DNA of 64,000 nucleotides from Coffea arabica (lineage: Eukaryota > Streptophyta > Magnoliopsida > Gentianales > Rubiaceae), in contig NC_092320.1 in assembly GCF_036785885.1 (NCBI RefSeq), positions 14,447,557 to 14,511,556 on the forward strand, read 5' to 3'. Below the pieces are notes generated by a model, which searched no databases, was not told the DNA's origin, and saw only the letters and a list, made by a program, of their open reading frames with translations. Position numbers and translations under genes: made by a program. Below are positions 1 to 64,000 of the stretch, one piece after another (within the stretch, counting starts at the first letter, position 1; every line of letters begins with the position of its first letter).

Positions 1-276
1 GTGATTGATGCTGTCCTTGATATTAGGTTCAAGGAAGGAGGGGTGCCAATTTGATGGCGCTGGAGGTGGTTTGATAATCAGATCCAACTTGTATTTGAGT
101 TGGCTCAGCATACAAGGGAGAATTTGTTAGGTGTATCTATGGGCTACTCCAGGTCTTGTTTGTAGGCAGCAGGTGCCCAACAACTACTCCCGTATTACAG
201 TGCCTGTTGGTCGAGCTGCTCTTGGCCGTATCATAAGCGTCATTGGAGAAGCTATTGATGATTAGAGGTGAAATTA
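1..276 (+). pseudogene. Fragment of mitochondrial-type ATP synthase beta subunit pseudogene
   Basis: Broken translation matches the N-terminal part of the F1 ATP synthase beta subunit. Frame 1 gives VIDAVLDIRFKEGGVPI then a stop. Other frames give DNQIQLVFELAQHTRENL (about 79-132) and [19 protein letters not shown] (from about 172), followed by a match to the family's IINVIGEPID segment. At least two frame changes and several stops separate these pieces, so it cannot be functional. The 5' part lies outside the window. Whether it is a processed copy or a broken genomic duplicate cannot be decided, since no intron or poly-A is visible within the fragment. Confidence 0.85.
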
Positions 277-1463
277 AAACTGAAATTATTTGCCAATCTG
301 ATGTTAGGCCTCAGCTTTCGCTGGTCAGTCTAGTGAACCAGAAATTCTTGTTACTTGAACTAAGGTTTCACAATTCTGCAGTTCTGCGCAGTTCAACTTG
401 TCCTTGCACGTGTGTGATGCTATTCATGGCTCTTGTGATTTTGTGCTCTGTTAGAGAGTTTTCTAGTTTCTACTGTGCTAAATACTTCAACTGTAGTTGA
501 TATTTTCATTTTGGGTTTTCTTATTTCTGTCGTCTTATTGCAGATATCTGTGTTAAGTGTCTGTAGAATTGTTCTTTCTAAAACCGGTGTATTTCTTATT
601 GAAATTTCTAGTGCAAATATGTAGGGCTAGTGTTGCTGCACCACACTCTTCTGATCATATTCTTGTTATTTATGGCTAGGTAAAATTATCTAGAATCGGA
701 TCAGTTTTAGTCTCTCCATGTACATCTTCAAGGAGATCAGTTTCTCTCTTCCCAGCTTCCTGCAAGGAATCATATATCCTATTTCCATTTGTCCACTTTC
801 TCTGGATAGGCAGAGCTTATACTACATGGATCTTGGGACGATACTGAAGGGACCTTGGATGCCCCTCTCTTTGGCAGCAACATCTTCTCTTCAACATCAT
901 GCAAAAATGCTACCACAGCTTCCCAGTTCCCAGAGCCATGAAAATGAAAATGAATCCTGTCGAGAAAGAAAATAGAAAGGAAGCATTGGCCCAGTTGCAA
1001 AAACTAACCAACCCGGCCAAAAATTTATTACAAACTTCGCCAGGAACTTGTTTCCTTTGTGATTCTGGTTTCTCAAGTCCAAGCCCAGCCAAGCACTAAT
1101 TAGAAGCATAGGTGAAATTTTTTTTTTTTTTTTTTAATCAAAATGCACATAAAAGGCATATACTCATAAAAATTTAAATCATTGTATTATACTTTTAACT
1201 AATCAATGTGCAAGGCAAATTTTATTTTTTGCCTTTTAATCCCTGAAAAGCAAAGTGTTGTTCCAAGCCAGTAACTGAGATGGGCTGCACCAGTAGATAA
1301 AGACGACTTGCCCAAAGCTCAGGAAACCAGGCAACAATGACTAGGTCAACCCAAATCCGACGAGTAAATTGGGAAAGTATTAAACGTATTTCCAGAGCAC
1401 ATTAACATCATTGTCACCCATACAAATATTACGCAGGAATGACTGGAAAAAGTGAAAACTGGG
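277..1463. other. Non-coding stretch
   Basis: No gene recognised. Short open frames between 718 and 1109 occur on both strands, overlap each other and resemble no family I know. A T-run lies at 1119-1135. Confidence 0.5.
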
Positions 1464-1478
1464 AGCTCCGAGACTGGA

Positions 1479-1946
1479 ATGAGGCGAGCAGGGAGACGGG
1501 ATTTCTTCAAGGGTGGTTGCCCCTCTCTGCTTCTTAGCCTGTGATTTCTTTCTCTATCACGTTACAGCAAAACCAGCATCCCTTCATCGTTTGAGAGAAG
1601 GGTTAATTACACTGAGCGCCTCCTTTTTTTTCGACTGAGTCGAACCAAACGGGCCCTTGTATTCATATTCCCTGGAAAACTTCCCAGGAGCTTTAGTTTG
1701 CGAGTTTAGGAAAGAAAAGAAAAGAAAGCATCAAAAAGGCTGTGATGATTACTTTTCATTCTCAGAATCGGAGCAAGTTTTTCTTTTGCAGGGTAATTTG
1801 AGGTGAACCGACCCGTATCTTGGCAGGGCAACCCTGATGGCCTGAAAATGGGGGATTCTTTCCCGTCTCCCTTTTGCATGCAACTGGGTTTTTGCAGCCA
1901 TGGCGGTGTTTCTCTCCCTCTTTTGCTCTGATGAAAGATCTGAGCC
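1479..1946 (+). ncRNA. L1, two-domain structured ncRNA, complete
   Basis: Domain A is 1479-1584 and domain B 1737-1946, 152 nt apart. A starts ATGAGGCG, has the loop strand AAGGGTGGTTG with CCCTCTCTG, and ends in a diverged tail AACCAGCATCCCTT. B starts AGGCTGTGATGATT (box C) and ends GATCTGAGCC (box D). It contains the core CGTATCTTGG, the hairpin CAGGGCAACCCTG, and TGCAA/TTGCA just before GCCATGGCGGTGT. The leader has GAGCTCCGAG. No clear TATA is seen at the usual spacing. The function is unknown; the structure is inferred from comparison with the other copies. Confidence 0.8.
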
Positions 1947-1963
1947 ATTTTCTTTGAGGCGAA

Positions 1964-2127
1964 ATGAGGTAATCAGAGAGATTGGGATTTTCTTGAATTA
2001 AGGGTGGTTGCCCTTCTCTGTTTTGTAGTCTATGATATCTTAGTTGCATAAGTAAACAGCCCTTTGTGTTTTTTTGTTCAAGCGAGCGCTTTCGTGTAAT
2101 AGTTCTGAGCCAGTGTGCTTTTGATGT

Positions 2128-2165
<38 letters not shown>

Positions 2166-2450
2166 GTGAATTCATAGTTGTTGTTGTTGTTGTTAGTGGT
2201 AGTGGTGGTGGTGGTGGTGGTAGTAAGTGGTAACACTACAACGAAATGAGCAAAGAAAATGAGAGATGGAAAAAGAGGCTATGATGATGCTATCGTAGTA
2301 ACATTTCTTACGAGGAAATGAACTAGCATTGATGGTATAACCTGACCCGTGTCCTGGCGGGGCAACTGGATGCAACTTTTGGTTTTGCAGCCATGGCGGT
2401 GTCACAGTTCACAACGTCATCAATGCTTGATGAAATGCAAGTTCTGAGCC
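1964..2450 (+). ncRNA. L2, two-domain structured ncRNA, diverged
   Basis: Domain A is 1964-2064, with AAGGGTGGTTG and tail AAACAGCCCTT. Domain B is 2276-2450 with box C ATGATGA and box D TTCTGAGCC. In B the core is CGTGTCCTGG, and the variable arm between GGCAACTGGATGCAAC and the last hairpin is nearly absent, making this one of the shortest B domains. The A-B linker is expanded by GAT/TGT/GTG triplet microsatellites (about 2130-2222). It lies only 18 bp after L1, so L2 has little room for its own promoter. Confidence 0.72.
2130..2222 (+). repeat. Trinucleotide microsatellites in the L2 linker
   Basis: Runs of GAT (about 2130-2163), then TGT and GTG repeats to about 2222. They lengthen the spacer between the two RNA domains of L2 without touching either domain. 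Confidence 0.9.
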
Positions 2451-2677
2451 TTGTCTATGCTATTATAGAGGTCGGTATATGCATTTCTACTTCTTGAGTT
2501 GGTTATTTTATACTTGTGAGTGGAATGTGCAAGTATGGTGTTGTATTCCAATCTATATGGAAATAACCATTTACTACACAAAGTGGGTTCGAATACACGA
2601 CCTTAAGTAATTAGTTAATCTTTCTTGACCAGAGGGTTCTATGGGAATTCCTCTTTCAACTCAAAGAATGAAAAGAA

Positions 2678-3080
2678 ATGAGGGTGCAGAGAGAGTTTTG
2701 GGGAGTTTCCAAGGGTGGTTGCCCCTCTCTCTGCTATTTCCCAATGACTAATTTGAAGAAAAATATAACAGCCCTTATCAAGCAAAACCCAAAAATAAAT
2801 AAATAAATAAATCAAAAGGAAAGGCATGACAAATGCCCTAGTACATTTTGGATCGTTGTCTGATCATCACCATTTGTCCGTCATCTTTTCTTTTTCTCTG
2901 TTAATATTGGCTGTGATGGTACGTCTTCTCTTGAGCTGCAGATCAGGCATGATGCTAATGGGACCGTATCTTGGCAGGGCAACCCTGATGATATGGGATT
3001 TTCCCCACATGCAACAGCGTTTGCAGCCATGGCTGTTCCCCTTCCTCTTTGCCTGATTTTGCTGCTCTACATCTGAGCCT
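2678..3080 (+). ncRNA. L3, two-domain structured ncRNA
   Basis: Domain A 2678-2776: ATGAGGGTGCAGAGAGAG, loop AAGGGTGGTTG, strand CCCCTCTCTCTGC, tail AACAGCCCTT. Domain B 2908-3080: box C has one change (GTGATGG), box D ATCTGAGCCT is intact. The B stem P2 has a distinctive compensatory form: GGGACCG (2960-2966) pairs with TTCCC (3036-3040), whereas most copies have GAC with GTC here. The GNRA-type hairpin is CAGGGCAACCCTG. Probably a real relative; activity is uncertain because of the box C change. Confidence 0.72.
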
Positions 3081-3240
3081 TTGTTTTGATACATGCGTGT
3101 ATGTGTGAGTTTTGTCCAAGAAAGGTGTTTGTTGCAACTTCTTTTCTGTTCAAAGTTGCTCTGGCAAGACAAATATTGCTCTGGAATTATGGTAACCCTT
3201 GAATTGTTAGTTGCACTTGTAAATTTAGTTCAAAAATTGA

Positions 3241-3715
3241 TGCACCATAGAGATGGGATTTCTTAAGGGTGGTTGCCTCTCTCTGTTTTTAGCCTATGAT
3301 TTCTTTCTTCATATCAAAGAAGCCAACAGCCATTGAGAGTTTAAAGCAAGGGTTAATTGTACTTACCACCCTTTTGTCACTGATGTGAACCAAAAGGCCC
3401 TCTTTATTGATATATCATGGAAAACTTCCAAGCCTCTAGTTTTCCAGTTTGAAAAAGAAATGAAAACATCAAAAAAGCTGTGATGATTATTTACTCTCCA
3501 AATGGAGCAAGTTTTTCTTTTGCAGGCATTTTGAGGTGATCCAGAACATATCTTGGCTGGGAAACCAGAATGATTCCAACAGAAGAGTCTGGTAAGATCT
3601 TGGCTGGGAAACCAGAATGATTCCAGCAGAAGAGTCTGGTAAGTATCTCAGATTTGCAGCCGCGGGAGCATCTCTTGGTCTCTTTGCCTGATCACAGACC
3701 AACACTAGTCTGTCC
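3241..3715 (+). pseudogene. L4, degenerate two-domain ncRNA copy
   Basis: Domain A about 3241-3335 lacks the ATGAGGC start but keeps GAGATGGGATTTC, AAGGGTGGTTG and CCAACAGCC. Domain B 3476-3715 keeps box C (GTGATGATT) but box D is replaced by TCTGTCC. A 47-bp tandem duplication, 3550-3596 and 3597-3643, repeats the ATCTTGGCTGGG core with one base difference, and the GCAA loop has become GAAA with CCAG. The terminal stem cannot form, so it is called a pseudogene. Confidence 0.7.
3550..3643 (+). repeat. 47-bp direct tandem duplication inside L4
   Basis: Two adjacent copies of a 47-bp unit starting ATCTTGGCTGGGAAACCAG and ending GTCTGGTAAG differ at a single position, so the duplication is recent relative to the array. 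Confidence 0.9.
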
Positions 3716-5045
3716 TCTTAGTGACCAAAATGCATTTTTCTTTCCTGGTATGTATCTCTCTTTATCTAGACAAACTTTGTTCTTGTACAGATCTGGGTGG
3801 AGCTGACGGGGTAACTCAGCTACTAGTTGTTTATCAACCTAAGTTGGGTGAACCTCAGTTAGATCCTCATTACCCATTCCTGTTGTTGCCTTAGACAGCA
3901 GTAGTGAAATCAGGTTACTACTATTGCTGGCAAAATGTAAAGGGATGGTCCACTAGGAAGTATCTGATCCACAAAAATGAGGGTGCAATTATGCACTGCT
4001 AATAGCTAGTATTGATTCAGAAGATTAAATATTGATCTTGGCAGGGAAATTCTTTTCTAGAAGTATTTTGATGTTTGGTGGTTCATAGGATATTGGATTA
4101 TCAGCCATGTTGGTATTGTATTGGGTATCTCATATGCTTTGTTTCTCAACTTTGTTCTGAATATAGTCCATCTTTAAATTAAAAAGATCAAAGAAAGAGC
4201 AAAATTTTGTTCTGGTACTGCTTTTTCTTTAGTTCTATTTTTGTGTAAGCTTTGGTGCTCATCACTTTAGTCTATCTTTCCAAACGTGTACTACATTTTT
4301 TTTTTTGGACCTTTTGAGATGGATTCCTTCTGGACGTGAAATGCAACAACATTGCCAGTTATGAAAACCATACCTTTTTAAGAAAGGGGATGGGAAAGAT
4401 ACCTTGGAAAGAAAAGTAAGGGAAAAATCTGAAGCTGCACGAAGAAAAGGCCATTGGAGAATAGGACAGGACTGAAATCCACACTCATTTTGTGCCTCTG
4501 GGAAAACAGTAGCAATCCCAAAAAAGATGCAATGTCTTTGGCTATTTCTAGCATCAGCTGCTAACGCTGCATGAGCTTCCTTGGCAGGTGCTGCATTAGC
4601 TTCTTTGTCTGTGTGGTCTAGAGGGGGCTTTTTCTGCTACTTTTGCTAGGAGTTTTAAGGGATGCATTTGTTGGATCTTATGCCCTGATCGTCCTCTCAT
4701 TGTTTCAGGGGTGGTATGTACCAATGGTAATTCTCTTTTAAGATTGTTTCACCTCTGCGAATCATCGCAGTTTAAATATAGGGTAATGACCCAAGTTGAA
4801 GTACCAACTCCATAGTTTTTTCGTATTTTTGCTATGACCGAATATTATCTGTTTATCTGTGTAGGCTAAAATATCGCAATAATCTGAAAAAGAAAAAGAA
4901 AATCTATGCGTCTTACGATACACGGAATCAATTAATCAATAATATTTCATACTGACTAGAATATCGTCCACTTATCTTTTCCAAATGACCATAAATCAAA
5001 CACCATCTAAAATAAGAGTTTGTAGATTGCAGCCAGAAACTGCAG
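3716..5045. other. Non-coding stretch with a possible B-domain remnant
   Basis: No gene recognised. At about 4030-4115, ATTGATCTTGGCAGGGAAAT and, further on, TATCAGCCATGTTGG resemble the core and last hairpin of a B domain, but no box C or D is left. From about 4780 the sequence resembles 8680 onward: both precede HSD pseudogene copies. Confidence 0.45.
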
Positions 5046-5750
5046 CTAGGCTGATCTGTTTTCCGGTGGTGGCATTGAAAAATTCTTGGCTACAGAGGCT
5101 TTTACCCTCAAGTGTAAGCGGCAGTTAACGAACTCAATTAGTCCAGGACACGGGGCTTTCAGCAAGAAGAGAACTGCACACCATTCTGGTTCTGTCACAT
5201 ATCTTTCTTTCCTGCATACGGCTTCCACAATTGATTTTGCACAAGCACTAGTACTCATGGCTGGCAGCTGATTAATTAAAGTCTGCATATAACCATAATC
5301 GTTTACATTTGAGGTTATATAAGATTGTATTCTTGTGTTTAATAGCAAAAAAAATGCGTAGTTACAAAATTTAAATCCAGACATCTGCCAATTCTGGGCT
5401 TACTTCGGTAGTCCCTTCTCTGTTCAAGTGCTTTCCTTTGGTCATCTCGGACTCTACGAGGCTGAGAGTTGCAGTAGTTATCGATATTTCTGGAGGCATT
5501 TCAGATCTCATCGTCTCGTAGAAGCTCACCAAAGCTGCTTTACTTGCCTAAAAGATTTTGAGGTAACTTGGAACTATTTACTGGTGCCAAAAGGTTAGAA
5601 GACAGGGAGTATATTTTAAGTTTCTTACAGTGTAGATGCTGAATCCTGATGGATGCATATATGCACTGGCTGATGCATTCACAGATATCGATCCCTTGGT
5701 CCTCTTCAGATAGGGCATTGCTTCAAAGAATTAATTGGCCAATAACAATG
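5046..5750 (-). pseudogene. Truncated steroleosin-type hydroxysteroid dehydrogenase (HSD)
   Basis: On the minus strand, pieces matching the last three exons of the intact HSD gene at 12.75-14.28 kb are recognisable. The last exon is about 5046-5275 (LPAMSTSACAKSIVEAVCRK and following), the exon before it about 5385-5550 (an ASKAALVSFYETMRSEM-like segment), and part of a third lies to about 5745. The NAD-binding and N-terminal exons are missing and the reading frame cannot be joined. It is part of a duplicated block shared with the 9.1-10.8 kb copy. Confidence 0.75.
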
Positions 5751-6109
5751 CAGCTGCACTAATAGCATGTATTTTTTAAAAATCACTTAATGTGGTAATT
5801 GGTGGGAGGAAAGTTAGTTATTGGTATTCATTTATGATTCAATTAGTCTGTTGCATTAAGCTGAATATATGCTACTCTAGTAGTATTTTGTAATGAACAA
5901 GCTTGATGAATAAGAAATCTACACAATTCTACCTCCTCTCTCAACTCTCTCTCGTTCTACTTTCATTTCTTGCAATTCTGTTTAACTCAAGAACTGCAAT
6001 TTTGTTTAACTCAAGGACTCCAGTTCTTCACATCATTCTAACCTTAAATTGTCAAGCGAGTTAAAGTTATCCTTCTCTTCTTGAAATTTGAGCTTGTTTG
6101 TTAATTAAA

Positions 6110-6633
6110 GGATAAAGGTAAAATATCCTTTATCTCCTATTGTTTAGCGATTTTTCACATAATCCTTTGTGATGTGATTTTGGAAGTTATAACATAGCTC
6201 TTTTATGATTTCAACTATAGTGTCAAAACAACGGAAACGATCCTCTATAACGAAACTCATAGAAATATCAAGATTATCCTTATTTATAAACTAAAATGGT
6301 TGGAGTGATCAAAATATATAAATATAATATACATGATATTTTAGCCCCTCATGGTTTTATATTTTACCATATAACCCTTTTATAGTTTAATATTTTACCA
6401 CATTACATTCTTATGGTTTCCAAAATATATACGTAACCCTCTTTTGGTTGATAAATAATTTTCAACTTTACATAGAGGTGTTTTTGACATTTTAGTTGAT
6501 TCTATTATGAAATATAGATTCCGATATTTTGATACTTTAATCCAAACCATGAGAGATTATATATAATTTTTGAAATTATAAGGGGATTATATGAAAAATA
6601 CCAAATTATAGGGAGATAAAATGTAATTTATCC
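6110..6633. mobile_element. Inverted-repeat element, non-autonomous
   Basis: Ends are imperfect inverted repeats: GGATAAAGGTAAAATATCC, then TTTATCTCC, at the left, and GGAGATAAAATGTAATTTATCC at the right. The interior is AT-rich with no coding capacity. Family not identified. The rest of 5751-7331 is AT-rich and shows no gene; it has an A-run at 7094-7110. Confidence 0.55.
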
Positions 6634-7331
6634 TAAATTAAATTATCTAAAAAAATAGATTTGTTTTCCAGACATGTAAAATAAGGAAAATAAAATTAGA
6701 AAAACTTGTAACACTCCATCCTCCCTTTAAAAGCATAAAGGAAGGATGGAATGTTGGACGCTCATTAAGGAGTGCCAATAACATTTGTGAAAAATAATCA
6801 TTCCAATTTTAGGCATGTAAATGGGAAAATTCTATAATCCCTTTTGATTACCATTCCCTCAACTTAAATATCACACTAAAGATAAATAGTTTAAATTTTG
6901 AATATTTAATAATATTTAATTTAATCATCAATAACACTTTGTTTACGATTTAACAGTGTGAATTTCACTTGTAAATATAATACTCAGAAGAGACGGTAAA
7001 ATCTCCCTACTTTATATGTGCTACTTGACATTGTCCCGATCATTCATCATATTCATTAACTATTGCTGATGAACAATACTTTATTTTCCTCAAAAAAAAA
7101 AAAAAAAAACCCTACTTTGTTTCCAAATTCCCGTCACTCCCGCACGACCTATGCAGCACCTTCTAAATTACGCTTTTAGTCCATTAAAGTCAAGCCAACT
7201 CGGGTAACAAAGCGTGCCAGGTAATTACGGTTTAATTTGATCCAAAAAAAAAAAAAAAAAAACCTTTAAAGCCCAAGTACTCACCCGAAGAAAGATTCTG
7301 ACCGCAAGGAGTCTGCTCCGGGAGGCTAAGA

Positions 7332-7806
7332 ACGAGGCAATGGAGAAAGATGGGAATTCTGTAAGGGTGGTTGCCCCTCTCCGTTCTGCCCATGACTTCT
7401 TTTTTTCATTTTCTTGAAAGAAAATGATAATAACCAACAACCCTTTAATCTTTAGTCTTTCTTTTGCTGTTTTCTGGGATAATTTCATAAACCTCCCCTG
7501 AGCTGTTTCTGTGGAGTACTGCTACTGATTCTGATGATTCTAGTTCTACTCCATACCTTTATCAAACGGCCCCTAATCCTTTGGAAGATCCTAAGTAGAA
7601 GAATAAGGCTGTGACGATCTCCGTCTTGTTAAATTCTCGGAGCAAGTCGGGCTTTGATGCATGCTGACCCGTATCTTGGCGGGGCAACCCGGATGGCGTT
7701 GTGTTAAGGGTGCCAGAGGTTGGCTTTTCTTCCTTACTCGCAGCAACCGGAGTTTGCAGCCATGGCGGTGTCACATTTTCTTTGCCAATTACACAAATCT
7801 GAGCCT
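7332..7806 (+). ncRNA. L5, two-domain structured ncRNA
   Basis: Domain A 7332-7445: ACGAGGC replaces ATGAGGC, AAGGGTGGTTG, CCCCTCTCCGTTCTGCCC, tail CAACAACCCTT. Domain B 7606-7806: AGGCTGTGACGAT (box C with C for T) to AATCTGAGCCT. The small hairpin is a perfect CGGG-GCAA-CCCG (7680-7691), an important alternative to CAGG/CCTG and CTGG/CCAG in other copies. The variable arm is longer than usual (about 50 nt). HSD pseudogene pieces follow on the opposite strand. Confidence 0.75.
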
Positions 7807-8361
7807 TCCACTCTGTTTTTTTCACTCATTTTATCTGTTTATTCGTTGAGTGTGTTCAATTGGGTACTAAAGTTTTTGCTTCAGATGATTTAATTGTCAG
7901 TCAATTGTTTGATTTTTGGGTTGAGATAACTGTCGTTAAGATTACTTTTGGCATGTCGTCAAATACTACATGAACAAAATTCAACCTTGATTTGGGATTT
8001 CCTGATTTTTATACATGGTCAAGGCTTCAGTCCTCCCTGTTGGATGTGTTTTCGTAAACCACTTCTTTTGGTGATTAGTGAAGTTAGACCTTCTACATTT
8101 GTGGGCTTCTAGCTTAAACCTATCCTTTTGCAAAATCAGGCTTTTCTGTGTTGAGATTGTGGTTTTGCATGTTAGCAAATTTTATCTCCATTAATGTTGC
8201 TCTAAATTTGCTGCTGTCGTGGTCCTTCCCAATTTTATTTTGTATTTCAGTTTTTTTGTGAATAGTTCATTGTTGGAAATTAGCTCTGTGCAAAGTTTGT
8301 GCTTGGAGAGTTTTCATTTCTTCAGTACAGGTTTCTGTATATACTTGCTGTTGGTTTTAAA

Positions 8362-8404
<43 letters not shown>

Positions 8405-9128
8405 AAAATCTTTTACTTAGTACTGTATATTTTGCATTGAATTTTGTATCTTTATGATGTCATGAGCTGAATCATGGCTTCAGTAGCAGAAATTTCGCAT
8501 AAGTTGCACAATTGTTGCTTAGAGATGCGTGCTATTTATGTTCAAGCTCAGACAAATAGGAGGGTTAAATAATATGAGTGGAATATGAAACTTTGGTGCC
8601 TAAAACAATCAATCTTGAAGCACCAATGCAACATGTAAACATATACATCATATTTAAAAACTTGCCAGTTTCAAGATAGGGTAATGACCCATACTGAAGT
8701 ACTAATGGTATTTTTCTCTTTAGAATTTTCACCTCTAAGTTCTAAGCCATACAATAGGTTTTGTGTCATCACACAGTTCCATATTTTTTTTTTGTCTCTT
8801 GCTTAATCTCATCGCTCTTAAATTTTTTTGTTGTCTCTTGCTTAATCTCATCACTATTACACGAACCTCAAATATCAGAATGGTTTTGTTTGTCGCTGGC
8901 CAAACATTTTTTTTGACTTACATTTCACAAGAAAGAGAATTGATGTGTCTTATACACAGAGTCAATTATTCAATATTAGGTGAATACCATCTAGAATCTC
9001 TGGTATTATGACGTGCTAATTTGGAGCTTGGTAGTGTTAGAGGTTAGAGTTTCAGAACACGACTCATTCTTCACCTTTCTGAGATGGAAATGACCTTAAA
9101 GTACCATCAGAAATTTAGTGTTTGTAGA
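7807..9128. other. Non-coding stretch
   Basis: No gene recognised. Contains a long A-run (8362-8402). From about 8670 it repeats, in diverged form, the sequence preceding the HSD copy at 5 kb. Confidence 0.5.
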
Positions 9129-10075
9129 CTACAGCCAGATGTTGCAGCTTGTCCATTTTTTTTTATTCTGCAGCTTGTCTGTTTTATGTTCTGATGGTGG
9201 CAAGGAAGAATTTTTAGCTAACCAGGCTTTCATTTGCAAGCTGTACGTGTGGTTAGCGAACTCAATTAGTTCAGGACAGAAGGTTTTCAAGAGGAAGAAA
9301 ACTCGCCACCATTTTGGTTCTGTCACATATCTTTCTTTCCTGCATATTGCATCCACAATTGATTTTGCACAAGCACTAGCACTAGCACTCATGACTGGCA
9401 GCTGATTAATAAAAGTCTGCAAACATCCACAACCACCATTTACATTTGATGTCATTTAAGATTGCATTCTTGTGCTTAATAAAAGAAATTTGACATCTTT
9501 ATTAGGTCCAGGTATCTTACATTTGCCGAATCTGAGTTTACTTGAGTGATTCCTTCTCTGTTGAGGTACTTCCCTTTGGACATCTCTGGCTCTATAACAC
9601 CAAGAGTTGCAGTAGTTATCGAGATTTCTGGAGCCAGTTCAGCTCTCATTGTCTCGTAGATGCTGAGCAATGCCGCTTTACTTGCCTGAAAAATCATTAG
9701 TGCAGTTTAAAAGTATTTACTGGCAGCGAAAGTGTTAGCAGGCATTGAGTGCATTTATGTTTCTAACAGCATAGATGCTAATTCCTGGTGGATTCAAATG
9801 TGAACTAGCTGATGCATTCACAAAAATTGACCCCTTCGTTCTTTTCAGGGAAGGCATTGCAAAGTAAATCGGACAGACTGATCCCCAAAAGTTCACATCC
9901 TGTACCATTTGAATAATGTCAAACTTGGTTGTACGTTTATGCGGGCATATATACCAGAATCATGAAATTACCATAACTGGCTCAAATTCTGTATTTCAAT
10001 AGCATTTTCAATCAGGCACATAGAAGCAAATCCTGCATTGTTGACGAGATGATCTCCTACAAAGACTGATTGGAG
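9129..10075 (-). pseudogene. Truncated HSD copy, exons 3 to 6 only
   Basis: Minus strand pieces correspond to exons 6 (about 9195-9418), 5 (about 9519-9688, ASKAALLSIYETMRAELAPE), 4 (about 9770-9900) and 3 (about 9985-10060) of the intact gene downstream. Exon 4/5 still predicts the active-site region ending IY..ASK, but exons 1 and 2 with the membrane anchor and the TGASSGIG cofactor motif were not found. It is therefore probably non-functional. Confidence 0.75.
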
Positions 10076-10479
10076 TTCTACTCGTATTTGTATCATAAAA
10101 GGTAGACGTTGAAAGACTCAAAACCAGGTGAAATTTTCAGCACATTAGCCATTATCATCTACTGAAAACCAGACGGAGTTATTACTGAGTCCTAGTGTAG
10201 GAATCTATCGAACTCTAGCCTAATTGAATGAAGGAGATGGGACGAAAGGATGCACTACCTAATTTGAAGGCTACTGAACTGTTTTAGCTAGAGGGGTACT
10301 ATGATAATAAAACTTCTATTAGCAAGATGTGGCAACATCTTTATCAGGCATTAACATGGAGTTTTTTATTTTTTGGTTGACAAGGGAACCGCATCTGCTA
10401 CTCGAGAGTGTGTATCAGATAAATCCTGTCTCGTGTAATAGTCCGTCAACCACACAGAGGGGTAAAACGCAAGGTTTCT

Positions 10480-10800
10480 CACGGAGTAGATACTGAATCC
10501 TGGTGTATTCATAATTGGACTAGCTGATGCATTTGCAAAAAATTGACCCCTTTGTCCTTACCTTTCAGGTAAGGCATAGCAAAGTAAGTCGGATAAACTG
10601 ATCCCCAAAAGTTTTTTTCACATCCTGTACCATTTGAATAATGTCAAAATCTGTTTTGGGTATATCTGGATAATATATACCGGAATCATGATAATTACCA
10701 TCACTGGCTCAAATTTCGTAATATCAGTAGCATCTTCAATCAGGCATATGGAACCAATTCCTGCATTATTGACCAGATGATCCACAGCTAAACAGAGATT
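10480..10800 (-). pseudogene. Extra HSD exon 3-4 fragment
   Basis: Minus-strand sequence resembling HSD exon 4 (about 10480-10625) and exon 3 (about 10705-10790), a second copy of the pieces at 9.77-10.06 kb. No exon 5-6 or 1-2 pieces accompany it. A partial tandem duplication is the simplest explanation. Confidence 0.65.
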
Positions 10801-11216
10801 GATTAGGCTTTTTCCATACTTCTACACGTAAAAAGGAAGACATTACAAACAAAAACCAGAATATAATAGTAGTACCGGAAATACTACTCTCTATTCATGC
10901 CAATCACTCTATCTAGCTTATTACCATATGCTTATTAATTAGTATTATGTTAGAGATTAAATTATGTATAGTCTTTTTGGACATTATATAAAATATTATA
11001 TGATATCCCACCAACTGGATTTGGGTTCTGGGAGGCCCAAATTTAGGTTTGCCTCGAACTCCTGATAAGAGAAAGAGTAAAAGGGCTCAGGCTTTGAGCC
11101 CTTGATCAATCCAACAATCAAGAATGGGGTTTGACAGGGAAGAGTATCCTTATGGAGTATTATATATCTAACCCCTCGTCCAAACGATGCTTTGACATTT
11201 TCAGCTCTCTAAGAAA

Positions 11217-11752
11217 ATGAGGGGAACAGAGGGATTGGGATTTCTGTGAGGGTGGTTGCCCATCTCTGTTTCTTTGCCTGTGATTTCTTCTCGGTCTTTT
11301 GAAAACCAACAGCCCTTCTTCGTGGAACAGTTCTTTTCTCAGCTAATGACTTTAATACTCCCATGTGACTTTCCTGCGAAACAAACGGAGCCTTAACGAT
11401 CTCTAACGTCTTGCTTCTTCTTGACATGACTGACCCTTGTACTTCTTCTTCTTCTTCTTCTTCTTCATCTGCTTCTAAGGCAACAAGAGGGCTATGATGA
11501 TTTAACTTGTAGAGCAAATGGGTAAGTGTGTTTGAGGCAAATCCAACCCGTATCTTGGCTGGGCAACCCGGATGGCAAATGTGAGGGAGAGGGGGAGAGG
11601 AGGGGTTTGAGTGGATCCATCCCTCTTTCTGGGGTTGGGTCCTCTGTCTGTTTAAACTTTCAATGTTTTCCTCACATCACGTTGCAACCGGTGTTGCAGC
11701 CATGGCGGCGTCATTTTCTCTTTCCCTGACCTAATTTAGACATATCTGAGCC
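11217..11752 (+). ncRNA. L6, two-domain structured ncRNA
   Basis: Domain A 11217-11317: ATGAGGGG, loop GAGGGTGGTTG, CCCATCTCTG, then TTTGCCTGTGATTTC, tail CCAACAGCCCTT. Domain B 11487-11752: box C ATGATGATT, box D ATCTGAGCCC, core CCGTATCTTGGCTGGGCAAC. The variable arm is unusually long (about 110 nt, 11576-11685) and is shared with L8. The leader is CAGCTCTCTAAGAAA. L6 precedes the intact HSD gene on the opposite strand. Confidence 0.8.
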
Positions 11753-12749
11753 CTTAAAACTTCAAAAGTGTCCGGCACCAGTGTAGGAAAATGCCGTATA
11801 AAATGTTGGTTTTTGTTATTGGTTGAATTTGCACTTTTAGGTTGTTTCGCCTCTCCCTTAGGCTTTGCATATATTTGTGTCAGGTTAGTGTGGAGTTAGA
11901 GGTCTCAGCTTTTACTGGCTAGGTGGTGCCGTGGTGGTAGTAACTGGTAACAAGGAATGTTTACACTTGCCATAACGGTCCACTATTCAACATGTCCTTG
12001 TCAAGTCAAGATGGTAATATCAAAGTTTTGTTCCATTGTAAGAGTATTCTTGGAAAATCAGGTGCTGATGAGCAATTGGATACCACTGCAAAATATTACT
12101 ACTACTTCGGCCTTGAATCTAATTTTTGGAATTCCCTTCTGGAATGTTTCGAAAGTGTACCATTCCCTTGATTTACATCATGCTGTTCTTGTGATAATTC
12201 AGTTGGTCATATTGCTTGTTTTGTCTCCTGACTTCTGTCCAGCATTTGAGTTCATATGTTTGGCAAAAAGACTAGCAGCCACTGCACCTCACGCTCACCC
12301 AAGTCTTCTCCTTCTTGGCGTCTATATAATTGAAATTCAATTCCCAAATGAAGAATCCAAACAAAGTAAATCATCTAACTTGAGACCATTTTTATCAAAT
12401 TGTAGTTTTAGAATGAAACATGATGACCTGATTTGAACAACGGGATGGTTGGTGTCTGTGAACTGTTTAAAGATGTCAGCTTTCGTTTTATGAATCTTCC
12501 ACCTCTGTTCTCTCTATATGATCTAATATAAGCTGTTACGCTGATGAATATAACCAAGAATTTTTGCTTCTCCATGAAAAACAATGTCCCAAAACAGATA
12601 CTTAATTTGCATGTTTCGTCACACAAAAATAGAACCAATTGCCGACTCCAACGACAATGATCACCGGCTTTTCATGGCTTGTGCTGGGATGATGACTTCA
12701 TTAGGAAAAAGATTATCTAGAGTTTGCACGCTACAGCCAAAAGATGCAG
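11753..12749. other. Non-coding stretch; one unassigned 159-codon frame
   Basis: An open frame at 11957-12436 (+) has 159 codons but no domain or family I recognise. The region lies between L6 and the 3' end of the HSD gene and may include its 3' untranslated region (from 12749 backwards). I do not call it a gene. Confidence 0.45.
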
Positions 12750-14275
12750 CTAGTCTGATTTACTTTGTGAACGAGGAGGCACTGGAGTAGCCTTTGCTCC
12801 CCAGGATTTTATCTTCAAGCAGTGTTGGTAGCTAGCCCATTCAATTAGTTCAGGACATAATATCTTCAGCAGGAATAGGACCTTGCACCATTTGGGTACT
12901 GTCACATATCTTTCTTTCCGGCATACCGAGTCCACTATTGCTTTTGCACAATCAGGGGAGCTCATGGCTGGCAGCCGATCAGCATCTATAAAAACCTGCA
13001 CAAAAACATAATCACCACAATATTCAATGAATTGCTCATTTTAGATGAACTTCTCTTTTTGATTATATTGTTGAAGTACCTAATTACCCAAGAGAACTTT
13101 CAAACTTTTTATAAACTATATGATCAGATGTCTCACATTTACCAACTCTGAGTCAAATTCTGTAGTTCCATGCTTGGTCATGTGTTTCCCTTTGGTAATC
13201 TCTGACTCTACAGGACCAAGAGTTGCAATTGTTATTGAGATTTCAGAAGCCAGTTCAACTCTCATCGTCTCGTAGAAGCTGACCAAAGCCGCTTTACTTG
13301 CCTGAAAAACCAATTATATACTACGACATTTTCGAACAGTTTACCTGAAAAGAAAGCCAAATACGTCCCGAACAGAATAAGCTCATGCAAAGTATCTTAC
13401 AGAATAGATGCTCAATCCTGGTGGGCTCAAAACTGCAGCTGATGATGCATTAACCAAGATGGATCCCTTGGACCTTTTCAGGTGAGGAATTGCAAAGTAA
13501 GTCGGATAAACAGATCCCCAGAAGTTCACATCCTGAAAATTCGAAGTACATGGAACTTGGTTTAATAGATTGATTCCTACATTCTCTAAACAGTCAACTC
13601 ATGATGGTTAATTACCGTAACAGGTTGGAGGTTTGTAATGTCAGCTGCATCTTCAATTAAGCACATGGAGACAATTCCTGCATTATTGACAACATGATCC
13701 ACTGCAAATAAACTGATTAGTGATTAGGCTCTTTTGTAAAACTCTATACGCTTCTTGCAAAAGTTGGTGATGGAAATAGTTACATCTGCCAAAATGGTCA
13801 ACTGTTTCCTCAACAAATCTCTTGCAGTCATCGACCTTGAGTACATCTGCACATATGGGGACAACGTCCGGCGAGCCAAGTTTCCGGGCATTTTCTGCCA
13901 CCTCCTTGAGGAGATTCTCCCTCCTGGCAACAATAACTAGACAAGCTCCTCTTTTTGCATATTCATATGTCAAGTGCTGCATCCATATGAATATTCATCA
14001 TTGATCATTCTTCTAGAACTTGATGGGATAGTAAATGGTAATCACAAATGATCAAGAGCGACTGAAATGGAACCGTGAGAACAAAATCGTGGATTCGAAC
14101 GTACCTCTCCAATTCCTGATGATGCACCTGTGATTAGAACTACTTTTCCCTTGATGTCTTCGGTTGAAAAGTATCTGTAGAAAAACATCAGGAACTTGTA
14201 GATGCTGAAGAATGGTAACAGGATCCAGAGAATGGTCTGGATGACGATCATACGAATCGTTCGTGAGAGAGCCAT
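12750..14275 (-). CDS. HSD: Steroleosin-type 11-beta-hydroxysteroid dehydrogenase-like protein
   Basis: Six exons on the minus strand: 14275-14105, 13976-13784, 13701-13616, 13532-13401, 13301-13143, 12995-12750. They sum to 987 nt (328 residues) with GT-AG introns, close to the usual length of plant HSD/steroleosins. It is a short-chain dehydrogenase/reductase. The N-terminal hydrophobic segment (about residues 9-33, with a PFF turn) suits anchoring in lipid bodies or ER. TGASSGIG (about 50-56) binds the NAD(P) cofactor, VNNAG follows at the exon 3 start, and YSASK is the catalytic Tyr-x-x-x-Lys. By family, it would oxidise or reduce sterol or steroid-like substrates; the substrate cannot be told here. 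It is the only intact member beside several exon fragments upstream in the window. Confidence 0.9.
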
Positions 14276-15336
14276 AGTTGACCAGCTGCTGTGGCCTATC
14301 TGATTAAGAATGTAATTTATTTTCTAAAGAGTTGGTTAGGCGTGCAGATGTTGTCTAGTTAAATACGCATTCAGTCACGTAAAAATAGGCCATTTCCATC
14401 TCGACCCAGATTAAGAAGGGTAAGTTAGTGTAGTCAATGCAATTATTTTTACGTAATAGTACTTTCTTCATGTATCCCTCAATTAATACTAATTTTAGTG
14501 CTGTATTTATTACTCTTATTAATAAATATTTATTAAAAAAAGATGCACATTAAATATGAGCATAGTGTGATAAACAAACTATGCGCCTCATTATCTGTTA
14601 GGTGAACATTTCAAGTTTTTTTTTTTTTTTTTTTGGCTAGAAAATAGTACAAGTCATGTTTTGAAAGTATTCTTTTTTGGTATTTTGAACTTTTTTTCGA
14701 TTAAGTATGTTTTGAAAATGCTTATTTTAACAATTGCCTCCTCAATTAGTTAGTCTACTTTTTTGTAAATTGATTGATAAATGTGGTCAGGAAAATTGGG
14801 AATGAAGTATAATGTACTACATTAGAATTTTAGAATAAAGAAATATTATCAAGAAAATTTTCATCTTTCTCTTTTAAACTCATTTTCACTTACAATTTGT
14901 AAAGATTTTGTGAAGACTATCATATTTTTCCAGCATCATTTTTTTTTAAGCATCAAAGGAGATAAGTGTAATTTTTTAAACACCGGGGAGGTGACCTGCA
15001 ATTGTAGAAACCTCAGTCAAAGAAAATAAACGGTCTGAGCGCAGACGGCTACAGAGGCCCAGAACAGAAGGGAAGGGGCCTCGCAATTTGCAACACTTTC
15101 CATTTCCAACCAGTTCGAGCCTTCGAGGCCATACAGAATTGAGTGGGATTCCTTCTTGGCAAATGGCTCGGTCTGCCCAACTTATTGCCTTCATTCTTTT
15201 TCTCTCTTTCTGGATTGTATGCCTATCCTGAGGGGATCAAGTTGAGAGGGAGATGGGGCCTCTACGAGTCCTTTCCTTTCCAGCTTTCCTTTTGCTTCGA
15301 TCCAAACGGTGCCTTAAGATTTCAGCTCTGTGAAGA
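14276..15336. other. HSD upstream region and array spacer
   Basis: No gene recognised. 14276-14420 should hold the HSD promoter and 5' untranslated region. From about 15060 the sequence, including a GGGGCCTCGCAATTT segment, is shared with 17231 onward, showing that L7 and L8 were duplicated together with their upstream flank. Confidence 0.5.
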
Positions 15337-15786
15337 ATGAGGCTGTCAGAGAGACTGGGGATTTCTTCAAGGGTGGTTGCCCCTCTCTGATTTTTAGCCT
15401 ATGATTTCTTTTTTTCATCATCGACCATCTGAAACCAACAGCCCTTCAGATGCAGTTTTCTGCTTATGATTAATCACAGAAACCCCCCTTAAAGTTTTGG
15501 TACCCAGACCTTTCATAAATAGCAGCATTACTACTACTAGTAGTCTAGTATTGATTCTGCTCATCTTCTCGAGAAGCCTGCTTGTCTGAAGGCTGTGATG
15601 ATTCTTTAACTTTCAGAGCAAATGTGTCAGTGGCTGGAGGCAAATCCGACCCGTATCTTGGCTGGGCGACCCGGATGGCATATATGATGTGGAGGTGGAG
15701 AAGATGATCCATCGCATTGCAACCGGTGTTGCAGCCATGGCGGTGTCACTCTCTCTTTGCCTGACCTCATTAGATACATCTGAGCC
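15337..15786 (+). ncRNA. L7, two-domain structured ncRNA, complete
   Basis: Domain A 15337-15446: ATGAGGCTGTCAGAGAG, TCAAGGGTGGTTG, CCCCTCTCTG, TAGCCTATGATTTC, tail CCAACAGCCCTT. Domain B 15590-15786: AGGCTGTGATGATT to CATCTGAGCCT. The small hairpin loop is GCGA instead of GCAA (CTGG-GCGA-CCCGG, 15662-15674), a change that keeps the GNRA pattern. P2 is GACCCG with CGGTGTC. The leader is CAGCTCTGTGAAGA. All elements are present, though no TATA is seen at the usual distance. Confidence 0.85.
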
Positions 15787-16746
15787 TGAACCTTGATCAT
15801 TTTTCCCCCTTGATGGCGTCATTTTTTTCTGAAAACAAAAGCAAGTGCTTTGGTTACTTTCAAGAAATTGGGCTCTTTTTTTTTTTTTTGGGTTGGGTAC
15901 ACTGAGGAATGAAGTTAAATTAATGCAAAATTGCAGTTTACTCTGCATGAATTCGTTAGTTCTGGTTAGGTAATTCTAAAAGTAAGATGGTTTACGCTTT
16001 AGCATTCGGTACCATTGAAGTTACTATTTATCCTTTTTTTTCCTGTTTTTTAGCATCATTATTGTCATGCAGCTCCACAAGCATATTTGAACAAGGAAGA
16101 TTTATTACCAAATGCTTGTACTCGTTAATGTCGATGTTGCTTCTGTCTCTGGATTTGGCGTTGAATGATGTATCAGGTCAAAGTGGATTCTTGTCTCTTT
16201 TTTTTCTTTTTCTTTTTTTTGTCAGACATGGGGTGTCCGGAATCATCGGGCCGACTAATCCCTTGCAGCTGTGAGAGCTCCGCCCCAAGGTTCACAGCGC
16301 GTTAGCTCTCCCGAGGGTTGATCCAATGATCTGCCCCGGAACCATTGGGCCCAACTAATTTCTTGCGACTGTGAGAGTCCTGTCCCAAGGTTCACAGCGC
16401 GTTAGCTCTTCCAAGGATCGATCCAATGACCTGCCCCAAAAGAGGACTACGGAAACCAGTCGATCGGCGGGGGCAAAGTGGATTCTTGTCAAGCAGTAAT
16501 ATTTTGGCTCCACTTTATTAAGCTGTTTGAAAATATGGTATAACCTCAACCATTTTCACCCATGCTCAGTTCTGGGAAATATATAGAATTATATAAAGTG
16601 TTGCTGGACTGTGAAAAGAGACAAAGGAGGAGGGTAAAAATGAAAAATAAGTTGACAAGAAAATGTGTCGTTTCCCTTGTCTGGGATTCAGTTGAATTAA
16701 TTAATTACATCCAAACTCACAGCTTTGGCTTATGCTGCACTATCAT
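15787..16746. other. Non-coding stretch
   Basis: No gene recognised apart from a two-unit repeat at 16239-16437. T-runs occur near 15879 and 16200-16220. Confidence 0.5.
16239..16437 (+). repeat. Two-copy ~100-bp direct tandem repeat, GC-rich
   Basis: Units 16239-16337 and 16338-16437 share GGTTCACAGCGCGTTAGCTC, TGATCCAATGA or its equivalent, and CTGCCCC ends. The GC content is well above the surroundings, suggesting insertion of a repeat of other origin; the family is unknown. Confidence 0.8.
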
Positions 16747-16926
16747 TTAATGAGTGTGTTTGGACAGCCAATTATTTGGCCAAATATATTTGCTGACATC
16801 ACCATTACAATTTTCAATACACCTTTTTATCTTTCCAATTACCTTTTTATCTCACATACATCACATCACAAAAAGTGCTACAGTAAAAATATTTCAAATA
16901 ACTTACAATCCAAACACACTCATTAA
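16747..16926. mobile_element. MITE, 180 bp, family M1
   Basis: Perfect 18-bp terminal inverted repeats TTAATGAGTGTGTTTGGA and TCCAAACACACTCATTAA enclose an AT-rich non-coding interior. A second full copy is at 31532-31689, and a nested copy at 51344-53668. TAA/TTAA at the ends suggests a PIF/Harbinger-type target, but the superfamily is an inference. Confidence 0.85.
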
Positions 16927-17398
16927 GAATCAAATAGAACATAGTAAATCTGCATGAAATTTGTTCACTATTCAAATACTTGTACATTTTGCTTGCTAGC
17001 GTAACTCTGTGCTAGGCTGCTAATTGTCTTCTTACTAGTGTGATTGAACTTTCAGACGGGATAATTACACAACAAACTGGGTCGGGCTTCTTGGAAGCCC
17101 ATTTGCCCTCGTGGTAAACCGCACCCCAATTCCAAGACCGCCTAAGAAACCGAAAAAAAAAAAAAACACGTCTCAAACCCAATTCAAAGGGTTGATGCCT
17201 GGGCCACAGAGTGCAGGACAGCAATGGCATGGGGCCTCGCAATTTCTGGCACTTTCCATTTCGGACCAGTTCACAGCTGAACCGAAGCACTTTCCATTCT
17301 TTCCCAACTTTTTGTTTTGATGACTTCTGCGAGTCCTTTCCTTCCTTCGCTATTGTCTTCAATCCAAACGGTGCCTTAAGATCTGAGCTCTGTGAAGA

Positions 17399-18056
17399 AT
17401 GAGGCTATCAGAGAGGTTGGGATTTCTTCAAGGGTGGTTGCCCCTCTCTGTTTCTTCTTAGCCTATGATTTCTGTTTTGCCATCAGTAAACTAAAATCCA
17501 ACAGCCCTTCATCTTTTCAGCAACAACATTCAGTTCTGGTCTTTGAACCCGGGTTCGATACCTCTCACTTAGACAGAAGAAAAAAAAAGGGGTACATTGA
17601 GCGGTTGAATCCGGATTGTTCACAAATCCTTGAAAGCCCAAATCATGCAATGTAAGGCACGCAGTCCTTGAAGCTTCATCTTACTCACTCAAAATTCACT
17701 CATAAGCTGAAAAAATTAGTGCAATAAAATACCCAACTCTGTCTAATAAGCTTCGCACCATGGCTCCAAGCCTTTGACAGGTAAAGCATCTCAAATTTCC
17801 CTGAGCTTCTGCTCTCAGAAAAATGGGATCGGCAAAACGGCCTAGCACTACTGCTACTACTATTATTGAGTTTGCTCACTTTCTCGATAAGCCCGCTTAT
17901 CTGAAGGCTGTGATGATGATTTTAACTTTTTGAGGGGATCCATCCATCTTTCTGGGGTTGGGTCTCTCTCTGTTTTCTATGTCAATGTTTTCCTCACGTC
18001 ACAATGTCACATTGCAACCGGTTTTGCAGCCATGACGGTGTCATTTTCTCTTTCTG
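17399..18056 (+). pseudogene. L8, two-domain ncRNA copy with deleted B core
   Basis: Domain A 17399-17509 is well preserved (ATGAGGCTATCAGAG, TCAAGGGTGGTTG, CCCCTCTCTG, CCAACAGCCCTT). Domain B 17905 to about 18056 starts with AGGCTGTGATGATGATT and keeps TTGCAACCGGTTTTGCAGCC, but the whole central core (CGTATCTTGG through GATGGCA) is deleted relative to L6, and no box D follows. L8 therefore lacks the GNRA hairpin and one strand of P2. The A-B distance is also large (395 nt). Confidence 0.75.
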
Positions 18057-18143
18057 ATGCCTTTAATTTTTGCCGTAAATTGGTCTGAAATGGAACTTGT
18101 GAGGCCCCGTTTCCCTTTCTGTCACCATTGTTCTGTATTCTCT

Positions 18144-18349
18144 TGGCTGCAATGATGATTTTTCTTAGTTGTGATTTGAGCATGGAGGAAATCGTGGACC
18201 CGTATCTTGGTGGTGCAGCCCTGATGGCATGTGAGATGAGAAGAATTTAAAGATGGGTTCTTTCTTCTCTTTCATGCAACTGGGCTTGTGCAGCTACGGC
18301 GGCGTCTTTCCTTTCTTTTTTCCCTGATCAAAATTAAACATCTGAGCCT
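18144..18349 (+). ncRNA. L9, orphan B domain
   Basis: A B domain without a recognisable A domain: GGCTGCAATGATGATT (box C) to ATCTGAGCCTT (box D). The core is GGACCCGTATCTTGG, with GGTGGTGCAGCCCTGATGGCA replacing the usual GNRA hairpin, and the last hairpin is TGCAACTGGGCTTGTGCA. It begins about 88 bp after the broken B domain of L8, so the L8 A domain and the L9 B domain could have been one unit before a rearrangement. Confidence 0.65.
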
Positions 18350-18416
18350 TCTAAGGTTTATGCTCTGCCAGTGTTTGTGGGCATTCAAAAACCTTGAAAT
18401 TTTAGCTCTCTGAAGA

Positions 18417-18865
18417 ATGAGGCACCAGAAAGATGGGATTTTTTAAAGGGTGGTTGTCCTCTCTGTTTAGCCTGTGATTTGTTTCGTATGAAAACCAACA
18501 GCCCTTTTACAGCCTCGTTTGGTTGGGAGTATGGAATGGGAACTGGAAAGGGAATGCATTTATATAGGGAAAGTGTCTCTATCACAACTTCCCATGCGTT
18601 CTTTTTTTGTTTCATATGTTATGACAATGACAATGATGATGATGATGCATTGAAGGTAGTGTTTATTTAAAGAAAATGAAAGGCTGTGATGATATTTCTT
18701 GTGAGAGCAAGTGATATAGGCATTGACGGTGGAATCTGACCCGTATCTTGGCTGGGCAACCTAGATGGCATTTTGGTCGAAAACTCCCTTTCTAACATGC
18801 AACTGGTGATTTGCAGCCATGGCGGTGTCATGGCACCAATGCCAGGTTAAGTATGGATCTGAGCC
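18417..18865 (+). ncRNA. L10, two-domain structured ncRNA
   Basis: Domain A 18417-18506: ATGAGGCACCAGAAAG, AAAGGGTGGTTG, TCCTCTCTG, TAGCCTGTGATTT, tail CCAACAGCCCTT; this is the shortest A domain. Domain B 18681-18865: AGGCTGTGATGAT to GATCTGAGCCT, P2 CTGACCCG/CGGTGTCA, hairpin CTGG-GCAA-CCTAG, last hairpin TGCAACTGGTGATTTGCA. The leader is TAGCTCTCTGAAGA. All paired elements are intact. Confidence 0.82.
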
Positions 18866-19493
18866 TTGTTTGTGATGTCTACCTGTTTAAGCCATATTTA
18901 CTGCTATACATCTTTTGGCTTTTCTCGTTTTACTGCTAGCTGTAGTTGGATAGTTATTCCAGGACGTCTGAAGTTTGATTCACAAGTCTGATGATTGATG
19001 ACTCTGATTGTCAAAAAATACTTCACTTTTTCAGCACCGTAACTTGTAATTATCTTCCAATATTCAATGGACAAACATGATAACTTTTTGAAAGCACGCT
19101 TGTTTTGTATGTGGAGTGCGTTTAGTTAATTAATTACGTCTCATGTGCTAACATTCAATTTTTTGAAGTAATCTTACGTGAAGGAGTTTGCATTCCTATG
19201 GTTGATTGTAGCTGCTGCTGTGATGTTACGCGATTAGCTTTTACTTGGTTGCTACATACATACGAAGTAAGAATTTTGACCCAAACTTGATTTGAACCTC
19301 TCCAATGTTGCCTTGATGTCAAAGTAAAGATCTGAGCCATTTGCTTCAATGTTTTTTTGTATTTAGGACGAAAATGTTAATCACATATAAGATTTTCTTA
19401 GATGTGGTGATAGCTATTGCTTCTAGAGCTGCTTATTTGCTGCGAAGTCTGAAAGTATCAGCCTTCCTCTCAAATTTTCTGCTCAAAAAATGA
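18866..19493. other. Array spacer with a box D remnant
   Basis: No gene. AGATCTGAGCC at about 19328-19338, preceded by degraded sequence, looks like the end of a lost B domain. Confidence 0.4.
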
Positions 19494-19820
19494 ATGAGGC
19501 AACAGAGAGGGATTGGGATTTTTGTAAGGGTGGTTGCCCACTCTCTATTTTAGCCAATGATTTCCTCACCCAAATAAACCAACAGCCCTTGTTGTAGCAG
19601 GATCAAGCTAATCCTTTCTCTGTATCATTTCAATTTTTTACAGTATCCTTCCACTTCAAAATAAGCTGTGGTGAAATGTTTCCGAAGCCAGTGTGGTCAG
19701 GCATTGAGGTGCTGACCAGTGGCCCCTATATATTTTTGGCAACCTGGATGGCAGAATTGGGGTGGGGGGATGAGGTTCATTCTCTTCCCTCTCTCAAATG
19801 CAACCGTTATTGTAGGATTA
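19494..19820 (+). pseudogene. L11, copy with good A and decayed B
   Basis: Domain A 19494-19590 is well kept: ATGAGGCAACAGAGAG, TAAGGGTGGTTG, CCCACTCTCT, AGCCAATGATTTC, tail CCAACAGCCCTT. Domain B (about 19661-19820) keeps traces only: AGCTGTGGTGAAAT in place of box C, ATATTTTTGGCAACCTGGATGGCA and ATGCAACCG. The last hairpin and box D are gone. Confidence 0.65.
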
Positions 19821-19983
19821 TGCATTTACTGATTGTTGAAGCAAGAAAAACTTACCCCAATTCTCCCTCTACTCCTTATTTTTCTCCTCTCCTAAACAAC
19901 ACCAAACTAGGCCTTTCTTAATATATGCCAGCAATAAAAACAAGCCTCAAGATGGATATCAATGGTCTTCAGGATAAAGAAGA

Positions 19984-20336
19984 ATGAGGCAGCAGAGGAT
20001 GGGAATTTGTTAAGGAGGTGGCCCATCTGGATGCCAACAATTTCATTATTCACCATCAGTTAAAGATGGACGGAACTAACAGCCCTGTTAGAAAATAAGG
20101 GGATGCCTTATAAAGCAACAGTGCGTCTTCTCCTGTTCAAATAATTGGCTATGATGATGATGTTTTCTTTATCTGTGACATCAAGGTAAAGCTGACCGAT
20201 GTCTTGGCAGGGCAACCTGAATCATGTGTGAGATGAGAAGGATTCGAAAATGGGTTCTTTCTCACTTGCATGTAATTAGGTTTTTGCAGCCATTGCGGTG
20301 TCCTCCTTCCTCTGATCAAAAGAATAGATCTGAGCC
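19984..20336 (+). pseudogene. L12, copy with decayed A and good B
   Basis: Domain A 19984-20086 has ATGAGGCAGCAGAGGATGGG but the loop has become AAGGAGGTGG with CCCATCTGG, and the tail TAACAGCCCTG. Domain B 20147-20336 is in better shape: GGCTATGATGATG to GATCTGAGCC, with a perfect small hairpin CAGG-GCAA-CCTG (20208-20219) and a compensating last hairpin TGTAA/TTGCA (G-U in place of A-U/G-C). A and B are only 60 nt apart. Confidence 0.65.
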
Positions 20337-20418
20337 AACTTTCTTTACTGTTGCTTATTTTTGGCTTGCTAGTACTGCCTGCTATTATGGATTCGTTGAA
20401 ATTTCAGCTCTATGAAGA

Positions 20419-20850
20419 ATGAGGCATCAAAGAGATGGGATTTTTTTTTGAAGGTTGGTTTTCCCTATCTGTTTACACCTGTGATTTCTTTCTTGTCAAA
20501 TCCCATAGGCCTTTAGAATCCTTATTTGGTTCCTTAACGAGTAATGGGAATTGGAAAGTGTCTGTATAAGATTTTTTTTTTTTTTGGTATATTTGTTGTT
20601 TTCTCTGGTGAGGATATTAATATGTTGACGATGATTTTTGGCATTTTGTTTTTGAAAAAATAAAAGGCTGTGATGATATTTTGTGAGAACAAGTAATTCA
20701 GGATTTATGGATGTATGGAACCCGTTTCTTGGCAGCGCAACCTGGATGGCTTTTTGGGTCGTGATGAATTGCTTTTTATACGCCCTTTATGACATGCAAC
20801 TTGTGATTTGCTGCCATGCTTGTCTCACAGCGTCAATGCCTGGTCAAATA
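20419..20850 (+). pseudogene. L13, degenerate two-domain ncRNA copy
   Basis: Domain A 20419-20513: ATGAGGCATCAAAGAG and GAAGGTTGGTT are recognisable, but the 3' tail has become CCCATAGGCC and a T-run fills the loop. Domain B 20665-20850 starts AGGCTGTGATGAT and keeps CCCGTTTCTTGGCAGCGCAACCTGGATGGC, but the last hairpin reads TGCTGCC and box D is lost. The leader CAGCTCTATGAAGA survives. Confidence 0.65.
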
Positions 20851-22652
20851 CATTGTCCGTGTAGTGTCTTGTCTTGATATGCATGCGTATTCTGCTCTAC
20901 TTGTATATTGCTGGCTGTGTTTGGATACTTAATTTCATTAGAGGTTTTGAGTTCAATTCTCTGGTTTGATGACTGATGAGTTTGATTGGTAAAAAGAGAA
21001 CAATTTTTACCAATGTAAATTGGAATCATCTTTTTATATTTACCAGAAAAACATCTATATGGAACATTAGTGCTGTTTTATTTTACTAATCAGTAGCTGT
21101 GAAAAACTTTTGGGAGTGATTTCAATTAATGCCATTGTGTTTGATCTAACATGTCAACACAAAGTTTTTTAAGATTTTCTTCTCTCAATGATTTTGCTAG
21201 TTCTTGGTTGGCAGTGGGAGCTGCCATGTTTTGATACTATTTTGTATTATTTTGGTGGTACGTGATAAGTTCTCTATCTACCCCAGACGGTATTTCCTTT
21301 TATCTAATGCCTGAAATCAAAGTTTTAGGCGGGATCTTTACGTCTTGTTCAGAGCCTAAAAGCTCAGAAAATGGTGATGTCTTCTCTGTATGAGGATATA
21401 ATATGCATGCACATATGGTAATTCTGTAAAAGGAGCTTGTGAAAGTAGTAATTCCCTTTCCATCTATAGCATCAGCAGCTACCACTCTATGTTAAGTTTC
21501 AGGTTGCTCTCTCTCATACCTATCTAACCCCAACCTCCCAGCCCCCCAAACCCCCCTCCCTTGCACTTCTGTATTAGCTGTTATGTAATTTTATCTGCTA
21601 AAGAGGATTAAAGGCTGCCTGTTGGAGGTTCGAATCTTCTCTTTTTTGCAACTTCCGTGTTGGTACACTGCTCAAGATTCTCGAACCTAGGATGACCGCC
21701 TTTACCGTGCACTTCTATCCTCATAACTCTGCTCCACTGGGGGTCAAAGAAGTAGGACTTGTGCAGGAATTGGCTGGCTACTGAACGAGTGGGAAAGATC
21801 AGATTTTTTTTTCCCCCTTAATTGGTCGTGCACGAGCATTTTCCATAAACACTTTGCAAACTTTTCGCTCAAGGTTTATAACCGTGTCTCACCATGTTTT
21901 GTCTTGGTAATTTTAATAATGTGTTTTTTTTTTTTGTCAATTGTCATCCTTACTCCTGCTCTAATTCTAATTAGGGAGGAGGTCCATCGGACCAGACGAG
22001 TGGCATTTTGAAGCAGAGCCACAAGAGTGGCATTTTGAACCCTTGCCTCCCATCTCACCAAAGCCTTAAGGGCTTGCTGGTGGTTGTGTTTTTCTTCACT
22101 TGATACTAGGAAAAATAAAGGAGAGAGAGATGATTTTGATAGTTTTCTTTGGGGGCAAAACTCTCTGTTAGGTTGTGGGTCGAGAGAAGGGGACGGTATG
22201 AAATGGTTGAACATTTAAACTCTGAAAAATGGAAATTATGCCTCAATTCTCTGCAGCATGGTTCTACGGATTTAGGTTTAAAGGACAATAAGCTTTTAGA
22301 CTGAGTTGATAGCTTACTAAAAAAAAGTCAGTGATCCTAACAATATATTTAGTTTCCAGTGTTCAGCTGCTACAAATCCAATCGCTGGTTCTTTTTCTTT
22401 ATGTCAAGGATGGAACTTGAGCGCCCTTTATCACCACAATTTCATATATTTTTCAATAAGATATATATATTAAAAAAGAGGGAATTATCGAGTGGTATAT
22501 GCTGAAAATTCCAGCTTTCATATTCCTCTTCACTCTAGAAAAACCATTGCTTCAAATTTAAACTGTTGTTAACACCTAGATGAAAACACAATTCCGTTAA
22601 TTTTGCAAGCACTATAACGTAGTAGCAAAAACTGCACTTGGAGTACATCGTG

Positions 22653-22684
<32 letters not shown>

Positions 22685-22856
22685 CGATAGATGGATAGGG
22701 AGTGTAAACTACGGAAAATGATAGTTTAAGGGGCGCTTTGCAACCTGAAGAAAGTTGAGGGTGTATCTTACAATTAAACCTGAAAAAATAATTTCTGGGT
22801 TAAAGCTCTCAAATGCTTCTTCATTAGTGCGTCCTTCTTGAAAATTATCGGCTCAA
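20851..22856. other. Non-coding stretch
   Basis: About 2 kb without a recognised gene or array copy. It contains A/T runs (e.g. 22656-22684). The short open frames here resemble nothing known. Confidence 0.45.
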
Positions 22857-23290
22857 ATGAGGCAAACAGGGAGAGAGTGGGATTTCTGTAAAGGGTGGTT
22901 GCCCCCTCTCTGTTTTAAGCCCATGATTTCAAACGCAAGCAAACCAACAGCCCTTTGATTTAGCAGACTGCAGAAATAATTCTTGTACTTCCATTGAGGT
23001 TTCTGACAATTTCACTTTGCACCCCCCTCATGCTGAACGCTTACTACCTCCTCCTGCTGTGGATCATGCTAAATGGCTGTCCTGTATTTACCATGAAAAG
23101 AGGCTGTGATGATTTTATTTATTCGCAGAGCCCAGTTGGGTCAGGCAATTGAGCAAAATTGACCCGTATCTTGGCGGGGCAACCCCGGATGGCAGAATTG
23201 TTGGTACCAACCCTGACATGCAACCGGTGCTGCAGCCATGGCGGTGTCAAAGTCTTTTGCCTGACCTTGAAATTGGTAATATCTGAGCCT
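22857..23290 (+). ncRNA. L14, two-domain structured ncRNA, exemplar copy
   Basis: Domain A 22857-22955: ATGAGGCAAACAGGGAG, AAAGGGTGGTTG, CCCCCTCTCTG, CATGATTTC, tail CCAACAGCCCTT. Domain B 23101-23290 (190 nt) has every element: AGGC + GTGATGA at the start, CTGA + GCCT at the end, P2 TTGACCCG (23159-23166) with CGGTGTCAA (23242-23250) giving TTGAC/GTCAA plus CCG/CGG, hairpin CGGG-GCAA-CCCCG, GATGGCA, a short variable arm, and GCATGGC-type closing region. It has no obvious TATA box at the usual spacing. Confidence 0.88.
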
Positions 23291-23419
23291 CCTCTGGATT
23301 TGTTTGCTGCCTTTTAGACCTTGTTAAACGCTTTGAGTTTGGATATTGTATAGGGTTCGTGTCTTTCTTGGATTCCCTGTTTTTTTTTTTTTTTTTAAAA
23401 AAAAAAGAGTATGTAAATG

Positions 23420-23660
23420 TGGGACGTTGCCCCTCTCTGAATGCCAATGATTTTACCCTTCACCACCTGTTAAAGATGGAAGAAAAAACCACTGCCTTTA
23501 CGGACTTTGAGGAATGGATCCTGTTCCGCGAAGAGAAACCATTGGGGATGTGATGGTACGGGTTCTTTGATTGTAGATTCTTAGCTTAGCTGAGTCGCCT
23601 CCCCAGTCCAAGTTTAGAAACGCAGGTCTTTGCTGCAATGGCGGTAATTAATGGTTTTGA
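23420..23660 (+). pseudogene. L15, highly degenerate copy
   Basis: Remnant of domain A (about 23420-23500: GTGGGACGTTGCCCCTCTCTG, then CCAATGATTTT, and CCACTGCCTTT where the tail should be), related to L12. Weak trace of domain B (about 23540-23660: GATGTGATGG ... TTTGCTGCAATGGCGGT). No box D. No helix can be completed. Confidence 0.5.
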
Positions 23661-23746
23661 GCTGTTTTTATCTAAGTTCTTGATTAGATGAGGGTAAATC
23701 TCTCATCTTTAGCTTTGCCATCGTTGAAATTTCAGCTCTCAGAAGA

Positions 23747-24828
23747 ATGAGCCTGCAGAGATATGGAATTTCTTAAGGGTGCTTGCTCCTCTCTGTTTGG
23801 CCTATGATTTCGTTGTTCTAGAACAGCCCTTAAACAGCCTTGTTTTGTTCAGACTACAGTTGTTAGAATCCCAGTCCGGATCTCAGGATCCTACTTTTGG
23901 ATTGAGAAAATTTGAAATAAAATAATTTGTTTTACAAATTCTGATCACCTTTTTATCTTCCCAATCATCTTTTTGTCTCACATACATTACATCATAAAAA
24001 GTGCTGCAGTAATTATTTCAATAAATCATCCAAATAAACTCCTATCCAAACAAACTCGACTAGTCTACAAGACCTATCCAGGTTGTAGATAGGTTCACTA
24101 TTCTTTTCTATAATAAGCTGTGCACATGCATGTCTTGGATAAATGCTTTTACATTTCATGATGTAATGATGGATTACCATCCTAACCATCAAAGTAGTTG
24201 ATCCATCTTTTTAATTAGCCAATGCCAAAAGGTAAACTGATGCATTAGGTAGTCGATAAACTTATGACAAAGCTACATTGTGAGTTGAAAATTATAAGCT
24301 CAGGTCAAAGGACTTTGACCTTTTTGAATTGATCATATAATTCTTCATTAACCATTAGCCTAAATTGAATTAATAACTTAATTACGTTTTCATAGGATTG
24401 AGATCCTTAGGTCCAATTCTATGAACTCAAGAACGATTCTTTCTAGAATCTGATTTTAAAACCCTTGGACCCTACCGGGCACTTGAAGTTGGAAAGCTTT
24501 AAAGCAGGGAGTATCTCTGTATGAAAACCTTTCTTCTGTTGTTTTAGTGTCCTTTATGATGATGATAGTGGTGGTGGTGGTGATGATGATGATCAGGTTG
24601 ATATCGTTGCAATTGGTTCAAAGAAAAGGGAAGGCTGTGATGATGTTTCTTGAGAGCTAGTGGATCAGGCATTGATGTTTATAAGCTGTCCCATATCTTG
24701 GCGAGGCAACTAGATGGCACATTTGGGTCGTGATGAATGCTTTCACACCCCCTTTTTGGCTGCAACTGGTAATATGCAGCCATGGCAGTGTCACAACACC
24801 AATGCCAGGTCCATTTAGATCTGAGCCT
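23747..24828 (+). ncRNA. L16, two-domain ncRNA split by inserted DNA
   Basis: Domain A 23747-23831 (ATGAGCCTGCAGAG, TTAAGGGTGCTTG, CTCCTCTCTG, CCTATGATTTC, GAACAGCCCTT). Domain B 24632-24828 is complete in outline: AGGCTGTGATGATG to GATCTGAGCCT, core CCATATCTTGGCGAGGCAACTAGATGGCA, ATGCAGCCATGGCAGTGTCA. The two are 800 nt apart because of an insertion (23850-24600) that includes a partial M1-type MITE (about 23925-24060). Probably broken as a single unit. Confidence 0.6.
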
Positions 24829-24959
24829 TATTCTCTGGTCAGTTTCAAAAGTTTGCCTTTGATGGTTCAATGATATATATATATATATATATATATATAT
24901 GGTGAGGATGATGATTGTGATTATGGTGATTTAAACGCAAACGGTTTGATAAAAAATGA

Positions 24960-25135
24960 AACACTGGTATGATATATTGTGAGATGAACTGAATCGCTTG
25001 TGGATGGTACAATCCAGCTTGGAACTTGGCAGGGCAACCTAGACAGCAAATTCGGGTTGTTATGAAATGCTTTTTATGTTCCCTTTTTAGTTGCAACTGG
25101 ATGTTTTCAGCCATGGTGATTTCGCGACCTCGCTA
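24960..25135 (+). pseudogene. L17, orphan decayed B domain
   Basis: Traces of a B domain: CTTGGCAGGGCAACCTAGA (with CAGG-GCAA-CCTAG), TTGCAACTGGATGTTTTCAGCCATGG. The box C region reads TATGATATATTGTGAG and no box D follows. No A domain is found before it; an (AT)n run sits at 24871-24900. Confidence 0.55.
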
Positions 25136-25159
25136 CTATAACCAATCAATTGCGTCCCC

Positions 25160-25485
25160 TCTTCTTCAATGGTGGAAGAGTTGCAACAACAGGGAAAGAG
25201 ATTGCTATGCCTTGAGGTGTGGTTGAAAGTAGTTTTACGAGGTGGCTGAATTTCGTTCTGTTGGTTTCCCTAAACTCTTTGGCGGCAACTTCTTTGTGCA
25301 ATTATCCTGCACCAGTGGTATTCTCACGCTAGGAAGCTTATATATGAGGTGCAACAACACTGAAAGAGATCACCATCCAAGTTCTGGTGAGGTATGATTT
25401 GAAGCAGTTGTACGAGGTGTTCGAGTTTTATTCTGTTGGTCTTCTGAACTCTTTTGCAACTTCTGTGGGCAATTACCCTAAACGG
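25160..25485 (+). repeat. Two diverged direct repeats of about 150 bp
   Basis: Segments at about 25170-25310 and 25345-25485 share GCAACAAC(A), GAAAGAGAT, TACGAGGTG, TTCTGTTGGT and CAACTTCT in the same order. The second lies in an 89-codon open frame (25387-25656) that I do not recognise and do not call a gene. The stretch from 25486 to 26829 holds nothing else recognised apart from a T-run at 26450. Confidence 0.6.
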
Positions 25486-26829
25486 GCAGTATTTGCTCAT
25501 CAAGATTTTTGTCAGTGGAAGGTTCAAGTTGTGCTATACAATAAAATCTTTTGGAAATCAGCAAAGAGCTTTGTGAATGCTTTGCTTTGCTTTTGTCAGG
25601 CCAGAAGGCATTATTATAAACAGATAGCTCTTGCATGTCTTGAGCCACTTCTTTAAGGATGTTTTTGTCAGGTCGGAGCTTTGTCAGAATTGTATACGGA
25701 ATGAAAACTTTTAGTGGCCTTTTATGATTTTCATAAATCTAAGGCAGATTAGTCTCTTTATGGATTTCGGAAGCAAATCAAAATATATTCTGTATATAAT
25801 GTCTTTCAATTTTCTACTGCACTGAAAAATATCTATCCGAACGTTTTGTTTTACGCCATGTAGCAACACCGCACGTCAAAGATCGAGGATGTTTCTATGT
25901 TCAAAGATCAATCTATCCAAACGTTTTCTACTGCAGCAATATGGCTGCACGTCAAACCTTAGATGGTAAAGGAAAGTATTGAAACTCGATTTTGAACAAT
26001 TATAATTAGCCAGTGTGACTGGTGAGCTGCAAGCCCAAGATCATTCTGCTCTGCAAAATTCGCGAACTTCTGCCCTTTTCTCTTTGGCTGATCATGGAGA
26101 TGCAACCCGTTAAAAGAGAAGGGTTTTTCGGGGTTAATTATTACCTTCCGTTCTGGAAGAAATGGACGATTCTTGTACCCTATTTGCAATGCTTATCGTA
26201 CTCTCCACATCATGTGATTGAATGAATATGAGGATAAAAAGCCCGATTGGAATAAACTATCAGGTCCAATTGCGTTGAATCAACATCCGCTCAATTTTGC
26301 ATGATACAATTAAGACAACGAAACATTTGGCTTCACTTTCACGAGCTAATCAACAGCTTTTTCAAGAATGGAATTAGAACTTTGGCCTTTTGCTAACGTT
26401 ACTGACACTAAATAATGTAAAACTGTCAAGTATAAATGTTGCAGAAGATTTTTTTTTTTTTTTTTAAATGTCACAAGGAGGGTGAAATGCTAGACTACAG
26501 AAAAGGTGTTTTTGGCAAAGAGTCTCCTGACTTGCTTTGATTTGTGTATGCTTGTTTTGATCGAAGCCAAATCCTCAACCACTCTCAGCCTAAGTGTCCT
26601 TAATCCCCGGAGTTAAAGCAAGTCATCATTATTGTTCTACAGTTAGATTAATTATTGTAGGACTAAAATGGAGGACGGTCACTACTAGTAAACTGAAGCC
26701 TCTTTAAAAAAAAGACAGAAACAGAAGATGTGTAGTACCAAGAACAGTCAAACTCCTTTTTTAACTTTCACCCGTGTGACCAAGGTGTAAAAACTGATCG
26801 AAGTGGGGTTAAAAAGTAGAAGGAAATTG

Positions 26830-26837
26830 CATAAAAG
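26830..26837 (+). promoter_or_regulatory. TATA-like box of L18
   Basis: CATAAAAG, 65 bp before the domain A start at 26895. The same spacing (63-70 bp) recurs in six other copies, which supports it as a promoter element. Confidence 0.6.
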
Positions 26838-26894
26838 GAAGGCTAGAATCACAAGCAGCAGTGGCAATTATCTTTTTAGCTCGGAGAAAAGACA

Positions 26895-27412
26895 ATGAGG
26901 CTCTACAGGGAGATGGGATTTTCTTAAGGGTGGTTGCCCCTCCCTGCTAAGCCTGTGATTTTCTTTTCATCATCCAAAATGATAACCAACAGCCCTTGGA
27001 TTTTGCTGGTTTCTGAAGCTTAGCAAATATTATACTACCATTGTTTCCATGGAGGATAATACTTTTGACTGCTGGCTGTTCTTTCGTCAAATGATTATCT
27101 GCTTCATTCTTGACGTTGTTTCTGTTTGGTTCTTGTTGATTGCAATTATGACTCCTTGTTTTTTTTTCCCAACCACAGAAGAAGTAGAAGAAAGATATTA
27201 GTAACAAAAAAAGGGTTGAATTAGAGGCTGTGATGATGATTTCTCTGAGCAAAAGAACTCGGGGCGGTGGGACGAAGTGGGCCGTATCTTGGCTGGGCAA
27301 CCAGGATGGCAAAACTGGGAAACTCAGAGATGGGATTTCCTTGATAATGCAACCGGTTTTGCAGCCATGGCGGTTCACTCTCTCATTGCCTAATTACCAC
27401 AGATCTGAGCCT
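26895..27412 (+). ncRNA. L18, two-domain structured ncRNA, complete with promoter
   Basis: Domain A 26895-26997: ATGAGGCTCTACAGGGAG, TTAAGGGTGGTTG, CCCCTCCCTG, AAGCCTGTGATTTTC, tail CCAACAGCCCTT. The change GAGAG to GGGAG on one strand is matched by CTCTC to CTCCC on the other. Domain B 27225-27412: AGGCTGTGATGATG to GATCTGAGCCT; P2 GTGGGCCG (27277-27284) pairs fully with CGGTTCAC (27371-27378) allowing two G-U pairs; hairpin CTGG-GCAA-CCAG (27293-27304). Leader TAGCTCGGAGAAAA. The predicted RNA, from about 30 bp after the TATA box, is about 550 nt. Confidence 0.88.
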
Positions 27413-30186
27413 CATTCCTACATCTAATATATGTGAAAATTGTGTGGGTTTGATTCTTGACAGGCAAGAGAACCACACCTCTGATGAATTATGAATATAT
27501 TTTTGGACTGGGATTTTCCTTCTGTACATCCCCGACTGAGATTTTCTGAGGCATGTATCTGTCAATCTGTCAATGTTCTGAGGCATGTATCTTTCCATTG
27601 TGTTCATAAGAAAAAGATACCAAAAAAAAAAAATTATACTTTCTGGTTTTTCACTCTTTTTTTTTTATTTCCCTGTTTCATTTGTTGCTTTTCCACCAAC
27701 CCAGTAGATTTTAATCCATTTTTAGTGCCCCCAGGTTAATTGAATTAGTATTAGAAGTTAGAACTACAAGACTTTGCATTTTGCGTAAAAAAGACACTTT
27801 CACATTCTCCAATAAAAAATATCTTCCCAATGACGCAGTCTGAATCAAGGAGTTCTGGTTTGACTTCAGTTTTTAGGAAATCGGTTAAAGAAATTATATT
27901 GTGTACTAGTAATTTCTTTTCTTTTTATTATTTCAATTGTTTTTGCTTTCTTGGGAAACTAATTAGAAAGGGAATATCTACCTAACTTTTTTGCTGACAT
28001 TTTCTTACAAAAGTAAGAATTTACGTAAATAAACCGATTCTTCACTGTAACTTCAAAAGCCGGCCAATTTTTGAAGTCTATGTTAGGGATTTATCTACCC
28101 AAACCCCAACCCCCCAATACCGATGTGGGATAGAAAATCTCACAGAATGCCCCGCTACTAAGAGATAAAGACCCCCCAAACCCCTGAGAATGAGTTTTCT
28201 TTCTGACAATATCTACCTAACTGGCTACAGGCAAAAGTTCATTGGCAGAAATAATTTGTCTATTAATGTAAAAAAAAAAACAGAATAGAGTAATTTAAGT
28301 GCCGATGGCAACTGGGAAAATTCCAATTACAACAACCATAGAAAATAGCAAAGTAACTACTGTTTATTCCATATAATTGGGATGGGTACGGGTCAGATAT
28401 TCGTCCCATCTACGATTTGACTGATGCGAACCGAACCATATCTTGCGGGTCAACATTTTCTGATCCTTATGTTCCCTGCATATCAACGATTTATACTAAT
28501 TTAATTTTATATTTTACACATTCATGTTAAATTTAATAAAGATTTTTTCTCAAAAAAAAGTCTCTCATCAAAAAACAAGCATGCGAAGAGAATATAAGAT
28601 AAAAGGAAATAATTAAAAGAATTCAAAATCAATAAAAGTTTGAAATAAGTAGCATAGTTTTTAAAATATATGTTTCACATTAATTAAGCTATTTTCTATA
28701 AAATATAAGATTTTGACATCTACAAATGAATCTTATAAATAAACTATAGTCTCTCCTATTTATAATGTAATTTGTTCATGAAATTACTTATTAAGCTCTA
28801 AATTATTATTTTATAGTAGATGTATAAAAATAAAAATATATATATGCGGGGCGGGTTGGGTATTCGCAGGTTTTTAGTTATGTGACTCTATTCCTTCCCG
28901 CATCTTAACGGATTTTTTTTTTTACCCGATCAAATAACATAAATCGGGTGTTCTAATTTTCGGATCAGATCGAATCAGATATGACGGGGTTTCCGGGTTA
29001 GCGAATAATTTTGTCCATCTCCACTTGTAAATAGGTGGTGCCAAACCCCAAACAAAAAAATAATCAGAAGACCATATCGGACTCGGTGTGTCAAATACTA
29101 CTGTAAACTAAACAAGAAAGAGAGAGATATATATCTCGTGGACGTTGCCTTATGTGACAATATAATTAAGCTAAAGTAAATTGATGCAAATACTCAATTT
29201 AACGTGGCTGTACTATATGACGGACCAAACAATTAAAAATAAAACTATTGTTAGGAAAGTCACTGTTTAGAAAAACATTTTTGGAACATTTCATATAATT
29301 TAGCTAACAGGTGCCTAATAGACACTCAATATTCATTAAGAGAGGATGAGGTGTTAATTTTTTTAAAAGGTGTAGTTAATTAAAAAATGTACCCCAATTC
29401 AGGGGTGTCATAAATATGAGTGTGCATAAATATGAGTATTTTAACAAGTGCCCATTATATATTTGTTAGAAAAATCCTATTTCATAAAACACATTTTATT
29501 ATTTCTAAAATCGCAATCCAGGAAGAGACTTTTATGTTATTATTATACATATAAAACGAGATGCAACATGTCTAATACATTCTTATGATGTGTATTGTAT
29601 GCATATAATCTTTGAAATTAGAATTTGATATAGAGTTTAGCCAATGGATATTCACTGTACACCAATTAAGAGAGATCTCACGTGTTAATTTTTTTTTATA
29701 AGAATAAAGTTAATTCAGAAAAGAATGGGTAAATGTAAATAAATCACCAGTCTTTGGGGCTGGTGGCCACCACCTAGTTTGATGGGATGGAATTCTTGCC
29801 TCCTATCAAAATGCTACGTTTAAGTGATTTGCTTCAAAAAAATTCAGGCGAGTGTGTTGTGCACTCATTTAGTCCGGTAGTTGGACCTTCTTAAGTCCGT
29901 TCCCTCCCTTAATGTAAAATAGATTAGCTTATACAATAGTTGTCGTTAAAAAAAAAAAAGAAAAAGGGGTAAATGTAAATAAATTGTTAAGTCTTCACCC
30001 GATGTTCACCTGATAAATAAATATGTCAGTCTTCACAATTACCAAGATTGAAAAGGACATAACTCAATGAATAGCAGTTGACTAATCCACCAACAATGGT
30101 CAGGAAAAGGGCTTGGAACCCCAAGAGCCAAGATCAATTAGCTAACTTGCTTTAGCTGATCAGCTCAGAGAACCATAATAAAGAAA
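27413..30186. other. AT-rich stretch without genes
   Basis: Nearly 2.8 kb with no gene recognised. CGATGTGGGATAG at about 28121-28133 is the reverse complement of a plant snRNA upstream element-like string, but no snRNA is next to it. Sequences at 28380-28990 with GGGTACGGGT-like and inverted pieces look like a degraded transposon. Confidence 0.45.
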
Positions 30187-30711
30187 ATGAGGCTGTACAG
30201 AGAGATGGGATTTTCTTAAAGGGTGGTTGCCCCTCTCTGTTTAGCCGATGATTTTCTTAGTGATCTTCAATCTCCACAACGAACCCAAAAGAAAGAAAAA
30301 AAAAAATTTCCAACAGCCCTTTCGTCTTTCTGAAACCCTGAGGATGATGTATCTTCCATGGATTGCAGAGGAGTACAGTCTTCTGGGTTTCAACCAGAAC
30401 GTATGTTTTCTGTTCCTGTACGTATCTTAATTTGGTCCTCCTGCATTCAGTGTATACTAAACTTCCAGGTTAAACAACAACCATTTTGGATCTCGAATTT
30501 TGAGGCTGTGACGATGATTTGATTTCTCTGAGCAAATAAACGTTAGGCATCTGAGGTAAAAGTGGGCCGTATCTTGGTTGGGCAACCCGGATGGCAGCGG
30601 TCGGAAATCTCATTGCGGGTTTTTCCTGATCTGCATCTGCAACCGGTTTTTTTGCAGCCATGGCGGTTCACGTCTCTTACTGCTTGACTTGTGGATTTCT
30701 GATCTGAGCCT
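30187..30711 (+). ncRNA. L19, two-domain structured ncRNA
   Basis: Domain A 30187-30321: ATGAGGCTGTACAGAGAG, AAAGGGTGGTTG, CCCCTCTCTGT, TTAGCCGATGATTTTC, tail CCAACAGCCCTT; the linker before the tail is lengthened by an A-rich stretch. Domain B 30503-30711: AGGCTGTGACGATGATT to GATCTGAGCCT; P2 GTGGGCCG/CGGTTCAC as in L18; TTGG-GCAA-CCCGG; TGCAACCGG...TTTGCA. The leader is CAGCTCAGAGAACC. No TATA at the expected place. A TA-rich tract follows at 30714-30776. Confidence 0.83.
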
Positions 30712-31531
30712 CACATATATATATATATATTAATATATACATACATACATATATCTGTATATATATATTTATATATATGGTCTTAGCTCATGTCCCTTCA
30801 AACCTTCCTACGAGTATTATTATGATTTTTGCACCTCAGAATATTTTCCCTTTTTTTTCTTTAAGCTCATCAATTCATAGTGAACGGATAGGAATTATTT
30901 TTCAAAAAAATTATTTACTCGTTGATCAATTTCTCTTTGATCTTTCTGTTTCTTGTATCTAATCGATAGGCCCGAACCACGTTTCTGGTTCGATAAGATC
31001 GAACCATCATCGAACTAGATAGACAGACGTATTACGTAGAAAAAGTCACCTATAATGACATGTTAGTTAGTTAATAAGAGGCAAGAATTAAATTCTTGAT
31101 CTCTCATCTCACGAAAATTTAAAGTTAAGTCTTCGATGATAACCAACAGTTCAAAGCACGTTGGTAATTCAGTCAACATCAATTGAGACCGTAATTAGTT
31201 AAAATATTTGTGACTCGCGGAGGAGGTTGTATTTTACCAATGATAGATTAATTGTAACAGAGAGGTTTAATAGATTTCATTTCGAAACCAATAAAATTCC
31301 GGGTCTTCTCCGTTTTCTGCTATATTATTTAATTAACAAATGCCTATCCGACGTTCACTAATGCTGTCATATCAACATGCTAACGCGTTGAATCTCAATT
31401 TTGAAAAATGAACACGAAAAACTTCGAAGTGAAAATTTGGTGAAGCATAGGCTAGAACTTAGAAGGTGACATTCTCTTTTAATAAGCCCGTGCTATATAC
31501 TATCAAGTATCTAAAAATAAATAGGGTGATA
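30712..31531. other. AT-rich spacer
   Basis: TA-dinucleotide tract 30714-30776, then no recognised feature. Confidence 0.5.
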
Positions 31532-31689
31532 TTAATTAGTGTGTTTGGATAGTGGGTTATTTCTCCAAATATATTTGCTTATATCACCATTATAATTTTC
31601 AATACAGCTTTATCTCACATACATCACAACACAAAAAATGCTAAAATAAAAATATCTCAAATAACCCACTATCCAAACACACTCATTAA
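31532..31689. mobile_element. MITE, 158 bp, family M1
   Basis: Long inverted ends: TTAATTAGTGTGTTTGGATA... with ...TATCCAAACACACTCATTAA. The interior is about the same as the copy at 16747-16926 (TTTTCAATACA, CTCACATACATCAC). No coding capacity. Confidence 0.85.
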
Positions 31690-32400
31690 ATCCACGCCTC
31701 GACAGTTTAAATTCACATGTGATATAACTTTTAAAACTAATAGTATCACAAGTTATTAATATCCGTGATACAAGTTATTAATGCATTAAATACGTAGATT
31801 AGCCCATTCCAAATAGATATTGCTTGCCGTCATTTATCTCATTCTACATCCCATGATTTTTTATCAATAATAAAAGTGAATGTACAAAAGCAAACTATAC
31901 TTCTTGGATGCCATAAACCCAACCCTTTCATGGCTAATTTCTTCATATATTGTTCAAAAAAAAAAAAGAAATCGGGAAATTGTGATTCTAACAAGTGGGA
32001 TTTCTTCGTATATGTCTTTTGTATCCAATCATTTTTTTTTATTTTTTAAACACGGTAGGGTATTTAGTTTTTTTTTTTAATTTTAAAAATCCCTACCAAC
32101 TAGTTGTCATTGCAAACGTCAGAGCACATTTTTCTGTGATTAGTTTGCAAAAATATCATGTTGCATCTTCTTGTTGATACTAGTCTGGTTCCTCTGCTTA
32201 TGTATGAGCTGTTTAAATATGTTTGTATGCATTTCTTTGTTCTTTTCTTTACTGCTCATTCTAAGATTTTTTTAAAAAAAATTCCAACTACATTAAGAAA
32301 TTTATTTGGTTTTAATTTTTTTTTTTAAAATTCAAAGCGTAAAACAAACTACATCATATATGCAGCACGGTGATGTAAACCAAACTGAAAAAAAAAAATA

Positions 32401-32752
32401 CTCCCTCCGTCCCGTTTTGTTAGTCTTGGTTTTTTTTTTCACACAGATTAAGAAAGTGTAATTAATTTGGTTGGAAACATAAATTTAGATTAATAATTTC
32501 CTAAAATACCCTTATGCTAAACACGAAAAGTGCCAATTAATATCAGTTACAGCTAATGGGTTAGTATTGGAAAAGGTCAATGTATTCAATGTAGTGGATT
32601 AGTATTTAATAACAATGTATTAATAACAAGATATTTAATAAGGGTATTTTAGACAATTTGAAAGATTACTATATTTCTTAATGGGAAAGTGAACTATAAT
32701 TTGGGACACATGAAAAAGGAAAACAAAACTATCAAAGTGGGACGGAGAGAGT
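32401..32752. mobile_element. Stowaway-like MITE, copy 1
   Basis: Begins CTCCCTCCGTCCCGTTTTG and ends GGGACGGAGAGAGT, flanked by TA. These ends are typical of plant Stowaway (Tc1/mariner) MITEs. About 350 bp, non-coding. The region 31690-32400 has no other feature. Confidence 0.85.
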
Positions 32753-32908
32753 AAATCAAAGTGTAGATGCGCATCATATCATATGTGCTGCTACAATAAT
32801 ACCTTTGTTTTTTTTTTTTTTTAAGATTATTTTGAGAAATTTTCCTTGAAGAGAGGCAGAAAAAAATGGTAGGAAAAGAAAAAAAAGAAGTTATAGGAAA
32901 TGGTGGCC

Positions 32909-32916
32909 TATAAAAT
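32909..32916 (+). promoter_or_regulatory. TATA box of L20
   Basis: TATAAAAT, 66 bp before domain A of L20 (32975). Transcription would start near 32940. Confidence 0.65.
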
Positions 32917-32974
32917 GGTCTCGGAAAGCAAAAAGCAGAGGCAATTCTAGCTTGTGCTCAGAGTGAAGAAGAGA

Positions 32975-33425
32975 ATGAGGGTTTGCAGAGAGATGGGACT
33001 TTCTCAAGGGCGGTTGCCCCTCTCTGCTGAGCCGATGATTTCATTCTCACAAATTAAAAAGAATATATATATATATATATAACAAAAAAAAAAGCAACAG
33101 CCCTTCTGTATTCTGAAGCATAATCATCTTCCATCGCAACGACTGCAACTGAACTTCTTTAGCCTAAAGTGTTGCTTCTGATCTGTGTATCTTTCAATAT
33201 TGAAGAGGGGAAAGTGGTTTCAGCTGGGAAGGAATTTGAGGCTGTGATGATAATTCCTCTGGGCTAACGAATTTGGGGCACTGAGATGAATGTGACCGTA
33301 TCTTGGTTGGGCAAATCCGGATGGCAGAATTCATATGGGTTTTTCCCTAACATGCAACCGGTTTTTGCAGCCATGGCGATTTCACCTTCTCTTTGCCTAG
33401 CTTGTACTGTTAAAGATCTGAGCCT
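32975..33425 (+). ncRNA. L20, two-domain structured ncRNA, complete with promoter
   Basis: Domain A 32975-33105: ATGAGGGTTTGCAGAGAG, CAAGGGCGGTTG, CCCCTCTCTGC, GAGCCGATGATTTC, tail GCAACAGCCCTT. The loop has CGG for TGG: the mid-helix pair U-G becomes C-G, strengthening the pseudoknot. Domain B 33239-33425: AGGCTGTGATGAT to GATCTGAGCCT; P2 outer strand GTGA with TCAC; TTGG-GCAA-ATCCGG. The leader GTGCTCAGAGTGAAG includes GCTCAG. An (AT)n tract lengthens the pseudoknot linker at 33063-33080. Confidence 0.86.
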
Positions 33426-33659
33426 CAAATTTTTTTTATTTTTTGTACTAATTTATTCTTATTAAATTGTTTACCCTTTTGTTTTTTGTCAAAAAAAAAT
33501 TTTTTTTTTTTCGTTACCATCTTTTCGCTGTGTTTTCGGATAACTGATACTGTAATTTTAAATGAGTTCTCGGTTTGATTACCGGAGTGTGCAAAACCTG
33601 ATTTGTAAAACCCTCACCCAATTATTTCCCAATTTTTGTGCTATAACTACAAAATGATA

Positions 33660-33990
33660 CTCCCTCCGTTCCGCTTTGATAGTCCTATTTCTTTTTTCAC
33701 ACAGTTTAAGAAAAAATAATTAACTTTGTTGGAAAAGTAAATTTAGATTGCTATTTTCCTAAAATACCCTCACATTAACTATGGTACAACTTTATGGAAA
33801 CTTGAATTGATAGTAAAAAAAGAATCAACTCTCATTAAATAGGGTAAGTTTATAGTAACAACTACTTACATTGAATAAGGGTATTTTAAAAAAAAATAAA
33901 ATACAACTACATTCTTCAATTGGAAAGTGGACTACAATTTGGGACAGATAAAAAAGGAATACAGGACTATCAAAGTGAGACGGAGGGAGT
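33660..33990. mobile_element. Stowaway-like MITE, copy 2
   Basis: CTCCCTCCGTTCCGCTTTGA at the left, TCAAAGTGAGACGGAGGGAG at the right, TA-flanked. Its interior resembles the copies at 39216, 41935 and 50909. Confidence 0.9.
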
Positions 33991-36900
33991 ATCTAGTTCG
34001 CCTTTTGATCAATGACTAGAATAAAGTTAAAAAAAAAAAAGAAATCGAAGCATCCTCGGTTGGGCCATTAGGGTGGTATATCACCTGTCATTTTTTGGCA
34101 TATGATCAAGTATGCACTTAAAATCTGACCAATCTGACATTGTGGCTATGATAAAAGAAGTGTGACACTTGCATTTAATTTGAAGAATCTCTAATTGGTA
34201 AGCCTGCCTCGTTAGCACATCTGTAGCTGGCATATAATATAATATACTTTCTGGTGCTGCACTAAAACATCCACCAAATCCAGGCACCTTAGGTCGAAGA
34301 AAAGGGCCAAAACATGAACAAAAAAATCAAGAAAGAGATCAATGAATGGCATCAATTGAGGTTGAATGGAACAAAGGTAAATAATTATTCAAGATGACTT
34401 GGTAGGGACTGAGTCAAGAAAGACAAAGACCTGTCATTGTACGTGCAACCACACATACAAATTTGTCAAAATTTTCAACTGGGCTTGAAGTCACGAGACA
34501 AAAAGATGTGTAAAATAGTGAAATAGTTTACTCGCCAACACCTTTCATCCAAGAAATTATACACTGAGCCAATAATAATATTTGCGTAATTTTATTTATG
34601 TCTTCCTTTTCCTCGTTTAGGGGGACAGAGGTTGAACTTTCATGGTTTTTGTTTTGTGATAAATGATGTTGCTTTAAGGAACTTTTGCTGTTTGCTAATT
34701 ACTGGGATTTTCTGTTCGATACCTTCTCAATCCCTCGCCCTTTTCCTGGTCCGACCAATGTATTAAAAGAATCAAGAAACCATCAATGACCTGCATAACA
34801 TTTTTATCTGTTACTAATAGATCAAGATGGCATAGCTAACAACACAGGCAACATTCATGCTCTTGCACCCCGAAGGAACTACAAGAAGTAGCATTGGTTC
34901 GAGAAATCATGTTTGGGAAATTTAAGAGCCAATGCTGTCTACGTGATCAGCCAATTGGATTAACTAATTAAAATTACAATTGCAACTTGTTTTTTTTTTC
35001 CTTGTTCTTTTGCTATAGATACTGTGGAAATAAATTCTGTAAAATCAAATTTTTTGATTTATGTAACAAATGTCAGCTTAGACTTATTTTTCTCCAAAAT
35101 TCAACTTGACAAGTATTTTTATTTTACAACTTGACATAGCATGCTCGTGTTACGAACTTAATCATATATAAGTTATATATATATAGCCTAATGTTCAGAG
35201 ACATGAGAATCCAAAAGCTACTACTACTGCAAAGAAGGCTCGAATGGTTCTACTACACTACAAAGAAAGAAAACTACTGCTGCATAATCAGACCTCTTAT
35301 GGCTTTTGTGTCTTTCACTTTTTTGTTTTTGGGAACAATTAGTGCCTTTTGACTATGATTGATCTTAGCAAACTTTGATCAGTTTTTGACTTGTATTTTG
35401 TGAAAAACATGGACTAATGGGAAGTAATTATGTGACCTGTTTTGATGGTTCAATTTTTGTTGCAGTAATGGAATTGATTCGAAAAGTTTTTTTTACTCTC
35501 ATCTATGTCAATATCTATTGCTTCTTTTTTAATGTTCATGCTCAGATTTCCAATTAATTCATGATTAAGTTGGACAACACATGCAAGATTGCAAACTCTT
35601 AAGTAATTTGCAAATTGTTAAACAGAGCATTTCATTCCAATGCTGCTGCAAGAGTACATTCAAAACCATACAACTAACGTTTATCTAAGACTCTTACATT
35701 ATCTTCGTACATTACCTAATAGCCATTACATCAAAGGCCCCTAATTCACAACCCAGACAAACATATACAACCAGTGCCAAATTGCTCTTTCCAAAGCCAT
35801 TGATAGATTACGATAACAATGGCCAAAAATAGCATCAAATTCAGTCTGCACTCTTTGCGCTTTCTTTCCTACACATCAGTCTTCAAATCTTTCACCTTCT
35901 TTGTTAACTTACGCGTGTGCCTCACCAGTTTATCGCACCTCTTACAGCTGCTTGTTTCATACCATTTGAAGTACCCACATCCGCCTCCACCATTATTATG
36001 ATGTTCATGGTGAAACACTTATTGTCTCCTAGGAGCTCAGATTCTCCAAAAAAAAATAAATAAATAAATTATTCTGAAGCAAAGACTTACTTCATAATAG
36101 GCATATCCATAGAACTTTTTTTCTGGGTTCTTAGTCGTCTATAAAGTCTTCACTGTGGCTGCTATACCACAACCACATATTGGTGGTTCTCCCATGAAAA
36201 CTTCAAAAAAATTTAGGGATTCAATGAATAGTTGAAGAAGAGAGCACTTAGTCCTCTACATTTTGGTCAAAACCTGAGTCACTTGTCCTTTTTAATCTTA
36301 AAAAGTTAGTCACGTGATATTCCTATAACTGGATCTATCAAGAATTCGAATGAAAAAGTTAGCAGGAACTAAAATTGATTTTTTTTATGGATTAAAAATG
36401 CTCATTTTCATTTTCAGAGACTACATTTTCATATCGCTAATATGTGAGGAACGATTAGTGTAATTTTTCCAAAAGAAAATAAAGAAGTCAGTAGAGTCAA
36501 GAGTGAAGGCAAATTCTCAAATCGTCCATGAACGGGGGACAATCAAGCAGGAGTATTTCTAGTGCCACTCAAATGAGTTCTTGTGAATTGTGACTTGGCG
36601 GTTACCTGTTTAATCAGACACATTATTAAGCGACATTAGCTTGGCCAAAAGAATGCAAAACAAAAAAGTCAAACATAACATATTTTAATTCAGTGTATCA
36701 AGTATTGTGACTACAATTTGCAGCAGATTACTAAAGAGATCTAGAAGAGCAATTTTGGAGGAGCTATTCTAGCTCCATATACTGAAAGTATATTCAAAGG
36801 AAAGGTTTATCGTTTATAGTGCTCCCTGTCATAAAAATTAAGAGAAAGCTATTCAACCTGCATAAGTGCAAAATGGTATCCCGGAAAAATAGAAGGTAGG

Positions 36901-37016
36901 AAAGTATAATTACAATGATACCCTTCTACCATTCCCACCATGAGATGGTAGCAGTGCAGGTGTTGTAAAGGTAAAAAAAGTACTGAAGAAGGGGCGAAAA
37001 AACAAGGGCAGGGCAG
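33991..37016. other. Long gene-free spacer
   Basis: Three kilobases without a recognised gene, array copy or full transposon; AT-rich with short homopolymer runs. Short open frames (e.g. 34081-34287, minus) show no recognisable domain. Confidence 0.45.
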
Positions 37017-37024
37017 TATAAATA
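37017..37024 (+). promoter_or_regulatory. TATA box of L21
   Basis: TATAAATA, 64 bp before domain A of L21. It is followed by GGGGCCAAAGACCC and CAGGGTTTCG; the latter resembles a reversed telo-box-type motif (AAACCCT), often found in plant ribosome-biogenesis promoters. The telo-box reading is an inference. Confidence 0.7.
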
Positions 37025-37080
37025 AAAGGGGCCAAAGACCCAACCGCCAGGGTTTCGTGAAAGCTCGGAAGGACGAACGA

Positions 37081-37585
37081 ATGAGGCAGCAGAGGAGTAG
37101 GGGATTTCTTCAAGGGTGGTTGCCCCCCTCTGCTTTGCCTATGATTTCGCCATTGATTACTGAAAAACCAACAGCCCTTTAAAACAGAACAACAGAGACA
37201 GAGAAACAGAGAGATGTATGTATATATCTATACATGTCAATATCTGTGTTTGTATGTGTGTGTGTGTGTTCTTGACAGGGTTCATACCCTTCATGCGCTT
37301 TTTCTTTTTCTTTTTCTTTTTTTTTTTTCTGTTGACGCCGGACTGTGATACGGCGGTGACGGTGATGGTGGAGGTTGTCTATAATGAAAAGGGGCTGTGA
37401 TGATAATTCCGGGCATCCTTTCTGAGCAAATCAAATCGGGGCAGCGAGATTAACCGACCCGTATCTTGGCTGGGCAAACCCGGTACGGTATTTGGGACAT
37501 CGTTATTGTCTCCTATGCAACTGGTGACTTGCAGCCATGGCGTGGTCGATGTCTCTGTCTGGTTAAAACTAACAAATCTGAGCCC
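37081..37585 (+). ncRNA. L21, two-domain structured ncRNA, best-resolved A domain
   Basis: Domain A 37081-37179 folds cleanly: AGGCA (37084-37088) with TGCCT (37136-37140), GCAGAGG (37089-37095) with CCTCTGC (37127-37133), GGGG (37100-37103) with CCCC (37123-37126), leaving ATTTCTTCAAGGGTGGTTG as the loop. The loop end GGGTGGTTG (37114-37122) pairs with the tail CAACAGCCC (about 37169-37177). Domain B 37391-37585: GGGCTGTGATGAT to AATCTGAGCCC; P2 CGACC (37455-37459) with GGTCG (37544-37548). A 32-codon open frame starts at the ATG of ATGAGGC but is not kept in other copies. Predicted RNA about 540 nt. Confidence 0.9.
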
Positions 37586-39215
37586 TCAATTATTTTTTTT
37601 TCGATTATTTCTAAAACTTATATTATTTTTTTGGGTATTACGATTCTATCTGATCGGAAAAATCCTCTGGATTTTGAATGGAGCTAATGACATTTAATTT
37701 ATTTGCTTCCTTCGCCTTCATTTTTTCCCTCCTTTTTGGCCAAAAAAAAAGGAACGAAAGTGAGATTCTAATTGTTAATATGAATAGTAACATCTATTGT
37801 TGTATAGTAGTACCACAGCACAAGCAAAGAGTTCACTCTAAAAGCTACCGCGGATCTGCAAATAGAAAACCAAAATGATGGTTAATTCATCCGAGTAATT
37901 ATTGTAAAGAGGATTAATTATGCAAATCTAGAACCAACATTTTCAAATTCAAAAGTTTCTGTCATGAAAATGTTGGACGTGAATGTGAGCGACTAATTAC
38001 CGATGATGCTTCATCATTTGATGGAAAAAATTTATTAGGCCCGACTAAGCACTAAACAAACACTAACCCTTTTCTTCTTTTCTCTTTCCCGGCTTCACAT
38101 CCACATTTATTATGGTCCCAGCTAACAATTCTCTGTTGTCCCCTCAGTGGAAGTCCATCTTGAAGAATGCATCAACGTCTGTTGTAAATATTGACATATG
38201 TAAAAGCACTTGGTATACCCGGCTTCAAAAATCACTTTTGTTGCTTCAATAATTTGTTCCGTCATTTGGGAGTATCCTAATCCTTAACAAGCAGCACTAA
38301 CAAGCTAGCATGCTTTTAACTAAGCTAAGTTACTTCTTCAAAGTTCGTTATCATGACTGTCGCAGGATTTATTTGTACATTTTCGTCGCTGATGAGTAAA
38401 TCTTCAACGCCTAACAGTCAGAAATTACAAGAATTAAGATCTTATTGCTCATGTAATGTGAATATACGCTTGGAAATAACATTCTCATAATGAGATACAA
38501 TCCGACTTGCAAGTCCCTAAGGATAAATGTTGCATCCCTATGTTATAGTTGTGACTTGTAACCATAGTTACAAAACTCGGCCTGGTCTGACGGCCAAATC
38601 AGTCAACTCGATGAATCGCTCGTAGGGCAGAGTTAGGTCACTAATTAGATCGATCAAGCAACAAATTTATTGACCAGTCAACGATTCAGTGGTTCAATTG
38701 ATGAATTGAAAAAAAGCTACAAGTTAAATCGTCAACTTAAAAATTTTATCATTTTAATAATTTAAAATATATTTTTATATTATATTATATAACTATTATG
38801 TAAGTCGCAATTGAACAGTCCAAGCCGCAATTGAACTAGTGACTCGATCATCTATCCGAATCAAACTTCAAGCCGGATTTAATAACTACACTTATAACCA
38901 TTGGATTTTGGTCCAATGCCTGAGAGAACGTCCTCGAACTCCCGTGCACCGGGCGGGAATTCAAATTTGGCTTGGTGCATTAAGTGGAAGTTTAGTGTCC
39001 TTTCGTCAAAATAGTCAGTAGTGCATTTGTCTGATATAAAAAATTAGGTAGTGTAACAGTGCATTTGTCCAATTTGAAGGTTTAGCTCTAGCCTCGTACA
39101 ACTCCAAGCTCCAACTAGGCTCTCCCATCCCCTCACAGCATAGTAATAAAGTAGCTTGTTGACGATTATTTTAAACAAAAAAGGAGGAAGAAGTTGAAGT
39201 TGTGACTTGCGATTA
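37586..39215. other. Gene-free spacer
   Basis: No gene recognised. At about 38560-38880, ACTCGGCCTGGTCTGACGGCC and related strings resemble the hAT-like MITE at 40826-41148. Confidence 0.45.
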
Positions 39216-39595
39216 CTTCCTTCCGTCTCATTTTGATAATTCTATTTTTTTTTCACACAGTTTAAAAAAAAATAGTTAACTTTGTTAAAAAAATAAATTT
39301 AAATTGTTATTTTCCTAAAATAGTCTCACATTAAATATGATACAATTTTATAAGAACTTGAATTGATGATAAAAAAAAATCAACTCTCGTTAAATAGGAT
39401 AGGTTTATAGTAATAACTACTTACATTGAATAAGGGTATTTGAAAAAAATTAAAATACAACTACATTATTTAATTAAAAAAATGGATTATAATTTGGGAC
39501 ATTATTTAATTAAAAAAATGGATTATAATTTGGGACAGATGAAAAAGAAATACAGAATTATCAAAGTGGGATTATCAAAGTGAGACGGAGGGACT
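39216..39595. mobile_element. Stowaway-like MITE, copy 3
   Basis: CTTCCTTCCGTCTCATTTTG at the left, GTGAGACGGAGGGACT at the right, TA-flanked. Contains a short internal duplication (ATTTAATTAAAAAAATGG occurs twice, 39470-39540). Confidence 0.85.
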
Positions 39596-39782
39596 ATTAA
39601 TTTACTAAAAAGGAAAAAGGGAAAAAATAAAAGTAGTCAAAACTAATCAACAGAATAGTCAAAAAGTTGCTGCACCATGGTGCTAGCACGCAGTAACAAT
39701 GTAAGATAGCACAAGAGGACTACCCAATCACTAAAAACCAGTCCAATACTCGAATTAACTTTGAGCTCGGAGCAGAGAAGAA

Positions 39783-40247
39783 ATTGAGGCTGGACAGAGA
39801 GATGGGATTTCTCAAGGGTGGTTGCCCCTCTCTGCTGAGCCAATGATTTTCTTTTTCAGTGCCGCCGCGAAACCAACAGCCCTTGTAAACTCTGGAATTG
39901 GAGGATACATCAATGGCTTTACTAGCTACTTCCAGTATGATGATCTTCTAGCTTCAATGTCTGTCGTTTATCAGTTTCTGCATCTTTGACACCTTGATGA
40001 CAATGATAATGACCTTTCCACCGTCGACGTACCCGATCATTTACATACTGTACCAAGAAAAGCAGAAGGGGAATGAATTTGAGGCTGTGATGATGACCTC
40101 TCTGAGCAATGAAATTTGGGGCATTGAGAAAAAAAGTGGCCGTATCTTGGCTGTGCAATCCAGATGGCAGAACTAGTTCATGCAACTGGTATTTGCAGCC
40201 ATGGCGGTTCACTCTCGTTGCCTAACTGTTATAACAGATCTGAGCCT
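39783..40247 (+). ncRNA. L22, two-domain structured ncRNA
   Basis: Domain A 39783-39884: TTGAGGCTGGACAGAGAG (TTG for ATG), TCAAGGGTGGTTG, CCCCTCTCTGC, GAGCCAATGATTTTC, tail CCAACAGCCCTT. Domain B 40082-40247 (166 nt, compact): AGGCTGTGATGATG to GATCTGAGCCT; P2 GTGGCCG/CGGTTCAC; CTG-TGCAAT-CCAG replaces the GNRA hairpin; TGCAACTGGTATTTGCA. Leader GAGCTCGGAGCAGAG. The downstream flank (to about 41.7 kb) is shared with that of L27. Confidence 0.85.
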
Positions 40248-40703
40248 CATTTTTTTCTCCTAATTTCTTACCCACTCGAATCAACTCATCATGCAGCATT
40301 AAGAAAATATTGCTTTTTGTGGGTGCATTTGTGAAAATTCTTATAGTTCTGATAAGAAAATATTGAACTTTATAATAAATCATTTACTCAAAAAAAAAAA
40401 ATTTTTTTGGCTAACAGCCCAGATCATTACTATCGTTATTATTTTGGTATCCCATGTTTACTTCAGTACTCAAAGCCTTATTCTAAAGCAGCGATTTGGT
40501 TATTTTCTTGTTTCACATAATTTGTTGAAAGAAATGTTACTCGCTTTTGTACCATGCCTTTGTGAATGAATTTGTATGCATCAATTTTACTGGATAATTT
40601 GGTTTTCACCGTTTTACTTAGTCTTGTTTTGTGCTCTGCCTATTCTTTTGTGGCTTGGATTCCATGATGTAAAGGTCCTTCGATTTTGTCAAAATAACTA
40701 CTG

Positions 40704-41193
40704 GCCCAACCCGGGTAGCTCGAGCAGTTTCGTTGCTCCTCTTTAGGAAATGACGACCACGGTTCGAGTTCCGGACGTGTTTGAGGAGATTGGGCCTCTC
40801 CTCTTAGGCCGCAGGAGGAGTAGTCATGGTTTAAAGACTCGGCCGAGACCAAGACGACTCGGCCGAGTCGTCACTAGAACGGAACGAGATGATTTCGAAA
40901 TAATGAATCGCCAATAACTCGGCCTAAACGGATCGAAACAGCCGAATCACCTCGAGTCATCCTGAGTTAGCTCGAGTTTTTATTATTTTTGCTAATTTTT
41001 AATTATTTTTTATCATATTTTTAATAATTTTTAGAATATTAAATATTTTAAAAATTTGCGTCTTACCGAAACCGCGACCAATATGTCGAGACTGATGTGA
41101 AACGGTCCAAGCCGCGACCGCAATCGCGACCACGACCTTGAACCATGAGAGTAGTCGGGCTGAGGACCCGGATATCCCTGTGTCGAAAAAAAA
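40704..41193 (+). mobile_element. tRNA-derived SINE, interrupted by a MITE
   Basis: The head has pol III box A-like TAGCTCGAGCAGT and box B-like GGTTCGAGTTCC; the tail ends GTGTCG plus an A-run. It is flanked by the direct repeat AACTACTG (40696-40703 and 41194-41201). The body is split at 40825 by the element at 40826-41148. Confidence 0.8.
40826..41148. mobile_element. hAT-like MITE inside the SINE
   Basis: Flanked by the 8-bp direct repeat GAGTAGTC (40818-40825 and 41149-41156). Ends are ATGGTTTAA and TTGAACCAT. The interior is rich in CGGCCGAG/ACTCGG strings. An 8-bp target duplication suits hAT; no transposase. Confidence 0.75.
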
Positions 41194-41201
41194 AACTACT
41201 G

Positions 41202-41934
41202 ATAAAACAAAACAAAATATTTTCTTCCGTAAAAGACATAATATGGTCAGTATCTCATATTAGTCTGCAGCCAATGATATAAACTCTCATGTTGTTTTCG
41301 GGATTTCCTTTTTACTGCTTCTTAGTTAAAATTTACCTTTTATCTTATTCTAAGGGAACACACAAAAGTGATATTTCCTGTTTACTTTCAACGGTATTTC
41401 TTCTTTTTTTCTTTGCCCCCCTAAACCGGTGACCGGTGCCATGAATTAACGCATGGTTTTATTGCCTAAATGGTCTGTACTTTGTGGAGGACTGCACCGC
41501 ATTGAAATTGCACCAACTAGGCTTGATTTTGGTTTGCTCAAAAGTAGAACGATCCGATCCAGTCAATGGTAGTAATTGGTTTGCTCAAAAGGTAGAAGAA
41601 TCCATTCAATGCTGTACCATGAAATTAGTGCAGGCCATACGAATTGTCACATTTACGATGATGGGGCTTTCCAATGTCTCTGAGAAATTTCATCCGGTGA
41701 TGAACAACTACTTGGATTGTACTTCTTTGGATTGTTCTCAATAAAGACCCTATAATCTTATTTGTCCATATTTCCATTGAACCGATTTTTTAGAACTAAT
41801 TTTGGTAATGATTTGAATTGTGCGTTACCAAATTTAAGGGTCGTCAATAAAATCATATTCAATGTGCCACTAGTATATGCTGATGCCAACATCGAGCACC
41901 TTCATGTTCTTAAGAAAGTTAAGCTATGTAATTA
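41202..41934. other. Spacer shared with the region after L27
   Basis: Sequence around 41473-41525 (TGTACTTTGTGGAGGACTGCA, TTGCACCAACTAGGC) recurs near 48983-49025 after L27. An 86-codon frame at 41484-41744 is unrecognised and not called. Confidence 0.5.
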
Positions 41935-42338
41935 CTCCTTGCATCCCACTTTGATAGTATCGTTTTTTTCCTCACACAGTTTAAAAAAAATAAGTTAACT
42001 TTGTTGGAAAAGTAAATTTAGTCTAATTTTTTCTAAAATACCCGTCAATTAATATTATCACTAATCACTATTACATTAATTACAAGAGTAATAATGATGG
42101 TATTTTGCACCATTCAAAATATATATACATACACACACATATATCAAAATAATTATTGGTAGAAAACTTAATTGTATTAAATAAGATATGCCATATCTAT
42201 TGATAATGAATTATATTAAAAAGAGTATTTTAAATAAATTAAAAGTTAACTAGATTATTCAATTGAAAGGTGTAGATAAACTATAATTTGGGATAGATAA
42301 AAAAGAAAAATAACACTGTCAAAGTAGAACAAAAAAAG
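41935..42338. mobile_element. Stowaway-like MITE, copy 4, diverged
   Basis: CTCCTTGCATCCCACTTTGA at the left, GTCAAAGTAGAAC plus a decayed right end. The interior matches the other copies (CACACAGTTTAA, GTTGGAAAAGTAAATTTAG). Confidence 0.7.
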
Positions 42339-43527
42339 TATAAAATATTATTTTCTTACTTTATACGAATTAGACATGGTTGATTGATTTGTTCACAGTT
42401 ATTGTACTATTAATGGGATTAAATCCCCTAAGTAAGTCCATGAATGAAATGGGCATCCCCATCGAGGCATCGACCATACCAATGATGTTGGCCCAAAATG
42501 TAAGTAGAAAGCAGTCAAGTACTGCTAAGACGAGCGTGTAGTCAGGCATAAGAATTCACGCTCGGGCCGAAGAAGACAAATTCTCAAACCCCTCCAGGAA
42601 CACCAATACGCACAGTTTACTATGAACAGCGTTTTGACTGCCGTAACATTTGTCCGTGGCGAATTTTTCTTAAACATTTTAGTTATTTACCTGTTTCTTT
42701 TCTTTGGTTATAGTCTGTTTTGAATTGTGATGTAATTATGTCAGTGTATTTTCTTAATTTTTCTTAAAAATAATAAAATAAAAATTGACATTAATTGAAA
42801 GGTCAAGTAACACATTACTCAGATGGATTGGAAGGGAAGAATGGATTGAATGGTACGAAGGTAAGAAATATTAAATGAGAAATCTCGAATTCGAATCCTT
42901 CTATTTATATAATTTTTAAAAAAAGACCCATTAGATTAAGATCTCAAGGCCTTGTTTGGATTGCATTTTCTTGAATTTTTTGTAAAAAAATTACTGTAGT
43001 GATTTGATATATATGAGAAAAAAAGATAATAAAAAAATATAATCACTAAAAACAACGCAATTTTTCGACGAAAAATGACTGTCCAAACGGATGTTTCTCT
43101 TTTCTTTTGTTTGTTCTAGGCATAATTAGTAAAATAAGAGATGGACACTCTTTGTAGAAAAAAAAATGATGCGCTTGATCGTAAAGAGATTATATGTATG
43201 CATACTATATAAATTTTTTAAAAGTACAATTAAAAATTTTCACAGAAATACGATCCGTACAAATTTGAAAGTAAATAGACTGTATAAAAAACAAAACGCT
43301 CCGTCATGAGACGGGCCTCGAAAGCGCTCTTTAAAACACTTGATGGCTAGCGGTCCATAACAAGGACTGGCTTGTAGCCTCCCTTGACACATTCTCCAGA
43401 CACACATCAACATAAAAGGATTGAGGATTCAAATATATATTTTTCAATCAGGGACCAAAAGGGGTATCAAAATGATATACTAAAAAATGTTTTTTTTTTT
43501 TTTAAAGAAAAAAACAACAGAAAGATG
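42339..43527. other. Gene-free spacer
   Basis: AT-rich; nothing recognised. L23 ends at its right border on the minus strand. Confidence 0.45.
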
Positions 43528-43840
43528 AGGCTCAGATTTCTTTTATGAATCGGACAGAGACATTGACCGCGCCATGGCTGCAAAATCTGCAGCTGCTCAT
43601 ACATGAGACGAGACCAACTGCTGAGTTTGCCCAGCCAAGTTACGGGTCGGTTCGTCTCCAATGTCCGATTTGATACGCTCAGAAATAATGCCCAACAAAT
43701 ATCATCACCGCCTCTTTTCCATAAACGCCGAATCCCTCCACCACCACCACCACCTTCATCTCATATTACACCGTCGCCAAAAAGAAAGAAAAGAAGAAAA
43801 AGAAAACTCGCAACGAGGGCTTCTTCCCTGTTATTGTTAA

Positions 43841-43871
<31 letters not shown>

Positions 43872-44023
43872 TGTTTGTGTACATATATATATATATACAT
43901 ATATTTCCCTGGCTATGTTCGAAGGGCTGTTGGTTTTTTAGTAACCAATGGCGAAATCATAGGCAAAGCAGAGATGGGCAACCACCCTTGAAGAAATCCC
44001 GTACTCCTCTGCTGCTGCCTCAT
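43528..44023 (-). ncRNA. L23, two-domain structured ncRNA, inverted
   Basis: Read on the minus strand, domain A is 44023-43922 and B 43714-43528. A is close to L21: ATGAGGCAGCAGCAGAGG, TCAAGGGTGGTTG, CCCATCTCTGC, TTTGCCTATGATTTCGCC, tail CCAACAGCCCTT. B: AGGCGGTGATGAT to AATCTGAGCCT; P2 GACC/GGTC; core CCGTAACTTGGCTGGGCAAAC; TTTTGCAGCCATGGCG. The linker carries a (CA)n tract (43842-43868) and purine-rich repeats. The leader is CAGCTCAGAAAGAAG. No room for its own promoter: the B domain of L24 ends immediately upstream. Confidence 0.83.
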
Positions 44024-44040
44024 TCGTTCTTCTTTCTGAG

Positions 44041-44355
44041 CTGTATAATCATCAGAGAAAAGGCTAAGCCCGCCGTGGCTGCAAAAACCGCCATTGGGAG
44101 ATTTTGCCGAGCCAAGATACGAGCTAGCTCAGAATCTGACTTAATTTGGAAGAGGCGGATATCATCGAAGCTTCTGATTACAAGGATTTAGGATTTAGGG
44201 TTTTTGTGGAATCACTAGAGAGGTTTGTACTACATCTGGCAAGCATCAACAGGGGCTGTTTGCTTGTATTGAAATCATCGGCAGCGTAGTTGCAGAGAGG
44301 GGCAACAACCCACCCAAAACTCCCAACCTCCCTGCCCCAAATTACACTGCCTCAT
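44041..44355 (-). ncRNA. L24, subtype II copy fused to the leader of L23
   Basis: Minus strand; domain A 44355-44251, domain B about 44175-44041. A is of subtype II, with an extended basal stem GGCAGTGTA/TACGCTGCC (9 bp) and a loop GGGTTGTTG paired to AAACAGCCC. B has core CTCGTATCTTGGCTCGGCAAAATC and GCAGCCACGGCGGGCTTAGCC. Box C is CGATGAT. Compared with L25, the 3' end after TTTTCTCTGATGATTATACAG passes directly into the L23 leader, and its own box D/GCC end is lost: a recombination junction at about 44040. Confidence 0.68.
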
Positions 44356-44811
44356 CCAAAGGGCAGGCGTTCAAAGACTCGGCCGAGTCTGAGTCGTCAG
44401 AACTTCAGCTTCCGTTCCGCCATATCCTGGAGAAGGTAGACCCGGTGGAACCTCGTTCAGACTCGGAAAATTCCGGCTCAGTCAACTCCGGGACTCAAAA
44501 GAGCGCCCGAGTCTACCGAGTCAAACCGCATTGACCCATCAGATATCCATGAATGAGGCTTTCACCATGATTTTCAGAGACACATTGGGGTATCAAAAAT
44601 TTTAAAAAGAAAAAAAAAAACTCACCGGTATCCAATGTATGAGAAATTGCGCAGAAAGACAGCCAATAACAAATCAATCTTTAACCCAAAATTCTCTCTT
44701 TGAAGACTCTTCACTATACAGCAAGTGGGTGGCAGAGGTTGAAGAGGAGCAGCAGGAAAATAAAGGGTGAAGAAGACGAGGCGGCTTTAATATCCTATGC
44801 AAGGGGGTGGT

Positions 44812-45163
44812 GGCTCAGATCTCCTTATCATCATCAGAGAAAAGGCTAAGCCCGCCATGGCTGCAAAAACCACTCTTCCGTGATTTTCGCCCAGCCAAGA
44901 TACGGGCTAGCCCCAAATCTGACACAATCTAAGAAAGGAAGATATCATCAAAGCCTCCAATTACTAGTGGGATACAGAATTTAGGATGGACTGGCCTGTG
45001 AAATCATGAGGGATGTCTGACCTTTATCTCGCGGCATCATGCATCATGAAGGGTTGTTTGTTTTTAGCATTGAAATCATCGGCAGCAGCGTAACTGCAGA
45101 GAGGGGCAACAACCCGTTCCCAAAAACTCCCAACCTCCCTGCCCCAAATTACACTGCCTCAAT
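44812..45163 (-). ncRNA. L25, subtype II two-domain ncRNA
   Basis: Minus strand; domain A 45163-45049, domain B 44957-44812. B is compact (146 nt): GGAGGCTTTGATGAT to GATCTGAGCC. P2 is long and nearly perfect: GGCTAGCCCG with CGGGCTTAGCC (one bulged T). TGGCTG/CAGCCA follows; the small loop region reads TGGGCGAAAATC. A starts ATTGAGGCAGTGTAATT, has GGGTTGTTG and the tail AAACAACCCTTC. The A-B linker is only about 90 nt. Confidence 0.75.
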
Positions 45164-45467
45164 CGAAGAAGGATTCTCCCCATGGTTCAAAGACTCAGCA
45201 AGTGGGTGGCAGAGATTCAAGAGAAGGAGAAGGAAAAAATAAAAAGGGCAAAGAAGACGAGAAGGCTTTCATATCATACGCAACGGGTGGTGGTGGTGAA
45301 ATTTGGAGAGGAGAGTGAGGTAACCAGAATGAAAGGCAGATGGCTAAGGATGGTCGAAGTTAAGCGCAGGTCCTTCGGTTGCTTTGATCAGATATATTGC
45401 CGATCTGCTATTGAAGCTGTACAGAGTAGTATAAAGGGATAATTTCAGAAACCTCAAGAGGGGTTCA

Positions 45468-45584
45468 GGGTTGTTTGTTTGCAGTGAAATGAAATCATCG
45501 GCAGCAGCGTAATTGCAGAGAGGGGCAACAACCCATTCCCAAAAACTCCCAACCTCCCTGCCCCAAATTACACTGGCCTCAATC
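45468..45584 (-). pseudogene. L26, orphan subtype II A domain
   Basis: Minus strand: TTGAGGCCAGTGTAATT, GGGTTGTTG, CCCCTCTCTGCAATTACGC, tail CAAACAACCC. Nearly identical to the L25 A domain, but the sequence downstream (45170-45460) shows purine-rich spacer shared with L25/L24 flanks and no B domain. A fragment resembling the end of the Mutator-like element (GGGATAATTTCAGAAACCTC) sits at 45437-45456, next to its tail. Confidence 0.65.
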
Positions 45585-48056
45585 CAAGGATCTTCCCTAC
45601 TCCCCCAAGGGATTAGCAATTTAGGCATTTAGGGTTCATTTCAGAAAACCTCCCCTGGGGAAATGGAACTTCCTCCGCCTAGAGATAAGATAACCTCCTT
45701 TACCACGTACTTGAGACTTGACTGTCCCCCAAAAAAAAAAAAAAAAACTCTTGGTCCCTAAAATGACTTGACTATCCCTCTGAAAAATTTCAGTCCTACT
45801 AAAGGTAACGAATCTTAAGTATAAACTTTACGAAAAAATTTAGAAAAATTAGAGTCGTTGTACAATCCTTTTAGCTTTATGTATATCTAAGGTCTATGAA
45901 GTATAAACTAAGTATTTTCTTCTCACTAAATTAACCTTGTTAGCTCAGCCCTTCTCTGCATTGACTATTAGTAACTAAAGGATTTTCAAAAAAATTTTAA
46001 AAAAATGCGCTATATAATTTTTTTTAAAAAAATGGTATGATACCTCTAAAAGTCATATTTTGAGTAAAATTGGTATTATACTCATATAGCATATCTCCAT
46101 ACACATGTATGATTTTTTTAAAAAAATCTATTACTATAAATTTATGCATGTAAAACTAATAAGTTGTAGAAATTTTAACAAATTTATTGTCCCTTTGAAA
46201 ATTATAATAATTTTTCCATGTTTTAAATTTCGTAACGTTCCAATTGTCCTCGCTTACAAGATGCAAAACATTTAAGACATTGCAAGTAGCCTGTCACGCT
46301 TCCCAAACAATTTAGCAAAACGCCTCGGCCAACGTTTTTCCTTGTCTTTATTTCTTTACGAGTTTCCCACGATTTATTACGCTGCCTTTTCGTTGTTACC
46401 GAGAAAATCTTTGATACATAATACTCAGATGTTTTAAATTTTGATAGTGAATTTAGAGTTGGTAATAAAATTTTGGGTTAATTACACTATGTTCCTCTAT
46501 ACTAGACTCTAAGTAATATTTTGCTCCCTAAATTCCAAATATATGCACTTTACCCCTTAAAGTTATATTATTAATATGGTTAAGGTGAAGTTATATTTTA
46601 CAAGACCAAAATATCATTGGCTAATTCTTGAACACATAACAATTATAACCTAATAAATAAATATTTTTCAACAATTGTTAAATTGGTTTAAACACAACCA
46701 CACCATGCACTTAAACTTTTAGCAATAAAAAGCCAAAAAATTAAAAGAAAAAAATCTAAGCAATTCAAAGTGTTTTATCTTAATACCGATATTAGTGCTT
46801 ATTTTTGTTTAATAAAATTGACCAATGCATTGTATAATTTATTAGGGATAAAATATTGATTGACATAAATAAACATGTAGTGGAAATGTATTTTAAAAAT
46901 CTCAATTATTTCCTAAATAATGTAGAACTCAACCAAAATGTAAGGTAAGATGCAAATGTGACATAGGAAAAGCAATTCACATCTTATTGATTTGTAAAAT
47001 CTTGTGAGAGTTGCAAGATAATCGAAATTTATCAAAGATAATTTGTTTATAATTTAAAGGAAAAAGAGAAGCAACACAACATAGAATTTTTGAGGATTTT
47101 CTAAATTTTTTTTACTCTACAATACAATTTTTATTTTTAATTTCATCATCTTTTATTCTTTATTTTTTTAGTATCACATGATGCAGTGTTTTTTTTCCCC
47201 ATTAAAGTGCTAAATATTCTAGCTAGCACCATCCAACTGCTCTGGCATTAATGTCTTTTATTAAAAAATTAGATGGAAAGGTGATCATTAATATTCAAAT
47301 AATCAATGTAGGGGGTAAAGTGTATATATTTAAAGTTGAGGGAACAAAGTGTTAAAAGGCATCAAGTTTAGGGGGCAAATTATGATTTTTCCTAAAATTT
47401 TTGTAATGGAATTGTACTAGGAGTGGCTCTCGGAAATGAACTCTAACGTGCAAGTCCTAAAAATGACTAGCAAGGGTGCAATTGAGTCGGGTCACTACTC
47501 AGGTTTGATTTGAGGTAAAATAATTGAGCTCGTGCTCATCAAACTCTTAAAAGTTGAAATTGAACTCGAACTTGAAATCAAGTTCAATTTTAGTTTAGTT
47601 TACTCGAACTTGAATTTAATTAAATTTAATGACTCTAATCAAGCTCAATCGAGGCTATTTGAGTTTAATCGAACTCACCTAATAAAAATTAATATGTAAT
47701 ATTTCACAATAATAATATAAAAATTTAAAAAATATATATATATATATTATAAAAAAAAACTTGATTAGGTTCGTCAAACCTTTAAGTACAAGAATTTAGA
47801 ACTCGAACTCAACTCAACCTTAAACGAGTAGCTTGAATTCGACCTCAAATTTGGTGAAAGCAAACTCGAGTCAAACTATTAAGCAAGTAATTCGTAAATT
47901 TGAACTGAGTTACTTGGTTCAATATCACCCTTTTTCCTATGTAAAAGTTGTCAATAAACAACCCAATACAAATAAATAATTTATTAAAAAACCCGGAAAA
48001 GGATGATCAACAGAAAGGTCAAAAGTAACTACGCCTTGACTCCTAGCATGTCGTAA
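45585..48056. other. AT-rich stretch with an inverted-repeat element
   Basis: No gene. From about 46500 to 47390 the left part (TTTGCTCCCTAAATTCC, ATATATGCACTTTACCCC) is inverted at the right (GGGGGTAAAGTGTATATAT, GAGGGAACAAAG), suggesting a non-autonomous DNA transposon of about 0.9 kb whose exact ends I cannot fix. Remaining sequence is featureless. Confidence 0.5.
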
Positions 48057-48064
48057 CATAAAAG
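48057..48064 (+). promoter_or_regulatory. TATA-like box of L27
   Basis: CATAAAAG, 70 bp before domain A of L27. Confidence 0.5.
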
Positions 48065-48126
48065 AGGACTTGATAGCCAAAAACCTGTCTAATTCTGGTC
48101 AACTCAGAGCTTAGAGCAGAGGAGAA

Positions 48127-48588
48127 AATGAGGCTGGTCAGAGAGATGGGATTTTCTTGAGGGTGGTTGCTCCTCTCTGCAGAGCCAATGACTTTCTTTT
48201 CCAGTCCCCCCACGATACCAACAGCCCTTCTACTGGAGGATACTCCAGCGGAAGTAATGGATTGCATGACCTTTCTGCTTTCACATATTTCGTATGTTGA
48301 GGATTAATGTCTGTCGTCTTTCTGTTTCTGTATATTTAGCCTTGAGGATTAACGCGCTAAGCCAACCAAGAAAAGAAAAATGGGATTCAATTTGAGGCTG
48401 TGGTGACTGATGATTTCTCTGGGCAATGAATTTTGGGGCATTGAGAAAAAGTGGCCTGTATCTTGGTTGGGCAACCCGGAAGGCAGAATTGGGAAAAAGC
48501 TGATATGGTTTTTCCTTTCATGCAACCGATTTTGCAGCCATGGCGGTTCGCTTTCTCCTTGTCCAACTGTTATAGCAGATCTGAGCCT
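48127..48588 (+). ncRNA. L27, two-domain structured ncRNA
   Basis: Domain A 48127-48228: ATGAGGCTGGTCAGAGAG, TGAGGGTGGTTG, CTCCTCTCTGC, GAGCCAATGACTTTC, tail CCAACAGCCCTT. Domain B 48395-48588: AGGCTGTGGTGACTGATGATT (a second TGATGA after the altered first one) to GATCTGAGCCT. P2 GTGGCCTG with CGGTTCGC needs G-U pairs; TTGG-GCAA-CCCGG; the usual GATGGCA is GAAGGCA. Leader GAGCTTAGAGCAGAG. The 3' flank (48600-49025) is shared with L22. Confidence 0.82.
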
Positions 48589-49484
48589 CATACTTTTTTT
48601 TATTCCGCTTAATTTCTTGAAAGAAATATGTGATTGCTCACTTTTTTGTACCCTAGGGATAATTTGGTTTTCACCTTTGATTTTCCTTGTTTTGCTCTCT
48701 GCCTATTCTTGGCTCGGATTCTATGATGTAAAGGCGCTTTGCTTGTGACCAAAAAACTACTTAAAAAACAAGATGGTTAGCATCTGATATTAATCTTCAC
48801 CCAAAAATACGAACCCTCAAAGATTTCATTTTGCTATTTTTTTCTATTTACTGCTTATTAGCAAATTTTTAACTGTTTTGTTCTTCAGTTTCAAGTTACA
48901 TTTCTTATTTTAACTGAGATATTTCCTGTTTACCTTCAAAAGGTATTTTTCTTCTTTTGTTTCTTTATTGCCTTGGTTGTCTGTACTTTGTAGTAGACGG
49001 CATTCAATTGCACCAACTGGGCTTAGAGATAATTTCAAAAATATCCCCTTAAGTTTCTGACAATTGCACCCCTGACCTTTGTAGGGATAATTTTCAGTAG
49101 GCATTCATTAAAAAGGGAAAAAAAAAAAAAAGGAAGCCAACTGAAAAATAAGCAAAAAAAAAGATAATCAAGAGCTGAGCGAAGACCAAGCCAAGCACTT
49201 TCATGTTCTTGGCCGTGAAAGTTTAGTTAAGCTATGTTGTTATATATCTTTTGTTTCTTCACCGTATATAGTGTGATTAGACTTGGTTAATTAATTCTCT
49301 CAACAATGGTTACTGTATTATTAATGAAATCAAATCCAATGCCTAAATCCAAAAAATGAAATTTTATTTTAAACCTCTTCCTATTCTATGCCAAACGAAA
49401 GAGGTGAATTCAAGGGATCAATGGAAGAGTCGGAGGACTGAACAGTCAACTGGTGAAATTTTCAGGCAATTTGGACAAGAATCT

Positions 49485-49612
49485 GGGCCATGCACTATTG
49501 TGTCAAAGATGCGACAACTAGTGAAAAGAAGGCCAGAAATGGTAACGAGGGGCCATGGACTATTATGTCAAAGACGCGAAAACTAGTGAAAAGAAGGCCA
49601 GAAATGGTAACT
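49485..49612 (+). repeat. 64-bp tandem duplication upstream of L28
   Basis: Two adjacent units, 49485-49548 and 49549-49612, share GGGCCATG, TATTRTGTCAAAGA and ACTAGTGAAAAGAAGGCCAG. It lies just before the L28 promoter. The rest of 48589-49634 is spacer without a gene. Confidence 0.85.
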
Positions 49613-49634
49613 AGGAAACAATACTAAGGACTAA

Positions 49635-49653
49635 CATAAAAGTTGTATAAAAC
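49635..49653 (+). promoter_or_regulatory. TATA-like boxes of L28
   Basis: Two candidates: CATAAAAG (49635-49642, 63 bp before domain A, the spacing seen in other copies) and TATAAAAC (49646-49653, 52 bp). Confidence 0.55.
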
Positions 49654-49697
49654 AAAAAATGGGCGAAAGAACTTGTCCTCAGACTCAGAGCAAAGAA

Positions 49698-50170
49698 ATG
49701 AGGCTGTAGAGAGAGATGGGATTTTCTTAAGGGTGGTTGCCGCTCTCCTGAGCCAGTGATTTTCTTCTGTTTTTTGCCCCCAAGTCTCCACAAAGCCAAC
49801 AACCCTTCAGCAGCAGAAACTGAAGATGCTTTCTAGTCATGGATCCATGGACGAATTGAAGTGCCAGGTCTGTTTCTGGTTCCTCATCATCAATCCACAA
49901 ATTTCATGCTCTTCCAAACACTCCCAAAAAAAAAAAAAAGAAAAAGAAAAGAAAGAAAGATCACGGAGGACTGAATCTGAGGCCATGATGATAATTTCTC
50001 TGAGCAAATGAAATTTTGGCACTGAGACAAAGTGGCCCGTATCTTGGTTGGGCAAGCCGGATGGCAGAAGAAGGAGAATCTGATTTGGGTTCTCTCCGAC
50101 ATGCAACCGGTTTTTGCAGCCATGGCGGTTTACTTCCTCATTGCCTTACTGATATGACGGATCTGAGCCT
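49698..50170 (+). ncRNA. L28, two-domain structured ncRNA, complete with promoter
   Basis: Domain A 49698-49807: ATGAGGCTGTAGAGAGAG, TTAAGGGTGGTTG, CCGCTCTCCTGAGCC, AGTGATTTTC, tail CCAACAACCCTT. Domain B 49980-50170: AGGCCATGATGAT (box C ATGATGA) to GATCTGAGCCT; P2 GTGGCCCG/CGGTTTAC, TTGG-GCAA-GCCGG, GATGGCA, ATGCAACCGG...TTTTTGCAGCCATGG. Leader CAGACTCAGAGCAAA. T-run after box D (50187-50202). Confidence 0.84.
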
Positions 50171-50362
50171 CAACTAAGTTCGATTCTTTTTTTTTTTTTT
50201 TTGTTGAGAATCCATATTCAACAAGCTCGCTTCTCACCTCAGTCCTCATTAGAGTTTTCTTTCTTTTCCTTTCTATCCTAAACTCGCAAACTAGCCTTGG
50301 TCTCTACATGCTTTATCAGCTTTTTCAGATCGAGAGGCGTCGGTAGAAGGAGGACCCCTAGA

Positions 50363-50706
50363 ATGAGGCAGTGTAATTGTGGGGGAGGTAGGGAGTTTTG
50401 TGGAGGGTTGTTGCCCCTCTCTGCAATTACGCCGCCGGTGATTTCATCGCTACCCACCAAACAACCCTTTATGCTGCATCCCAAAGAGCGCAATCATTCT
50501 ACTGCTGTTTCCATTTCCAGCTTCTTAAGCACTCAAAACCCCCAAAATCAAAGGCTGTGATGATTTAATCCTGCGTCAAATGCAAGTCAGATTTTTGAGC
50601 TAAGCCCGTATGTTGGCTGGGCAAGTATCACAAGTACTACTACTGATTTTTGCAGCCATGGCGGGCTTGAGCCATTTTCTGTCTGATTAAAGGCAAATCT
50701 GAGCCT
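50363..50706 (+). ncRNA. L29, subtype II two-domain ncRNA, strong covariation
   Basis: Domain A 50363-50469: basal stem GGCAGTGTAATTG (about 50367-50379) with CAATTACGCCGCC (50424-50436); loop AGGGTTGTT (50404-50412) pairs perfectly with AACAACCCT (50460-50468). Domain B 50552-50706 (155 nt): AGGCTGTGATGATT to AATCTGAGCCT; P2 AAGCCCG (50602-50608) with CGGGCTT (50662-50668); TTGGCTG/CAGCCA; GGGCAAG in place of the GNRA hairpin. The A-B linker is 82 nt. This copy is the plus-strand partner of L24-L26. Confidence 0.87.
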
Positions 50707-50908
50707 CCTTTTTCTTTTTTCTTTACTTTGCTGATTTTATTTTTCCCTCATTTGCTCTTTTCTTGTACAGTTTCCTCGTTATGGTATTATGTGTCAAAAT
50801 TCTGTTTTCATTTCCGAAGCTTTATGTCAGCTAGATATACTACTAATTTTCTAGTCATGTTATGAGATCCGGATGCCAAAAAAAAATTAATGACAACTAA
50901 ATTATATA

Positions 50909-51240
50909 CTCCCTCCTCCCACTTTAATAGTCCTGATTCTTTTTTGACACAGTTTAAGAAAAAGTAGTTAACTTTGTTGGAAAAGTAAATTTAGATTGCT
51001 ATTTTCCTAAAATATCTTCACATTAAATAGAGTATAATTTTATGGGAACTTAAATTGATGGTAAAAAAAAAGTCAACTCTCGTTAAATGTAGTAGGTTTA
51101 TTGTAACAACAACTTACATTAAATAAGGGTATTTTAGAAAAATTAAAATGCAACTACATTCTTTAATTGGAAAATTGACTGTAATTTGGGACAGATGAAA
51201 AAGGAAAACAGGACTATTAAAATGGGACGGAAGAGGGAGT
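50909..51240. mobile_element. Stowaway-like MITE, copy 5
   Basis: CTCCCTCCTCCCACTTTAAT at the left, AAAATGGGACGG and GAGGGAGT at the right, TA-flanked; interior as in copies 2-4. Confidence 0.88.
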
Positions 51241-51390
51241 ACATTTATTTCTACTAGATAAGAAAAAAGAAAAATAAACATATGTTGTCTTTCTCACGTC
51301 TATACGCTGTTAATATGGCTTTTATCGAGTACAATGCCAAACGAATTGAGTGTATTTGGATTGTTGAATTATTTCACATATTATTTTATT

Positions 51391-53528
51391 GGGATAATTG
51401 CAGAAACCTTCCCTGAGATTTCTGATATTTGCACTGACCTCCCCTCTAGGTTTTGAAATTGCATTCACCTCCCCTGAACAGTAACAATTCGTTGCAGAAA
51501 CCTCCCTGACAGCTTTTGTAGAAGTGAGATAAGAAATTTCTTCCAATTTTGCCCTCTTCTTGCTTGACAATTATTATTTGCTTGACAATTACTTAACTAA
51601 TTATCTAATTAGTTAATTGTTAAACTAATTAACTATTAACTAATTATTTGATTAATTATTAACTAATTATCTAATTAATTAATTAACTAATTAATTAATT
51701 TCTATTTATCTAATTAACTAATTAACTAAAGTTATTGTCTGTCTGAAACTAACAAACTATTTGCATGTTAAACTAATTAACTAATTAACTAACTAACTAA
51801 TTAACAGACTATTTGCATGTTAAACTATATGCAGTACGCCTTAGCTATTTAAAGTATCGGCTCTTTATGGGTATTTTACTTTCAAACATTTTATTTATGA
51901 TAAAAACGTCAATGTTTGTAAGTAAAATTCAAAAAGTGTTACAATAATATTCTTACAAAACGGGAGGGGTATAGGGCCATAAATTAAATGTTTGAAAGTA
52001 AGAATATTGATATTTTTTGTAACACTTTTTGAATTTTACTTACAAACATTGATATTTTTATCATAAATTAAATGTTTGAAAGTAAAATACCTATAAAGAA
52101 CCGATACTTTAAATAGGTAATGCGTACTGCATATAGTTTAACATGCAAATAGTTTGTTAATTAGTTAGCTAATTAATTAATTAATTAGTTAAGCAGTTAA
52201 TTAGTTAATTAGTTTAACATGCAAATAGTTTGTTAGTTTCGAACAGACAATAGCTTTAGTTAATTAGATAAATACAAATTAGTAAATTAGTTAATTAATT
52301 AATTAGATAATTAGTTAGTTAATTAGTTAAGCAATTAATTAGTTAATTAGTTTAACATGCAAATAGTTTGTTAGTTTCGGATAGACAACAGCTTTAGTTA
52401 ATTAGTTAATTAGATAAACAAAAATTAGTTAATTAGTTAATTAGATAATTAGTTAGTTAAGTAGTTAATTAATTAATTAGATAATTAGTTAGTTAATTAG
52501 TTAAGTAGTTAATTAGTTTAACATGCAAATAGTTTGTTAGTTTCGGACAGACAACAGCTTTAGTTAATTAGTTAATTAGTTAAGCAGTTAATTAGTTAAT
52601 TAGTTTAACATGCAAATAGTTTGTTAGTTTCGGATAGACAACAAATTTAGTTAATTAGATAATTAGATAAACAAAAATTAGTTAATTAATTAATTGGATA
52701 ATTAGTTAGTTAATTAGTTAAGCAATTAATTTGTTAATTAGTTTAACATGCTAAGTTTGTTAGTTTAGGATAGACAACAGCTTTAGTTAATTAGTTAATT
52801 AGCTAAGCAGTTAATTAGTTAATTAGTTTAACATGCAAATAGTTTGTTAGTTTCGGATAGATAACAACTTTAGTTAATTAGATAATTAGTTAATTAGATA
52901 AACAAAAATTAGTTAATTAGATAATTAGGTAGTTAATTAGTTAAGCAGCTAATTAGTTAATTAGTTTAACATGCAAATAGTTTATTAGTTTCGGACAGAC
53001 AACAGCTTTAGTTAATTTGATAAATAGAGATTAGTTAATTAGATAAACAGAAATTAGTTAATTAGTTAATTAATTAATTAGGTAATTAGTTAATTAGTTA
53101 ATAGTTAATTAGATAATTAGTTAATAGTTAATTTGTTTAATTATGTAGAAATAGTTTGATTAGTTTATGTAGAAATAGTTTGATTAGTTAATAACTTTTA
53201 ACAATTAGATAATTAGTTAATAGTTAATTAGATAATTAGTTATTAATTAATTAGATTATTAGTTATTTAATTAATTAGTTAAACTATGTAGAAATAGTTA
53301 ATTTAGTGTAATTTTTATTAACAAATGTTTTGTTGGGTTTGATAGAAGTACTCATCACATTCATTTGGTAAAATTAAATCATGTCAGGGGTACTTTAGTA
53401 AATTGATCCATTTTTGCTTATTAAATTGCCTCCAACTTTTGATAGGGGAGGTCAGTGCTATTTTTAAATTGATAGGGGAGGTCAATGCTATTACTATAAA
53501 AGTCAGGGGAGGTTTCTGCAATTATCCC
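51391..53528. mobile_element. Mutator-like non-autonomous element with internal palindrome
   Basis: Inverted ends GGGATAATTGCAGAAACC and GGTTTCTGCAATTATCCC, flanked by the 9-bp direct repeat TATTTTATT (51382-51390 and 53529-53537). A 9-bp duplication is typical of Mutator-like transposons; no transposase is present. The interior holds a large palindrome (about 51723-52235, centre near 51968) and an array of TTAATTAG-rich repeats (52140-53060). Truncated pieces with the same end occur near 7478, 45437 and 49026. Confidence 0.75.
52140..53060 (+). repeat. Tandem repeats of a TTAATTAG-rich unit
   Basis: About eight units of 80-160 bp, each with AACATGCAAATAGTTTGTTA, usually GTTTCGGAYAGACAACAGC, and then a variable run of TTAGTTAA. 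The first unit is also the right arm of the palindrome. Simple-sequence expansion appears to drive the length differences. Confidence 0.85.
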
Positions 53529-53668
53529 TATTTTATTTGCATTGTAAATATATTTTTTAATTTATTTTTTTAATATTTTTAATTATTCTTTTATTTCATA
53601 TACATCACATTAGAAAAAATATTATAATAATTATTTTAAATAATAATCTATCCAAATACACTTGTAAT

Positions 53669-54695
53669 TTGCCAAAAAGAAAAAATAGAAAAATAAAAAA
53701 TCACTGCCTACCACCAAAAGGCCTTGCAACAAAAAACACAAAAACATCCAAAATGTTCCTCGACGTTTCACTTCTTACACGCAATTAAGAGAATGTTGCT
53801 CAAGACAATGAAGAACAGCGTTTAAACATAATGAAAGTTCAATTTTTTACTTACTAATCTGTTTTGATTTGCTCAACAGTGTATTCCTGTTTCTGTAAGT
53901 TACAAGAAAAAAAAAATTAACGCCAAAATTCATGCGGATCTCCATGGAAGTGGAAAACACTAGAATCGGCCCATAAACCTTTAAATGGACGGATTAGCAA
54001 CTTAAATAGTGTTGGATCTTTCTTCTTATTTTAAGTAAGGCCAAAATTATAATAAAGAACAAGAGGAGCAATAGTTTGATTCATTTAAGAGAACTTAGGT
54101 TCTGTTTGATAATTCAATTTAATATTTTATTTTAATGACTTCGGATTTTAATATGTTCAAAGTCGTTTGATAATTAAAAATTGAATATCTGAATTAATTA
54201 AGTGACACTGAATTTTCTAAGCAAAATTTGCTTCAAAAAATAAGTGATAATAATTTTTAAAAAAAAAATAAGTGATAACAATTTATTATTTAATGCGATA
54301 TATATTCAAATGTATCGGATTTAATATTTAACAATTTAATAATTTAATAGATTCAGATTTCAAATTTCAGACTTCAGTTTTATTAAAGGAATCCTTAATC
54401 TCGAAATAACCAACGAGGTCAAATCATTTTACTTGGTTCAGAACCTCTCAATGAGAAAAAGAATAAAATTTTTTCTCTCATAACTCAATTAACCTGTTCT
54501 TTTGTTTCCTCCTCAAGGACCTCATCCCCCAAATAGCATCTTACATACCAAAAAATCTAAAAGCTCACACATCACTACTTTAGGCTTTCATTTGGCAGAT
54601 ACTTGGGCTTCATTTGCTGGGCTAAAATGGTATAATTTGTTTAGGGCTTCATCGGTGAAACGAGCAAAGGCCCACGAAAGGCCTGAAACTAGTGC
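53669..54695. other. Spacer before L30
   Basis: AT-rich, no gene. Close to L30 are TGGGCT (about 54618) and GGCCCA (54669-54674), site II-type elements (TGGGCY) common in promoters of plant ribosomal protein and snoRNA genes. Their role here is inferred from position only. Confidence 0.5.
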
Positions 54696-54703
54696 TATAA
54701 AAG
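54696..54703 (+). promoter_or_regulatory. TATA box of L30
   Basis: TATAAAAG, 66 bp before domain A of L30, with a GGCCCA site II-type motif about 22 bp further upstream. Confidence 0.7.
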
Positions 54704-54761
54704 AAACAACCATACCGGATCTCAAAAAAAAAAAAAAAGCAAAAATCTCATTAGTTTAAGA

Positions 54762-55195
54762 CTGAGGCGGAGAGCAATCTCGCCGGAAGAGAGGTAAATG
54801 GAGTTCCTGAGGGTGGTTGCCCCTCTCTTTCCCGCGTATCTCCGCCGATGATCTCAAAAAAAGCAATGAAGCTCCTATTTTCACAACCGCCCTTCGGAAA
54901 ATGCAGGCTGCAAAATGGTCCTTGAACATTTTTAGCTATTGTTTACGTCTCTCTCTCTCTCTCTCTCAGTAGTTCGATACGGACGAGGCTGTGATGAATA
55001 GGTTTGTGGACTTGGAAAGAAGTCTCAGACTCTGAAAATAGCTAATACCATAACTTGGCAGGGCACAGCTCAGATGGTCAAATTTTGTTGAGTTTCTGGC
55101 AAAAAAAAAATGGCAACTGTTGCTTTGCAGCCATGGTCTATTGGTGGTTTTAGCAATTTTTACCAATTTGTCTGATCAAAGGCGAATCTGAGCCT
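54762..55195 (+). ncRNA. L30, divergent two-domain ncRNA with strong covariation
   Basis: Domain A 54762-54894: CTGAGGCGG start; basal stem GGCGGAGA (54766-54773) with TCTCCGCC (54839-54846); GAGAGG with CCTCTC; loop AGGGTGGTTG (54810-54819) with tail CAACCGCCCT (54884-54893), ten pairs without mismatch. Domain B 54986-55195: AGGCTGTGATGAA to AATCTGAGCCT; P2 GCTAA+ACCA (55041-55050) with TGGT (55142-55145) and TTAGC (55150-55154). Primary sequence differs widely from other copies, yet every helix is kept. Predicted RNA about 465 nt. Confidence 0.87.
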
Positions 55196-55356
55196 CCATT
55201 TTTAGGGTTTTCATTGAGGTCGAGACTATTTATTTTTAATTTTCTTTTCTTTCCTTTTTAAGTTTTCATGATGACTGAATTACCGTCTGTGTCCTCCAAG
55301 ACAAAGGGTTGGAAAGGACATAACAGGACGGACTCTGTAGCCCGCGGAGACACTAC

Positions 55357-55363
55357 TATAAAG
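55357..55363 (+). promoter_or_regulatory. TATA box of L31
   Basis: TATAAAG, 65 bp before domain A of L31. The leader ATCTCATTATTAGTTTAAGA is shared with L30 (ATCTCATTAGTTTAAGA). Confidence 0.68.
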
Positions 55364-55421
55364 TTGGCATTGAAGCAGAGAGAGCAGACCCTAGATTCAG
55401 CATCTCATTATTAGTTTAAGA

Positions 55422-55915
55422 ATGAGGCTAAACTCAGAGAGGCATGGAGTTTGTCAAGGGTGGTTACCCCTCTCTGTAAATCAGCCAATGATTTCAACTA
55501 AAAATGAAGGAAAAAAAAACCACCCTTCAAATCCAAACATACACACATACAAACAGTGGATACACAAATATATGTATATATGTATATATAGATGGATGGA
55601 TAGAGAGAGACTGGTGGGATCATGGTTTCATTCCCTTTCCTCCTCTTTCCCAACTGCTTATCTGAGGCTGTGATGATTTTTTTTTTTGTTTGTTATCAAT
55701 ACGAAACTAAATAGAAATCAAGATTTTGAGCTTTTCTTGGCTTGGTGAACTCTGGAGGGTCTGTGAGGGATATGCAGAGGGCTCAAAAGGAAAATTGGGC
55801 ACTTTTGGTTCATTTTTCCTTTTGGGTTCTTTGTCTGATTTCTCTCATGCGGCAACTGTTGTTTGCAGCCATAGCGGGTTTAGCCTGTCTTGATGTCAGA
55901 CTCCAATCTGAGCCT
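55422..55915 (+). ncRNA. L31, divergent two-domain ncRNA
   Basis: Domain A 55422-55527: ATGAGGCTAAACTCAGAGAG, loop AAGGGTGGTT (55456-55465) paired perfectly with tail AACCACCCTT (55518-55527), CCCCTCTCTG, CAGCCAATGATTTC. Domain B 55665-55915: AGGCTGTGATGATT to AATCTGAGCCT, but the core reads TTTTCTTGGCTTGGTGAACTCTGG, losing the GCAA hairpin, and the variable arm is long. GTTTGCAGCCATAGCGGG is kept. An 83-codon open frame begins at ATGAGGC but has no counterpart in other copies. L31 is convergent with the GDPD-like gene. Confidence 0.8.
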
Positions 55916-56751
55916 CCTTTTTTCACTCAGCTTTAATAATGAACCCACAACCTCATAGAATTTTTCTTATTCTTTTCGTTCAATTTGCAGCTATATTCTG
56001 GATCTGTAGCTGGGAATCTTCCTTTTGAAACAGAAGCAAGCAACATAGCTTTTTTCCTTTTATCCCCATTTTCTGTCTTTTGGTTAGAAAATCTGTTGAC
56101 GGAATATATGTTCTTTTACGATTTAGTTTACAATATACTTTGTGGCTTTTGATTGCAATTTGTGTATTCTTAAGGATTAAAGTTTTGCCGGATGGAAATC
56201 GTTGGCATCGAGGATTGCCAAAAATATGATGTGAAAAGAAATTTAATACTACTGGAAGGTATTAATTTTCTGTAGTTACTTGTCAGTTCTGCAAAACTGC
56301 ATTCTTTAGACTGATATTTTGTAATTAATTGCTGGCTAACTTGAGCGTCGCAAGAAGATTGTAGCAGAGTCTGAGGATAAAAATTACTCCTTGAATTAGA
56401 ATATGCTTTTAATCAAGATATCTAACTTGCCTTTGATTTCCAGGTTACCAGCTTAAACGCTCGAAAATTTCTTTTTTGTTTTTTTGGGTAAGAAAAATTT
56501 CTGGTTAAGTTAATTACCGGTAACAAATTACTCGAATCTTCATTATTAGCTTCTACAGTTGAGCACCAATATAGTAACAAATAAGTCAGAATCTGCAACT
56601 TATTCTTGTCAGTGGAATCAATGATCATTAGCACGAAAAATTCCTACTAAAACGTTTAGCAAACAGTACTAATACATCCACCTAAAAAAAAACCTGCAAT
56701 ATTTCCCGGTGACAGGGTGAACACTGGTGTTTGTAAATGTGGATATGCCTA
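55916..56751. other. Spacer between L31 and the GDPD-like gene
   Basis: No gene; probably includes the 3' untranslated region of the minus-strand gene up to 56751. Confidence 0.5.
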
Positions 56752-59700
56752 TTAATAAACTTTGCTATTATAGCTGAGAATTGTAAGTACTGCAACCATT
56801 GCTGCAACCATGAGACCTGTGTTGCTAGCAGTTTTCGTGCTTCTTGATTTTTTGGGTGCTGGAGCAGGAAGAGAGTTAGAGCCAGATTCAGAAGGGGATG
56901 CGGGTGGAGGAGCTGAAATCTTGGCTACAGGAGGCAGTGCAGGATCATCGACATCTGCATTTTGAAGGAGAGGTACAGCGGGTGCAGCCTCTGGAGGTTT
57001 TGCTGTAACCAGATTGTTAAACATGTCACCTGGATTGATGGGTAGTATTGTATATGGAAGATTGGCATTTGGATTGGAACATGGGGACCCTGCAGCAGCA
57101 AAGGACAGCAAGTTACCGTTTGTAAGCTAGGCATGTATTGTGTTGAAGAAAATAATAACATGTGTCTTCTTTATGCTCATCTAGAGCTCTTCTGTAGTGC
57201 AGCAATCACGTATTTGTCATAGAGTGGTCATTGTTTTTTTTTTTTTTCGTTGTCTGGCTAGTGGTAATGTCTCTATTTCTAACAATTCTCTATGAAAATT
57301 CAACAAACATTTTTTCCCCTCAAAACAGTTCTTCTGGTTGCTCATTTAATTTCATTGTAGAGATCAGAGGAAATTTCTCTTCCATACTTCAGTAATAGAT
57401 GTATCATGATAGAGATGATTTCCAGGTTAGGCCAAAAAATAGAAGAAAAGAAACCATATGGTGGCCTTGATAAATTCCTAAAAATGCTTAAGTGGTAGTA
57501 AAACTTGCTTATGTAAATTGATAAATAAAAATGCTTACTCATGTATGCATTTGCTGTGGCAGGGTAGTCAGTTACGATTCCATCCACTCCTTTCTGAGTA
57601 AGAGTGGCGAGTTCGACATAAGGATCAGCGTAGTAATCAAATAAAAAGTTTTGGAACTCATTTCTCAGAATTCCCACATACACCGAGATGTTGGCAGCAT
57701 GCATGACTTCAACAAGGTTGCTGTAATTCAAGGACATGAAGACGGGGTTTGGATAGTCCAGAACAATAGAATTTCTGAACACTTTAACAGCATCAGCATA
57801 TTTTTTGACTTCCTGTGCTGTTTCTTGGGTTGAACCACCTATATCTTTGTCGATGGCCAAGACTCTTTGGTAAGTCTTGATGTCCTGGAACTTCGAAAGC
57901 ACTGAACTGTCATCTGACTGAATCAAAACTTTCTGAGTAGATTGCTTATCCATTGTGGCGTTGCTCAAGGCAGTGGTGACAGCACCAACAATGTCAAGAC
58001 CCTTGTTTGATGCTAGATAGGCAGCATTCTGATTAAAAGATCAAGTGTTAATTAACTTGTGCACGGTTGAAGAGTATAGTATAATCATGATGTTACATGA
58101 GACGTGGGATATGTAAAACGTTTTACAAGGAACCTGGAAATTAAAATATATCTTGACAAATGGAGTCCATGAAAGAGTTTGAAGTGAAGTGAATCTTACT
58201 TCAATGTTAATTAGAACTCCTGTAACTGCCCTATTCTTAGCAAGATCCAAGAATTCATTAAGAGTAACGAACTTTCCTGCATTCTTGTTTGCAGGGTTTC
58301 GAGCAAGAGGGCCATCAAAAACGCTTGCAAGTTGAGCTGAAAAGGGAGAAAAGCATCATATGTCAAAAGCTTGAAAAGGTGTCATAACCATTTTACTATT
58401 AAATAAAGCGTTTTGCTTACGTTTTAGTGATTGAATTTCAGTCCAAGTGAGATCAAAGGAGAATATTCCATTCTTATCTTGAATTTCAGGTATCCTGGTA
58501 GATCGGTCCATGAAAAGAGATGCTGCAGTGGTTGTCCCTATAAGATCAGCAGAAGGCAAGCAGAAGGCGGTTCCATCCTTGGACAGTTGAACAGAACAAT
58601 CGATTATCTCGGTTCCATCATCTATGGCTTTCTGGTATGCAAGATCAGTCGACCCAGGGTAATCTCCACTTGCTCCGTCGTGAGATATTATCAATGCTTT
58701 AATGCAAGAAGACAACGAGTTATTCCATGCAGCAATAGATTGCATAATTTTGTTTTCCAAGACTATGAAACGATACAAAGTGTAACACTTCTTACCTTTT
58801 ACAATTTTGGGAGCATTCTTGTTCTGGGCTAGGCATGCTGCAACATGAGCAGTTCTCAGGTCAGAACTAGATCAGGTAAAACCAAGGAAGAAAGCTAATG
58901 TAAAATTTTGAGACAGTTTCAGTCAGTTTGACTTTTTGATAGGTTTTGCAGTACTCTTCCTTTTGACTCATTGAGAAATATATTATAGGAATGGAGCAGA
59001 GAAAAAGCATAAATCTCACCAATGGACTCTGATGCGGTGGCAGGGAAATCCGTAATTACCCCGTCAACCGAAAACTGAGAATTGTCTATAAACTGCAGAT
59101 ACTCCTTGGTTGGATCATAGCTATAATTATAACTTAAGTAGTTATCATTTGCAAAGCCAGAAGCATACACTTCAAGACCTGCTTTGTGGAAATCAGATAC
59201 AGAACTCGTAGCAGGCAGCAATAGCCTTCCACTATCTACGGGCCATATGCTATCTTTTGGAAGAATAATCCCGGATGCAAATGTCTTGATCATATTTATG
59301 TCTGACAGCAGTGTAACATATGTTTTTTTCGTTGTAGGTTCAACTTCGTTTATGCCCGGAATCTTAAAAATGAGCTTTGCTGGGTTCACCTTTCCTACTA
59401 AGCCCTTCAAGAATCCAATCTCTGGTGATGAAATGTATGCAGGATTCAAGTCTCTCATGGTATCTATAATAAATGCTGATGCGCTGAGTTTCAGTCCGTC
59501 GTAGAAACTAGGATACTGCAGCACAAAATTGCAACAACATCAAATCCAAATTGTGAAAAACAAAGAAATCCCAAAAATTTATGGACGACTCCTCTAAAAT
59601 TCGTGATTGATTCTTGGTGTATTTTGAATTCTGCTTGTGTTAACTTTACCATTAATTAGTGTCAGTTAAATGAAAATAAAAGAGCAAGGAAAGGACCTCG

Positions 59701-60735
59701 ACGTTCATCCATAGCACTGGAGGAGGACCTTGCATGCCCACAACATCATAGGGTGTCAACAGAGGGTATGAACCATCCATACCAGGGGATCTTGAGTAAA
59801 TGCTTTGCACCACTGCCAGAGAAAGTATGTGAGTTAGATCAATTCAATGGCAATTCACAATCTTTGTGTCTATCTGGTAGCAACTTAATTGTTAAGCAGA
59901 AGAGCATTACTAACTCAAGAAATTACTTCTTTGTGCAGATTAAACAATACGAAATGCAGCTTTCTAAGAGAGAACAGAAGGAGAATGAAGAAGGATAGCA
60001 AAAGAAACTATGCAGTAGCATGGAATTCATTATTTTCTACTGTTTGAAAGGGCACTAGCATTGCTTCCTAATCTTCTAATGCGTTTGAGTTCAACCCTTC
60101 TTGTAAGTTTCTCTGTTCTTAATTGTAACCAGATGATAGTGCTCTACCAACTGAGAAAGGAAACTGAAGCTCTGTATAACCGTCTGACAACTTACAGAAA
60201 ACATTTTTGAGTAGATCATCTGCCAAAAAATCCACCCCATAGAATCCTTCCACATTCTTTCCGTTTATGTTGTAGGTTCTTGGTTTCAAGTCTGGAAAAG
60301 CTGTAGCAATAGTTGTTGCATTTTGAAGGTTCAGACTAGACTGGCAAAAGCCCTGTGCATCCTTTGTAAGTTGGAGATCACAGAGTAAGATCGTGCTAGC
60401 CAAGCTCGTCTGCTGTGCCGTAGTATAAGCAGGTAAACTGGACTCTGGTGCAATTCCAGAGAATCCACCCCTGGCTACTGCCACAGGCTCACCTCCTGCA
60501 AAGAGTCAAATCAGACAAGGGCATACAAACTTATAATTGGACTAAAGCATTGAGATCATTCGCACCCTTTAAGCAGGAAATTGAATACAACTCAATGTTA
60601 TAACACATTACCGTTTAGAGTTAGCCATTTTTTTGCAGGAGGGGGAACAACAGCAGGGTGGCGTCTTCCCCTGCCTCTGGCAGCCACTAGAGTGGTTTGG
60701 ATCAACAAGAAAGACAATAACAGTTGCCTGATCAT
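56752..60735 (-). CDS. GDPDL: Glycerophosphodiester phosphodiesterase-like protein (SHV3/GDPDL family)
   Basis: Nine exons on the minus strand: 60735-60612, 60495-60196, 59812-59697, 59515-59020, 58837-58796, 58696-58421, 58336-58200, 58028-57539, 57089-56752. They total 2319 nt (772 residues), the family's usual size. A signal peptide (MIRQLLLSFLLIQTTLVAA) is followed by KKWLTLNG, then a first GDPD-like domain starting VARGGFSGIAPESSLPAY (exons 2-4) and a second with ISHDGASGDYPGSTDLAY (exons 6-8). A Pro/Ser-rich stretch and a hydrophobic C-terminus (about the last 20 residues) indicate a GPI anchor. Known members act at the plasma membrane/cell wall in cell wall organisation and root hair growth; enzyme activity is weak or unproven. 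The start was chosen for its signal peptide; a longer out-of-frame ORF upstream is a shadow. Confidence 0.92.
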
Positions 60736-63700
60736 TTTCTTCCAATCCTGTCAGCCTGGTTGATTTCATAAATGGCAAACTATCAGATTTTCGCACGAGC
60801 ATGCAGAACAGACACAGAAACACGTGCAAGCACAGACTTATGTACCAGCAAAAACTTTGGTAAACAGAATACTGGTTTTCAAAGATGAATTTACCAGAAG
60901 TTGTGAAACCGAATTGCCTTCAGATTTGATCCTGCTTTAGCCTTTTTCCTTATTTAACTATATTCTGATTTTCTTCCGGGAGTGTCAGATAATGGCCGCC
61001 TCTGTTGCATTTATTTTTTAAATGTCGAATGCCTGTTGCCAAAACATTTCATGGATGTTTCCTTTTGATTTAGAAGATAACAGTGTATTAATTTATGTCT
61101 CTCCAGAACAATAAAGATCAAGAAAATTTAAACGCCCCCTTTCTTCTACTTATGGTTTCGGAGTTGCATTAAATATTTGCATAACGTAAGATGGCTAAAT
61201 CAAGATAAACAGTGTCCACAAAACAGGGATTTCGAGGACAATAGTAAATTCACATCGCATTGGTCCTGTGTTCAAGCAATATTAACATTCGACAAAAACG
61301 ATGAACGTGACAAACAAATCAAAGAACATTTCTATTATTAATGTCAAAGATCAAAGAGAAAACAACATGCAACAAAAAGGAAGGAAAGAGAAAGAAAGAT
61401 TGTGCGAAAATTTACTTGAATTCTGAGCTTCAGATGGAAGAAACAATCATTTCCCGAAGGAGGAAAAAATGATACCGAAACTCCCAAAGGGAAGGAATGG
61501 GGAAAAGGGGAGCTTCAGAAATTTGAGAGATGAAAACTAGGCACATATTTAAGGTCACTAGCTCCCACACATTTGTCGCGTTAATTTCTGGTCTTTGAAT
61601 CCATTCAAACGTCAACAAAAAAAAAAAAAAAAAAAGCCCTGGTTTTGCAATATTTTCCCCTTCATTACTACCACGGTCCTGTGTTTTGTCCTCCTAAATT
61701 CGAGGAAAGTCTGGCTGGTTTCCAACACCTTCATATACGGCAACAACTGACAACAGACAAATTCATAACCATTGAAACAGTTGTAAGCAAATTAATGTGG
61801 TAGTAATATTTATGGTAGAGTACATTTCTACAATGATACTACCAGTTTTACGGTTAAAATTGCTTCTGTCCTGCATGATGAGTTTACATATAGTTCATTA
61901 CTTTTTCAAGTTATAGACGAAATCCATGTTCTACACGATTAGATATGTGCCCAGAGCTTTCAAATCATTTCTACACATTACGCGATGAAACTATTTAATT
62001 TTGAGATCATTTTATGAGTGTACTCAAACTTTGAACTTTGTCATGATCTAGAGTTGGCCTGGGGAAATTACCAAGTTCTTATTGTGTGGTATTCAGGGAA
62101 AGTCGAATGGATATTACAAGAAGAGCAGAGGTACTAGCATATGCTGAATTCTATACACTGGGGGGGGGGGGGGGGGTTGGTCAATTTTGTTTACTTTCAC
62201 TGTTGCTAATAAACGTCTCATATATTATTGTTTTGATGAGTGATGCCAATTTTTGTAGGTCAAAGGAAACGAAGTAGGCAAGCTAAAAGTGCTCTAGACA
62301 TGAATGCATTTTTGGACAGCATTTAGAGTAAGTTTAATTTACCTAAGAAGTGATAACCTACAATAGCAAATGAATTTTTTTTTAAAAAAAAAAACCTATA
62401 TTTGCAAATAAGAAAGGAGTTCAATTTATGGAAGTTGCATCATCCTTATATATGTACACACACATATAAATGTAAATTAATAATGTGACCATCTTTCCTA
62501 ATTAATAAAAATGCACCAATTTTCTTCTCTGAAATCCTTTCACTGCTAGGTGGAAGCAAAAAAGCACCTAACAAAAAAGCCATAAACGGATATAAGTTTC
62601 CATCTCCTAAAACCTGTAATATTTAGAATAGTTTTCAGAGATATCGATGTCAAACAATTGATAGAATCTAAACTATTTACAATCTGCAAGTAATTATTAG
62701 AACCTTAAGTGCTTCGAGGCTCAAATTACATCTTGCAATGCTCAATAAGGAGTATGTTTTTGCTGCAAAATTATTTACTTCTTCCTAACTTAAATTTGGC
62801 AAACTCTTGAAGTCTACCTTAAGTCGCATGACAAATATGATGTTTGATTTGCTTGCACTTAAATGTGATTGGCTTCTTACACGCAATTGTACCTACAAGA
62901 AAGTTCACTCGACTATCTATACACACCAAATAATGATTAGCTGTGTTTAGTAGGTATCTAAAATGTAAAATTTCATGGGAAACTGGCAACTAGCATATAA
63001 AGATCATCAACAATCTCAGAATATAACCGTGCTACTTTGCATATATTCGTGAAGCTATATACTAAATTAATAAAACTTTGACAATTCTGAGCATAATCTT
63101 GGTTAAGTTCTTGTTATACCTCTAGTTTCTTGACTCTGTAATTTCTCCAACAGAGATAGTTGTGTGGCAAAGAGCCCTTTTTTACAGACCCTTCTTTATT
63201 ATTATCCTTCTTTCTCCTCTTACTTCTTGTCCGAATGTTCTAGACTACAAGTAACAGTCGCTGTGGTATGATTGTCAATGGAGATTCTTTACAATTCATC
63301 GAATAATGATAAACAAACTACTCTTTATTGATTTTACTTGCATTATATATTCTTTTTTTTTTGGAGACGTAGATAGACCCCAAGAAAAATATTGAAACCA
63401 ATTAATAGTTTCCTTGGTGGATTATGGCCAAAAGGTTAACAGCAAGATTGAATTGCCCAACCAAGGATATGTATCTGTTTATGTATATTTATATACACAT
63501 ACATACACACTGTTGTTCCGCTAGAATAAAAAGAGCTAATACTACATAGGAATAATAAAACAATAATAATAATAAAGATATAAGAGTGCACAAATGCGGT
63601 GGTTTGAAGAACAGATATCTCGTTTTTGTTTTAAAATGATTCAATCGTCCGCCGAAAAATAAATTACGGTGTAGCAAGATGTCCAACTTATCATCTTAGG

Positions 63701-64000
63701 ATACAACAGTACAGTCACATTTGTTGTTATTCTCTTTAGCCTATATAACTAAGAGAGTATAGCTCTACTAATACCGAATCTTCTTGCTAAAATACGAGAT
63801 AGGAATATATAGAAAATATGTTATTTTTCTCTTGTTACTTATAGCTGTCAGACTTCAGTAGCATTGGTAGCCCATAAGTATTTTCTCTCTCGTAGTCCAC
63901 ACACATATACAAGTGATAATAGTTAGTCAAAAGCGTAAGTTATACTAGTAACAATATGCTCAATAATGTAGGAATTATAGGTATTTAAATTAGAGGCATA
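60736..64000. other. Upstream region of the GDPD-like gene; no further gene seen
   Basis: 60736 to about 61400 should contain the promoter and 5' untranslated region of the minus-strand gene. Beyond that, simple runs occur (A-run 61617-61636, G-run 62161-62176, A-run near 62383). No array copy or recognisable coding region to the end of the window. Confidence 0.5.

Follow-up and report, generated by a model that had tools for sequence, protein, structure and literature searches.

U3 carries two kink-turn motifs, its B/C motif lying inside the C'/D motif, and most of the catalogued plant snoRNAs are guide RNAs, alongside a few processing RNAs. In the relevant portions of two papers, box C/D snoRNAs are characterized by a C box, a D box, a terminal stem and a three-base bulge with G.A and A.G pairs (PMC5061560, PMC8162545). 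The portion of the latter that deals with mammals describes the box C/D copies of SNORD116, which lie in tandem at one imprinted locus, in introns of a transcript (PMC8162545).

The stretch of DNA analysed here (the window) comprises 64,000 nt of Coffea arabica (GCF_036785885.1, NC_092320.1:14,447,557-14,511,556, forward strand). Two blocks, A and B, recur in it. Model R1, built from 20 B copies, found 29 B in the window (9 outside its training set, E 1.6e-26 to 2e-4), and profile R2, built from 24 A copies, found 29 A (5 outside its training set). Pairing by eye each A with the next B at most 600 nt away gave 26 pairs, 23 on the plus and 3 on the minus strand, with an A-B start-to-start distance of 167-511 nt on the plus strand; six blocks were left unpaired. 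The units were as follows (units located with R1 and R2, unpaired B with R1, unpaired A with R2; box defects from the box script, TATA-like boxes from the TATA scan).

1476-1949, plus: unit 1, A 1476-1584, B 1734-1949
1961-2453, plus: unit 2, A 1961-2064, B 2273-2453
2670-3082, plus: unit 3, A 2670-2776, B 2905-3082
3229-3713, plus: unit 4, A 3229-3334, B 3472-3713 (degenerate, D box not found)
7326-7808, plus: unit 5, A 7326-7445, B 7603-7808
11210-11755, plus: unit 6, A 11210-11317, B 11486-11755; TATA-like box at 11161
15330-15789, plus: unit 7, A 15330-15446, B 15587-15789
17391-18077, plus: unit 8, A 17391-17509, B 17902-18077 (without proper D box and stem)
18141-18351, plus: unpaired B
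18411-18868, plus: unit 9, A 18411-18506, B 18678-18868
19487-19855, plus: unit 10, A 19487-19590, B 19660-19855 (degenerate)
19976-20339, plus: unit 11, A 19976-20086 (weak), B 20143-20339
20412-20861, plus: unit 12, A 20412-20499, B 20662-20861 (D box not found)
22854-23292, plus: unit 13, A 22854-22955, B 23098-23292
23419-23485, plus: unpaired A, partial
23740-23831, plus: unpaired A
24629-24830, plus: unpaired B
25023-25116, plus: unpaired B, partial
26886-27414, plus: unit 14, the reference copy, A 26886-26997, B 27222-27414; CATAAAA at 26830
30179-30713, plus: unit 15, A 30179-30321, B 30500-30713
32965-33427, plus: unit 16, A 32965-33105, B 33236-33427; TATAAAA at 32909
37074-37587, plus: unit 17, A 37074-37179, B 37389-37587; TATAAAT at 37017
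39774-40249, plus: unit 18, A 39774-39884, B 40079-40249
43526-44031, minus: unit 19, A 43922-44031, B 43526-43716
44037-44339, minus: unit 20, A 44251-44339, B 44037-44176 (degenerate)
44809-45146, minus: unit 21, A 45049-45146, B 44809-44959
45467-45564, minus: unpaired A
48118-48590, plus: unit 22, A 48118-48229, B 48392-48590; CATAAAA at 48057
49692-50172, plus: unit 23, A 49692-49807, B 49977-50172; TATAAAA at 49646
50363-50708, plus: unit 24, A 50363-50469, B 50549-50708
54773-55197, plus: unit 25, A 54773-54894, B 54983-55197; TATAAAA at 54696
55416-55917, plus: unit 26, A 55416-55527, B 55662-55917; TATAAAG at 55357

These matches bear out the first-pass annotation in that two conserved blocks recur together, A before B, although its figures of 28 pairs and three orphans give way to those above. 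Its fixed orientation does not hold, since four A and three B sit on the minus strand at 43.5-45.6 kb, and the statement that everything outside the blocks is diverged is contradicted by intergenic stretches that are 64-79% identical between some neighbouring units. Its observation was largely right; it did not note that the blocks have box C/D and kink-turn features, that some copies lie on the minus strand, or that the family is dispersed in the genome as described below.

Block B is of the box C/D type, its C and D boxes and covarying terminal stem having predicted kink-turn geometry. Block A consists of a hairpin that has a predicted kink-turn of its own and a probable pseudoknot. In the reference copy (plus strand) the elements are:

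27225-27412, plus: terminal kink-turn of B (box script, kink-turn scan)
27231 and 27405, plus: C box UGAUGA and D box CUGA of B
27225-27228 with 27409-27412, plus: terminal stem of B, AGGC with GCCU
26896-26958, plus: kink-turn of A, with UGA 26896-26898, GA 26957-26958 and three-base bulge 26954-26956
26899-26902 with 26950-26953, plus: C-stem of the A kink-turn, GGCU with AGCC
26906-26946, plus: hairpin stem S1 of A, CAGGGAG 26906-26912 with CUCCCUG 26940-26946
26926-26997, plus: probable pseudoknot stem S2 of A, AAGGGUGGUUG 26926-26936 with CAACAGCCCUU 26987-26997

A C box (RUGAUGA) near the 5' end and a D box (CUGA) near the 3' end were present in 24 of the 28 near-full-length B copies, one of which (at 17902) scored through a stray CTGA only, and the boxes were not found in the other 4; the box-scoring script found a closing stem of at least 3 bp in 22 of the 28. 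A position-blind scan of both strands of the window, with motif and spacing limits chosen after the copies had been seen, gave 16 B-type kink-turns, all 16 inside B copies, and 8 A-type kink-turns, all 8 inside A copies, compared with 3 matches in total for each type over 20 one-strand shuffles.

Compensatory changes were then counted against shuffles, with structures drawn from the same copies and the relatedness of the copies left in. B showed 58 double-change cells versus 22.8 (sd 5.3) and A 23 versus 11.7 (sd 2.4), with 0/500 shuffles as high in either case; two weaker measures of the five were reached by 11/500 and 65/500 shuffles for B and by 15/500 and 89/500 for A. Helix 1 of B had double changes at 3 of 6 pairs. 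Stem S2, which joins the hairpin loop of A to downstream sequence, was paired in 94% of cells, with a double change at 1 of 10 pairs, and a permutation on 24 copies that ignored their kinship (142/5000) gave weak support for the pseudoknot. Telomerase RNA was considered on account of the pseudoknot; by eye, no conserved telomere-like template was seen. In 9 of 22 units A (GGUUGCCC) and B (GGGCAACC) were complementary over 8 nt, and an A-B contact through this match was rejected as showing no copy-specific covariation (2339/5000 permutations on 22 units, two rows misregistered).

A protein-coding gene was rejected in the absence of a conserved reading frame: anchor distances in 17 B copies took all values modulo 3, and stops occurred in all three frames of each of the 11 units (out of 26) that were examined. 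The ORFs at 57-60 kb are part of a separate gene. TATA-like boxes lay at -114 to -84 relative to the A core in 8 of 24 A copies and were absent from the expected place in 16, with 5 further matches in the rest of the 360-nt scan. The plant snRNA upstream element gave no match at up to 2 mismatches and was seen in six of 28 copies at 3 mismatches. In four places (near 1.95, 18.4 and 20.4 kb, and at 44.0 kb on the minus strand) the next A begins only 6-73 nt past B, which leaves little room for a promoter.

Further evidence came from comparing, within one genome, the copies on C11 with their counterparts in a parallel array on C12. B differed at 15/1266 sites (1.2%; p 2e-8 versus flanks) and A at 17/813 (2.1%; p 0.004), as against 270/6600 (4.1%) in the flanks, i.e. 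about 3.5-fold and 2-fold less. The A-B linker was near the flank rate (35/1163 sites, p 0.085). To judge from these differences, the array blocks appear to be kept intact by selection, and gene conversion could also explain their lower divergence. With compensatory changes in both blocks and divergence below that of the flanks, the structured non-coding RNA that had been proposed is supported, and wholesale neutral decay, which would have spoken against it, was not what we found. For eight pairs of dispersed loci, which have loci in common and so are not independent, the pooled figures were 77/2281 for B and 25/800 for A versus 474/11083 (p 0.049 and 0.12), and in the pairs L050-L051 and L051-L052 B differed by 1.2-1.5% versus 3.4-6.2%; some dispersed copies may thus be constrained, and not all look dead.

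The array is not purely local in the way that had been claimed, since it extends upstream as far as C11:14.411 Mb, has its mirror on C12 and has copies elsewhere. Allowing up to 2 mismatches, the B core pattern had 112 matches in the genome and the A core pattern 106, the same patterns read backwards (a control for chance) having 0 each. Among the 100 B-core matches listed (of 112 in total), at least 54 lay outside the arrays, on 16 contigs. Several dispersed groups had long common flanks at 84-99.7% identity, five dispersed loci having 4-6 kb in common at 95.7-99.7%. Some dispersed copies lie in a mobile element with a common left end, and at five other loci a mobile element contains about 715 bp from around unit 7. 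In passing, no common termini, TIR, LTR or target-site duplication were noticed around the array units.

Searches of the 64 kb against 4227 Rfam families gave 0 matches at gathering score, in keeping with the earlier description of an unrecognised RNA family. Up to E 1 the window had 8 sub-threshold matches, mostly to simple-repeat miRNA models, the others being STnc150, RFPL3-AS1_2 and U6 (19550-19662, minus strand; 22.1 bits versus a gathering score of 44). Two of the 26 units, searched up to E 10, had 14 matches, none above 17.1 bits, of which 11 were to box C/D snoRNA models on either strand. The U3, U8 and U4 models were absent at gathering score and from both sub-threshold lists, and no tRNA was found. 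Two patterns gave 0 and 0 matches in viral collections, and a 19-nt pattern gave three in bacterial collections, which we take as chance. In open-access PMC literature the family was not described, and the core letters as query retrieved only a yeast replication paper, unrelated by its title. Regarding a known family, then, no Rfam family covers the units; mobile elements do contain some copies, which we read as captured passengers.

We put at roughly 60% the probability that the intact units are a new, amplified plant family of non-protein-coding RNA genes of the box C/D (kink-turn) class. There is a substantial chance, though we lean the other way, that one precursor is processed into two separate small RNAs, a box C/D RNA from B and a free-standing kink-turn hairpin RNA from A. 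Polycistronic snoRNA clusters are frequent in plants, the linker varies in length and is hardly constrained, the scan closes each block by its own kink-turn, and the closeness of some B to the next A fits as well. Against this, the A-B order is held in 26 pairs versus six unpaired blocks, no H/ACA or complete C/D end motif was seen in A by eye, and the TATA-like boxes lie upstream of A, the only block that their scan covered.

A transposable element family, with the blocks as its conserved portions and the array as its nested or tandem insertions, is an improbable explanation. The copies are indeed on many contigs, with the long common flanks described above, but separate groups match separate array sources (88-90% to 15.2-15.9 kb, 79-83% to 48.2-48.6 kb and 95-97% to 49.7-50.8 kb), each being closest to its own source, which is what separate captures would give. 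Moreover, the A and B blocks of mobile element T1 change no differently from its other sequence and lack the constraint of the array copies, and we know of no covarying C/D kink-turns at element ends. Even less probable is a dead array, made up of drifting old copies that arose in tandem from what was once an RNA gene: box-less, stray-CTGA, partial and unpaired copies (three A and three B) would suit it, and it is disfavoured because of the block versus flank divergence between C11 and C12, and by the compensatory changes across copies. Least probable of all is an array of ordinary methylation guides. Its C box, D box and terminal stem are there, but the unit, at 144-263 nt between GGC and GCC, is of unusual length, neither a conserved D' box with a guide nor a consistent internal C'/D' pair was seen in the B alignment, and a conserved guide next to the D box was rejected: the adjacent 12 nt agree at 40% among 20 copies (as against 93% in the core and 27% at random) and differ at 3/84 sites between C11 and C12, close to the flank rate. 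B is thus no ordinary methylation guide.

For the preferred box C/D-class family, we infer transcription, a single RNA, its proteins, place and role as follows. Transcription would probably start downstream of a TATA box that precedes the A core by about 85-115 nt, and would continue through A, the barely constrained linker and B, giving roughly 450-600 nt. In B, the C box (UGAUGA) would meet the D box (CUGA) above the terminal stem, forming a kink-turn that is a putative binding site of SNU13/15.5K and then of NOP56/NOP58/fibrillarin; such binding would protect and localise the RNA. A, with its hairpin, second kink-turn and probable pseudoknot, would probably be the working or scaffold domain. 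Given the lack of conservation beside the D box, the product would most likely serve a structural or processing function, as U3 and U8 do, and not guide methylation. Local duplication would have raised the copy number, and mobile elements would have taken single units elsewhere.

More tentatively, and with considerable doubt, we suggest a plant nuclear RNA of a new class: a single bipartite molecule with two kink-turns, whose pseudoknotted A domain is held by the box C/D-class B in a stable scaffold or ribosome-processing particle, with dozens of genes for dosage or copy-specific targets and array units repeatedly carried away by mobile elements. A switch between the A pseudoknot and an A-B contact is conceivable from the 8-nt complementarity, to which covariation gave no support. 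Expression of the units, if it occurs, would raise the questions of what keeps such a large number of copies under selection, which role the A domain plays, and whether the RNA is part of the machinery for making ribosomes or of that for splicing. One genome here offers the contrast of array copies under selection and drifting mobile-element passengers. To our knowledge, C/D-class RNAs that combine dozens of local copies with a second kink-turn module upstream are not known from plants.

Like guide-type box C/D snoRNAs, B has a C box, a D box, a terminal stem and the three-base bulge with G.A/A.G pairs; it differs from them in its stem-to-stem length, in lacking a conserved D-adjacent guide and a consistent C'/D' pair, and in being linked to an upstream kink-turn hairpin. 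As with SNORD116, box C/D-type copies stand in tandem at one locus, but the coffee units are longer, have an upstream module and a plant host, and are also spread by mobile elements. The 3' strand of A reads GCC-AAU-GA in several copies, like the kink-turn of the U4 5' stem-loop, whereas its other hairpin and pseudoknot parts, and the lack of a U4 match in Rfam, set it apart from U4. The units match neither the U3 nor the U8 model in Rfam, and A lies outside and upstream of B, unlike the nested motifs of U3; what they share with U3 and U8 is the layout, in which a structured 5' portion precedes a 3' portion of C/D type.

Seed repeats, a covariance model of B and a sequence profile of A all bore out the two recurring blocks, A and B, that had been claimed in the first-pass annotation. 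The seed repeats show one A core in the window, AGGGTGGTTGCCCCTCTCT, and two B cores, CCGTATCTTGGCTGGGCAACC and TTTGCAGCCATGGCGGTG. The covariance model, trained on 20 copies, found 29 B copies in the window (26 on the plus and 3 on the minus strand), 9 of them outside the training set, and the profile, trained on 24 copies, found 29 A copies (25 plus, 4 minus), 5 of them outside. The blocks were grouped into 26 A-B pairs (units, numbered along the window) and six unpaired blocks. The single orientation also claimed for the array did not hold, with minus-strand copies of A and B at 43.5-45.6 kb. The B block of unit 4 (3229..3713) contains a 47-bp tandem duplication at 3549-3648.

The motif ATCTGAGCC was present in 22 of the 26 B copies first scanned (21 exact, one with one mismatch), and the C box was GGCTGTGATGAT or near it. 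By script, both C and D boxes were scored in 24 of 28 near-full-length B copies (the copy at 17902, belonging to unit 8, by a stray CTGA only; the partial copy at 25023 was excluded), and 22 of the 28 had 3 bp or more in the closing stem. This stem is GAGGC/GCCTC in many copies, others having AAGGC/GCCTT, TTGGC/GCCAA or AGGGC/GCCCT. The layout of B is stem, three-base bulge UGU, GA ... CUGA, stem. PMC5061560 and PMC8162545 describe this order of stem, three-base bulge, GA ... CUGA and stem as the kink-turn that is standard in box C/D RNAs. A second helix of B pairs ACCCG with CGGUGU or GGCCG with CGGUUC, with compensatory variation; a third, UGG/CCA, is almost invariant and hence little informative.

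Covariation in B was determined on 55 aligned sequences (29 rows for the window, 26 for dispersed loci) with 500 shuffles. In this alignment, which favours structure because it was structure-fitted and the copies are related, 84.4% of the cells were paired, 58 cells showed double changes (22.8 in shuffles) and the covariation score was 0.187 (0.134 in shuffles), none of the 500 shuffles being as high for any of the three. For pairs with double changes, 11 of 500 shuffles reached the number observed, and for further pair types 65 of 500 did. Pairing fell to 47-50% when partners were slid by one column.

In A, stem S1 (CAGAGAG/CUCUCUG) forms a hairpin atop another stem, GGCU/AGCC, which has UGA on its 5' side and NNU-GA on its 3' side. 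This flanked stem is predicted to be another kink-turn, in the order that we take to be that of internal C'/D' or U4-type motifs. The geometry was found by script in 20 of 28 copies scanned when at least 3 inner-stem pairs were required, and in 14 of 28 with also at least 2 outer-stem pairs; three of the eight misses had approximate entry positions. Inner stems vary as widely as GGCGGAGA/UCUCCGCC and GGCAGUGUA/UACGCUGCC. The loop AAGGGUGGUUG probably pairs with the downstream CAACAGCCCUU to form a pseudoknot (stem S2), in which 94% of the cells pair, yet just 1 of 10 pairs shows a double change; permuted strands matched as well as their own in 142 of 5000 trials (24 of 29 A copies). For the A stems other than S1, there were 23 double-change cells versus 11.7 in shuffles (0 of 500 as high), while the observed number of pairs was reached by 15 of 500 shuffles and that of types by 89 of 500. 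GGUUGCCC of A and GGGCAACC of B (e.g. 26932-26939 and 27295-27302) can pair at all 8 positions, counting G-U, in 9 of 22 units; copy-specific covariation was not found among these 22 units.

We also scanned both strands of the window by kink-turn geometry and spacing, using no repeat sequence beyond the boxes, but with motif and spacing limits fixed after the copies had been seen. This gave 16 B-type sites, all within B copies, and 8 A-type sites, all within A copies. Dinucleotide-shuffling one strand 20 times yielded 3 B-type and 3 A-type sites in total.

In the genome (1.198 Gb, 131 contigs), the B core pattern, with as many as 2 mismatches allowed, had 112 matches, versus 0 with the pattern read backwards, and the A core pattern had 106, versus 0 backwards; these pattern-dependent counts are lower bounds. 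Among the 100 B-core matches listed, the array studied here (contig C11, 14.411-14.498 Mb) accounts for 23, including nine upstream of the window (C11:14447557-14511556); a parallel array on contig C12 (13.247-13.369 Mb) accounts for another 23, and 54 lie outside both arrays, on 16 contigs. Because long C12 stretches align to the window at 88-97% identity, C11 and C12 are either haplotypes or homoeologues. On contig C5 (40.16-41.96 Mb), five matches to the GAGGGTGGTTGCCCCTCTCTT A core, which is also present at window position 54809, are spread over 1.8 Mb. The array is adjoined by the following feature:

57342-60484, minus strand: pieces of a glycerophosphodiester phosphodiesterase gene

Pfam GDPD was found in 2 of its 4 ORFs, and the named homologues of one piece are plant GDPD proteins; among the 120 homologues listed for that piece, all whose names give an organism are from plants, which identifies the DNA as plant. 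The gene is presumably GDPDL/SHV3-like. Five copies of a repeat with CTCCCTCCGTCCCA-type ends (reverse complement) lie within 32392-51241 (e.g. 33651-33991 and 50906-51241) and resemble a Stowaway-type MITE. Units of the TTAGTTAATTAG type form a very AT-rich array at 51576-53322, whose periods include 87, 138 and 223 bp, and two GC-richer tandem copies of 100 bp, with no visible kinship to A or B, occupy 16237-16437.

The homologues of seven units were compared between C11 and C12, alignment blocks below 80% identity being dropped. Against 270 differences in 6600 flank sites, B differed at 15 of 1266 sites (Fisher p = 2e-8), A at 17 of 813 (p = 0.004) and the A-B linker at 35 of 1163 (p = 0.085). 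Gene conversion among array copies could be an alternative to constraint as the cause of this lowered divergence. Copies outside the arrays include those of one mobile element:

L034:3989-9339 and L035-L038: mobile element at five dispersed loci, 4-6 kb in common at 95.7-99.7%, shared left end TTAACATAT

This element includes about 715 bp from around unit 7 (15330..15789), and its blocks vary like the rest (pairwise sites: B 64/1970, A 26/1035, rest 959/36200; variable columns: B 14/197, A 6/100, rest 207/3730). The A core is lost in two of the five loci, and these two are 99.7% alike. In the other dispersed groups, pooled, the picture is weaker and mixed (B 77/2281 versus 474/11083, p = 0.049). 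The group of L039-L041, L047 and L048 and the group of L042-L046 carry other units, with 79-83% and 95-97% identity to the array units of origin; the group L050-L052, only about 69% identical to unit 3 (2670..3082), may be under constraint. It looks as if array units had been captured repeatedly.

In 8 of 24 copies, a TATA-like box lies between positions -114 and -84 relative to the A core, while the rest of the 360-nt scan gave 5 matches. A search for the plant snRNA upstream element, allowing 2 mismatches, found none. In 12 of 23 B copies (degenerate and partial ones excluded), the 60 nt that follow the D box include a run of at least 5 T, versus 21.5% of plus-strand 60-base stretches. T-runs are also present inside A, and since T-runs within a transcribed unit argue against Pol III, this polymerase is disfavoured for the whole unit. 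We propose that a Pol II transcript of about 450-600 nt would comprise both domains. SNU13 and other C/D proteins would bind the terminal kink-turn of B, conferring stability and nucleolar or Cajal-body localisation; the specific task would fall to the A domain, which has a kink-turn of its own.

Next to the D box, a stretch of 12 nt agrees at only 40% across 20 copies, compared with 93% for the core and 27% at random; C11 and C12 differ there at 3 of 84 sites, close to the rate of the flanks. Because of this poor conservation and near-flank divergence, we exclude a methylation guide common to all copies, and guides specific to single copies have no support. The best remaining guess is that the RNA serves in processing or as a scaffold, much as U3 or U8 do. 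No Rfam family reached its gathering score, and searches of open-access papers brought up no description of the A/B family. With its boxes and kink-turn but no conserved guide, the family would count as a novel form within the box C/D class. We know of no plant C/D RNA array like the present one. In mammals, C/D RNAs do occur in tandem arrays, as PMC8162545 describes for SNORD116.
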